A DNA stretch of 64,000 nucleotides from positions 2,996,001 to 3,060,000 of the forward strand of contig NC_083517.1 of the NCBI RefSeq assembly GCF_032362555.1. Direction: 5' to 3'. Source of the stretch: Amyelois transitella. Taxonomy: Eukaryota; Arthropoda; Insecta; Lepidoptera; Pyralidae. Made by a program: the position numbers and the translations under genes. Below the pieces are notes generated by a model. That model was not told the origin of the DNA. It saw nothing but the letters and a program-made list of their open reading frames with translations, and did no database searches. Each line of letters opens with the position of its first letter. Positions within the stretch are counted from its first letter, which is position 1. Positions 1 through 64,000 of this stretch are shown one piece after another.

Positions 1-19
1 AGTCGCGGGCGGCCTCTAG
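1..19 (+). mobile_element. 3' end of a Helitron cut by the window edge
   Basis: AGTCGCGGGCGGCCT followed by CTAG, then T, is identical to the terminus of the Helitron at 36835-37039. Only the end is inside the window. Confidence 0.65.
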
Positions 20-20
20 T

Positions 21-689
21 ATAATATATAAAGAGATTTGAATTTGAAATTTGAATTTGGAAACTGGGCTAGTTGTTTACAGAATGTTTTTGGTGGTATT
101 TTTTGTAGAAACTACGCTGGATTTTTGCAGTTTGCTGTCTATTTATTTATGAACCAATAGTAAAAGGAGAAGGCAATATATCATATCCACAATACAGCTG
201 AGACCAGCTGAGGGTTCTTCATCAGACACTTCAGACCTTCGATTTTCGACATCAAATAAAGCGGTCCACCATGTTGAATATTTTTTGTAAAGACAATCTC
301 TCTTACAGTTTGGTTGTGGTCTTGTGTTTTAAAATCAACGTCACCAGTTACTCTGAGTCTTCCATTATAATAGTTATCCCTTTATGTGGCCATTAAACCC
401 TAATTTTGTTCCAAGTTTCAGCTCTCGCGAGTTTATGGGAGGTACTAGTTCTTTTTTGATTATCGTGAATGAGTTTCATAAATGCTGCTTTCGCTTAACT
501 TTGGAACTTGAAATTTTGTATTTTATGTATGTGTATATATCATAACTTAGATCATAGCTTACGGGATAACGAATGAATTCCTGTGTTCTGGTTTAATCCA
601 GAGGTTCTCAAAAAGGGGCCTGAAAATATGGCGAAATGTTTCCAGTAAAGGATGGTACAACAGTGTTTCTTTAGCGCCGTGCCCCCAGA
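21..689. other. 3' flank of the micro-exon gene, nothing recognised
   Basis: AT-rich sequence with no open frame of note and no recognised repeat apart from the Helitron end at its left edge. Confidence 0.5.
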
Positions 690-695
690 TTTATT
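690..695 (-). terminator. Candidate poly(A) signal of the micro-exon gene
   Basis: AATAAA on the minus strand about 212 nt downstream of the TAG. An AATAAA also occurs inside the last exon near 928. Unproven. Confidence 0.3.
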
Positions 696-906
696 TGTTA
701 TACTTATTATAGCTTCCAAAATTTTCAGTTTATGTCCTGGTTTCTTGAAAAAGAGTTCTATCTCTATACATGCGCTTTTCCTGACACTATAACTAGGGTT
801 CTTCTGTTAGGTCATGGGCTAGAAGTCTGTCACTATATAAATCTCAATTTTATAATCAAGTAGGTATACATGTCTAATTATAAATGAAAAAATAAAACCA
901 CAGTAA

Positions 907-1070
907 CTACTTTTTGTGATGCTCGTTTATTTGAATAAAACAAAAATTTTGAAATAATAATAATAATACATCAAGGCCAAACGAAATTTGTTTATCATAT
1001 ATCGGTGTCCAATGTCCATATTCGTTGCGAAGTTTCGATTGAGAGACGGGTTTTCTGTAACTGGCTGCAT
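907..1070 (-). CDS. Probable last exon, non-repetitive C-terminus
   Basis: The acceptor GCAATTTTAG is followed by AT, so the G left by the previous exon makes Asp in phase 1. The frame stays open for 53 residues to TAG at 907-909. The sequence starts DAASYRKPVSQSKLRNEYGH, contains basic and aromatic residues, then a hydrophobic stretch (LDVLLLLFQ). It has no repeat character. That its phase fits the rest of the gene supports it, but a different terminal exon is possible: I saw another acceptor/donor pair near 1701-1719, which would stop early. Confidence 0.5.
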
Positions 1071-4000
1071 CTAAAATTGCAAAAAAAGAAACAGAAAAAT
1101 ACATATTAAATACAATACAACCAATTTTAGGATAACAACCTTATTATAAGAATATAAAACTTAAAATTCAAAAACAAAATGTCTCCTGGTGTCTCTCTCA
1201 TAATAGTAATACAATGGCGGACAGTTTAGTTCGTGATTTTAAATGCCGAGCTCTGATAGGCTGAAGCGCTCTAGATTTTCGCGCCATACTTATAACAATT
1301 CGACTTCTGCGCAGGAATAACGATGTAACTTATAAAAATGCTAATACTAGACTGAGAATTCAAAAAATCTATTTAAAAACTCCATGAGGCCGTCTGGCTG
1401 AAAAAACCTTTGGCTTGAGCTTGATAAAAATATTCTTTTGTCCACATTTTATTTCTAAATTCTTAGTAAGATTATTTCGAAGACGTCATTGAAGATGCTG
1501 CAGTGCAGTTTTTACCGCTTTGGCAACTGCACTGACGCTTTGGAAGCAGCACTTAACTTAGTTTTAAGTTATTAATTCGACGTTAACCAATATTGTGAAA
1601 CCAAAATATAATATATTTTGGTTTATATTCGAAATGTCTACTGAAAATTTATAGGAAGGCAAATATGTAGGTATTAAACAAAGTTGTTTGTTTACTTACT
1701 TCTCACTTTTCTATCCGGCTGAAATAAAATTTAGAGTTATAAATTTAATTTAATTTGCAACGTACCACTTTTAATAAGACACTAGAGTCAAAAAGAAAAG
1801 CATAGGTAGTACGACAAATGACAAGTTTTCTTATTGGACAAACTGAAACATGAGAAACTATTTTTTTTTTTTGTGAAATTACCATTTTTGAATTAGGTAC
1901 GAGTATATTTTATTTATTTCAAACTATACTGATCTACAAGTTTTACGAAGTAGATTCTAGACCATTCAAACCTTATAAACAAAGAAATTAGATTCATACC
2001 TTTACTAGTTTATTCATGAAAATATGAGTTGAAAAGACTTTCAGGAATAGTCTTTGAAATTATATTCTTGGGTGATTTCCCATTCTCAAAAATGTACCTA
2101 TATTAAATCTTGAGCTACCTAATCCTGGATACTGATCAAAAGGCTCATCCCGGGCTCCTCTCCAGACAGGTTAGGATGTAACCGAGATACAAACATACAT
2201 ACATATGGTCACGTCTATATCCCTTGCAGGGTATGCAAATGCCGTGTGGTTCCCGGCACCAATACAAAGAAGAATACGACCACTCCATCTCTTTCCCATG
2301 GATGTCGTAAAAGGCAACTAAGGGATAGGCTTACAAACTTGGGATTCTTTTTTAGGCGATGGGTTAGCAACCTGTCAATATTTGAATCTCTGTTCTATCA
2401 TTAAGCCAAATAGCTGAGCGTGGCCATTCAGTCTTTTCAGGACTGTTGGCATTGTCTACCCCGCAAGGGATATAGACGTGACCATATGTATATATGTATG
2501 TAGACAGAGCCAACAGTCTTGAAAAGACTGAATGGCCACGTTAACGTTGTAACCGAGATTAATACTAAAAAGAAGATCCATGGATCATTACCTTGTGCTG
2601 CGGCTGCTGCGTTGGCAGCCGCGGAAGCTTTTCCTCCGCTAGCTATAATAAGAATGAAAAATAAATTCAAAATTAAGATTAGATCCACTTCGACCTAAAC
2701 ATACCTGCTAAATGTTCCCGGCACCATTACAAAAAAGAATAGGACCCCTCCATCTCTTTCCCACGGATTTCGTAAAAGGCGACTAAGGGATAGGCTTATA
2801 AACTTGGGATTCCTCTTTTAGGCGATGGGCTAGCAACCTGTCACAATTTGAATCTCAATTCTATCACTAAGCCAAACAGCTGAGCTTGGCCTATCAGTCT
2901 TTACAAGACTGGTGGCTCTGTCTACCCCGCTAGGGATATAGACGTGATCATATGTATGTATGTACGTATGTTACTTGCAAGTTGAGATATTAATTTGTAA
3001 ATTATTTTAAACTTTCACGTTTCAAGTTTCATATACTATATATGTATATGTTAATAATACAGATATTAAACGCTCACGAAATGTACCTTAAATTAAGCTC
3101 GGATATCAAAAATAAAGGTACGATATGTTATATTTTGTCAGACTACAGGCTCTTTGGTGCGTAGCGGGTCAAGTCGTTAAGGTGTCGGATTAAAATCGTG
3201 ATGCACATATAGGCACGGGTTGAAATCCAACCACAGTACTGTACCAACGATTCCTTTCAGAGATATGTGAGTGTTGTTGATGTTCTTACGGTGAGGGAAA
3301 ATAACATGAGGAAACTGGCACATTCAAGCAGCTGGATATGCACTGATAGGGTTAGGTTCCCCTGCTAGAAATCGTTTCGTATTAAAACCTAATCCAGGAA
3401 ATTGATTGTAAGTTAATGAAACATCAACAGCTCTTGATAAATAGATTGATCATTGAGCTGAACGTGGCCTTTTAGTCTTTTCTCAAGACTGTTGGCTCTG
3501 TTTACCTCGTAAAAGATATAGACGTGACTATAATATGTATGTATGTCTGTATGGCTCTTATCTTTTAATTGGTCTATCGTTATTAGTTTCCGATTAAATA
3601 ATTGTCTAATTTTGATCTCTGCCTACTTTTTGATGTTGTTATACATACATACATAAAATCACGCCTCTTTCCCGGAAAGGCAGGCAGAGACTACCTCTTT
3701 CCACTTGCCACGATCTCTGCATATTTCCTTCGCTTCATCCACATTCATAATGATGTTGTTAACTGTACTTTATTAGTCTATAAATGATGGGCTTAAAATT
3801 AGTTGGTATGAGTATTTTACCTGCGGCATTAGCGGCGGCAGCGGCATTTGCTGATGAGTTTGGACCATTTGCTGTAAATTTAATAATATTGTGAAGGGTT
3901 TCATACGAGTTCATAAAAAATAGTACAAGTGAATTGTATGATGTAAGACATTAACTAGTTTAAAAAAATTGAAAGCTAATTTATATATAACACAGTAATT

Positions 4001-7000
4001 TTAAAACCTTTTATTGAATCTTGATACCCCAATGTATTATTATATTTTATTGTTGTTCATTAATGAGCTTATATACTCCTTGATGACGTCCTTGGTTCTA
4101 TCTATACATACATACATATGGGCACGTCTATATCCCTCGCGGGGTAGACAGAGCCAACAGTCTTGAAAAGACTGAATGGCCACGTTCAGCTATTTAGCTT
4201 AATGATATAATTGAGACTCAAATAGTGAAGGTTGCTACACCATCGCTTAAAAAGAATCCCAAGTTTGTAAGCCTATCCCTTAGTCGCCTTTTACGACATC
4301 CATGGGAAAGAGATGGAGTGATCCTATTCTTTTTTGTATTGGTGCCGGGAATCATCCGAAATAGCCTTAACATTAGAAGTAGGTATGTGTATCTTACCTG
4401 CGGCATTAGCGGCGGCAGTGGCATTTGCTGCTGCGTTTGGACCAGTCGCTGCAATGTATTATATAATACATATATTTATACTTGCATATAAACACGTCTT
4501 CTTATCTTACGAAGTAGACAGTGTACACAAACTTAAAAAGATTGGAAGGCCACGCTTAGCTTAAAGAGCATTTTAAATTGAAATAGACTGTAGTGTAAAT
4601 ACAGCATAGAGAATTATCTATCCTCGAATAGATTTCAAGTAATTATTTTGTTCATACTTACAAATATATAATCACGTCTGTATCCCTTGCAGGGTAGACA
4701 GAATCAACAGTCTCGAAAAGATTGAAAGGCCACGTTCAGCTGGCTATGGCTTAATGACGCGGAATTGGGATACAAATACTGACACGATTCTAGCGCAGGT
4801 ACAAAAAGAATCTCAAGTTTATTAGACTTTCTCTTAGTCGCCGTTTACGATATCCGTGGCATTTTTTTTACATTCATCCAGCCAACTAATTAGGTAATGT
4901 TTTTATTACCAACGGCGTTGGCGGCAGCGGCGGCATTGGCTGATGTACTGGGAGCACTAGCTGTAAATATAATACACATGATTACATCTTTATCCCTTAC
5001 GGGGTAAACAGAGCCGACAATCTTGAAAAGACTGAAAGGCCACGTTCAGCTTTATGGGTTAATGATGGAATTGAGATTCAAATAGTGATACGTTGCTTTT
5101 GTAGTTATAGCGGGAACGTAACTACAAAATTTGCGGAAAATTCAGCTTTGTAGTTATCATAGCTTATAAAAAATGGTAGGTAACAGACAGACGGACAAAC
5201 AAATTACATATGTATTTCCGTGTCCGATCTAACAACAAATGCTTCAATTAAAAAATATATATTATATACAGTAAAATTACAGTTATTAATGGTAGACTTG
5301 GCCGGTATTTCATATTATTGTGCTCAAATCCTGAATGCAATACTCTGTAGTATTAAACTGTTGTTAAAGATTATGCAAAGGCCAAAAAACAAAATTGAAA
5401 AACAAAAAATATCTTACTAGACGTAGGTACTTATCAGAGCTGGTTAAAACCATAATAATAACCATTTTATGACTAAGTATACAAATTTAAGGAAACATAA
5501 AAGTAAGTGTAAAAAAAAAATAAGTAAACAGAATCTCACCAGATGATGACTCAGAGCTGGATGATGTGGTCGAAGCACTGGTGTTGCTTCCTGCAAGCGT
5601 TACGTAAATGTCAACACCTTCTTGTGACTACAAACGTTTTAGAAAACGCGAGAGCAGAACATTATAAACATAGGTAAACATGACTCTGCATGGTTTGTCA
5701 CAACACTCCATGCACTTGTCGAGAGCACTCGAGCTTTTGATATCTTAACAAAATAACTAATGCAATACACATACGTTGACTAAAATGAAAACCTTGGAAT
5801 CTAAAAGTTTAAGAAAAAAAGTAACCAGAATCTCACCAGTTGATGACTCAGAGCTGGATGATGTCGGCGGAGGACTGGTGATTGCTGCAATCATGACGTT
5901 GCTGTCAACATCTTGTTGTTACCATAATAAACTTTTCTGAAGCCTTATAGCATTTGAAATGATTAACGCTTGCCTACAAGGCCTTTATAACAATCTAACC
6001 GCTTGCTAACGGGGCCAACACAGCCAAGTGCTTGCTTCTGGAGCATTAATGGGCATGTCAATTTTTGCCTTTGGGGCAGCATCAAAGTTGTCCTTTCCTT
6101 TGTTAGCAATGTAATGTGTTAAAAAGCATTAAAAATTGTAAAAGAATAATCAAAGAATCTTAAAGAAGATTAATCGGAGACAAAAACCAATCTTACAAGA
6201 TGTCGCAGGAGGAGTAGGTGGAGCACTGTTGCTGCTTCCTGCAAGCATAACGTAAATGTTTAAAACTTTCTTGTAACTTTCTTAACAAATATTTAAAAAA
6301 AACATGGAAATAAATTAGAACGCTAGACGAAACAGAGAGACAAAATTACTGTATTTTTATATGTATTTTGACTAAAATTAGAAACTCGGAATCTAAAATG
6401 AAAGTGTAAAAAAATATGATATGTAAGAAATATAAGAAAAGAAGTGTAAGTAACCAGAATCTCACCAGTTGATGACTCAGGGCTGGAAGATGTCGGCGAG
6501 GCATTGGTGCTTGCTGCAATCATTACGTAAATTTCAAAACCATTACAAAAAAGAATAGGACCCCTCCATCTCTTTCCCACGGATGTCGTAAAAGGCGACT
6601 AAGGGATAGGCTTATAAACTTGGGATTCCTCTTTTAGGCGATGGGCTAGCAACCTGTCACTATTTGAATCTCAATTCTATCACTAAGCCAAACAGCTGAG
6701 CTTGGCCTATCAGTCTTTTCAAGACTGGTGGCTCTGTCTACCCCGCTAGCGATATAGACGTGATCATATGTATGTATGTATGTATGTTACTTGCAAGTTG
6801 AGATATTAATTTGTAAATTATTTTAAACTTTCACGTTTCAAGTTTCATATACTATATATGTATATGTTAATGATACAGATATTAAACGCTCACGAAACGT
6901 ACCTTAAATTAAGCTCGGATATCAAAAATAAAGGTACGTTATGTTATATTTTGTCAGACTACAGGCTCTTTGGTGCGTAGCGGGTCAAGTCGTTAAGGTG

Positions 7001-10000
7001 TCGGATTAAAATCGTGATGCACGTATAGGCACGGGTTGAAATCCAACCACAGTACTGTACCAACGATTCCTTTCAGAGATATGTGAGTGTTGTTGATGTT
7101 CTTACGGTGAGGGAAAATAACATGAGGAAACTGGCACATTCAAGCAGCTGGATATGCACTGATAGGGTTAGGTTCCCCTGCTAGAAATCGTTTCGTATTA
7201 AAACCTAATCCAGGAAATTGATTGTAAGTTAATGAAACATCAACAGCTCTTGATAAATAGATTGATCATTGAGCTGAACGTGGCCTTTTAGTCTTTTCTC
7301 AAGACTGTTGGCTCTGTTTACCTCGTAAAAGATATAGACGTGACTATAATATGTATGTATGTCTGTATGGCTCTTATCTTTTAATTGGTCTATCGTTATT
7401 AGTTTCCGATTAAATAATTGTCTAATTTTGATCTCTGCCTACTTTTTGATGTTGTTATACATACATACATAAAATCACGCCTCTTTCCCGGAAAGGCAGG
7501 CAGAGACTACCTCTTTCCACTTGCCACGATCTCTGCATATTTCCTTCGCTTCATCCACATTCATAATGATGTTGTTAACTGTACTTTATTAGACTATAAA
7601 TGATGGGCTTAAAATTAGTTGGTATGAGTATTTTACCTGCGGCATTAGCGGCGGCAGCGGCATTTGCTGATGAGTTTGGACCATTTGCTGTAAATTTAAT
7701 AATATTGTGAAGGGTTTCATACGAGTTCATAAAAAATAGTACAAGTGAATTGTATGATGTAAGACATTAACTAGTTTAAAAAAATTGAAAGCTAATTTAT
7801 ATATAACACAGTAATTTTAAAACCTTTTATTGAATCTTGATACCCCAATGTATTATTATATTTTATTGTTGTTCATTAATGAGCTTATATACTCCTTGAT
7901 GACGTCCTTGGTTCTATCTATACATACATACATATGGGCACGTCTATATCCCTCGCGGGGTAGACAGAGCCAACAGTCTTGAAAAGACTGAATGGCCACG
8001 TTCAGCTATTTAGCTTAATGATATAATTGAGACTCAAATAGTGAAGGTTGCTAAACCATCGCTTAAAAAGAATCCCAAGTTTTTAAGCCTATCCCTTAGT
8101 CGCCTTTTACGACATCCATGGGAAAGAGATGGAGTGGTCCTATTCTTTTTTGTATTGGTGCCGGGAATCATCCGAAATAGCCTTAACATTAGAAGTAGGT
8201 ATGTGTATCTTACCTGCGGCATTAGCGGCGGCAGCGGCATTTGCTGCTGCGTTTGGACCAGTCGCTGCAATGTATTATATAATACATATATTTATACATG
8301 CATATAAACACGTCTTCTTATCTTACGAAGTAGACAGTGTACACAAACTTAAAAAGATTGGAAGCCCACGCTCAGCTTAAAAAGCAGTTTAAACAGAAAT
8401 GGACTGTAGTATAAACACTATAGAGAATTATCCATCCTCAAATAGATTTCAAGTGATTATTATGTACATACTTACAAATATATAATCACGTCTTTATCAA
8501 CAGTCTCGAAAAGATTGAAAGGCCACGTTCAGCTGTATGGCTTAATGATGCGGAATTGGGATACAAATACTGACACGATACTAGCTTAGGTAGGTACAAT
8601 AAGAATCCCAAGTTTATTAGACTTTCTCTTAGTCAATGTTTACGACATCCGTGGCATTTTTTTTACATTCATCCAGCCAACTAATTAGGTAATGTTTTTA
8701 TTACCAACGGCGTTGGCGGCAGCGGCGGCATTGGCTGATGTACTGGGAGCACTAGCTGTAAATATAATACACATGATTACATCTTTATCCCTTACGGGGT
8801 AAACAGAGCCGACAATCTTGAAAAGACTGAAAGGCCACGTTCAGCTTTATGGGTTAATGATGGAATTGAGATTCATATAGTGATACGTTGCTTTTGTAGT
8901 TATAGCGGGAACGTAACTTTGCGGATAAAAATTTGCGGATAATTCAGCTTTGTAGTTATCACAGCTTATAAAAAATGGTAGGTAACAGACAGACAGACAA
9001 ACAAATTATGTATTTCCGTGTCCGATCTAACAACAAATGCTTCAATTAAAAAATATACTATATATTATATACAGTAAAATTACAGTTATTAATGGTAGAC
9101 TTGGCCGGTATTTCATATTATTGTGCTCAAATCCTAAATGCAATACTCTGTAGTATTAAACTGTTGTTAAAGACAATGCAAAGGCCAAAAAACAAAATTG
9201 ACAAAACAAAAAATATCTTACTAGACGTAGGTACTTATCAGAGCTGGTTAAAACCATAATAATAACCATTTTATGACTAAGTATACAAATTTAAGGAAAC
9301 ATAAAAGTAAGTGTAAAAAAAAATAAGTAAACAGAATCTCACCAGATGATGACTCAGAGCTGGATGATGTGGTCGAAGCACTGGTGTTGCTTCCTGCAAG
9401 CGTTACGTAAATGTCAACACCTTCTTGTGACTACAAACGTTTTAGAAAACGCGAGAGCAGAACATTATAAACATAGGTAAACATGACTCTGCATGGTTTG
9501 TCACAACACTCCATCCACTTGTCGAGAGCACTCGAGCTTTTGATATCTTAACAAAATAACTAATGCAATACACATACGTTGACTAAAATGAAAACCTTGG
9601 AATCTAACAGTTTAAGAAAAAAAGTAACCAGAATCTCACCAGTTGATGACTCAGAGCTGGATGATGTCGGCGGAGGACTGGTGATTGCTGCAATCATGAC
9701 GTTGCTGTCAACATCTTGTTGTTACCATAATAAACTTTTCTGAAGCCTTATAGCATTTGAAATGATTAACGCTTGCCTACAAGGCCTTTATAACAATCTA
9801 ACCGCTTGCTAACGGGGCCAACACAGCCAAGTGCTTGCTTCTGGAGCATTAATGGGCATGTCAATTTTTGCCTTTGGGGCAGCATCAAAGTTGTCCTTGT
9901 CTTTGTTAGCAATGTAATGTGTTAAAAAGCATTAAATATTGTAAAAGAGTAATCAAAGAATCTTAAAGAAGATTAATCGGAGACAAAAAACAATCTTACA

Positions 10001-13000
10001 AGATGTCGCAGGAGGAGTAGGTGGAGCACTGTTGCTGCTTCCTGCAAGCATAACGTAAATGTTTAAAACTTTCTTGTAACTTTCTTAACAAATATTTAAA
10101 AAAACATGGAAATAAATTAGAACGCTAGACGAAACAGAGAGACAAAATTACTGTATTTTTATATGTATTTTGACTAAAATTAGAATCTCGGAATCTAAAA
10201 TGAAAGTGTAAAAAAATATGATATGTAAGAAATATAAGAAAAGAAGTGTAAGTAACCAGAATCTCACCAGTTGATGACTCAGGGCTGGAAGATGTCGGCG
10301 AGGCATTGGTGCTTGCTGCAATCATTACGTAAATTTCAACACCATTACAAAAAAGAATAGGACCCCTCCATCTCTTTCCCACGGATGTCGTAAAAGGCGA
10401 CTAAGGGATAGGCTTATAAACTTGGGATTCCTCTTTTAGGCGATGGGCTAGCAACCTGTCACTATTTGAATCTCAATTCTATCACTAAGCCAAACAGCTG
10501 AGCTTGGCCTATCAGTCTTTTCAAGACTGGTGGCTCTGTCTACCCCGCTAGCGATATAGACGTGATCATATGTATGTATGTATGTATGTTACTTGCAAGT
10601 TGAGATATTAATTTGTAAATTATTTTAAACTTTCACGTTTCAAGTTTCATATACTATATATGTATATGTTAATGATACAGATATTAAACGCTCACGAAAC
10701 GTACCTTAAATTAAGCTCGGATATCAAAAATAAAGGTACGTTATGTTATATTTTGTCAGACTACAGGCTCTTTGGTGCGTAGCGGGTCAAGTCGTTAAGG
10801 TGTCGGATTAAAATCGTGATGCACGTATAGGCACGGGTTGAAATCCAACCACAGTACTGTACCAACGATTCCTTTCAGAGATATGTGAGTGTTGTTGATG
10901 TTCTTACGGTGAGGGAAAATAACATGAGGAAACTGGCACATTCAAGCAGCTGGATATGCACTGATAGGGTTAGGTTCCCCTGCTAGAAATCGTTTCGTAT
11001 TAAAACCTAATCCAGGAAATTGATTGTAAGTTAATGAAACCTCAACAGCTCTTGATAAATAGATTGATCATTGAGCTGAACGTGGCCTTTTAGTCTTTTC
11101 TCAAGACTGTTGGCTCTGTTTACCTCGTAAAAGATATAGACGTGACTATAATATGTATGTATGTCTGTATGGCTCTTATCTTTTAATTGGTCTATCGTTA
11201 TTAGTTTCCGATTAAATAATTGTCTAATTTTGATCTCTGCCTACTTTTTGATGTTGTTATACATACATACATAAAATCACGCCTCTTTCCCGGAAAGGCA
11301 GGCAGAGACTACCTCTTTCCACTTGCCACGATCTCTGCATATTTCCTTCGCTTCATCCACATTCATAATGATGTTGTTAACTGTACTTTATTAGACTATA
11401 AATGATGGGCTTAAAATTAGTTGGTATGAGTATTTTACCTGCGGCATTAGCGGCGGCAGCGGCATTTGCTGATGAGTTTGGACCATTTGCTGTAAATTTA
11501 ATAATATTGTGAAGGGTTTCATACGAGTTCATAAAAAATAGTACAAGTGAATTGTATGATGTAAGACATTAACTAGTTTAAAAAAATTGAAAGCTAATTT
11601 ATATATAACACAGTAATTTTAAAACCTTTTATTGAATCTTGATACCCCAATGTATTATTATATTTTATTGTTGTTCATTAATGAGCTTATATACTCCTTG
11701 ATGACGTCCTTGGTTCTATCTATACATACATACATATGGGCACGTCTATATCCCTCGCGGGGTAGACAGAGCCAACAGTCTTGAAAAGACTGAATGGCCA
11801 CGTTCAGCTATTTAGCTTAATGATATAATTGAGACTCAAATAGTGAAGGTTGCTAAACCATCGCTTAAAAAGAATCCCAAGTTTTTAAGCCTATCCCTTA
11901 GTCGCCTTTTACGACATCCATGGGAAAGAGATGGAGTGGTCCTATTCTTTTTTGTATTGGTGCCGGGAATCATCCGAAATAGCCTTAACATTAGAAGTAG
12001 GTATGTGTATCTTACCTGCGGCATTAGCGGCGGCAGCGGCATTTGCTGCTGCGTTTGGACCAGTCGCTGCAATGTATTATATAATACATATATTTATACA
12101 TGCATATAAACACGTCTTCTTATCTTACGAAGTAGACAGTGTACACAAACTTAAAAAGATTGGAAGCCCACGCTCAGCTTAAAAAGCAGTTTAAACAGAA
12201 ATGGACTGTAGTATAAACACTATAGAGAATTATCCATCCTCAAATAGATTTCAAGTGATTATTATGTACATACTTACAAATATATAATCACGTCTTTATC
12301 AACAGTCTCGAAAAGATTGAAAGGCCACGTTCAGCTGTATGGCTTAATGATGCGGAATTGGGATACAAATACTGACACGATACTAGCTTAGGTAGGTACA
12401 ATAAGAATCCCAAGTTTATTAGACTTTCTCTTAGTCAATGTTTACGACATCCGTGGCATTTTTTTTACATTCATCCAGCCAACTAATTAGGTAATGTTTT
12501 TATTACCAACGGCGTTGGCGGCAGCGGCGGCATTGGCTGATGTACTGGGAGCACTAGCTGTAAATATAATACACATGATTACATCTTTATCCCTTACGGG
12601 GTAAACAGAGCCGACAATCTTGAAAAGACTGAAAGGCCACGTTCAGCTTTATGGGTTAATGATGGAATTGAGATTCATATAGTGATACGTTGCTTTTGTA
12701 GTTATAGCGGGAACGTAACTTTGCGGATAAAAATTTGCGGATAATTCAGCTTTGTAGTTATCACAGCTTATAAAAAATGGTAGGTAACAGACAGACAGAC
12801 AAACAAATTATGTATTTCCGTGTCCGATATAACAACAAATGCTTCAATTAAAAAATATACTATATATTATATACAGTAAAATTACAGTTATTAATGGTAG
12901 ACTTGGCCGGTATTTCATATTATTGTGCTCAAATCCTGAATGCAATACTCTGTAGTATTAAACTGTTGTTAAAGACAATGCAAAGGCCAAAAAACAAAAT

Positions 13001-16000
13001 TGACAAAACAAAAAATATCTTACTAGACGTAGGTACTTATCAGAGCTGGTTAAAACCATAATAATAACCATTTTATGACTAAGTATACAAATTTAAGGAA
13101 ACATAAAAGTAAGTGTAAAAAAAAATAAGTAAACAGAATCTCACCAGATGATGACTCAGAGCTGGATGATGTGGTCGAAGCACTGGTGTTGCTTCCTGCA
13201 AGCGTTACGTAAATGTCAACACCTTCTTGTGACTACAAACGTTTTAGAAAACGCGAGAGCAGAACATTATAAACATAGGTAAACATGACTCTGCATGGTT
13301 TGTCACAACACTCCATCCACTTGTCGAGAGCACTCGAGCTTTTGATATCTTAACAAAATAACTAATGCAATACACATACGTTGACTAAAATGAAAACCTT
13401 GGAATCTAACAGTTTAAGAAAAAAAGTAACCAGAATCTCACCAGTTGATGACTCAGAGCTGGATGATGTCGGCGGAGGACTGGTGATTGCTGCAATCATG
13501 ACGTTGCTGTCAACATCTTGTTGTTACCATAATAAACTTTTCTGAAGCCTTATAGCATTTGAAATGATTAACGCTTGCCTACAAGGCCTTTATAACAATC
13601 TAACCGCTTGCTAACGGGGCCAACACAGCCAAGTGCTTGCTTCTGGAGCATTAATGGGCATGTCAATTTTTGCCTTTGGGGCAGCATCAAAGTTGTCCTT
13701 GTCTTTGTTAGCAATGTAATGTGTTAAAAAGCATTAAATATTGTAAAAGAGTAATCAAAGAATCTTAAAGAAGATTAATCGGAGACAAAAAACAATCTTA
13801 CAAGATGTCGCAGGAGGAGTAGGTGGAGCACTGTTGCTGCTTCCTGCAAGCATAACGTAAATGTTTAAAACTTTCTTGTAACTTTCTTAACAAATATTTA
13901 AAAAAACATGGAAATAAATTAGAACGCTAGACGAAACAGAGAGACAAAATTACTGTATTTTTATATGTATTTTGACTAAAATTAGAATCTCGGAATCTAA
14001 AATGAAAGTGTAAAAAAATATGATATGTAAGAAATATAAGAAAAGAAGTGTAAGTAACCAGAATCTCACCAGTTGATGACTCAGGGCTGGAAGATGTCGG
14101 CGAGGCATTGGTGCTTGCTGCAATCATTACGTAAATTTCAACACCATTACAAAAAAGAATAGGACCCCTCCATCTCTTTCCCACGGATGTCGTAAAAGGC
14201 GACTAAGGGATAGGCTTATAAACTTGGGATTCCTCTTTTAGGCGATGGGCTAGCAACCTGTCACTATTTGAATCTCAATTCTATCACTAAGCCAAACAGC
14301 TGAGCTTGGCCTATCAGTCTTTTCAAGACTGGTGGCTCTGTCTACCCCGCTAGCGATATAGACGTGATCATATGTATGTATGTATGTATGTTACTTGCAA
14401 GTTGAGATATTAATTTGTAAATTATTTTAAACTTTCACGTTTCAAGTTTCATATACTATATATGTATATGTTAATGATACAGATATTAAACGCTCACGAA
14501 ACGTACCTTAAATTAAGCTCGGATATCAAAAATAAAGGTACGTTATGTTATATTTTGTCAGACTACAGGCTCTTTGGTGCGTAGCGGGTCAAGTCGTTAA
14601 GGTGTCGGATTAAAATCGTGATGCACGTATAGGCACGGGTTGAAATCCAACCACAGTACTGTACCAACGATTCCTTTCAGAGATATGTGAGTGTTGTTGA
14701 TGTTCTTACGGTGAGGGAAAATAACATGAGGAAACTGGCACATTCAAGCAGCTGGATATGCACTGATAGGGTTAGGTTCCCCTGCTAGAAATCGTTTCGT
14801 ATTAAAACCTAATCCAGGAAATTGATTGTAAGTTAATGAAACATCAACAGCTCTTGATAAATAGATTGATCATTGAGCTGAACGTGGCCTTTTAGTCTTT
14901 TCTCAAGACTGTTGGCTCTGTTTACCTCGTAAAAGATATAGACGTGACTATAATATGTATGTATGTCTGTATGGCTCTTATCTTTTAATTGGTCTATCGT
15001 TATTAGTTTCCGATTAAATAATTGTCTAATTTTGATCTCTGCCTACTTTTTGATGTTGTTATACATACATACATAAAATCACGCCTCTTTCCCGGAAAGG
15101 CAGGCAGAGACTACCTCTTTCCACTTGCCACGATCTCTGCATATTTCCTTCGCTTCATCCACATTCATAATGATGTTGTTAACTGTACTTTATTAGACTA
15201 TAAATGATGGGCTTAAAATTAGTTGGTATGAGTATTTTACCTGCGGCATTAGCGGCGGCAGCGGCATTTGCTGATGAGTTTGGACCATTTGCTGTAAATT
15301 TAATAATATTGTGAAGGGTTTCATACGAGTTCATAAAAAATAGTACAAGTGAATTGTATGATGTAAGACATTAACTAGTTTAAAAAAATTGAAAGCTAAT
15401 TTATATATAACACAGTAATTTTAAAACCTTTTATTGAATCTTGATACCCCAATGTATTATTATATTTTATTGTTGTTCATTAATGAGCTTATATACTCCT
15501 TGATGACGTCCTTGGTTCTATCTATACATACATACATATGGGCACGTCTATATCCCTCGCGGGGTAGACAGAGCCAACAGTCTTGAAAAGACTGAATGGC
15601 CACGTTCAGCTATTTAGCTTAATGATATAATTGAGACTCAAATAGTGAAGGTTGCTAAACCATCGCTTAAAAAGAATCCCAAGTTTTTAAGCCTATCCCT
15701 TAGTCGCCTTTTACGACATCCATGGGAAAGAGATGGAGTGGTCCTATTCTTTTTTGTATTGGTGCCGGGAATCATCCGAAATAGCCTTAACATTAGAAGT
15801 AGGTATGTGTATCTTACCTGCGGCATTAGCGGCGGCAGCGGCATTTGCTGCTGCGTTTGGACCAGTCGCTGCAATGTATTATATAATACATATATTTATA
15901 CATGCATATAAACACGTCTTCTTATCTTACGAAGTAGACAGTGTACACAAACTTAAAAAGATTGGAAGCCCACGCTCAGCTTAAAAAGCAGTTTAAACAG

Positions 16001-19000
16001 AAATGGACTGTAGTATAAACACTATAGAGAATTATCCATCCTCAAATAGATTTCAAGTGATTATTATGTACATACTTACAAATATATAATCACGTCTTTA
16101 TCAACAGTCTCGAAAAGATTGAAAGGCCACGTTCAGCTGTATGGCTTAATGATGCGGAATTGGGATACAAATACTGACACGATACTAGCTTAGGTAGGTA
16201 CAATAAGAATCCCAAGTTTATTAGACTTTCTCTTAGTCAATGTTTACGACATCCGTGGCATTTTTTTTACATTCATCCAGCCAACTAATTAGGTAATGTT
16301 TTTATTACCAACGGCGTTGGCGGCAGCGGCGGCATTGGCTGATGTACTGGGAGCACTAGCTGTAAATATAATACACATGATTACATCTTTATCCCTTACG
16401 GGGTAAACAGAGCCGACAATCTTGAAAAGACTGAAAGGCCACGTTCAGCTTTATGGGTTAATGATGGAATTGAGATTCATATAGTGATACGTTGCTTTTG
16501 TAGTTATAGCGGGAACGTAACTTTGCGGATAAAAATTTGCGGATAATTCAGCTTTGTAGTTATCACAGCTTATAAAAAATGGTAGGTAACAGACAGACAG
16601 ACAAACAAATTATGTATTTCCGTGTCCGATCTAACAACAAATGCTTCAATTAAAAAATATACTATATATTATATACAGTAAAATTACAGTTATTAATGGT
16701 AGACTTGGCCGGTATTTCATATTATTGTGCTCAAATCCTGAATGCAATACTCTGTAGTATTAAACTGTTGTTAAAGACAATGCAAAGGCCAAAAAACAAA
16801 ATTGACAAAACAAAAAATATCTTACTAGACGTAGGTACTTATCAGAGCTGGTTAAAACCATAATAATAACCATTTTATGACTAAGTATACAAATTTAAGG
16901 AAACATAAAAGTAAGTGTAAAAAAAAATAAGTAAACAGAATCTCACCAGATGATGACTCAGAGCTGGATGATGTGGTCGAAGCACTGGTGTTGCTTCCTG
17001 CAAGCGTTACGTAAATGTCAACACCTTCTTGTGACTACAAACGTTTTAGAAAACGCGAGAGCAGAACATTATAAACATAGGTAAACATGACTCTGCATGG
17101 TTTGTCACAACACTCCATCCACTTGTCGAGAGCACTCGAGCTTTTGATATCTTAACAAAATAACTAATGCAATACACATACGTTGACTAAAATGAAAACC
17201 TTGGAATCTAACAGTTTAAGAAAAAAAGTAACCAGAATCTCACCAGTTGATGACTCAGAGCTGGATGATGTCGGCGGAGGACTGGTGATTGCTGCAATCA
17301 TGACGTTGCTGTCAACATCTTGTTGTTACCATAATAAACTTTTCTGAAGCCTTATAGCATTTGAAATGATTAACGCTTGCCTACAAGGCCTTTATAACAA
17401 TCTAACCGCTTGCTAACGGGGCCAACACAGCCAAGTGCTTGCTTCTGGAGCATTAATGGGCATGTCAATTTTTGCCTTTGGGGCAGCATCAAAGTTGTCC
17501 TTTCCTTTGTTAGCAATGTAATGTGTTAAAAAGCATTAAAAATTGTAAAAGAATAATCAAAGAATCTTAAAGAAGATTAATCGGAGACAAAAAACAATCT
17601 TACAAGATGTCGCAGGAGGAGTAGGTGGAGCACTGTTGCTGCTTCCTGCAAGCATAACGTAAATGTTTAAAACTTTCTTGTAACTTTCTTAACAAATATT
17701 TAAAAAAAACATGGAAATAAATTAGAACGCTAGACGAAACAGAGAGACAAAATTACTGTATTTTTATATGTATTTTGACTAAAATTAGAATCTCGGAATC
17801 TAAAATGAAAGTGTAAAAAAATATGATATGTAAGAAATATAAGAAAAGAAGTGTAAGTAACCAGAATCTCACCAGTTGATGACTCAGGGCTGGAAGATGT
17901 CGGCGAGGCATTGGTGCTTGCTGCAATCATTACGTAAATTTCAAAACCATTACAAAAAAGAATAGGACCCCTCCATCTCTTTCCCACGGATGTCGTAAAA
18001 GGCGACTAAGGGATAGGCTTATAAACTTGGGATTCCTCTTTTAGGCGATGGGCTAGCAACCTGTCACTATTTGAATCTCAATTCTATCACTAAGCCACAC
18101 AGCTGAGCTTGGCCTATCAGTCTTTTCAAGACTGGTGGCTCTGTCTACCCCGTTAGCGATATAGACGTGATCATATGTATGTATGTATGTATGTTACTTG
18201 CAAGTTGAGATATTAATTTGTAAATTATTTTAAACTTTCACGTTTCAAGTTTCATATATACTATATATATATATGTTAACTAGCTGTTGCCCGCGACTTC
18301 GTCCGCGTAACCCACACTAAAAATGACGAAGTTTCATACAAACTTGCAACCCCTATTTCACCCCCTTAGGAATAGAATTTGCAAAAATCCTTTCTTAGTG
18401 GATCCCTCCTAATTAAAATCTACCTTCCTGCCAAATTTCATCATTATTGGCTCAGTAGATTTCGAAATTTCGTGATTCCTAAGTGAGTGTTTTTCGCTTT
18501 TATATATATAGATAATACAGATATTAAACGCTCACGAAACGTACCTTAAATTAAGCTCGGATATCAAAAATAAAGGTACGTTATGTTATATTTTGTCAGA
18601 CTACAGGCTCTTTGGTGCGTAGCGGGTCAAGTCGTTAAGGTGTCGGATTAAAATCGTGATGCATATAGGCACGGGTTGAAATCCTACCACAGTCCTGTAC
18701 CAACGATTCCTTTCAGAGATATGTGAGTGTTGTTGATGTTCTTACGGTGAGGTGAGTAAAATAACATGAGGAAACTGGCACATTCAAGCAACTTTATATG
18801 TACTGATAGGGTTAGGTTCCCCTGCTAGAAATCGTTTCGTATTAAAACCTAATCCAGGAAATTGATTGTAAGTTAATGAAACATCAACAGCTCTTGATAA
18901 ATAGATTGTTCATTGAGCTGAACGTCGCCTTTAGTCTTTTCAAGACTGTTGGCTCTGTTTACCTCGTAAAAGATATAGACGTTACTATATGTATGTATGT

Positions 19001-22000
19001 CTTTATAGCTCTTATCCGTTAATTGTTCTATCGTTATTAGTTTCGGATTAAATAATTGTCTAATTTTGATCTCTGCCTACTTTTTGATGTTGTTATACAT
19101 ACATACATACATAAAATCACGCTTCTTTCCCGGAGAGGTAGGCAGAGACTACCTCTTTCCACTTGCCACGATCTCTGCATATTTCCTTCGCTTCATCCAC
19201 ATTCATAACTCTCTTCATGCAGGCTCGGCGGTTTCGGGTTGATGTTGTTAACTGTACTTTATTAGACTATAAATGATGGGCTTAAAATTAGTTGGTATGA
19301 GTATTTTACCTGCGGCATTAGCGGCGGCAGCAGCATTTGCTGATGAGTTTGGACCATTTGCTGTAAATTTAATAATATTGTGAAGGGTTTCATACGAGTT
19401 CATAAAAAATAGTACAAGTGAATTGTATGATGTAAGACATTAACTAGTTTAAAAAAATTGAAAGCTAATTTATATATAACACAGTAATTTTAAAACCTTT
19501 TATTGAATCTTGATACCCCAATGTACGTTTCTTTACGACGATACTTTTTATTGTTGTTCATTAATGAGCTTATATACTCCTTGATGGCGTCCTTGGTTCT
19601 ATCTATACATACATACATTTTGTCACGTCTATATCCCTTGCTGGGTAGACAGAGCCAACAGTCTTGAAAAGACTGAATGGCGACGTTCAGCTATTTAGCT
19701 TAATGATATAATTGAATTGTAATTTTAAAACCTTTCACTTGAGATCCAATATTCTCGATACCGGAATAAGCGTTATTTTACGATTTTATTTCTAATTATT
19801 GTTGATGAAAAGAGTTCAAAAGATTGAATTGATTTTTAAGCTCAAGCCCATATGACGAATAGCAAAAAGTCCGTGCGGCCGACTCGCCAGTTACGTACAC
19901 GGTTTGCACGCCTACGAGATTATAGCGGCAAAACTCTGCTACGCGCTACGAACTACGCAGTACGAGCTATGGCTGTAGTATTACCCGTAACTTGAGTGTA
20001 AAATTAGGGCTTATCGATTTAGGGCTGGGCATGTAGGGTTAGAAATTAGGCTCTACACGAGATCTAATTACTTTTTGACAGTGCGAGCTATATGGTCTCG
20101 TATTGGCAACTTTTAACATGAAATGTTTGTGGGATTACATTTCTTTTTGTAGGTTGCTTACACTTTTATCCCGTAATGCAAGGGTTTAAGAGATGTTTAA
20201 AAAAAACTGAATAATATTTTCATTTGATGAAAAGTCTGTGTTCTCTGTACTTGTGTATTATTTTCATGTCTCAAACAGAAAATTAAGTTTCCCTATTTCA
20301 GATTCTCCTTTTTTTAGCCCCCTCAACTTAACATGATCCCGTAATAAACAGAATTCTTCAACGTGCTGTTATTTCTGAGGTACAGGGGTGAGGAAGGGAA
20401 AGTTGGGAGGGGAGGGGGGTTTTTCGTACACACTGCAGCACTTTTTATACGACTCTATCAAAAGATTTACCTCTCCGAGACCGCATTCAGACCTCCAGCG
20501 CCAAAACTTGCGGAAGTCTCAAACAAACTTTCACCCCCTAGTTTAAGGGTTGGGGGGTAAAAGTTCCAAGTTTTATGATTTTTTTGTTGTTTGGGTACTA
20601 ATACTAGCTTACATACCAAATTTCAGTTTTCTAGGACTTCAGGAAGTACCTTAAGAATTTTGATGATCATCAGTGAGTGAGTGACGAAATCGGGGTATTT
20701 TATAATATCAATAAAATCTAAAGTATAAGAGCTATGCAATTGAAACTTTAGAGGTTTATTAAGTCTATCATTGACATCATATCTCGAAAATTTTGTTTAT
20801 CTGGTATAACCCAAACTCAAGTTATGAAGGTTCAAAAATACGACGAACCACTTCGAGAAAAGGTAGGTAGTGCCCTTGCGCTTCGCTTGGCTCGTATTGG
20901 CGGGGGCACTACCATGCCCCCAGATAATAATATTAGAAGTAGGTATGTGTATTTCACCTGCGGCATTAGCGGCGGCAGCGGCATTTGCTGCTGCGTTGGG
21001 ACCAGTTGCTGCAATGTAGATAATATGTAAATAATATAGTAAATACATTTATACATACATACCTATAAACACGTCCTCATTTCTTACGTAGTAGACAGAG
21101 CTCAAAATCTTAAAAAGATTGGAAGCCCACGCTCAGCTTAAAAAACAGTTTAAACAGAAATGGACTGTAGTGTAAACACTATAGAGAATTATCCATCCTC
21201 AAATAGATTTCAAGTGATTATTATGTACATACTTACAAATATATAATCACGTCTTTATCAACAGTCTCGAAAAGATTGAAAGGCCACGTTCAGCTGTATG
21301 GCTTAATGATGCGGAATTGGGATACAAATACTGACACGATACTAGCTTAGGTAGGTACAATAAGAATCCCAAGTTTATTAGACTTTCTCTTAGTCGCCGT
21401 TTACGACATCCGTGACATTTTTTTACATTCATCCAGCCAACTAATTAGGTAATGTTTTTATTACCAACGGCGTTGGCGGCAGCGGCGGCATTGGCTGATG
21501 TACTGGGAGCACTAGCTGTAAATATAATACACATGATTACATCTTTATCCCTTACGGGGTAAACAGAGCCGACAATCTTGAAAAGACTGAAAGGCCACGT
21601 TCAGCTTTATGGGTTAATGATGGAATTGAGATTCATATAGTGATACGTTGCTTTTGTAGTTATAGCGGGAACGTAACTTTGCGGATAAAAATTTGCGGAT
21701 AATTCAGCTTTGTAGTTATCACAGCTTATAAAAAATGGTAGGTAACAGACAGACAGACAAACAAATTATGTATTTCCGTGTCCGATCTAACAACAAATGC
21801 TTCAATTAAAAAATATACTATATATTATATACAGTAAAATTACAGTTATTAATGGTAGACTTGGCCGGTATTTCATATTATTGTGCTCAAATCCTGAATG
21901 CAATACTCTGTAGTATTAAACTGTTGTTAAAGACTATGCAAAGGCCAAAAAACAAAATTGACAAAACAAAAAATATCTTACTAGACGTAGGTACTTATCA

Positions 22001-25000
22001 GAGCTGGTTAAAACCATAATAATAACCATTTTATGACTAAGTATACAAATTTAAGGAAACATAAAAGTAAGTGTAAAAAAAAATAAGTAAACAGAATCTC
22101 ACCAGATGATGACTCAGAGCTGGATGATGTGGTCGAAGCACTGGTGTTGCTTCCTGCAAGCGTTACGTAAATGTCAACACCTTCTTGTGACTACAAACGT
22201 TTTAGAAAACGCGAGAGCAGAACATTATAAACATAGGTAAACATGACTCTGCATGGTTTGTCACAACACTCCATGCACTTGTCGAGAGCACTCGAGCTTT
22301 TGATATCTTAACAAAATAACTAATGCAATACACATACGTTGACTAAAATGAAAACCTTGGAATCTAACAGTTTAAGAAAAAAAGTAACCAGAATCTCACC
22401 AGTTGATGACTCAGAGCTGGATGATGTCGGCGGAGGACTGGTGATTGCTGCAATCATGACGTTGCTGTCAACATCTTGTTGTTACCATAATAAACTTTTC
22501 TGAAGCCTTATAGCATTTGAAATGATTAACGCTTGCCTACAAGGCCTTTATAACAATCTAACCGCTTGCTAACGGGGCCAACACAGCCAAGTGCTTGCTT
22601 CTGGAGCATTAATGGGCATGTCAATTTTTGCCTTTGGGGCAGCATCAAAGTTGTCCTTGTCTTTGTTAGCAATGTAATGTGTTAAAAAGCATTAAATATT
22701 GTAAAAGAGTAATCAAAGAATCTTAAAGAAGATTAATCGGAGACAAAAAACAATCTTACAAGATGTCGCAGGAGGAGTAGGTGGAGCACTGTTGCTGCTT
22801 CCTGCAAGCATAACGTAAATGTTTAAAACTTTCTTGTAACTTTCTTAACAAATATTTAAAAAAACATGGAAATAAATTAGAACGCTAGACGAAACAGAGA
22901 GACAAAATTACTGTATTTTTATATGTATTTTGACTAAAATTAGAATCTCGGAATCTAAAATGAAAGTGTAAAAAAATATGATATGTAAGAAATATAAGAA
23001 AAGAAGTGTAAGTAACCAGAATCTCACCAGTTGATGACTCAGGGCTGGAAGATGTCGGCGAGGCATTGGTGCTTGCTGCAATCATTACGTAAATTTCAAC
23101 ACCATTACAAAAAAGAATAGGACCCCTCCATCTCTTTCCCACGGATGTCGTAAAAGGCGACTAAGGGATAGGCTTATAAACTTGGGATTCCTCTTTTAGG
23201 CGATGGGCTAGCAACCTGTCACTATTTGAATCTCAATTCTATCACTAAGCCAAACAGCTGAGCTTGGCCTATCAGTCTTTTCAAGACTGGTGGCTCTGTC
23301 TACCCCGCTAGCGATATAGACGTGATCATATGTATGTATGTATGTATGTTACTTGCAAGTTGAGATATTAATTTGTAAATTATTTTAAACTTTCACGTTT
23401 CAAGTTTCATATACTATATATGTATATGTTAATGATACAGATATTAAACGCTCACGAAACGTACCTTAAATTAAGCTCGGATATCAAAAATAAAGGTACG
23501 TTATGTTATATTTTGTCAGACTACAGGCTCTTTGGTGCGTAGCGGGTCAAGTCGTTAAGGTGTCGGATTAAAATCGTGATGCACGTATAGGCACGGGTTG
23601 AAATCCAACCACAGTACTGTACCAACGATTCCTTTCAGAGATATGTGAGTGTTGTTGATGTTCTTACGGTGAGGGAAAATAACATGAGGAAACTGGCACA
23701 TTCAAGCAGCTGGATATGCACTGATAGGGTTAGGTTCCCCTGCTAGAAATCGTTTCGTATTAAAACCTAATCCAGGAAATTGATTGTAAGTTAATGAAAC
23801 ATCAACAGCTCTTGATAAATAGATTGATCATTGAGCTGAACGTGGCCTTTTAGTCTTTTCTCAAGACTGTTGGCTCTGTTTACCTCGTAAAAGATATAGA
23901 CGTGACTATAATATGTATGTATGTCTGTATGGCTCTTATCTTTTAATTGGTCTATCGTTATTAGTTTCCGATTAAATAATTGTCTAATTTTGATCTCTGC
24001 CTACTTTTTGATGTTGTTATACATACATACATAAAATCACGCCTCTTTCCCGGAAAGGCAGGCAGAGACTACCTCTTTCCACTTGCCACGATCTCTGCAT
24101 ATTTCCTTCGCTTCATCCACATTCATAATGATGTTGTTAACTGTACTTTATTAGACTATAAATGATGGGCTTAAAATTAGTTGGTATGAGTATTTTACCT
24201 GCGGCATTAGCGGCGGCAGCGGCATTTGCTGATGAGTTTGGACCATTTGCTGTAAATTTAATAATATTGTGAAGGGTTTCATACGAGTTCATAAAAAATA
24301 GTACAAGTGAATTGTATGATGTAAGACATTAACTAGTTTAAAAAAATTGAAAGCTAATTTATATATAACACAGTAATTTTAAAACCTTTTATTGAATCTT
24401 GATACCCCAATGTATTATTATATTTTATTGTTGTTCATTAATGAGCTTATATACTCCTTGATGACGTCCTTGGTTCTATCTATACATACATACATATGGG
24501 CACGTCTATATCCCTCGCGGGGTAGACAGAGCCAACAGTCTTGAAAAGACTGAATGGCCACGTTCAGCTATTTAGCTTAATGATATAATTGAGACTCAAA
24601 TAGTGAAGGTTGCTAAACCATCGCTTAAAAAGAATCCCAAGTTTTTAAGCCTATCCCTTAGTCGCCTTTTACGACATCCATGGGAAAGAGATGGAGTGGT
24701 CCTATTCTTTTTTGTATTGGTGCCGGGAATCATCCGAAATAGCCTTAACATTAGAAGTAGGTATGTGTATCTTACCTGCGGCATTAGCGGCGGCAGCGGC
24801 ATTTGCTGCTGCGTTTGGACCAGTCGCTGCAATGTATTATATAATACATATATTTATACATGCATATAAACACGTCTTCTTATCTTACGAAGTAGACAGT
24901 GTACACAAACTTAAAAAGATTGGAAGCCCACGCTCAGCTTAAAAAGCAGTTTAAACAGAAATGGACTGTAGTATAAACACTATAGAGAATTATCCATCCT

Positions 25001-28000
25001 CAAATAGATTTCAAGTGATTATTATGTACATACTTACAAATATATAATCACGTCTTTATCAACAGTCTCGAAAAGATTGAAAGGCCACGTTCAGCTGTAT
25101 GGCTTAATGATGCGGAATTGGGATACAAATACTGACACGATACTAGCTTAGGTAGGTACAATAAGAATCCCAAGTTTATTAGACTTTCTCTTAGTCAATG
25201 TTTACGACATCCGTGGCATTTTTTTTACATTCATCCAGCCAACTAATTAGGTAATGTTTTTATTACCAACGGCGTTGGCGGCAGCGGCGGCATTGGCTGA
25301 TGTACTGGGAGCACTAGCTGTAAATATAATACACATGATTACATCTTTATCCCTTACGGGGTAAACAGAGCCGACAATCTTGAAAAGACTGAAAGGCCAC
25401 GTTCAGCTTTATGGGTTAATGATGGAATTGAGATTCATATAGTAATACGTTGCTTTTGTAGTTATAGCGGGAACGTAACTTTGCGGATAAAAATTTGCGG
25501 ATAATTCAGCTTTGTAGTTATCACAGCTTATAAAAAATGGTAGGTAACAGACAGACAGACAAACAAATTATGTATTTCCGTGTCCGATCTAACAACAAAT
25601 GCTTCAATTAAAAAATATACTATATATTATATACAGTAAAATTACAGTTATTAATGGTAGACTTGGCCGGTATTTCATATTATTGTGCTCAAATCCTGAA
25701 TGCAATACTCTGTAGTATTAAACTGTTGTTAAAGACAATGCAAAGGCCAAAAAACAAAATTGACAAAACAAAAAATATCTTACTAGACGTAGGTACTTAT
25801 CAGAGCTGGTTAAAACCATAATAATAACCATTTTATGACTAAGTATACAAATTTAAGGAAACATAAAAGTAAGTGTAAAAAAAAATAAGTAAACAGAATC
25901 TCACCAGATGATGACTCAGAGCTGGATGATGTGGTCGAAGCACTGGTGTTGCTTCCTGCAAGCGTTACGTAAATGTCAACACCTTCTTGTGACTACAAAC
26001 GTTTTAGAAAACGCGAGAGCAGAACATTATAAACATAGGTAAACATGACTCTGCATGGTTTGTCACAACACTCCATCCACTTGTCGAGAGCACTCGAGCT
26101 TTTGATATCTTAACAAAATAACTAATGCAATACACATACGTTGACTAAAATGAAAACCTTGGAATCTAACAGTTTAAGAAAAAAAGTAACCAGAATCTCA
26201 CCAGTTGATGACTCAGAGCTGGATGATGTCGGCGGAGGACTGGTGATTGCTGCAATCATGACGTTGCTGTCAACATCTTGTTGTTACCATAATAAACTTT
26301 TCTGAAGCCTTATAGCATTTGAAATGATTAACGCTTGCCTACAAGGCCTTTATAACAATCTAACCGCTTGCTAACGGGGCCAACACAGCCAAGTGCTTGC
26401 TTCTGGAGCATTAATGGGCATGTCAATTTTTGCCTTTGGGGCAGCATCAAAGTTGTCCTTGTCTTTGTTAGCAATGTAATGTGTTAAAAAGCATTAAATA
26501 TTGTAAAAGAGTAATCAAAGAATCTTAAAGAAGATTAATCGAAGACAAAAAACAATCTTACAAGATGTCGCAGGAGGAGTAGGTGGAGCACTGTTGCTGC
26601 TTCCTGCAAGCATAACGTAAATGTTTAAAACTTTCTTGTAACTTTCTTAACAAATATTTAAAAAAACATGGAAATAAATTAGAACGCTAGACGAAACAGA
26701 GAGACAAAATTACTGTATTTTTATATGTATTTTGACTAAAATTAGAATCTCGGAATCTAAAATGAAAGTGTAAAAAAATATGATATGTAAGAAATATAAG
26801 AAAAGAAGTGTAAGTAACCAGAATCTCACCAGTTGATGACTCAGGGCTGGAAGATGTCGGCGAGGCATTGGTGCTTGCTGCAATCATTACGTAAATTTCA
26901 ACACCATTACAAAAAAGAATAGGACCCTTCCATCTCTTTCCCACGGACGTCGTAAAAGGCGACTAAGGGATAGGCTTATTAACTTGGGATTCCTCTTTTA
27001 GGCGATGGGCTAGCAACCTGTCACTATTTGAATCTCAATTCTATCACTAAGCCAAACAGCTGAGCTTGGCCTATCAGTCTTTTCAAGACTGGTGGCTCTG
27101 TCTACCCCGCTAGCGATATAGACGTGATCATATGTATGTATGTATGTATGTTACTTGCAAGTTGAGATATTAATTTGTAAATTATTTTAAACTTTCACGT
27201 TTCAAGTTTCATATACTATATATGTATATGTTAATAATACAGATATTAAACGCTCACGAAACGTACCTTAAATTAAGCTCGGATATCAAAAATAAAGGTA
27301 CGTTATGTTATATTTTGTCAGACTACAGGCTCTTTGGTGCGTAGCGGGTCAAGTCGTTAAGGTGTCGGATTAAAATCGTGATGCACGTATAGGCACGGGT
27401 TGAAATCCAACCACAGTACTGTACCAACGATTCCTTTCAGAGATATGTGAGTGTTGTTGATGTTCTTACGGTGAGGGAAAATAACATGAGGAAACTGGCA
27501 CATTCAAGCAGCTGGATATGCACTGATAGGGTTAGGTTCCCCTGCTAGAAATCGTTTCGTATTAAAACCTAATCCAGGAAATTGATTGTAAGTTAATGAA
27601 ACATCAACAGCTCTTGATAAATAGATTGATCATTGAGCTGAACGTGGCCTTTTAGTCTTTTCTCAAGACTGTTGGCTCTGTTTACCTCGTAAAAGATATA
27701 GACGTGACTATAATATGTATGTATGTCTGTATGGCTCTTATCTTTTAATTGGTCTATCGTTATTAGTTTCCGATTAAATAATTGTCTAATTTTGATCTCT
27801 GCCTACTTTTTGATGTTGTTATACATACATACATAAAATCACGCCTCTTTCCCGGAAAGGCAGGCAGAGACTACCTCTTTCCACTTGCCACGATCTCTGC
27901 ATATTTCCTTCGCTTCATCCACATTCATAATGATGTTGTTAACTGTACTTTATTAGACTATAAATGATGGGCTTAAAATTAGTTGGTATGAGTATTTTAC

Positions 28001-31000
28001 CTGCGGCATTAGCGGCGGCAGCGGCATTTGCTGATGAGTTTGGACCATTTGCTGTAAATTTAATAATATTGTGAAGGGTTTCATACGAGTTCATAAAAAA
28101 TAGTACAAGTGAATTGTATGATGTAAGACATTAACTAGTTTAAAAAAATTGAAAGCTAATTTATATATAACACAGTAATTTTAAAACCTTTTATTGAATC
28201 TTGATACCCCAATGTACGTTTCTTTACGACGACGATACTTTTTATTGTTGTTCATTAATGAGCTTATATACTCCTTGATGACGTCCTTGGTTCTATCTAT
28301 ACATACATATGGGCACGTCTATATCCCTCGCGGGGTAGACAGAGCCAACAGTCTTGAAAAGACTGAATGGCCACGTTCAGCTATTTAGCTTAATGATATA
28401 ATTGAGACTCAAATAGTGAAGGTTGCTAAACCATCGCTTAAAAAGAATCCCAAGTTTGTAAGCCTATCCCTTAGTCGCCTGTTACGACATCCATGGGAAA
28501 GAGATGGAGTGGTCCTATTCTTTTTTGTATTGGTGCCGGGAATCATCCGAAATAGCCTTAACATTAGAAGTAGGTATGTGTATCTTACCTGCGGCATTAG
28601 CGGCGGCAGCGGCATTTGCTGCTGCGTTTGGACCAGTCGCTGCAATGTATTATATAATACATATATTTATACATGCATATAAACACGTCTTCTTATCTTA
28701 CGAAGTAGACAGTGTACACAAACTTAAAAAGATTGGAAGGCCACGCTTAGCTTAAAGAGCATTTTAAATTGAAATAGACTGTAGTGTAAATACAGCATAG
28801 AGAATTATCTATCCTCGAATAGATTTCAAGTAATTATTTTGTTCATACTTACAAATATATAATCACGTCTGTATCCCTTGCAGGGTAGACAGAATCAACA
28901 GTCTCGAAAAGATTGAAAGGCCACGTTCAGCTGGCTATGGCTTAATGACGCGGAATTGGGATACAAATACTGACACGATTCTAGCGCAGGTACAAAAAGA
29001 ATCTCAAGTTTATTAGACTTTCTCTTAGTCGCCGTTTACGACATCCGTGGCATTTTTTTTACATTCATCCAGCCAACTAATTAGGTAATGTTTTTATTAC
29101 CAACGGCGTTGGCGGCAGCGGCGGCATTGGCTGATGTACTGGGAGCACTAGCTGTAAATATAATACACATGATTACATCTTTATCCCTTACGGGGTAAAC
29201 AGAGCCGACAATCTTGAAAAGACTGAAAGGCCACGTTCAGCTTTATGGGTTAATGATGGAATTGAGATTCAAATAGTGATACGTTGCTTTTGTAGTTATA
29301 GCGGGAACGTAACTACAAAATTTGCGGAAAATTCAGCTTTGTAGTTATCATAGCTTATAAAAAATGGTAGGTAACAGACAGACGGACAAACAAATTACAT
29401 ATGTATTTCCGTGTCCGATCTAACAACAAATGCTTCAATTAAAAAATATATATTATATACAGTAAAATTACAGTTATTAATGGTAGACTTGGCCGGTATT
29501 TCATATTATTGTGCTCAAATCCTGAATGCAATACTCTGTAGTATTAAACTGTTGTTAAAGATTATGCAAAGGCCAAAAAACAAAATTGACAAAACAAAAA
29601 ATATCTTACTAGACGTAGGTACTTATCAGAGCTGGTTAAAACCATAATAATAAAAATTTTATGACTAAGTATACAAATTTAAGGAAACATAAAAGTAAGT
29701 GTAAAAAAAAATAAGTAAACAGAATCTCACCAGATGATGACTCAGAGCTGGATGATGTGGTCGAAGCACTGGTGTTGCTTCCTGCAAGCGTTACGTAAAT
29801 GTCAACACCTTCTTGTGACTACAAACGTTTTAGAAAACGCGAGAGCAGAACATTATAAACATAGGTAAACATGACTCTGCATGGTTTGTCACAACACTCC
29901 ATCCACTTGTCGAGAGCACTCGAGCTTTTGATATCTTAACAAAATAACTAATGCAATACACATACGTTGACTAAAATGAAAACCTTGGAATCTAAAAGTT
30001 TAAGAAAAAAAGTAACCAGAATCTCACCAGCTGATGACTCAGAGCTGGATGATGTCGGCGGAGGACTGGTGATTGCTGCAATCATGACGTTGCTGTCAAC
30101 ATCTTGTTGTTACCATAATAAACTTTTCTGAAGCCTTATAGCATTTGAAATGATTAACGCTTGCCTACAAGGCCTTTATAACAATCTAACCGCTTGCTAA
30201 CGGGGCCAACACAGCCAAGTGCTTGCTTCTGGAGCATTAATGGGCTTGTCAATTTTTGCCTTTGGGGCAGCATCAAAGTTGTCCTAGTCTTTGTTAGCAA
30301 TGTAATGTGTTAAAAAGCATTAAATATTGTAAAAGAGTAATCAAAGAATCTTAAAGAAGATTAATCGAAGACAAAAAACAATCTTACAAGATGTCGCAGG
30401 AGAAGTAGGTGGAGCACTGTTGCTGCTTCCTGCAAGCATAACGTAAATGTTTAAAACTTTCTTGTAACTTTCTTAACAAATATTTAAAAAAACATGGAAA
30501 TAAATTAGAACGCTAGACGAAACAGAGAGACAAAATTACTGTATTTTTATATGTATTTTGACTAAAATTAGAATCTCGGAATATAAAATGAAAGTGTAAA
30601 AAAATATGATATGTAAGAAATATAAGAAAAGAAGTGTAAGTAACCAGAATCTCACCAGTTGATGACTCAGGGCTGGAAGATGTCGGCGAGGCATTGGTGC
30701 TTGCTGCAATCATTACGTAAATTTCAAAACCATTACAAAAAAGAATAGGACCCCTCCATCTCTTTCCCACGGATGTCGTAAAAGGCGACTAAGGGATAGG
30801 CTTATAAACTTGGGATTCCTCTTTTAGGCGATGGGCTAGCAACCTGTCACTATTTGAATCTCAATTCTATCACTAAGCCAAACAGCTGAGCTTGGCCTAT
30901 CAGTCTTTTCAAGACTGGTGGCTCTGTCTACCCCGCTAGCGATATAGACGTGATCATATGTATGTATGTATGTATGTTACTTGCAAGTTGAGATATTAAT

Positions 31001-34000
31001 TTGTAAATTATTTTAAACTTTCACGTTTCAAGTTTCATATACTATATATGTATATGTTAATAATACAGATATTAAACGCTCACGAAACGTACCTTAAATT
31101 AAGCTCGGATATCAAAAATAAAGGTACGTTATGTTATATTTTGTCAGACTACAGGCTCTTTGGTGCGTAGCGGGTCAAGTCGTTAAGGTGTCGGATTAAA
31201 ATCGTGATGCAAGTATAGGCACGGGTTGAAATCCAACCACAGTACTGTACCAACGATTCCTTTCAGAGATATGTGAGTGTTGTTGATGTTCTTACGGTGA
31301 GGGAAAATAACATGAGGAAACTGGCACATTCAAGCAGCTGGATATGCACTGATAGGGTTAGGTTCCCCTGCTAGAAATCGTTTCGTATTAAAACCTAATC
31401 CAGGAAATTGATTGTAAGTTAATGAAACATCAACAGCTCTTGATAAATAGATTGATCATTGAGCTGAACGTGGCCTTTTAGTCTTTTCTCAAGACTGTTG
31501 GCTCTGTTTACCTCGTAAAAGATATGGACGTGACTATAATATGTATGTATGTCTGTATGGCTCTTTTCTTTTAATTGGTCTATCGTTATTAGTTTCCGAT
31601 TAAATAATTGTCTAATTTTGATCTCTGCCTACTTTTTGATGTTGTTATACATACATACATAAAATCACGCCTCTTTCCCGGAAAGGCAGGCAGAGACTAC
31701 CTCTTTCCACTTGCCACGATCTCTGCATATTTCCTTCGCTTCATCCACATTCATAATGATGTTGTTAACTGTACTTTATTAGACTATAAATGATGGGCTT
31801 TAAATTAGTTGGTATGAGTATTTTACCTGCGGCATTAGCGGCGGCAGCGGCATTTGCTGATGAGTTTGGACCATTTGCTGTAAATTTAATAATATTGTGA
31901 AGGGTTTCATACGAGTTCATAAAAAATAGTACAAGTGAATTGTATGATGTAAGACATTAACTAGTTTAAAAAAATTGAAAGCTAATTTATATATAACACA
32001 GTAATTTTAAAACCTTTTATTGAATCTTGATACCCCAATGTACGTTTCTTTACGACGATACTTTTTATTGTTGTTCATTAATGAGCTTATATACTCCTTG
32101 ATGACGTCCTTGGTTCTATCTATACATACATACATATGGGCACGTCTATATCCCTCGCGGGGTAGACAGAGCCAACAGTCTTGAAAAGACTGAATGGCCA
32201 CGTTCAGCTATTTAGCTTAATGATATAATTGAGACTCAAATAGTGAAGGTTGCTAAACCATCGCTTAAAAAGAATCCCAAGTTTTTAAGCCTATCCCTTA
32301 GTCGCCTTTTACGACATCCATGGGAAAGAGATGGAGTGGTCCTATTCTTTTTTGTATTGGTGCCGGGAATCATCCGAAATAGCCTTAACATTAGAAGTAG
32401 GTATGTGTATCTTACCTGCGGCATTAGCGGCGGCAGCGGCATTTGCTGCTGCGTTTGGACCAGTCGCTGCAATGTATTATATAATACATATATTTATACA
32501 TGCATATAAACACGTCTTCTTATCTTACGAAGTAGACAGTGTACACAAACTTAAAAAGATTGGAAGCCCACGCTCAGCTTAAAAAGCAGTTTAAACAGAA
32601 ATGGACTGTAGTATAAACACTATAGAGAATTATCCATCCTCAAATAAATTTCAAGTGATTATTATGTACATACTTACAAATATATAATCACGTCTGTATC
32701 CCTTGCAGGGTAGACAGAATCAACAGTCTCGAAAAGATTGAAAGGCCACGTTCAGCTGGCTATGGCTTAATGACGCGGAATTGGGATACAAATACTGACA
32801 CGATTCTAGCGTAGGTACAAAAAGAATCTCAAGTTCATTAGACTTTCTCTTAGTCGCCGTTTACGACATCCGTGGCATTTTTTTTACATTCATCCAGCCA
32901 ACTAATTAGGTAATGTTTTTATTACCAACGGCGTTGGCGGCAGCGGCGGCATTGGCTGATGTACTGGGAGCACTAGCTGTAAATATAATACACATGAATG
33001 AATTGGTATTTGCATCATGCTCAAATTTCTGAATAAATTCAGTTCTGTGGCAATAAATTTGTTTTTAAAGAATAATCAAAGACCAAGCAATGACAAAAAT
33101 AAAATCTCACTGGATGATTTAGGAGGAGTAGGTGGAGCACTGGTACTGCTTCTTGTAAGCATAACATAATGTTAACACCTTCTTGTGTCTACACACATTT
33201 TAATAAAGCATTTAAGTATATTACATATATGTATAAAACTTGAGAAGAAAAAGAGAATTATAAAAATAGGTATACACAACTTTGCTTGGCTTGACACAGC
33301 ACTGGTTCTACTTGTCTAAAGAATTCAGCTTCGGTTTCGATCTAAGAATTGGGCTATTTAAAATAACCTTATGAAATAACTAATATAATACACATACTTG
33401 GAATAAAATAAATAACTCTGCATTTAAAATGAAAATGAAAGAAATACATAAGTAAACAAAGTCTCACTAGTTGATGACTCAGGGCTGGACGATGTCGGCG
33501 GAGCACTGGTGTTTGCTGCAATCATGACGTTAATGTCAACATCTTGTTGTTATCAAAACATCTTAGTTGTTATCATAACAAGTTTAAGTATTGGCATTCC
33601 CGATGCATAAGTTTGACAGCAGAGGAACAATTAAATCATTATATATTTTGATTGCCGAAGGGGCTTCAGAAAATATCTACTCTACTATTTCACGCTTGCC
33701 TACGGGGCCTTCACGGGGAAGTGCTTGATTTCGGAGCCTTGCAGCATTAATGAGCATGATTAACATTTACTGCTGGGGCCTGGCAGCATCAAATCTGTCC
33801 TTGTCTTTGTTAGAAATGTTATGTGTTTAAATGCATTAAAATGTTGTAGAAGATTGATCAAAGAGCAATAAAGTATAAAAACAATCTTACAAGATGTCTC
33901 AGGAGGGGTAGGTGGAGTACTGGTGCTGCTTCCTGCAAGCGTAACGTCAATGTGAACACCTTCTTGTGACTACACACATTTTAGAAAACATGATACTTTC

Positions 34001-37000
34001 AATTAAAACATGAAAGAAAGATGGCATTATAAACATGACACGACGAGAATTAATTTAGGTTTCTCACCTAGACTAACTTGACTTTTTGATATTTAAACAA
34101 ACTAACTTATGTAATACATGACCTACTTTACTTAAATTTGGGATCAAAAATTGAGGTGTAAGTAAAGAAAATAAGTAAACAGAATCTCACCAGTTGATGA
34201 CTTAGGGCTGGATGATGTGGGCGGAGCCGTGGTGCTTGCTGGAATCATATGACAGTAATGTCAATACCTTTTTGTTACAATAATTAAAAAATAAATTTAA
34301 AAAAAGTGAAATTAGTATTGTAAATAATAGTTCGTAATTTCTTATGAGTTTTTTGTAATAGTTGTGAAAGATAAAAATATCTAACGAGATGTTTCTTCGG
34401 TGGATGAGCACAGCACTAGCGACAGTGCTCCCAGAAGGATTTTTCACAACGCATTTTGCGATTTGAAAAAAGTTGTCTGCTTTAACTTAATTATTAAAAT
34501 ATAATATGAGTTATCGTATGCTAAGTAAATGAGAAATGGGAAGCTTACATGATGACTCAGAGCTAGAAGATGGCGTAGTAGGCGTTGTACTACTGCCCGC
34601 TGCAAGCATAAAGTTATCAATATTGTTTGAGTACTTACGCATTTATAATTGAAAAAATAATACGAGTCATCATTGTAAAAAGTTGAATGAATTGTTAAAA
34701 CTTACCACCTGCTACAGCTGTTAAAAAAAACGAAAAAATATAATATTGAAATGTCACTTATAATAGTTTGAAGTAGGGGTAGGACTTATGGTCCCGAAAA
34801 TTTGTGGCGGATGGTGCAACTGAGAACTCGGCTAAATGATAGAGTGAAAATTCGTTTTCACGAGGTTTAGTAATATCATACATTGTATTTTTTAACTAGG
34901 GATTCCCTTTTAAAGATTGAATTCTTTCATCGGTTACTGAATAGAAATATAGGTCAATGACCGTAGTAATGATAGCGGTCACTGTTAGAGCAATGCGGGC
35001 TTCGTTTCAATTTTTCAACAAAGGTAAAGGTTCAGATGTGATTTCTCACTACGATCGGGTCGGTGTTAACGATCTTGTCCAATAATTCTTGTTCTTGGTT
35101 AGTTGGGATCTATTATTTTTTAGGATTATACCTTTTTAATATTTAACAATACATACCAATAGCGGCTGCGTTCCCGTTGCTTCCTGTAATGTTTTTAATG
35201 AAAAATAATAATAATTAAAAATAACGCATACCTACAATTATTCGATCCAACATTTAGACCTGTCAATTTAATTACTAGAATTTTTACTTTTATTTATTAT
35301 TATACCTTTAATTTTATCAGCTGCTCCCAATCAAAATATATATGTAATATTCTCTTTTTTCTGAAAAATTGCATGAATTTTTTGCGTGTTGCTAATTTAA
35401 ACTTATAAACAGGCAGAAATTCTACAATTCACATTTTTGTCGTATACATGTACATTTTTGGCTTCTGTTGGTCATATATACACACATATATATATCGATT
35501 ATTTTTTGTAAATATGTCATTTCAAGTCCAGACATCGGTCAATTATAATAAATGTATGGATAATCAGTATAAAGTAATAAATGAGTACCATTTGCGCTCG
35601 ATAACGCCGCTGCATTCGCATTTCCTCCAGATGCTAGAAAATAAAACAAAAATAAAGTATTTTTTACAACAGCTCATAAAATTAACTGATTTCATTATTT
35701 ATTTAGCCAAATAACGGGGAAACATAAACCTAAGCAAAGAAAAATCTTTTTTTATAATAGTTAAAATTTTATTTAGACAGTCATTTATTTTACATCATTC
35801 GAAATAACATTGACACTTTGATCAAATCGCTGAAGTTCTGGCGAGAGATCAAGTCAAAGTGGCCAAAACCGACGAGCTTGTATGTAGGGGGTTATGAAGA
35901 CGTAGTGTCTGAATACGGGATTCCAGGAAAAAAGGCATTATTTATATGTAGGTACGTGTAATTATGTTTTTGCTAAAGAACACGTCTGAATAAAAAAAAA
36001 AACAACCATCGACATATTTGCATTCTATACAAGTTGAGCAAACACAAATTAAAAATTTAAAATAAAATAAAATAAATCTTTTTTGGTTACCATTAGCAAC
36101 CGACAATGCCGCAGCATTCGCTTTTCCTCCCGATGCTGAAAAAAAAAGTAAAATGAATTCGAAACCTGAATTTTTTTGAAAATTGAATTAAAAAAAAATC
36201 GTATTAGAATGACGTCCAGTTTGCTGGGTCAAGACACTGAACTGTTTGGTATGTAGGTCCCTTATGCGGTATAGGGGTGCACTAACAGAGGATTCCTGAA
36301 AGTCCTGGCACGATATTTAACGGGATTTTTCGTTTCATCCTATTCTTAATATAAAACTGATTTACTGACATTATTACAGCCGTAATCCAAACCGATGGGT
36401 CTAGAGATTTGAAATTTGACATGTAGGTTGGTTATGTGGTCTTTTTATAGTTGTTTTCCATTTTTTCCATGGGACGGAGTCGGCCTTTGTGGCGCAACGG
36501 TAATACGCTTGTCTGTGACACCGGAGGACCCAGGTTCGAATCTCGGTCAGGGCATGATGAGAAACTTTCTCTGATTGGTCTGGGTCTTGGAAAAAAAAAT
36601 TTGTTATTTAAGTCACCCAGTTTTCTCAATAAATAAATAAATAATCACTTACCGTTCGCTTGAGATAAAGCTGAGGCAGAACTGTTTCCTGATGCTGATA
36701 TGGAAAAAAAATTAAACATTCTTAAAATAAAAAACTACAATTCATATTCATATGTAAGAATCAAATACTTATAGGTAGAGAAATCAATTCATATTCAAAA
36801 GTAACTTATTTCTATATTTAAATTTTATTAATAACTAGAGGCCGCCCGCGACTTCGTCCGCATGGAAACCCTATCAATCCCGCGGGAACTCTGGGATAAA
36901 AAGTAGCCTATGTGTTATTCTGGGTCTTCAGCTACCTACATACCAAATTTCATGGTAATCGGTTCAGTAGTTTTTGCGTGAAAGAGTAACAAACATCCAT

Positions 37001-40000
37001 ACATCCATACAAACTTTCGCCTTTATAATAGTAGTAGGATTAAAATACTAACATAAAATAAAATTTTAACGAAACTGATAATACTCATAACTTATACTTA
37101 TTTACAAATATGCCTGTCTAAACAAGATTGTAAAAATTCTAAATTCCATCATAAGGCCATACAGCCGTGGCCTTTCAGTCATTTCAAGATTGCTGGCTCT
37201 GTATACCCCGCAAAGGATAAAGTCTAAATGCAGATTGTAAGAGACTGATATCTTAACTAAGTCGGGGGTATTTTGTAAAATTAAAAGTATATTATTACAC
37301 TAGACTCCAATGAACTTAAAGGAAAAATTGAAAGTAAATAACATACCTTGGGCTGTTTTTGTTTATGGAAAGACAAAAATAATAAAATTTATTAATGCAC
37401 TTACTTACGCTTGACACACTGATTTTGGTATATTCAGAAATTGTAGTTACAAAATTGATTCATTGTTTTTGGGCATTATTAGCCTAAACACCTCATAATG
37501 CAATTGGATATTTACGTAGTAAAATTTTCTATACTCTGCATCTCACCCTTGAATGGCGTAAAAGACGACTAAAGGATAAGGGATATACTTGAGATTCTTT
37601 TTGTAGGCGATGGACTAGCAACCTATTACTATTTTAATCTCGATTCCATTGTTAAGCCATACAGTTCCATGTGGCCTTTTAGTCTTTCAAGCCTGTCGGC
37701 TCTGTCTACCCCGTAAGGGATAAAGACGTGACTATATGAACATTCATATAGTCAAGCTCATTCCATTTACATAGCTATGTAAATGATATGCGCTAGCAAC
37801 CTGCACTTACACTTAAACGATTCTAACGACTACCGGCTCTGTCTCCACCGCAAAATATAATGATGTGATATTTATATTATACAATTAATACGTAAAATTA
37901 GTACATACCGACAGATTGAGCTATGCTGGTTGCTGGAAAATAAAACGAAAATCATCTGTTTAAAACAAAATGAAAAGTCTTTTTTGTAAATCTCGTAAGA
38001 AAAGATAATTAAAGTAAGGAGTTTGTCTCTTTGTCATCATTGTCATTAATCTTCATAGACATAAGTTTGCAAATGTATGTAACTAAATCTGGAAAAGGGC
38101 TAGACCGATTTTAGTTTCGAAATGTTTTCCGTTGTCCAAGGGAGGTAGATATGAAATATGATGAGTTATCTCTTTGGTTAATGATGTAGGTACGTATGTA
38201 ATGTGCCGTGTGGTTCCCGGCACCAATAAAAAAAAGAATAGGACCACTCCATTTCGTTCCCATGGATGCCGTAAAAGGCGACTAAGGGATAGGCTTATAA
38301 ACTTCGGATTCTTCTTTGAGGCGATGGGCTAGCAACCTGTCACTACTTGAATCTCAATTCCATCAATAAGCCAAACAGCTGAACGTGGCCTATCAGTCTT
38401 TTCGGGGCTGATGGCTCTGTCTACCCCGCGGGAAATATAGATGTGATTATATGTATGTATGTAATATTACCTGAGTTTGAACCTCCGAAGAAAGGGAAGT
38501 TGAATGCTGAAAATTGAAAAACACAAACATTTTTATATTGCACGTAAAACATCTTCATACAATGTTGACGCTTTAATTTGCAAATGATACAATACCATGA
38601 AACGACATTTTCGATTTTTTTTTCAAACCATACTTTTATCTGTTTAGTTTCTTGTTTGATTATTTTTTGTACAACTCATTGATCATGTTATTTAGTGTTT
38701 GCAACACTGAGTTAACCTGGTTACACCCACGATGACTCCACTACTTCAAAACGATGATCTTTGCTATTGCTGTGGCTGTTGAGATGAGAACATGCTGTTG
38801 AACGGCCTCTGTGGCGCAGCGGTAGTACGCTTGTCTGTGACACCGGAGGTCTCGGGTTCGAATCCCGGCCAGGGCATGATAAGAAAAGAACTATTTCTGA
38901 TTCGCCTGAGTCTTGGATATTTATCTATATAAGTATTTATTATAAAATATAGTATCGTTGAGTTAGTATCTCGTAACACAAGTCTCGAACTTACTTCGAG
39001 GCTAACTCAATCTGTGTAATTTGTCCCGTATATATATATATATATATCTATAACTTCCATCGGTCGAGGAATACATGTAATTGTTGTATAATGTAGCTTC
39101 TCTTATTAACTGACTAATAACTGTAAAATAATATTAGTGCCGTGCGGTTCCCGGCACCAATACAAAAAAGAATAGGACCACTCCATCTCTTTCCCATGGC
39201 TGTCGTAAAAGGCGACTAAGGGATAGGCTTACATACTTGGGATTCTTTTTTAGGAGATGGTTTAGATACCTGTCCCTATTTGAATCTCAATTCTATCATT
39301 AAGCCAAATAGCTGAACGTGGCCATTCAGTATTTTCAAGACTGTTGGCTATATCTGCCCCGCAAGGGACAACGTGATCATATGTATGTATATGTAATATT
39401 AATATTCTAATATCTTGCTAGAGGTCTGATACTTGACATACATGGCTAAAGAACAAAGCATGGTGGGAAGACTGTAGATGGAGATACAACATAATTTATC
39501 CACAATTTATGTGAGCTGAGATATATACATAAAAATAACCAAACTGTACGAGAAAAGGTAAGTCGCTTAGCTCGTCTTGGTGTAGCACATTTTGTTTGCT
39601 AAACCAATCTTCAACTTGTAAACCTTTGCTAACATTAGTAGGTACTTCGAGTATTTTCACCAACCTGGTCTATTGATGTTAGGTGTTAAGGTCTGGTATC
39701 GAGGTAGCTCGATGCTTCCCGACGGCCTCCGAATCCGCAGTCGTAAGTATCGACAACGTGCGTTTGGATTTGTGAAAACACTCAAGCTTTTCAAGTACAT
39801 AATCTCACATGGATTGTTCTTCAAATAGTCAGGAAGAAGGAAGAAGGCTGAGGAAATTTTTGATAATGACTCATGTGAGGGTTCTTAGATTTTTTAAACT
39901 CAGAACTATTTAGTGTTCTTGGAAAGTGACACGAGAAATACGTATTTAACAAAAACCCAACGATAAATTAATCAATACTTAGAACACAACTGGCCCGTTT

Positions 40001-41148
40001 AAAAGGTGCTTTAACAGAAGAATATTTTTCAGATCATGCCTCGCCAGGTATGGTTTATTTAAGGCGCAATTGATCGATCGATGAACAATTACAAAACGAA
40101 GAACCTAAACAAAGGAACAGCTGTGCAATAATAACATATTGCTAATAAGACACCCAATGAACTTTTCGTCCAATAAGCGATCAATGAAAGACAATTTAAA
40201 CGTAATGATGAAGACAAAGAATTTCTTTGGAAGGTAGAAGGGGAAACCATGGGTCCCGGTAGCCACCTGGCGGACGTCAATACCATGTCAGAGGCAAATG
40301 ATAACTCTCATTACAGGTGTCTTTGATTGTGGTGAGAATCAACATGCAAGCATCAGGTCTCATAGGTCATGGTTGTCATGCTCATAATATTATTTAATAC
40401 AATAGAATTGAATTCAATATTTTGCCTAAAGGCGCTACAAAAGCTTAGCCTGGCTAATTTGGGGTTCTAAATATACTTAATCTTACGGAAGATATAGTGA
40501 ATGAAATTCATGTAACCAATGATTTGCCTATCGAAACCATAACATTTTGAAAAAGTTTTAAAAATTTGTTTTAATAAAACACTGATTGTATTTAAAGTGA
40601 AGTACTGGCCATAAAAGGATCAGCTTCGAGTGTAAAACAAATTCTCATAGAAGAAAAAACTTTAGAGAAAAGAACTATCAATGCAAGTAGATCTAAATAA
40701 AAATTCATGGAAGAAAGATGTATCTCAAGGAGATTAAGAAGAATACGACTTGAATCAGAAATATTTCGAGTCAAACAAAAAATTGTATTTATATTTTTTT
40801 AAGTTGATAAAATATTGTGACATTATTAAAAGATTTTTGTCTACAAATTCTAACAAAGTATATGACTGAAGAACAAAATTGACATATGATTAAAGACTAT
40901 GCGCTAATAAACATTTTTCGGTCTAATAAACAAAAAAAATCTGCTCAAGAACCATTTGATATAAAAAAGAATAAAAGTTTCTCAGTCGAAATTTTAAATA
41001 AACGATATACCTATATGTAATGATAAATATTTTTTTCTCTTAGAAAAGATGCAAATGAATAAGATAACTTACGGAATTGAGCATTTGACCCGCCAGGTTG
41101 GGCTACTAACAACCATATTATGGGCACCAGAAATTTTAATAGAGCCAT
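907..41148 (-). CDS. Secreted Ala/Ser-rich repetitive protein encoded by about 67 micro-exons (silk- or mucin-like)
   Basis: I assembled this gene by hand from splice signals. Exon 1 (41073-41148) encodes a 25-residue signal peptide ending in a perfect C|GTAAGT donor. It is followed by 65 exons of 6-51 nt and a last exon at 907-1070. Every internal exon is a multiple of 3, starts and ends in phase 1, has AG/GT borders and contains no in-frame stop. The lengths sum to 3,258 nt, i.e. 1,085 codons plus stop. The predicted protein alternates Ala/Asn-rich blocks such as ANAAAAANAA with Ser/Thr/Pro/Glu blocks such as SSSSESS, with no cysteine in the repeats. A signal peptide plus such composition suggests an extracellular structural or coating protein; Bombyx sericin-type silk genes are a plausible comparison. 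Homology is not shown and the function is inferred. Alternatives are a mucin, a salivary secretion or an eggshell component. Confidence is high for the exon pattern and low for the role. Confidence 0.75.
1071..2193. other. Last intron of the micro-exon gene
   Basis: AT-rich. One acceptor/donor pair (TTTATTTCAG...GTAAGTAAAC, 1701-1719) encloses 19 nt with a stop in phase 1; I did not accept it as an exon. No mobile element recognised. Confidence 0.4.
2241..2500 (+). repeat. LIR-A interspersed repeat
   Basis: Starts GCCGTGTGGTTCCCGGCACC, continues through CATGGATGTCGTAAAAGGC and GTCTACCCCGCAAGGG, ends (TATG)n. About 250 bp, non-coding. A reverse-oriented fragment precedes it (2194-2238) and another follows (2501-2545). 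Confidence 0.75.
2419..2540. repeat. Imperfect inverted repeat of LIR-A ends
   Basis: Arm 2419-2458 (GTGGCCATTCAGTCTTTTC...) pairs with 2501-2540 (...GAAAAGACTGAATGGCCAC) around a 42-nt loop containing GACGTGACCATATG. Confidence 0.65.
2592..2642 (-). CDS. Penultimate exon (51 nt), ASGGKASAAANAAAAAQ
   Basis: Acceptor CTTATTATAG, donor G|GTAATGATC. It lies just outside the tandem array. Its ASGGK start matches exon 6 near the 5' end of the gene, so related Ala cassettes bracket the amplified core. Confidence 0.7.
2713..2970 (+). repeat. LIR-A copy at the array edge
   Basis: Same family; it spans the junction between unique flank and unit 1 and recurs at the low-coordinate end of every unit. 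Confidence 0.7.
2724..6539 (-). repeat. Array unit 1 (last transcribed; 3,816 bp, seven micro-exons)
   Basis: Exons: a 6466-6513, b 6197-6238, c 5837-5884, d 5540-5590, e 4910-4960, f 4398-4448, g 3821-3871. Exon f has one change relative to the other units (C to T on the plus strand near 4439, Ala to Thr). The unit joins single-copy flank inside a LIR-A element at 2713-2724, so unequal pairing between LIR-A copies is a possible origin of the edge. Confidence 0.8.
4105..4351 (-). repeat. LIR-A copy inside the array unit (g-f intron)
   Basis: Minus orientation: an ACATACATACATATGGGCAC end through to TTGGTGCCGGGA. Present at the same place in units 1-4 and 6-8; largely replaced in unit 5. Further short fragments of the family follow at about 4470-4560, 4660-4850 and 4980-5090. 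Confidence 0.7.
6540..10341 (-). repeat. Array unit 2 (3,802 bp), reference unit
   Basis: Exons in transcript order: a 10268-10315 (ASTNASPTSSSPESST), b 10000-10041 (GSSNSAPPTPPATS), c 9640-9687 (SITSPPPTSSSSESST after the T|CA join), d 9343-9393 (GSNTSASTTSSSSESSS), e 8705-8755 (ASAPSTSANAAAAANAV), f 8214-8264 (ATGPNAAANAAAAANAA), g 7637-7687 (ANGPNSSANAAAAANAA). The coding total is 342 nt, 114 residues: four Ser/Thr/Pro blocks then three Ala/Asn blocks. Donors are GTGAGATT (a, c, d), GTAAGATT (b), GTAATA (e), GTAAGATA (f) and GTAAAATA (g). The introns hold a SINE, LIR-A fragments and a retroelement fragment, at the same positions in the other units. Confidence 0.85.
10342..14143 (-). repeat. 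Array unit 3 (3,802 bp, seven micro-exons)
   Basis: Exons: a 14070-14117, b 13802-13843, c 13442-13489, d 13145-13195, e 12507-12557, f 12016-12066, g 11439-11489. Compared by eye with unit 2 I found only about three substitutions (near 11041, 12829 and 12938), all intronic. This implies very recent duplication or conversion. Confidence 0.85.
14144..17946 (-). repeat. Array unit 4 (3,803 bp, seven micro-exons)
   Basis: Exons: a 17873-17920, b 17604-17645, c 17244-17291, d 16947-16997, e 16309-16359, f 15818-15868, g 15241-15291. The low-coordinate part matches unit 3. The part above about 17500 carries unit 1-type variants (the CCTTTCCTTTG and TTTCAAAACC forms), so a subtype switch lies inside the unit. 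Confidence 0.85.
18280..18512 (-). mobile_element. Lep1-like Helitron inserted in array unit 5
   Basis: Read on the minus strand it starts TCTATATATATAAAAGCG and ends with the hairpin CGCGGACGAAGTCGCG shortly before CTAG, then T. It is 233 bp and non-coding. Units 1, 7 and 8 show the empty site GTTAATAATACAG, so the insertion went between A and T with no duplication, as Helitrons do. It is absent from all other units. Confidence 0.85.
19717..20930. repeat. Unit 5-specific insert, unclassified repetitive DNA
   Basis: It replaces about 150 bp present in other units. 20350-20830 contains a G-rich stretch (GGGAGGGGAGGGGGG), ACCAAATTTCAGTTTTCTAG and GTGAGTGAGTGACG, a pattern seen in moth mobile DNA. 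20845-20925 shares CTTCGAGAAAAGGTAG and GGGGGCACTACC with 56970-57055 and weakly 39540-39600. No coding capacity recognised. Confidence 0.5.
23102..26903 (-). repeat. Array unit 6 (3,802 bp, seven micro-exons)
   Basis: Exons: a 26830-26877, b 26562-26603, c 26202-26249, d 25905-25955, e 25267-25317, f 24776-24826, g 24199-24249. It has the same length as units 2 and 3 and I see only scattered single-base differences, for example near 25444 and 26931. Confidence 0.85.
26904..30729 (-). repeat. Array unit 7 (3,826 bp, seven micro-exons)
   Basis: Exons in transcript order: a 30656-30703, b 30388-30429, c 30028-30075, d 29731-29781, e 29101-29151, f 28589-28639, g 28001-28051. In exon c a T-to-C change turns the last Thr codon into Ala. 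The f-e intron matches unit 1 (it has the CTGTATCCCTTGCAGGGTAG stretch missing from units 2-6), and near 28216 it keeps the longer version shared with units 5 and 8. It is therefore a mosaic of the two unit subtypes. Confidence 0.8.
33111..33152 (-). pseudogene. Unit 8 exon d, probably dead cassette
   Basis: A 42-nt cassette would read GSSTSAPPTPPKSS, but the base before it makes the acceptor CTTACAA instead of CTTACAG. The nearest AG is one base further in and gives 41 nt and a frameshift. The donor A|GTGAGATT is intact. The exon is most likely skipped. Confidence 0.5.
33468..33515 (-). CDS. Unit 8 exon c (48 nt), NTSAPPTSSSPESST
   Basis: Acceptor ATGATTGCAG, donor A|GTGAGACT. It is a full-length, in-frame cassette, the only one ending in A. 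Confidence 0.65.
33891..33932 (-). CDS. Unit 8 exon b (42 nt), GSSTSTPPTPPETS
   Basis: Acceptor TACGCTTGCAG, donor T|GTAAGATTG, same borders as exon b of the other units. It has Glu where the array copies have Ala. Confidence 0.65.
34191..34238 (-). CDS. Unit 8 exon a (48 nt), diverged Ser/Thr/Pro cassette
   Basis: Acceptor ATGATTCCAG, donor G|GTGAGATT. After the split codon it encodes STTAPPTSSSPKSST. It has Lys where all other copies have Glu in the SSPESS motif. Frame and phase are intact. Confidence 0.65.
34386..34431 (-). pseudogene. Decayed Ser/Pro micro-exon
   Basis: The position and flanks match a cassette like those at 33891 and 6197, with a donor-like C|GTTAGAT. The acceptor AG has become TG (CCTTCTG) and the apparent length of 46 nt is not a multiple of 3. 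It is probably skipped; including it would break the frame. Confidence 0.45.
34549..34599 (-). CDS. Exon 10 (51 nt), first Ser/Thr/Pro cassette
   Basis: Acceptor TTTATGCTTGCAG, donor T|GTAAGCTTC. It encodes AGSSTTPTTPSSSSESS. The TGCTTGCAG acceptor is shared by all GS-type cassettes downstream. It ends in T, so the next codon (T|CA) is Ser. Confidence 0.65.
34706..34717 (-). CDS. Exon 9, a 12-nt micro-exon (AVAG)
   Basis: CTGTAGCAGGTG lies between TTTTTTTTAACAG and GTAAGTTTT, both strong sites. It adds AVAG in frame. Confidence 0.5.
35157..35183 (-). CDS. Exon 8 (27 nt), GSNGNAAAI
   Basis: Acceptor AACATTACAG, donor G|GTATGTAT. Nine codons in phase 1; it reads like a shortened Ala/Asn cassette. 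Confidence 0.6.
35589..35633 (-). CDS. Exon 7 (45 nt), ASGGNANAAALSSAN
   Basis: Acceptor TTATTTTCTAG, donor G|GTACTC (weak beyond GT). It is the same length as exon 6 and nearly the same peptide. Confidence 0.65.
36091..36135 (-). CDS. Exon 6 (45 nt), ASGGKANAAALSVAN
   Basis: The acceptor is a long T tract ending TTTTTCAG and the donor is G|GTAACC. The ASGGK start recurs in the penultimate exon of the gene (2592-2642), and exon 7 is a close paralogue, which shows duplication at the level of single exons. Confidence 0.7.
36481..36643 (+). mobile_element. tRNA-derived SINE with a different, shorter tail
   Basis: The tRNA-like head has A box TGGCGCAACGG and B box CAGGTTCGAATC. The body then diverges and ends in (AATA)n. 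It is in the intron between exons 5 and 6 of the micro-exon gene. Confidence 0.7.
36653..36688 (-). CDS. Exon 5 (36 nt), GNSSASALSQAN
   Basis: Acceptor ATATCAGCATCAG, donor G|GTAAGTGATT (strong). Phase 1 in and out, 12 codons. A tRNA-SINE lies directly downstream in the following intron, ending about 10 bases from the donor. Confidence 0.65.
36835..37039 (-). mobile_element. Lep1-like Helitron in the intron between exons 4 and 5
   Basis: On the minus strand it starts TCCTACTACTATTATAAAG and ends GACGAAGTCGCGGGCGGCCT then CTAG, between A and T of the target. 205 bp, non-coding, needs a helicase from elsewhere. Confidence 0.8.
37347..37352 (-). CDS. Exon 4, a 6-nt micro-exon (Ala-Gln)
   Basis: CCCAAG lies between AACAAAAACAG and GTATGTTATT. 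Joined to the preceding G it encodes Ala-Gln and ends in G, exactly as the neighbouring exons do. It is too short to be certain from sequence alone. Skipping it would leave the frame intact, so transcript evidence is needed. Confidence 0.4.
37535..37740 (+). repeat. LIR-A partial copy
   Basis: Begins at GGCGTAAAAGACGACTAAAGG (lacking the 5' third) and ends GACGTGACTATATG. Confidence 0.55.
37909..37932 (-). CDS. Exon 3 (24 nt), ATSIAQSV
   Basis: Acceptor TTTATTTTCCAG, donor G|GTATGTAC. Eight codons in phase 1 encode ATSIAQSV. The intron upstream contains a LIR-A copy. Confidence 0.6.
38205..38462 (+). repeat. LIR-A copy in intron 2 of the micro-exon gene
   Basis: Full length from GCCGTGTGGTTCCCGG to the (TATG)n tail, which ends only 8 bases from the donor side of exon 2. 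Confidence 0.75.
38471..38506 (-). CDS. Exon 2 (36 nt), FNFPFFGGSNS
   Basis: The acceptor is AATTTTCAG and the donor G|GTAATATT. With the split first codon it encodes PFNFPFFGGSNS, an aromatic, Gly/Ser-bearing start of the mature chain unlike the later Ala/Ser repeats. It is preceded by a 2.57-kb intron that carries a SINE and a LIR-A copy. Confidence 0.65.
38802..39047 (+). mobile_element. tRNA-derived SINE, full-length copy
   Basis: Head with A box TGGCGCAGCGG and B box GGGTTCGAATCC, a body with TATTTATTATAAAATATAG, and an end at TTGTCCCG followed by a (TA)n tail. It lies in intron 1 of the micro-exon gene. RNA polymerase III would use the internal boxes. Confidence 0.8.
39137..39394 (+). 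repeat. LIR-A copy in intron 1 of the micro-exon gene
   Basis: Full length with scattered changes; tail ATGTATGTATATG. Confidence 0.75.
39395..41072. other. Rest of intron 1, nothing coding recognised
   Basis: Short frames of 60-65 codons exist on the minus strand, but they show no known motif or splice pattern. A short segment near 39540-39600 resembles the repeat at 20845. Confidence 0.4.
41073..41148 (-). CDS. Exon 1: signal peptide of the micro-exon gene
   Basis: The 76 nt encode a 25-residue peptide beginning MALLKFLVPIIWLLVA and ending in GGSNAQF. It has a lysine near the start and a hydrophobic core (LVPIIWLLVA), with small residues near a likely cleavage site at NA|QF. The donor is C|GTAAGTTAT. 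The ATG at 41148 is the first one after the TATA box and initiator. The exon ends with one base of a split codon; joined to CA of exon 2 it makes Pro. Confidence 0.75.
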
Positions 41149-41196
41149 GTTTGTGCTGAGAGCCCAAGACTGCTGTGCCACAGAAACACCAAGCAA

Positions 41197-41206
41197 TTTA
41201 TATATA
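41197..41206 (-). promoter_or_regulatory. TATA box of the micro-exon gene
   Basis: On the minus strand TATATATAAA lies about 50 bases upstream of the ATG at 41148. About 30 bases after it comes CAGCAGTC, a plausible insect initiator (CAGT-like), which would leave a leader of only about 25-30 nt. A strong TATA box with a short leader is common in highly expressed tissue-specific secretory genes of Lepidoptera. The start site is inferred. Confidence 0.5.
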
Positions 41207-43239
41207 AACAAAAAAGGTAATAAAATTTTAAATATCCATTTCGAACTATTTTGTCAGTTTTTCGTGGTCATGATTTCTACTTACCGTAAATAATTGCCAT
41301 AATTAATTGTCCAAAAAATATAATACTTCTTGCTTTGCTTTAAGGATAAATTATTTTTTTATATCAATATCTATTTTATTTATATGTTTAGTTATTATTT
41401 CTCATCAGTTGGTTTATTAAAACATTTACATTTTATTTATACTGTTATATTAATAATAATACAGTATTAATTTAATATAGTATAATAATTTGTTATTCAA
41501 ACATACCAATTCTCACTTCATTACTTACAAAGAAATTGATGTAACAACCAAATTGTCCCCTGCAATAAGGTTCGGAATGATTATATTGACTACACCGCTA
41601 CCGCTATATGCTTTCAATACCTTCCTTTTTACTCACAGTCTCTAAGAAAAAAATATAAGACGCCATGAGCATTTATATAAGCTACGAATTTATACATACG
41701 GATAAATGTATAATGTTATCTGTAATGGAATAGACTTGACTGTCAAAGCAATATTGCATAAATTAATTTAATCATAATTCCATTTAAAGTTGCTCTTAAT
41801 CTGTATGATTTGTCTCGTTCGTGAAGGTTCATTATCATTGAATTATTCTTACTTCTGTTTTCTGTACTTCCATTCAACTTAATGCAGGCTTTTTATCCCT
41901 TGTGGGGTAGACAGAGCGAATAGTCCTTATAATTTAAATACTGTTCGCCACACTTATCTGTCTACCTTACAAGGGATATTTTTTTTTAATTCTTATAAGG
42001 TTTAAATGAATTAAAGTCCACTTTCAGCTGTATGGCTTAATAAAAGTCAAATTATTGGATCTATTTCACCAAAGAAAGGATATGTGTCGCTGATTTTTTA
42101 TTAAACTCGTTGTAAATTACAATTATACAAAAATTATACGATTCAAACAGAAATAATAATTTTATTTTTTCAGCTCAAATAATTCCACAAAAATTCACTA
42201 TGCTATCAGTTTTTCCTTATTTATTTCATCTGAAATATGACAATAAAATTATAATTCTGCAAAAAATAAGAATTAATTCAATTCAATTCAATTTATTTTA
42301 TTTATTGCATCCATAAAATTAATATGATTAAATTAAATTTCCGAAAACAACACATTATTAAAATCTATCATAAATTAAAATAAATCAAATTAGAAGAATA
42401 ATAACGTTCTTCAATTTAAATTGTATGCCCGAAAAACCCCAGAAATCAGTTTTTACTTTTTCATTACATCTGAACTCCCAATATGAATGTAGACATCTTG
42501 GTTTTATGGCTCCAAGTGGAGTGAACGATTTCAATATTCGTGCCTATTGTCATTCGCATTTCCATTTCGCGATCGCAGCACGCCATAATTCCGCCATTTT
42601 CCATCTACAGATAAAAGAGGTATATTTTCTAGTGGTTTGAATATCTGTAGCACTCATGCTTTATTTTTTTTTTCATTATTTCCATATATTATTGCAATAT
42701 ATAAATGACTTAACTTAACTTATATAATAGATTAATTATTTAATATTAAAACAAAATAACAAACATTTCCGTTTGTTAGTAGATGAGTTTACATATCCAG
42801 TTAACAATAATTATGATGTTTATTCGTGATCAAGTAACAAGTTTGACGTGATTAAAGTACAAAGTATTCACTACAGAATAGAAAAATGTATGTGAAAAAT
42901 CCAAATTTTAAGTATTTCTGCAAACATATATTTCTAATTCTTCTTGGCGTGTCGACATCCTCCCAGCGTTAATGAAATTTTTTTTATGGGATTAACGTCG
43001 TAAGGATGATGTTGTTTTTATTTATTTCATTAATACTGTGCAATTAATTATATTTTCTCCTACCTTTTTTGTTGCATTGGTTATCATTTCATCAATATAT
43101 AAAACTCTTCCGTTACAGAATGACAAAAAGTAGGTCGTAGGAAGCTGAAATTAGGCATGTGGGTTTTCTTAGGAGTGTAGATCAGCGCTAAGAGAAGATT
43201 TCCCGAAATAACTTAAGTGTCATCTACTAAGTATACATA
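41207..43239. other. Intergenic, between the two genes
   Basis: AT-rich; should hold the upstream control region of the micro-exon gene. LIR-A scraps lie at 41888-42020. A 71-codon frame at 42425-42640 has no recognisable motif and I do not call it a gene. Confidence 0.4.
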
Positions 43240-43440
43240 CATTCATAAATGATGCCTTTTTCCCGGAGGGATAGGCAGAGACTACATCTTCCCAGTTGCC
43301 ACGATCTCTGCACACTTCTATCGTTTCATCCACATTTCGGCGGTTTCGGGTACTCTGGACCTGACCGTTTGCCAGGATGTCCTTAATTTGAACAAGGAAC
43401 ATTTGTCTGGTCTTCCCACTCCTTCCTATTTATCCACCCT
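43240..43440 (-). mobile_element. Copy of the GRPRRTYLDQI retroelement fragment
   Basis: The minus strand reads KDILANGQVQSTRNRRNVDE then RDRGNWEDVVSAYPSGKKA, homologous to 63065-63312 with a deletion. It lies just past the odorant receptor's last exon. Confidence 0.5.
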
Positions 43441-43447
43441 TACCTTA

Positions 43448-43453
43448 TTTATT
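43448..43453 (-). terminator. Candidate poly(A) signal of the odorant receptor
   Basis: AATAAA on the minus strand about 115 nt past the TAA at 43569. It lies at the end of a retroelement fragment (43240-43440). Plausible spacing only. Confidence 0.3.
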
Positions 43454-43568
43454 AGCTTACTAATTATGTTCTTCATAATTGTGTTTTTTAACATACCTAC
43501 TTAAATATCACATAAGACAAATCTGCTACGTGTACAAAAGTAAAGCTAAGGTTACAAGAATAGTATTT

Positions 43569-46500
43569 TTACTTATTTTTCTCATACACTTGTCGTATGA
43601 GGTTAAACAGTTGAAAGGAATGACTGCAAATCTGAAAATAAATAGTTTTAATAAAAATATGACATGAGAAATATACACGCGTCTAGCTCTTATAGGGAAG
43701 ACAAGTCAGTTTTCAGAAGACTTACCGCACTGAATGTATCCAAATTCATGCTCAAAAACCCTTTGGCTGTGTATTGAAAAGGTTTCTGCGTTCGAACCAT
43801 GAGTATAATCAAATTTATCTTAGTGTTTCTATCAGCATACGGCCAGTCAGCAAAATAAATGGAACGTGCAAGATTTTCACTCTATAAAAATAGTAATAAG
43901 TACAAAAATATGTCAAAAGTTGGGTAAAGAAAGCTGTACGTACAAATACAAAGGCTTAGAGAGATGAGTTTGTTATAAAGTAGGTAGGTACTCATATAAA
44001 ATAAATAGATATAAAAAAATATATAAGGGAGTAAGGGGGAACGGAACTAACAACTTATCCGACCCAATAGTCAACCTCACCTGCTCGCGTCTGGTGGTTC
44101 GTATGAATAACTGGGCGGCGGCCCTCATCCGAGTGTCGCGGTGCTCCCTGCTAGACAACAGACGAGGCTCTGGCGACCGAGTTAATGGCGGTATAACCAT
44201 TCACCCAGTCGGCTAGCCGACTGGAAGAGGGCACAGCGACCTAGACGTAATAAATAACGTCTAAAATGCCTGGTGCAGAAGGCAACGGGAAACCACTGCA
44301 CTATTTTCCCAAGAAAGTCGTTATGAAGGGTAAAATAATGAAAGTAACGTGGCCTGACGACCCGCTTGGCAACCGGCGCCGTACTGCGTCCGGGGCAGAC
44401 GGTGAGAAATTGGCTACCGGCCGTGCTGATGTGGTGAACCAGGCATCACATGGAAAATATGCGACTGGTAAACCCATAAAAATGGCGCATATCCAAAAGA
44501 TTGGTACGTGGAATGTGCAAGGTTTGCTCCAACCCGGGAAACTAAAAATTGTAGAGGAAGAAATTAAAAGGTGTTCTCTTAACATCTGCGGCCTTAGCGA
44601 AACCCATTGGAAGGGTAACGGTCACTTTCTCACAGAGAGTCATGCAGTCTACTTCTCAGGAAATGAAACCAGCAGTAGAAATGGTGTAGCGTGTCTCATT
44701 CCAAAAAACCTAAGGAATACTGTGATAGGATACGAGGCTGTCAGCGATCGAGTTTTAAGTATTAAGCTCAGATCAACGCCAGTGAACCTAAATATCATCC
44801 AAACTTATGCCCCAACCAGTACCTCTAGCGACGCGGATATAGAAAGCTTAGGATAAAGAAACAGAGAGTTGCTGTTGATTCTTGGCGATTTTAACGCAAA
44901 AATTGGTGCGAATGCCCATCAGCTTAGTGATTGTGTCGGGAAATTTGGACTTGGACAGCGCAACGAGAGAGGAGAGCGCTTGATACAGTTTGCGGCGGAA
45001 AATAACATGGTAATATCGAACAGCTTCTTTCAGAACCATCGCCGAAGGCTATACACCTGGACCTCGCCTGATGGTAATTACCGAAACCAAATTGACTACA
45101 TCATGGTGAAAGCGCGATGGAAAACGATGGTACGATCAACACATACCCTTCCCGGGGCCGACTGCGGTTCTGATCACCAACTGCTTATTGCTAAAATTCG
45201 GCTGAAACTAAGAGCGACCAGGAAATTGGAACGCAAAAGAAGACTGGAAACAACGGACCCTTCGAGGGTTTTGGCTGCATTGGAGCAAAACTGGATGCAA
45301 TGGGCAAATGTAGACGCTGGCATAGAAACCCCGGATCAGCTATGGGAACGATCACGTGAGCTGATAGAAACATCTGTTTAAACATCCGAAACTGATGCTC
45401 AGACAACTCGCAAACGCCAACATTGGATGAGCGGTAATACATTGGCACTTGTGGAGGAGAGACGAAAACTAAAATCCTTGGGAGTGGACGTAAGGACACT
45501 AAACGTAAAATCGGCCCAAATTCAAGCAGCCTGCCGCCGAGATATGAATCGTCACCTCAAAAGTGTTTGCGAGGAAGTGGAAGCTCATGCAGACAAGCAT
45601 GAAGCTAGAGATCTGTATCAGAAAATTTAAGCGATCACGAAATCATTTACCTCTAAAACCTGGGCAATCGAGAATTCTCGTGGAGGGGTTGATACGGAAA
45701 TTGATGCGATAACCGAAACTTGGAAGGAGTACTGTCAATCCTTATATCTAGATCCGCAGTCGCACTGTTTTGTGAATACAGAACCTATGGAAACTGAACT
45801 AGAACCAAGTATTCTAAAAGACGAAGTCAGGTCTGCAATCAAACACCTCAAGAATAGAAAGGCGACGGGAAGAGACCTTCTACCAATCGAAATAATTAAA
45901 GCTACTGGTGAATATGGCGTTCAGATCTTCCATGTACTGTGCAACAAAGTATGGCAAACGGGAATGTGGCCTAAGGAATGGTGTCACACTGTTTTTATTC
46001 CGCTTCACAAGAAGGGGTCTACAAAGAGATGTAGTAATTACCGACTCATTGCACTCATTTCGCATGCAAGTAAAATCCTGTTGCATATATTGAATGAGCG
46101 TCTCAAGGCGTACCTATCTAATGAAATTGCCCCCGAACAGGCTGGTTTTGTCAAAGGTAAGGGCACTCGGGAACAGATCTTGATAGTACGCCAAATCGTA
46201 GAAAAGGCCCGAGAATTCAATAAACCGGTTTACGTATGTTTTGTTGACTTTTCAAAGGCGTTTGATTCTGTGAAATGGCCGAAACTTTGGGAGACTCTTT
46301 TAAAGATGGGCACCTCAAAGCATCTTGTACATCTCTTGAGGCGCCTTTATGAAGATGGGACAGCCTCCGTTAGAACCGATGAAGTGATGTCTAGCAGCTT
46401 CCATCCTGCTGCGGGAGTGCGACAAGGGTGTATTATCTCTCCGCTTCTGTTCAACATCTACACGGAATTAATAATGAGAATCACCCTGGAAGACTGGAAG

Positions 46501-49500
46501 GACGGTGTTTCGATTGGAGGCCGGCAAATATCGAATTTGCGGTATGCGGACGACACCACCTTGTTTGCTACTAGTGCCGGACATATCGAAACATTCCTGC
46601 ATAAAATGGAGTCGGTTAGTAAGGAGTTTGGGCTAAAGATCAACCGGTCGAAGACTAAGGTGATGATTGTGGACGGTGTCAATAACAACCAGCCAGAAGT
46701 CACTAGTATTGCGGGTTGTGAGGTTGTTCATTCATACATATATCTGGGAGCGTTGATCACCAACAATGGAGGATGCGACGAGGAGATAAAGAGACGCATG
46801 GCCATGTCAAGATCTGCCACGGATAGGATGAGGAAGATCTGGAAGAGCCGGAAAATCACAAAAGCGACCAAAGTACGGCTTGTACGTGCATTGATCTTCC
46901 CAATTTTCCTTTACGCAGCGGAAACGTGGACCCTACGAGACACTGAGAGAAAACGCATAGATGCCCTGGAGATGTGGTGCTGGAGAAGAATGCTTGGAGT
47001 AGTATGGACAGACTTTCGCACCAACCAGTCCATTCTCCAGGAACTCAGAATCAAGCATCGCTTATCTTCCTTAGTGCAGGCTCGAATTCTCACTTTCTTC
47101 GGGCACGTGTCGCGTCGTAACGAGGCATCCATTGAACGACTGGTGGTGCAGGGGCGAGTTGAGGGTACTCGACCACGAGGCAGGTCCCCCATGAGGTGGA
47201 CAGATCAAATAAAATCAGCACTAGGTGACCCTCTCTGTGAATGCTCCAGAAAGGCAGCGATGCGCGACGAGTGGCGAAGGATTGTAAAGCGAGCCACTAA
47301 CCCTTCTGTACGACCACGACCACTCTGACAAGAGTGTAACGCATAAGAAGAAGATAAGGGACATATTACACAGAACGAGTTAGCCTTGAAGTAAGTTCGA
47401 GACTTGTGTTACGAGATACTAATTCAGCGATACTATATTTTATAATAAATACTTATATAGATAAACATCCAAGACCCAGGCCAATCAAAAAAAGTATTTT
47501 TCTCATTATGCCCTGGCCGGGATTCGAACCCAGGACCTCCGCTGTCACAGACAAGCGTACTACTGCTGCGCCACAGAGGCCGTCAAATATAATATATGAC
47601 TTTCGATCAGACTTTTTTGAAAAAGTTTTTTGTAAATCCGTAAGGTCAACTTTGCAACTTAGGGGGCTGACTAAATTATTGACTAAAAATAAAATTATGT
47701 TGAGAAGATGGAAGGAATATATGTGAACTTTCAAAAAAGAAATTCCTTTCTGAAGAAAATAAGAATGAAAATGAAGGCAAAATTAAAACGGATGAGATTG
47801 TAACAGCACTTAGAAATGTGAATTCGAATAAGGCTGCCGGGTATGAAAAGGTGTGTCGATAGTGATGCTGAAAAAGGTTACACTGCCTTTTTCATTTATG
47901 TTGAAGAAGCGACCGAGTGCTAAAAGACTACTTACATGATCTCTTATAACTTGACCGATCATGCATTGATAGAAACAGTCGATGACAAGTGAGCAACACA
48001 TGAAGAAATATCTAACAGATCTGTACATGTTATCTTCCACCTGTTAAAAATATAAGAAAAAAATAGTTAATATTTTCTTTTTCCAATGTTATATAAAGTG
48101 CCGTGTGTTTAAAAAGGATAACTCCATCTTTTTCCAATGGATGTCGTATAAGACGACTAAGGGATAAGCTAATAAACTTGGGATTCTTCTTTTAGGCGAT
48201 GGACTAGCAACCTGTTACTATTTGAATCTCAATTCTATCATTTAGCCTAACATAAAGCTGAATGTGGCCTATCAGTCTCTGCTGGCTCCGTCTACGTCGC
48301 AAGGGATATAGACGTGATTATATGAATGAATGAATGATGTTTCATTACGAAATAAAGCCGGTTACGATACGAATACGTTGCTATAATCAAAGTGACTAAT
48401 TTAATTAATATTTTTAATGAAGTACTGTTTCAAGTATTTTATTTAAAAGCACACCTCTAAGATGTATTACTTACTGTTGCAGTGAATAACGTCAGACCTA
48501 TGAAAATAGACCCAAAAAAATAAGTAAGAAGCATACTGTCACCCAGAACAGTACTAAAACGGCATGACATCCTGAAAAAATTGGTTTAAGTTACATTTAT
48601 ATTAAAATAGTTAGTACTAATAAATTACTTTTTTAAAGAGATATCACATAAAATTGACCCCCTGTAAAAACGTAAAGATGTTGTAACTTATTCTATAAAA
48701 ATGTTTTTAAGGGCTTTTGTACTTATATGTGCATTATAATTAGTTATTGTGTGGAGTCACGCATGTCACCCTTTTTATTATATCTCCTATCTCGGGTCTG
48801 CTGGAAGAGGATTTCTTTTGAAATAAGCAGAACCTATGTAGTACTTTTGTTTCTTGTGTTTATCATACTCGCTGTTTTCTGTGTACATAAATTAGCAAAT
48901 AAATAAATATAATTACCCAGCAAGCAATTGATGTCGTTTTATAATTTTTCTAAGCAATTTATTTATTCCTGCATGAGTTTTTATAACATCATTTCTTCTA
49001 ACAATATTAGTGACATTTTCGCTTGAAACAAGATTCTCTATGTTGTACCCCATAACTTTTAGCTCCAAACATACAAAAGACGTATAAGCGACATGAATAG
49101 AGTTAGTGACACCAGCAATGACAATAATAAGAATGGTCATGCAAGTTTCCCACAGATAAATCAAGTAATACCACTTAATTTTATCAAAAGGGTACCACCC
49201 GTCGAAAGGTAATAAGTACTGTAGCTCTTTCTTCGCAATATGTACTTCGTAAAACATGACTAATCTAGGAAAAGAGTTAACAACAACAATCAAAGGTATG
49301 CAATAATAAAACAGAAATCTTGTTACACATTTCGTGATTCGCGTGTATTGTGAAATTATTTTCAGAGAACTCTCTGTTACTCCTGTCCAAAATTCGTTTT
49401 CATAGTGTTCAAATATTTCTTTATACTGTGTTCTGCTTAAATGTATTTTGAAGAATTTGACAAAAGTCACCAAAACTACGCCCAGATTCGGAGCTATGTT

Positions 49501-49746
49501 TATCAATTCAAACCTATTGCTTGTAGTTAACGCCGTTACGTATAGTGTTGTACACAATTGTAATGCTGTCACAAAAGTAAGGAAGCAAATAATTCGAAAA
49601 CATATCAAAGAAATCCTGGAACGATCTATAAATGGATAAATGAATATCTTCTGGCCAATACGACTTATGTAATCTAACTCTAGAAGAAAATCGCGTTTAA
49701 CTTTGTCGTATGTTTTGTCCGACATGCTTGATGCGACTAATCGCAT
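43569..49746 (-). CDS. Insect odorant receptor (7tm_6 family), five exons
   Basis: Exons: 48917-49746 (276 codons plus GG), 48475-48571, 47936-48040, 43726-43881 and 43569-43631 with TAA. Donors are GTAATT, GTAAGT, GTAAGT and GTAAGT. Acceptors are TTTTTTCAG, TTTTTAACAG, TTTTTATAG and TTATTTTCAG. The total is about 416 residues, the usual length of moth receptors. Family marks are LPFDGWYPFDKIKWYYLIYLWE-type loop residues around 179-200, the YFFMCCSLVIDCFYQC segment of exon 3, SENLARSIYFADWPYADRN in exon 4 and the short C-terminal exon. Hydrophobic segments are near residues 45-70, 86-103, 141-160 and 192-215, with the rest in exons 2-5. It should act as an odorant-gated channel subunit with Orco in olfactory neuron membranes; the ligand is unknown. 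Start may be Met1 or Met8. Intron 3 carries an antisense RTE element. Confidence 0.88.
44020..47357 (+). mobile_element. RTE-clade non-LTR retrotransposon, near full length
   Basis: A GC-richer leader (about 44020-44265) is followed by one long frame of endonuclease plus reverse transcriptase and a very short 3' end closing in GCATAAGAAGAAGATAAG, the microsatellite-like tail typical of RTE elements. It sits in intron 3 of the odorant receptor, in antisense. Base composition differs sharply from the AT-rich flanks. The 5' boundary is approximate. Confidence 0.85.
44266..47328 (+). pseudogene. RTE endonuclease-reverse transcriptase ORF, three in-frame stops
   Basis: The frame from the ATG at 44266 to TGA at 47328 is uniform for 1,021 codons, but TAA codons interrupt it at 44854, 45379 and 45628. 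No frameshift is needed. The APE-type endonuclease begins at GTWNVQGLLQPGKL (near 44506), with SETHWKG, ILGDFNAKIG and the GSDHQLL motif (near 45169). The reverse transcriptase has KKGSTKRCSNYRLIALIS, the FVDFSKAFDSV block, GVRQGCIISPLLFNIY and the catalytic YADD at 46543-46554. The C-terminal part includes ALEMWCWRRMLG and GHVSRR. It would copy its own RNA at nicked target DNA; the stops make this copy inactive. The RT half alone is open for 518 codons (45772-47328). Confidence 0.85.
47358..47583 (-). mobile_element. tRNA-derived SINE abutting the RTE tail
   Basis: On the minus strand it starts ACGGCCTCTGTGGCGCAGCA (A box TGGCGCAGC), has a B box GGGTTCGAATCC and ends near CTGTGTAATATGTCCC. 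It is the same family as 38802-39047 and 55648-55872. It begins directly at the RTE 3' terminus, in the opposite orientation. Confidence 0.8.
48098..48336 (+). repeat. LIR-A copy in intron 2 of the odorant receptor
   Basis: Diverged, with a short deletion after GTGCCGTGTG and a (TGAA)n tail in place of (TATG)n. Confidence 0.65.
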
Positions 49747-49805
49747 TGTAAATCAAAGGGATAAGTTTAACTGATCGATAAGTAAAGGGAATTTTATAAG
49801 ATACG

Positions 49806-49905
49806 ACTGTTTTTTATTTTTTATTTATTTCTTTATACTTTATGCACGCAAAATGTACAGGTGGTCTTTATGCCACAAGGCATTCTCTGCCAGTCGAACT
49901 TTTTT
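49806..49905 (-). mobile_element. LINE 3'-end-like fragment upstream of the odorant receptor
   Basis: TTTATTTATTTCTTTATAC then ATGTACAGGTGGTCTTTATG and CATTCTCTGCCAGTC; related to 57419-57560. It ends about 60 bases above the receptor's start codon, so the promoter of the receptor lies in or beyond it. Confidence 0.4.
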
Positions 49906-51214
49906 TCAAATATTATATTTAGAAACGTTTAAATTAGTCATTGACTAGTGGGTTTACAGACAAGCAGAGGAAAAGGCTTGATATAGTTTCTGAGTTGCCC
50001 CCAAAAGTTACTATTGGTAAACATTTAACACAAAAGTCTAACTTTTCCTTAAAGGGTCAAGTTTAGGGATTGTATTTATTAAATTTGGAGAAGTGACATA
50101 AAATAACAAAATTAATTGAAAAGTGTAAAATTGAAAAGACAGTAAGTAAACTAGGCAATCATTGTAAACATATTGCTTTGATTTCAAAGCCTATACTTAT
50201 TAAGTGATTACATTACATTATGAACTTTGTAATTGTACGTTTTTCTTTAGTTAAACATACAAGGACAACTTTGACTTGTAATTAAATACCGAATGAAGCT
50301 GTTTTTTACAAGTAAAGTCAATCGCATATCAAGTCACCCTGCATGGAGCACTGTGACGATGTTATAAAGGGGAATTCGCAGCGAATTTGGGTAGCTTGAT
50401 ATACTTTTGACTGTACCTTTTATAGTGGAAGTTCCCTTAAACTTAGTTAACTATTAATATTTGTCTCTACTGTGTCTGAAATATTATTTAACTAATAAAA
50501 TAATAATGATAAATAAATATTTTTCACGCCTTTATCTCTTACGGGGTAGTTAGAGTCAATTGTTACAAACCTTAACGCCAACTTTCAACTGGAAGGCTTA
50601 ATTCAGAGATACTCGTAAGGACTTGTTACTAGCCCATTCATTTAAAGAAAAATTAATAATTCGTTATCTTTTGCCGTTCTGAAACCAAAAAGGTATTTCA
50701 AAATGAATCTTTTACACGCGCATCTAACCATTCTAAGTACATTTCGAATCTGACAACGCAATTTCATTCCCAATTTCCGCACAAACTGGCTACTTGTCGT
50801 TTATTTCAAGATAATAAAGCGCATTTTCCTTTAGCATGGTTTCGAAATAGGTCAAGATTATTCAGAAGTAGCAAATGCTAATAATTTCTCGGTATCGCGA
50901 GTTTAAATCACAAGGGCACTCGACAATGCTATTTAGGCCCTTTGATGCATAGTTAACAAGTATGGGAATTAATCCTACGTATGGTATCCACTTCATGCAA
51001 ATTTTGGAAGATGGCTTTTCGGCTTAACGTACCCTTGCGTGTTCCGGTTCAAATATTGAATTAATTTTGCTGATTGTGTATTAAGGTTTATTTGATGGGT
51101 TCTAGTATACTTAATTGTACTAACAAAAGGGCAATTGTTGAAGGAACAAGATCTCTGGTTACAATATATACTCATATAAAATCACGCCTCTTAGCCTGAG
51201 GAGCAGACAGACTA
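49906..51214. other. Upstream of the odorant receptor, nothing recognised
   Basis: A degenerate LIR-A piece lies at about 50518-50640. No gene seen. Confidence 0.4.
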
Positions 51215-51466
51215 TGTACATACATACATATAATCACGTATATTCCTTGCGGGGTATATAGAGCCAACAGTCTTGAAAATACTTATAGGCCACGTTCAGC
51301 TGTTTGGCTGAATGATAGAGTTAAGATCCAAATAGTGACAGGTTGCTAGGCCATCGTCTAAAAGAAGAATCTCAAGTTCATAAGCCTATCCTTTAGTCGC
51401 ATTTTACGACATCCATGGGAAAGAGATGGAATAATCCTATACTTTTTTATATTGGTACCGGGAACT
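51215..51466 (-). repeat. LIR-A copy
   Basis: Minus orientation: a TACATACATACATATAATCACG end through to TATTGGTACCGGGAAC. Full length. Confidence 0.7.
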
Positions 51467-51504
51467 ACTACGTCTTTCAAATAAAACTACTAAAACTTTT
51501 TAAA

Positions 51505-51832
51505 TAATTGAATAAAAGGGACCCTGGATTGATTGAGTCAAGTTTTTACACGAAGCGACTCCCATCTGACCTCTGCAACCTTCGCTGGGAACCTAATCCG
51601 TATTGGATCGATCATGGTTACACATTTAGTTGCCTGAATGTGCAGGTTTCCTCAAACTGTTTTCTCTCACCGTAAGAGCATCGGTTAGTATTAAAACTAT
51701 TGTACATAACTTCGAAAAGAGTCATTGGTACATGGCCGAGGTGGGATTGAACCTGTGCCCTTTGTGCACATTACGTATTTAAACCGGGCACCTTACCGAT
51801 TTAACCATCGATGCTCTTACCAAAGATGCCAT
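51505..51832 (-). mobile_element. Second SINE-like family (tRNA-like head)
   Basis: The minus strand carries AGAGCATCGATGGTTAAATC, a degenerate B-box region (GGTTCAATCCC) and the downstream GTGAGAGAAAAC and AACCTGCACATTC blocks. The same element lies in an intron of every array unit (3147-3405 in unit 1), where it reads GGTGCGTAGCGGGTCAAG and GGGTTGAAATCC. Confidence 0.6.
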
Positions 51833-52420
51833 TTGTTTATTTGGAGAAGTACTATTTGCTCCCCAAATTTGTTACAACAACGGAATTATTGAATTTAAAG
51901 TTCGTATTAAGACAACAAAACTAGTCTATCTTAAATCGGCAATCATTACATTGATATGCGCGGAAAACGAAATCTACTTGTAAATGTTCCCTATTCGAAA
52001 CCCTATCCCGAGATATGTAAAATATGACGTCATTACAGGGAACCCGTCGATCCAATGTTCATTCAAATTGCAAATACAGAAACGCATCTATCTTTAAATT
52101 GTATTCATTTGTGGAATACCTTTTCAATCTTTATAAATGTGAATCCGCATTTGCGATTGTCCTTACAAGAAACCAGTTTATATAGATCTGTATAATAGCA
52201 ATAACTTGATGAGAATTCTCTATCTTGGGGAGTAAAGGAGGTCTTTGTATTCTGGTTTGTGATATAGAGTCGCGTGTGCGTTCTTTATGAGTATTATTCA
52301 ATAGCAATGAGGTATGATTTGCAAAGAATATTTTTATAGTGAAAATAATACCGCATAATATCGATGCGAAAACTAAAATACTCGTATACAATGATGGAAC
52401 ATAAATAATAAAAATACTCT

Positions 52421-52677
52421 GCCGTGTGGTTCCCGGCACCAATAAAAATGAATAGAACCATTCCGTCTCATTTCCCATGAATGTCGTAACAGACGACTAA
52501 GGGATAGGCTTATACGCTTGGAATTCTTATTTTAGGCGATGGGCTAGCAACCTGTCTCTATTTGAATCTCAATTCTATCAAAAAGCCAAACAGCTGAACG
52601 TGGTCTACCAGTCTCTTCAAAACTGTTAGCTTTGTCTACCCCGCAAGGGATATAGACGTGACTATATGAATGAATGA
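52421..52677 (+). repeat. LIR-A copy
   Basis: Full length from GCCGTGTGGTTCCCGGCACC; tail (TGAA)n. Confidence 0.7.
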
Positions 52678-52698
52678 AAATACTCTTAGATTTTTACA

Positions 52699-52870
52699 TA
52701 ACAAGAGAGCGCCCGCGGTTTTGTCAGCGTCAAAATCTCGTTATTTTTGTTCCCGTAAAAATATTAGAAAATTCTCACTTAGCACTTACATGCCAAATTT
52801 CAAATCTCTAATCCCACTGCCCACTGTTTTGGGCTCTGCGCTGTGTGTCAGTCACTGAATAACAAGAGTT
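52699..52870 (-). mobile_element. Degraded Helitron-like element
   Basis: GCGCCCGCGGTTTTGTCAGC and TGCCAAATTTCAAATCTC resemble the diverged Helitron ends seen elsewhere in the window. CTAG is mutated. Confidence 0.4.
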
Positions 52871-53212
52871 TTATCATCTCTATAAATTTATCAAAGTTTC
52901 ACCCATCAGAAGAAAACATCACAGTATTCACACTACGTTTGTTATAGAATTGAGAATGTGCGTCGCCTCTGCCACGACAATAGACTTATTTGATCCGAAC
53001 TGGGTTCACACGTCAAATTTCACATTCTGAATAGAGGCGGCCCTCGTCGCGGAATCCTTACAAATAGTTTTGTAAGAAGATCGCGCTTAATTTGATGTAA
53101 ATCTGAATGCATTCCGGGAAGTCAGCGGGTTGAACGGTGATTTAATTGAGCTCTGATGCGATTGTGAGTGGATTATAGGCACAAAGAACTTTTGTCATAC
53201 ATCCATACATAT

Positions 53213-55490
53213 AATAATAATAATAATAAAATACGTTTATTTTCCTCTTTACAAAGGTGAGCCTTGAGATTATTTTATAACTAGGTTTTATACATTTTAT
53301 TTAATTGCTTGGTATCAACAGAGTTCACCTCTGGCTGGAGGCTAGTTCCTGTTATAGGTTCCTGAAGGAACCTGTGCTACAGGTAGCTAGGCCCCACCCT
53401 TGGAATTACATAGCATTTATGTTGGGCTGTCTATGTGTTGAATGAAGTGGAATTAAATATACAGGTAGGTAAGTTATACTTAGTACTTATGTCTAGGTAT
53501 GGGAAGCACCGCGGGGAATTTGGTTGTGTATTGTAGATTTGTGGATGGGGGTTTCAAGTTGATGTTTTGGGTTATGTGTGAGTGTTTGTGTGAGTGTTTG
53601 TGTGAGTGTTTTATGAGACTGGGTTTATAGGGGTGACGACACTTAGGTTAAATGTTAGGGCACAGAAGGTTTTCTATACTTGTATAGTCGAGAGGTTTAA
53701 GGTATTCGGTGACAATTTTTTTGCAAGAGTACTTGAGCAGGGGGTAAATATTTAGTATTATATTAAATTTATTGTATAGGTATGGTCCGAGAAAGCAGAA
53801 AAAGTGTCTGGCTGTTGCTGTATTTAGTGAGCGTTGGGGGCATATTGGTTTTCTTCTACGACCGTGTGTTACCAGGTTGGGGTTGAATATTAGTTGTGAG
53901 TGTTGCAATAGAATCGTGTGTATTATGAAAGATTGTCTTACAGTAGGCACGTCCCAGATCTCGTATAATTTTTCAGTCGGGTATCGGAAGGGCAAACCCG
54001 CGGCTACTTTGAGGATGGTACGTTGGGCTCTTTCCAGTTCGATTAGATTCGTTTTTGCTATGCCACCCCAGGATGTTATGCAATAGTTGACTAAGGATTG
54101 GCATAGCGCATTGTACACCATCTTGGTTACTTCTCGGTTGGCGGAGTGTTTTAGAGTTTTGAACACGTATATGAGCTTTCTGAGCCTGGAAGCCAATGAC
54201 TCCTCGTGGGGGGAAAAGGTAAGTGTTTGGTCAATGGTGATTCCTAGGTACTTTAAGCTTTCTGTTCTTTGAAGAGGTGGGCAGGAGCAGTCGGGGAGTA
54301 TTTGAGGGCAGTTGTGAGCCACTATATTTAGGCCAAGCGGTGGAAGTAAATTGGCTTTTAGAGCAAAGGGAATATACTTGGTCTTGACGACGTTCAGGGT
54401 GAGTAAGTTATTTGTCAGCCATTCTTTTACTTTGTTGAAGCCTACTTGTGCATTTTTGAAAACGTCTTCCCAAGAGTCCCCGGAAAAAAATTAGGCGGTA
54501 TCGTCAGCAAAAGTCAGAATTTTCCCGCCCTCTAGCTGGAGACAACATAGGCTGTCAATGTATATGAGGAAAAGGGTGGGAGAGATTATGCTACCTTGGG
54601 GAACACCATAGGTAAGGGGAGTCTCATCACTGATCCATTCGCCTATCTTGGTACGTTGAGATCTATTTCTTAAGAAGTCTGCGAAAAGTTGAAACGGTAC
54701 GCCTCTGACTCCTATGTTTTTTAGCTTGGTCAGAAGGTGTGGTATGGATACAGTGTCGAAGGCCTTAGTTAGGTCTAAAAAGAGAGTGAGACACTTCCTT
54801 TTTTTATCAAGGGTGGTGATAATGGAGTCCACCAGTTCATGGACCGCGTCGTTGGTCGATTTGCCGATTCTGAAGCCGAACTGGGAGGTAGAGAGGAGAC
54901 TATTCTTTTCTAGATATTGTGTTAACCTGTTGTTCATTATCCTTTCTAGGATTTTGGATAACGCCGGTAGGATAGAGATGGGTCTGTAATTGTCGACTCG
55001 ATCCTTATCACCGTTTTTGTGGATCGGTTTTATAAGGGCTGTTTTAAAAGCTTCAGGGAACACGCCTTGTGAAATGGCCAGATTGCAGATATGTGTAATT
55101 GGATTTATGAGAACCTGAACATATCTTTTTATTATTTTTGTGGATATGTTGTCCAAGCCTACTGCACATCTCTCTTTTAGGCCCGTGATGATGCACGCTA
55201 CTTCTTCTTCTAGCACTGGGGCAATTTGAAAACTGCGGAGAGGAGAACCATTTGATTGGGCGTGATTCTTTTGAGGTTTTTTGTGGGGTTCTATCAAGGA
55301 GGCTAAGTTTCTACCAACATCTGCAAAGTATCTATTTACTGAATTGGTGGATTCCCTGGGATGGTCGTTTTGTATTAAGGACAGGGAGTGGTCAGGGTTT
55401 TTTTTCGAACCATTTATGGTTTTTATGGCGTCCCACAGTCTCTTCTGATTATTTCGCGCGTTAAATAATTGCTGCCTTTCATATCTTATA
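53213..55490 (-). mobile_element. CR1/Jockey-type LINE, 5'-truncated
   Basis: The element reads on the minus strand from about 55490 to a (TTA)n tail at 53213-53229. Coding sequence covers 53648 to about 55490. The upstream part with the endonuclease is missing, as expected from incomplete reverse transcription. About 430 bp of 3' untranslated sequence follow the ORF. Confidence 0.8.
53648..55490 (-). pseudogene. LINE reverse transcriptase, one in-frame stop
   Basis: The reverse transcriptase contains KPIHKNGDKDRVDNYRPIS, FLDLTKAFDTVSIPHLL, YGVPQGSIISPTLFLIYID and the catalytic FADD at 54500-54511. A TAA at 54491-54493 sits two codons after FADD. The frame then continues without a shift through GDSWEDVFKNAQ, SLKYLGITIDQTLTF and the C-terminal region to the stop at 53648. 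It has no functional start because of the truncation. The exact clade needs a tree. Confidence 0.8.
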
Positions 55491-55499
55491 GGTACATAA

Positions 55500-55612
55500 A
55501 ATTATCGTGTCAGTAAAGTTTGTTTCCGTATCTACTCCCCCGAAACGGCTTGACCGATTCTCATGAAATTTTGTGAGCATATTGAGCAGGTCCGAGAATC
55601 GGCCAATAACAT
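55500..55612. repeat. Dispersed non-coding repeat
   Basis: CCCGAAACGGCTTGACCGAT and TCTCATGAAATTTTGTGAGC are segments common to many moth mobile elements. It sits between the LINE and a SINE. Class uncertain. Confidence 0.35.
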
Positions 55613-55647
55613 TTAAATAATTAAAATAACATATAAATAAATAAAGA

Positions 55648-55872
55648 AACATATTACACAGATTGAGTGAGCCTCGAAGTAAGTTTGAAACTTGTGTTAC
55701 AAGATACTAACTCAACGATACTATATTTTATAATAAATATTTATGTATGTACATATGTAAACATCCAAGACCCAGACCAGTCAGAGTAAGTTCGTTTCTC
55801 ATCATGCCCCGGGATCTCGAACCCGCGACCTCCGGTGTCGCAGACAAGCATACCGCTGCGTCTACAGAGGCA
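55648..55872 (-). mobile_element. tRNA-derived SINE, diverged copy
   Basis: Same family as 38802-39047, minus strand. The B box is degraded and the body contains an ATGTATGTACATATG expansion. Confidence 0.7.
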
Positions 55873-56969
55873 CACACAATACACTTACGCATCACGTCTT
55901 TATCTTTTACAAAGGACGGTGTTACTAGGAGAAAATCCCATAGACTTCAAATAACAAACTTAACTCTTGATTTCTCCTTCAATCTGCGATCAACGATAAA
56001 CAAAATATTATTGTAATGTATTAAGGTGAGGGTAACTTAATAATAAACAGTCTCGTTCCATCCGCCGTTGTTTTACTACTTATATCACAATTATACGTTC
56101 TTACACAATAATAATGAAAAACATTCCGAATAATTTTTAAAAACAAAAACTACTCGTTCTAGCTAAAAATGTAACAAAACAAGACATTACAAATAGCACA
56201 GAATAGTGAAATGTAAACAAGAGAAGCACTAGAAGATGGTTGTAGAAAACGAGCACTTAAGCATTTCTGAGAACGATAAGTACCACATTGTATTAATTAA
56301 AGACTGTAAGCATCTGTACTTTGAGAGCTTGGTCATAGTAAATAGTACTCAGAAGGTTACTTTCACTTTTAAATTTTTTTATTATTTAAATTTCAATTGA
56401 ATCGATACATCAAAACAAAGTACCTATTCTCTCGTCGACATTTTTATTCTTATTCTATGTTTGGATTATTGAAGAAAATATTACCGCATTTGCTGCACGA
56501 ATGCTTTGGAATCTTAGTTTTAAGCAATTAACACAAATTTATTTGACGTCAATCAATATTTTGAAACTAAAAGATATGGCAATTATTATGTAATGTATGA
56601 AATGTGCAATTGCTCTTTATATACAGATCGTTAAAGTCAGTCAATTAAGGCTTATAAACTTGTGATTCTTTCTTATCCTTGGAGCTTACAATCTGTGACT
56701 TCATATTAAACGTGGTTTTGTATGAAGTCACTATAATGTTCTGTCTACACTGTTAGAAAGATATGATTAGAGTATTATATCACTACTTTAAAGTGAAGTA
56801 TAAAATATTAGGTATTTTTCAAAACTTAAGAAATAACGGCATAATCAGGAAATTTACACAATGCACCAATATATCAACCTACTCGAAAGATAACAGACAA
56901 TCGTTATAATAATTGATAATATATTTAGTTATTTATAATGTTTTATTTGATACTCAAAAAGTAAGTCGA

Positions 56970-57060
56970 AAATAGCCTGAATTGCTTCGAGAAAAGGATA
57001 GTTAGTACGTGCCGCTTTTTTTGCTCGACTTGGTGGGGGCACTGCCGTGCCCTCAGATAA
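56970..57060 (+). repeat. Short dispersed repeat related to 20845-20925
   Basis: Shares TTGCTTCGAGAAAAGG, CTCGACTTGGTGGGGGCACT and CCGTGCCCTCAGATAA with the insert in unit 5. Family unknown. Confidence 0.4.
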
Positions 57061-57418
57061 CTTATTTAATTATTTATAATTGAACATTTTATTTGATACT
57101 CAAAAACTAAATATAAAATTACCTTACTGTTTTATTATATCTGTTGTGGCAAAAATAAGTACTTTGTGAGCGTTATGCAGAAAGCAGACGGTAAATAAGG
57201 TTGAAAATTAGTTTGTTTCACGTATTTATTGAAGAGTTTTTTGCAGGATGATTTTTCATTTTTTAAACTCTATGTAATTGAAATAAAAATTTATTTTCAA
57301 AGAACTACGTTTATGTTTGTGCACTTCAGTTAGTTTTTTTAATTAATTTTTTTAAATATTATTTACATTATTCTTGAAAGTAAACAAGACTCGCAATGTG
57401 TATTTTTTATATATAGAT

Positions 57419-57560
57419 AGATATATAAAACTCTTTATTTCACCATATGAGTAAGACATACAAAAGAGGAGAAAACAGATAGAGATGGTGCAAAGGCGGA
57501 CTTATCGCTAAAGCAATCTCTTCCAGTCAACCTTTGGGTGGAAGGAAACCAAACAGGAGA
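57419..57560 (-). mobile_element. LINE 3'-end-like fragment
   Basis: On the plus strand TTTATTTCACC is followed by GGCGGACTTATCGCTAAAGC and CTCTTCCAGTCAACC, the reverse of a LINE 3' untranslated end repeated widely in moths. A weaker relative lies at 49806-49905 (GGTGGTCTTTATGCC, CTCTGCCAGTCG). Confidence 0.4.
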
Positions 57561-58139
57561 TTGGCGTTGGCGAGTTGTTTAAACATAATAAAATGCACAC
57601 AGAATATATATCTAATACATATAAATACATACAAATAGGTACATACAAATACATACTTGATAGCAATAAGACAAAAACGGTTTCGTTTTATTTATAAGCA
57701 ACAAAAAGATGCCAATACATATTATTTCGAGCACATTCAAATCTATATAACACCGAAATATATTTGCCTGCCGTCTTTCTTTGATTTATTCAACATACTT
57801 AGTAGGTACCTTTAGTTGTCCATAAAAAAATAAACAGTATTAAATTGTAACAGATAATAATATACAGGAAGATGCTCACCGTTTCATCTATTTTAATAGC
57901 CAATAAAGTGAGCCCAATTTATAGCAACTATTACGTGTGGGGAATCAAGCCAAGTCTGCGAGGACTCATGAATTATGGGAGAGACCTTTAAAATTTAATA
58001 AGTCCTCCCTTAATGCTACACAAGTATGAAGAATGCTTGCAGCGTTTTGAAATTTGTCTACGGAGTGTGTGAGTTCAAAAATCCATATTAATATTTAAAA
58101 AAATAAAGTGGATGTTCGCCTTTTTGGAAATTTTGCATT

Positions 58140-58213
58140 CTTTCAAAATGTGAGTATGGAGAACGATATAGGGTTTCTTTTTACACGGGTGGAGCCGTGT
58201 GCGAAGGCTAGTA
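58140..58213 (+). mobile_element. Helitron-like 3' end remnant
   Basis: A short hairpin (GGAGCCGTGTGCGAAGG) just before CTAG and T. No body recognised. Confidence 0.3.
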
Positions 58214-58774
58214 AGATTAATCATCATCAGCGTTTTTGTAAAAATCAATTCTCAATTTTTCCGTTCCCATGGGAATTTACGGGATAGGTTGCATATGTTT
58301 GACCTCGCTTAATAAACAATATCAAAAAATATCATAGCTTATTAATGGGTAGTCCGTGAAAGCATAACATACACTTTTACATTAAGCAGTATTAATAAGG
58401 AATGTATGGATGAATAAAGAACTTTTTGAAGGCTTTCATTTTTCTTAAACAAATTAAATGGATGACAAAGCAACAATAATTTCATCTAACATGATCCAAA
58501 CGCATTATGATCAGTACTTCTGCTCTTCATGAAATGCTGATTTTGACAAAGCCACGATAATAAAGAGCCCTGAGTTATAACAAAGGTTTAAGGACATATT
58601 GCCAACATTACAATAACGAATGGCTTGTCTACAAGGGTGAATGCACCCTTACAATATTGCAGTTAGCGTATAGACGAGTTTGATCTTCGATCTATTAATA
58701 TTGGAATCACTGTTAAGTTGGAGACGCACATATGTATGTGTGTATGCAGATTGTAGGTGTTTCATTCAACGTCT

Positions 58775-58890
58775 TAATTTTTCTTTTGCTATGGATACAT
58801 GCGTGAGATGCCGATAGGCACAGGTTCGAATCCCACTTCGACAATGTACCAATGACTATTTGCGAAATAATGTACATTAATTTGAATATT
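58775..58890 (+). mobile_element. Fragment of the second SINE-like family
   Basis: CGATAGGCACAGGTTCGAAT and the following TGTACCAATGACT block match the central part of the element at 51505-51832. Truncated. Confidence 0.45.
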
Positions 58891-59769
58891 AACCGATCAA
58901 AGCCAGGGCTCTACTTAGGATCACGATTCAGAAATGAGTAAATCAGGAACGAAGTGAGTCGGGAACAAGCTAGCAAATTTTTACCTAGTGAAAAACCATA
59001 ATCAAAGATGGGTTAGGATGCCTTATTCAGACGAAAATTGCTGACTGATGTCATGGCTAAAGAACGGAATGCAACAGACAAACTGAAGTAGGGTAAAAAA
59101 CATCGCTTTTTTTCTTATCTCTAAGGTCAAAAGAAGTACAAAGACAGTTTTATTTTATGTTAAATTTTTATAAGAAAATAAAAATAAAATATACGACTTT
59201 TCTCCTTGAGATTTAATAAGACAGTGAGAATTATTCTTGACGATTATACATAACTAAAAAGTTTCAATAGGTAGAGAGCAAAAAGGCAAGATTCCTCAGG
59301 CCCAAGTCAGAAAATTAAAAAAGCGACCAGTCGAATTGATACAAAAAATAAAAATAACTCATAAATCTAAAACCACAAAACTATCCCCACACCTCTATTA
59401 CTTACTCCAATAAGGGAACTATTCTCAGAATGCGCTCAAAAAGCTATACAATAATTAATTGTCTGTCCCTTGCGGCCGCAGAATTTATTGCGGAATTATT
59501 ATTGAAAAGGTCTCTCGGTGCCGGACAAATTGTGGCGGGAAGGTTTTTACTTAACCGACACGGGGATTTTGATGGTGTCGTGGTATAGAATTATTAATAG
59601 TGTATGTAACAGTTTATGTCTTAGTGTGCAATTTAGAGTAAAATTTGGCCATCGGAGCGTATCAACAGGTCTTTTTTTGGATACTGTGTGATCAGTGCGC
59701 ATTGGCAGGATTTCTATGGATTTTTTTTTTGGTAATAAGTAAAAAAAAAAAAAGTATAATTGTATTGAT

Positions 59770-59903
59770 TATTATTGCATCGAATGCTTAATCACAATGT
59801 AGACTCTTATAATTAATAATATTGTTAATATGAAACATTATTATTGCATAAAATGCATAAACATAATTGTAGACTCTTATAATTGATAATATTGTAAATA
59901 CAA
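59770..59903. repeat. Diverged direct duplication of about 65 bp
   Basis: ATTATTGCAT...AATGC...TGTAGACTCTTATAATT.ATAATATTGT occurs at about 59770-59830 and again at about 59841-59899. Confidence 0.6.
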
Positions 59904-60627
59904 ATGTAACTGTCAAATACGTTTCCACGTCTACCGTTGAATCTATTTTCATGAGATTTCGTGCAGACTTGCACAAAGAAAAAAATCAAAATGTTAATTA
60001 AAATCTAATCAAACCATTGAAAGTTTCGAATTACATATTTACTATTCACGCTCATAAATAAATCAACATAGAATACCTACCTGTAACCACGCCACCCCAA
60101 TCCGGAGCGAACAATCAGCGAGTGGTCATCCTTAGACGAAATTCAATAACACACAGCCCCTGTCCATCATCTGGAAACTTTGAATCGCCAACAGAGGGCC
60201 TTTTGTCCGGGAAATTACCTTATTTTGTGGTACTCCCACAATAAGGGCCTCCAACTATCAATTTGAATAGTAATTGAGTCTTTGTACTCTTTGATGTATA
60301 AAGTATTGACATGTTTCATATCGCTTTCGCTTAGTTTGGCTTTGTATACAAAAAGTTCAATTTATTTTGCATATGGCTTTTGTATTATGTTAAAGTGATG
60401 TATTTGTTGTTTTTTTTTTAATTTCGTACATAAACATCACGTCTTTATCCTAAACGCGTAAGAAGAAGTCTTGAAAAGTCTGAAAGGCCACGTTTATCTG
60501 ACAGACTTACTGATGAAATTGAGATACAAATAGTGGCAGGTTGCTATCCTATCGACTAAAAGTAGAATCCCAAATTATTTAGCATTTCCACATGATAAGA
60601 AGCAGCTTTTATATTTTTATATTACAA

Positions 60628-60888
60628 CATACATACATATAATCACGTCTATATCCCTTGCGGGGTAGACAGAGCTAACAGTCTTGTAAAGACTGATAGG
60701 CCACGTTCAGCTACGAGTTTTTGGCTTTAAGATAGAATTGAGATTCAAATAGTGACGGGTTGCTAGCCCAACGCCTAAAAGAAGAATCCCAAGTTTATAA
60801 GCCTACCCTTAGTACGTTTTACGACATCATTGGGAGAGTGATGGAGTGGACCTATTATTTTTTCTATTGGTGCCGGGAACCACACGCA
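60628..60888 (-). repeat. LIR-A copy
   Basis: Minus orientation, full length, with the canonical CGTCTATATCCCTTGCGGGG block and the GTGCCGGGAACCACACG end. A degenerate fragment lies just before it (about 60430-60580). Confidence 0.7.
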
Positions 60889-61927
60889 TTATTTTACAAA
60901 TAAAATGTAATGCAGTGCTAACATTACATTAGTTCGATTTTCAATTTTATGTCCACTTAACTAAAGGAAGAACGGACTTGAAACCCTACAGGTGCACAGC
61001 CCATGTCATCCAATAGATTGACGAGTTGATATTAATGTTATGTAAATCCAAAGCATTGGAATATTTATTGGGTAGATCGAATTTGTAATTAGATATCTCC
61101 TTGTATCCCCAGGGAAATCGACTCGTGACTCGGCATAAATTAGAAATGACAAGGTACATTGGTACGGAAATGTGTATATTTCATCCATCGGCTCATATGC
61201 CATGAGATATTATAGGTTACTATATATAATCAAGTTAAAATGAATTAATAGGCAGGTTTATTATAATGGAAGACAATTTAAAGATATCTTGTTCATCTAA
61301 AAACGTATACTGAAAATTACATACTGAAAGTGGGTTTTTTTTAATTATTTTTTTTATGTCTAGATTTCTGAGAAAGTAAGATGCAGAAATGTTTCTGTTT
61401 ATAGATATTCGATTATTGGCTTTTTCACATTATTTTGGTTTTGCTGTACTAACTTTACTAAGTAAAAGTATAATCAAAATCTATAAAATTCTTTCTTTTA
61501 TTTAATTTTGCTCTGTTATTGAAAAATATTATCGTTCCACTCTTTTTTATTTAATCTTCGAGTAGCTTTTACTCGCTTCGCATCGTTACAGGATAAATGC
61601 CTTATGAGAAAATCAACTGGCACCACTTAATAAAGACGTTTAACTTAGGCTGAGTCCACAAATTTGACTTGATTTACTTAAGAAATATTGTGTGCATAAG
61701 AAAATTTATCTTTGATTCATTAATCAAGATAATATTTAAGAAATTCGCAGCAAATTTCTAATTTGATATAAATGTATTTATTTAGTTTGACCCCAATTAA
61801 GTTCTCTGCCAGATCCAACGGTTGACTGGTATATAATGCTCCTAACATTAAGTCCGCCAACTGAGCTATACATTTGTATTTTGTACAATAAACTTTAAAT
61901 AAATAAATAATATTCTTTATTCTGTTG

Positions 61928-62187
61928 GTGCCGTGTGGTTCTCTGCACTAGACAATAGAAAAAAAAATAGGACCACTCCATCTCTCTCCCATGAATAACG
62001 TAAAAGGCGACAAACTTTTAGGAGATGAGCTAGCAACCTGTCACTATTTGAATCTCAATTCTATCTTAAAGCCAAATAGCTGAACGTAGGCCACGTTCAG
62101 CTATTTGGCTTTAAGATCAGTCTTTACAAGTCTGATGGCTCTGTCTACCCCGCAAGGGATATAGACGTGATTATATATATGTATGTA
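61928..62187 (+). repeat. LIR-A copy with an internal inverted duplication
   Basis: Otherwise full length, but interrupted by a perfect inverted repeat at 62063-62117. Confidence 0.7.
62063..62117. repeat. Perfect 25-bp inverted repeat, 5-bp loop
   Basis: Arms 62063-62087 (ATCTTAAAGCCAAATAGC...) and 62093-62117 are exact reverse complements with AGGCC between. Both arms are LIR-A sequence, so it looks like a local fold-back duplication. Confidence 0.85.
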
Positions 62188-63064
62188 ATAATAAAAGTGA
62201 TTTGCTACGTGGTTCTAATTATTTTCTCCAGCCAAGCGTTACAAATTAACATATGGCACAAAAGAGCATATCCTTAATTTGGTGAAACTATTCAAAATTT
62301 TAATTGGGTCTAGTTATGAAGGGTATGTCCAGCTAATTGGGGTTCTATTGACTGCTCCTGAGGCGATCGCATTGTAACTGACCAGTCGGTCGCACACAGA
62401 CATCAAAAATGACGAACATTATTTGTGGAAATGTATGTGAGTGTAATGTAACCGAATATTATGTGAGTGTGCAGCCGAAGCAGCAGAATTTTTTTTATAT
62501 TGAGAGAGACTTTATTTTTTTAGAAAATGCCATGACGACTGTCATCCCGAGAAAAGCATATGAAATATCTATCCCAAGATATTGTAAAGTGTTCCTAAAA
62601 ATTATTGTACTTGGAAGTAATTTTGAAAAACTTACAAAACTATGAATTAAACTTTTAAAATAAAAAGAATATCCAACTCCGAAAAATACATACCTTAAAC
62701 AAATAATGAAATAAAATTACAGCTTCAATATAATCTAATACTATCCAAATAAACTACAAACAACTGAGCTCAATTTTTTCTTATATTCCAATGAACATTT
62801 TTCGTCGCTCTCCATTTTACCCATCCGTGTGTCACAAGAAGAAATTGCAAAATGAGCATCTGCGAGGTGGGGTAAGTGGACTCGGCATTGTTACGTCTGG
62901 GATTTGAATCCGATATAATCCGGACGAGGAGATCACGCCGGCCAAATCCATTGTTAATGAGAACCGTCACGGAGGGACGTGTGAATCGTTCTGGTTTGTT
63001 ATTTTATACCTACAATATAATTTTAGCATTGTGTTAGAATTTCTCGAATACATATATGGATATA
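62188..63064. other. Gene-poor stretch with a 78-codon frame
   Basis: The frame at 62409-62645 begins MTNIICGNVCECNVTEYY; it has no recognisable domain, signal peptide or splice context. Probably chance. Confidence 0.3.
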
Positions 63065-63312
63065 TGACTAAGCAGATATACAAGGAGAGTGTGGAGGGAG
63101 AGGTCGGAGTGGGAAGACCTAGACGAACATATCTTGATCAAATTAAGGACGTCCTGGTAAAGGGTCAGGACAAATGTACCCGAAACCGCCGAGCCTGCAT
63201 GAAGAGAGTTATGAATGTGGATGAAGCGAAGGAAATATGCAGAGATCATGGCAAGTGGAAAGAGGTAGTCTCTGCCTGCCCCTCCGGGAAAGAGGCGTGA
63301 TTTTATGTATGT
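63065..63312 (+). mobile_element. Retroelement C-terminal ORF fragment
   Basis: The frame is open across VGRPRRTYLDQIKDVLVKG, CTRNRRACMKRVMNVDEA and KWKEVVSACPSGKEA, ending at TGA (63300) and an ATGTATGTATATATGG tail. A GRPRxxYxDQI tail is typical of the C-terminus of insect non-LTR elements. The same sequence occurs, broken, at 43240-43440 and in an intron of every array unit (3645-3750 in unit 1). It is a mobile repeat, not a host gene. Confidence 0.55.
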
Positions 63313-63347
63313 ATATATGGATTGATTAATAAACGATAATAAGTGAA

Positions 63348-63510
63348 CTAGAAGACGTCCGCGGCTTCCGTTCCTGCGGGAATTTTGGGAAATTCTCTCT
63401 TAGTGCACGCCTAGACCACATAAGGTACCAATATACCAAATTTCAAACTTACGAAACCAGAGGTTTCGGTAGAGCGTTGATATTTATTTGTTTATTATTT
63501 ATATATCATT
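63348..63510 (-). mobile_element. Degraded Helitron-like element
   Basis: CTAG followed by a GACGTCCGCGGCTTCCG segment and the ACCAAATTTCAAACTTACG body common to these elements. The far boundary is unclear. Confidence 0.45.
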
Positions 63511-63544
63511 AAACCAGTAAGTACATTTATATATTTAGACTAGA

Positions 63545-63965
63545 TTGATAGATAGCTATCATCTATTATTTATGAGAATAATGATTCTTTTTACACTTTT
63601 GTCACGGTTATATCCTCACCTCCCTGGAGAGGAACTTGAGTTGCACATTTTAACTATGATCTTGGATCCTTCCCCCGTAGTATGGCAAGCGCGACGCCTT
63701 TTTTATCGCACGAATAACTATCGCTGTTTCGCTTTTCATTATGATGTGAAACGCGACAGCGAAAGTATTTCGCGCGATAAATACGGCGTTGCGCAAGCCA
63801 TGGTACAGAGGCTGGCCATGCCTCCCATTTTTTGTTCAGTTCATTTGGTTTAAATCCTAAACTAAATGTATGTCTGCTTTGAAACAAATATTCCTTGTCA
63901 GCCCAAGCAATCAATTCACAGACCCAAAAAGGACTAAAAAATCTTAAAGAACAAATAGTCCACAT
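63545..63965. other. Overlapping ~100-codon frames on both strands, unassigned
   Basis: Two frames (plus 63545-63853, minus 63654-63965) overlap. The DNA between 63640 and 63800 is richer in GC and CG dinucleotides than its surroundings (GCGACGCC, AACGCGACAGCG, TTTCGCGCGATAA). It could be part of a mobile element; no motif recognised. Confidence 0.25.
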
Positions 63966-64000
63966 GAAAAATGGTTAGGTACAGACATAGAAATAGGAAT

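Follow-up and report, generated by a model that had tools for sequence, protein, structure and literature searches.

The window analysed here, a stretch of 64,000 nucleotides from the navel orangeworm Amyelois transitella (a pyralid moth of the subfamily Phycitinae), carries on its minus strand a locus of about 40,000 bases that has the form of one apparent gene split into about 66 tiny coding pieces. Exon 1 (41073..41148, minus strand, as for all gene features below) holds the start codon and a hydrophobic leader, MALLKFLVPIIWLLVAQPGGSNA followed by QF, which we take as a putative signal peptide; both the leader and its cleavage site (Ser at -3, Ala at -1) were judged by eye. A TATA element at 41197..41206, starting 58 nt upstream of the ATG, is a candidate promoter from which the gene may be transcribed.

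The exon chain runs from 41148 to 2592 and comprises 3,100 nt, corresponding to 1,033 codons plus one base, without a stop codon. The 65 internal exons are 6–51 nt long (mean 46.5 nt), always a multiple of 3, bounded by AG and GT, and start at codon position 2 (intron phase 1). Introns average 545 nt (range 106–2,566), so that 8.04% of the locus is exonic, and the G+C content is 57% in exons vs 34% in introns. Since the exons were chosen by phase, by length and for lack of stops, these features are no evidence by themselves. An earlier sequence-only reading had described a signal-peptide exon followed by 65 same-phase internal exons of 6–51 nt, a frame without internal stop, about 67 exons in total and an exonic share of about 8 percent, and all of this is recovered in our model, where the total is made up of exon 1, the 65 internal exons and one terminal exon.

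The first internal exon encodes PFNFPFFGGSNS (38471..38506) and is followed by seven N-terminal micro-exons rich in Ala, Ser, Asn and Gly (34706..37932), located at 37932-37909, 37352-37347, 36694-36653, 36135-36091, 35633-35589, 35183-35157 and 34717-34706. The 6-nt member at 37352-37347 is the weakest single exon, its acceptor score (-4.21) being the lowest of all. A further candidate in this region, 35259-35236, was dropped, as its junction with the next exon creates a TGA. Next come a leading, older Ser/Thr/Pro block of four diverged exons (33468..34599; 34599-34549, 34238-34191, 33932-33891 and 33515-33468), delimited from the exon chain and from comparison with its paralogs, and a leading Ala/Asn triplet (31827..32976; 32976-32926, 32466-32416 and 31877-31827). 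A fifth upstream Ser/Thr/Pro exon at 33151-33111 has lost the AG acceptor of its relatives; counted from the nearest AG, its length would be 41 nt and would break the frame, which stays intact if the exon is skipped. It is apparently a dead micro-exon that would be passed over in splicing, and the harmlessness of its omission is what one expects of symmetric exons. At the other end of the chain, the last full coding micro-exon, ASGGKASAAANAAAAAQ (2592..2642), resembles the N-terminal ASGG exons.

The 3' end and the predicted protein

Two readings of the 3' end were compared. The sequence-only reading had placed the stop codon in a coding terminal exon at 1070-907, which, joined in phase, adds 54 residues that end in an AT-rich, hydrophobic stretch and include a single Cys. 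We dropped this coding assignment, as the TAG (909-907) ends 19 nt past an AATAAA (931-926), about where cleavage is expected, and as it requires skipping of a slightly better acceptor at 1718 (score 2.84 vs 2.16; 0.8% and 1.3% of the AGs in the gene, respectively, score as high). From the latter acceptor, a 19-nt exon (1700..1718) ends in QAG and a stop codon and is followed directly by GTAAGT (donor score 3.4). It thus seems likelier that the stop lies in the exon at 1718-1700, that the last exon (907..1070) is probably 3' untranslated, and that the protein has 1,035 residues. Another AATAAA at 1453 makes it possible that the gene ends after 1718 with no further intron. The length of 1,085 codons given previously has to be corrected in either case, as the count is 1,087 with the terminal exon of that model and 1,035 with the exon at 1718.

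After removal of the putative signal peptide, the predicted product (residues 25-1035) has a mass of 89 kDa, a pI of 4.05 and a GRAVY value of -0.30. It is dominated by Ala (29.7%) and Ser (27.8%), followed by Thr (10.6%), Asn (10.3%) and Pro (9.9%), with Ser, Thr and Pro together accounting for 49% of residues 25-1033. Within these 1,009 residues there are 24 acidic, 3 basic and 5 aromatic residues, 28 sequons at which N-glycosylation may occur, and no Cys, which is also absent from the preferred A-G ending. Much of the chain is built from a module of 114 residues, in which a part of 63 residues (Ser 46, Thr 17, Pro 14%) is joined to one of 51 residues (Ala 57, Asn 18%). Such a chain is expected to be disordered and of low complexity, and a scan of a 352-aa shortened version against Pfam-A returned no family at E<=0.001. 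The leader peptide (by eye), the composition and the conserved exons described below give good support to the proposal of the sequence-only reading that the gene encodes an extracellular protein of Ala/Ser repeats.

Tandem cassettes and conservation of the exons

An organization not mentioned in the sequence-only reading is the arrangement of most exons in seven tandem cassettes, each consisting of four Ser/Thr/Pro and three Ala/Asn micro-exons. Together with the leading Ala/Asn triplet, they extend from 32976 to 3821 and comprise 52 of the 65 internal exons. Exon chain and unit alignment place cassette 1 at 28001..30703, cassette 2 at 24199..26877, cassette 4 at 15241..17920, cassette 5 at 11439..14117, cassette 6 at 7637..10315 and cassette 7 at 3821..6513. 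The units of these six are about 3.8 kb long; cassette 3 (19310..23075) is the most diverged and carries additional intron sequence, so that its unit reaches 5,155 bp. Pairwise identity over all seven units is 95.7–99.9%. Units 2, 4, 5 and 6 are nearly indistinguishable (99.8–99.9%), units 1 and 7 are 98.4–99.0% identical to these four and to one another, and unit 3 is 95.7–96.8% identical to every other unit. Unequal crossing-over may have shaped the array, as it is compatible with units that are homogenised in the middle and diverged towards the ends.

A SINE-like repeat of about 250 bp (e.g. 4094-4345) has 53 matches in the window, 45 of them within the gene and 8 elsewhere, and cassette junctions lie near its end, which is approximate since the query element was cut by hand. 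The intron surplus of cassette 3 is found at 18279-20928, and a segment inside this stretch (19098-19239) matches 63319-63178 at 96.5%.

Conservation was examined at two depths. In an alignment of the seven tandem units (5,237 columns), 6 of 342 exon columns are variable, compared with 178 of 3,426 in the remainder (Fisher p=0.003, with columns treated as independent), and none of the 342 exon columns is gapped, compared with 1,469 gapped columns elsewhere, which stem largely from the longer unit 3. Three of the six exon changes are replacements and three are silent, a number too small to demonstrate protein-level constraint on its own. Older paralogous exons reach further back: exon identity exceeds that of the flanks (120 nt on each side) in all 37 pairs, and in the 11 older pairs which have the same length and are free of gaps, exons are 71–92% identical vs 41–76% for the 120-nt flanks.

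The exon types differ in how sharply conservation ends. For Ala/Asn and ASGG exons it falls off close to the splice sites, and third codon positions account for 9 of 15 and 7 of 9 variable columns, respectively. For Ser/Thr/Pro exons it extends some 20–30 nt into the flanks, and third positions are not overrepresented among the variable columns (4 of 12 and 1 of 5). This is the pattern that a loosely constrained mucin segment would give, and it is also weaker evidence.

Tests against chance, homolog searches and comparison with known systems

Splice signals were scored with generic matrices, used for ranking only. Splice scores alone yielded 3 candidates on the gene strand vs 8 on the opposite strand in the strict setting, and 9 vs 18 when a summed score of at least 4 was required; many acceptors score low on the generic matrix (median 0.6). 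As splice scores alone do not separate the strands, thresholds were relaxed and composition, mod-3 length and conservation were used. With permissive thresholds, the gene strand has 64 candidates, 40 of them rich in small residues, and the opposite strand has 30, none of them of this kind; these counts include array copies and nested alternatives. Within the non-redundant 12.1 kb (41300-29160), the figures for such micro-exon candidates are 17 of 31 and 0 of 16, while 200 dinucleotide shuffles gave a mean of 0.06 and a maximum of 1, compared with the 17 on the gene strand. A control stretch at 42–64 kb has 0 of 29 (minus strand) and 1 of 27 (plus strand).

Exon length provides a further test. 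With no filter on frame or length, and with nested alternatives counted separately, 33 of 57 splice-like pairs on the gene strand of 41300-29160 have a length divisible by 3, compared with 18 of 46 on the opposite strand and with 27 of 80 and 19 of 73 in the 42–64 kb control. Restricted to pairs with at least 50% G+C, the proportion rises to 19 of 24, vs 4 of 9, 3 of 21 and 4 of 17 in the controls. On the tests of composition, length modulus and conservation, we regard the predicted gene as real.

The sequence-only reading had proposed a protein search, which was done with shortened queries against 5.8 billion proteins and returned no homolog at E<=0.001. In the first search, residues 1-110 of a 300-aa query were compared with 2,300 candidates, and the second scored the best 8,000 candidates by words in common with a 693-aa query; composition correction, clustering at 90% and the limits on candidate number and length could hide a fragmentary gene model. 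As a control served an odorant receptor exon (7tm_6 family in Pfam) at 48916-49752 on the minus strand, which had 8 database matches. The top match, "putative odorant receptor 59c [Amyelois transitella]", shows 100% identity across 97% of the query and by itself identifies the navel orangeworm as the source of the window; the second is a receptor from Plodia interpunctella (62%). The searched database thus contains at least some proteins from the right species, and the lack of a homolog despite the success of the control indicates that the gene is probably missing from the current annotation or badly fragmented in it.

An open-access literature search over micro-exons in moth silk, split codons in elastin, and egg glue found no publication on this gene. 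Among moth proteins, the silk mucins of Yponomeuta cagnagella are among the closest in their published descriptions, as far as these were accessible: Muc1 has 32 exons and Muc2 has 24, and Muc1, a Ser-rich protein, "tends to duplicate entire exons" (PMC9684489). Muc1 and the predicted gene thus have in common repeats in which Ser prevails along with Thr and Pro, a large number of exons and whole-exon duplication. Silk-gland origin has been shown for Muc1 and Muc2 of Yponomeuta, whereas the Amyelois gene is known from its sequence alone. The coat adhesives of pyralids are described as sericins and mucins with a motif close to the C-terminus, CXCX in Ser1-like proteins and CXCXCX in Muc1 (PMC9745057). 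The three-Cys motif of Muc1 is absent from the predicted protein with either 3' end, the longer tail having a single Cys. Sericin 1-like proteins also carry their tandem repeats inside large exons (PMC9684489, accessible text), and neither this feature nor CXCX is found in our model. When the silk protein tables of Ephestia (30 rows) and Galleria (54 rows) were compared, none of these 84 tabulated proteins had a similar top-three composition (Ala 30, Ser 28, Thr 11), the nearest being Gm-Ser1B (Ser 35, Ala 21, Asn 14) and Ek-Ser1B (Ala 17, Ser 15, Pro 14) (PMC9745057). The predicted protein has the look of a mucin coat, yet with neither Cys motif and no match in composition we do not file it as Muc1 or Ser1. 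Sericin 4 of Bombyx mori, which has 34 exons and is divided into three by automatic gene models (PMC8228281), is similar in its many exons, going by description only, and the mucin-like silk genes of a basal moth are reported with 4 and 10 exons (PMC11906653, accessible text).

The sequence-only reading had also pointed to micro-exon genes of schistosomes and aphids as precedents, and we find similar plans in both. Micro-exon genes of schistosomes are defined by a signal peptide and short symmetric exons. The predicted gene has both, with the leader assigned by eye and the exons selected for symmetry. SmPoMuc, the polymorphic mucins of Schistosoma mansoni, is the closest genomic plan seen among the sources, which were available in part: it combines a signal peptide with mucin repeats, a 27-bp exon and its introns make up a unit of about 1 kb that occurs in tandem up to about 20 times, and introns average about 550 bp vs 545 here (PMC2576457). 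The likeness described here is one of plan. SmPoMuc, a multigene family, has one exon per repeat unit where the predicted gene has seven, and the mean length of its 15 basic exons is 60 bp.

Bicycle proteins of aphids carry paired Cys-Tyr-Cys motifs. These cannot be present in the predicted protein, as it has no Cys. According to the accessible text on bicycle genes, they have many small internal exons, almost all of which start at codon position 2, and they form a diverging family overexpressed in salivary glands; the megacycle gene has more than 100 micro-exons and encodes about 2,000 aa (PMC9168663). The start at codon position 2 is common to all 65 modelled internal exons, which were selected for phase; a diverging family is set here against a single gene with recent, near-identical cassettes.

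Vertebrate elastin likewise has symmetric same-phase exons, and these encode two alternating block types, one of them Ala-rich. The resemblance lies in this two-block alternation of symmetric exons, and the difference in the Lys cross-link sites, of which the predicted protein has next to none (3 basic residues among 1,009). A cassette of seven micro-exons of two kinds had no counterpart in the compared open-access literature, parts of which were covered, and this is no proof of novelty. The architecture is striking, yet in the sources compared its kind has clear precedents in moth silk mucins, SmPoMuc and the bicycle genes.

Possible nature and origin of the gene

Of several possible explanations, we favour, as the probable one, a single minus-strand gene encoding a secreted, Cys-free and acidic protein of about 1,035 residues, a mucin-like/poly-Ala coat or adhesive protein that has been lengthened by tandem duplication of the cassette. 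The putative signal peptide and the Ala/Ser/Asn exons would be followed by eight alternations of a mucin-like Ser/Thr/Pro segment (about 63 aa) with a poly-Ala/Asn segment (51 aa). The Ser/Thr/Pro segments may be O-glycosylated, with sugars that hold water, and the poly-Ala segments may pack together, so that the product would be a self-associating structural or adhesive coat protein of an epithelial gland, with the silk gland as first candidate. As all internal exons are symmetric and of the same phase, the reading frame stays intact whichever exon or block is duplicated, lost or skipped. The seven-exon cassette may have been multiplied in tandem by unequal crossing-over, in which case alleles should differ in cassette number and hence in the length of the protein. 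A bolder proposal, which we regard as rather doubtful, is that the gene represents an unannotated class of lepidopteran structural glycoprotein, a mucin/poly-Ala two-block copolymer of interchangeable same-phase micro-exons, with length and block order tuned by cassette copy number in populations and by frame-safe exon skipping in tissues.

It is extremely unlikely that the exons are AG...GT pairs drawn by chance from intron-like repeats where no gene exists. Such an origin would be compatible with the use of phase and length as selection criteria and with the failure of splice scores alone to tell the strands apart, but it does not account for small-residue-rich candidates at 40 vs none on the opposite strand and 17 vs at most one in shuffled sequence, nor for exon intervals that are better conserved than their flanks in every one of the 37 pairs. 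Decay of a gene whose former exons are no longer spliced into a working mRNA is also improbable. The exon without an acceptor at 33151-33111, the swollen cassette 3 and several low-scoring splice sites point in this direction; against it, variable columns are only one third as frequent in exons as in introns and no exon column is gapped, and the 65 modelled internal exons retain AG/GT and frame, though they were chosen for this.

The tissue of origin is a separate matter. Ser/Thr/Pro/Ala-rich secreted repeats are also produced for egg glue or eggshell and by reproductive accessory gland, gut and cuticle, and no feature seen in the sequence singles out silk. A mucin-like secreted protein from one of these tissues is therefore conceivable, a tentative assignment against which stand the lack of any Pfam domain, and hence of a chitin-binding or cuticle domain, in the 352-aa shortened version and, for egg glue, the lack of literature support among the matches listed. 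The sharper form of our favoured explanation, that the gene encodes a silk-gland mucin or sericin and thus a silk glue of Amyelois, is, like the silk link suggested in the sequence-only reading, a possibility we also hold with reserve. Middle silk glands of pyralids produce Ser-rich coat proteins, namely sericins and mucins (PMC9745057, PMC12661448), and genes with many exons are on record for such proteins, with 32 exons in Muc1 of Yponomeuta, where whole exons tend to be duplicated, 24 in its Muc2 (PMC9684489), and 34 in Bombyx Ser4 (PMC8228281), all as far as the accessible text of these sources goes. On the other side, the predicted protein lacks the C-terminal CXCX/CXCXCX motif, its top-three composition has no match among the 84 silk proteins in the tables for Ephestia and Galleria (PMC9745057), and the silk mucins described for a basal moth have just 4 and 10 exons (PMC11906653).

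If transcribed and spliced as modelled, the gene would be an extreme case of a coding sequence that consists of dozens of frame-neutral micro-exons and has grown as a seven-exon block was duplicated again and again. It would then offer a system for asking how secreted repeat proteins can become longer while having no large repetitive exon, and would raise the questions of how the spliceosome recognises 65 exons of at most 51 nt and how many such genes escape standard annotation.

The remainder of the window contains further repeat elements. A LINE-like element lies on the plus strand at 44254-47325 and is spread over several frames, with matches to an endonuclease (44857-45378) and a reverse transcriptase (45631-47325). 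A second reverse-transcriptase element occupies two frames on the minus strand at 53651-55501, of which the Pfam scan covered 54494-55501, and a tandem repeat with a period of 70 and 1.9 copies is located at 59768-59900.
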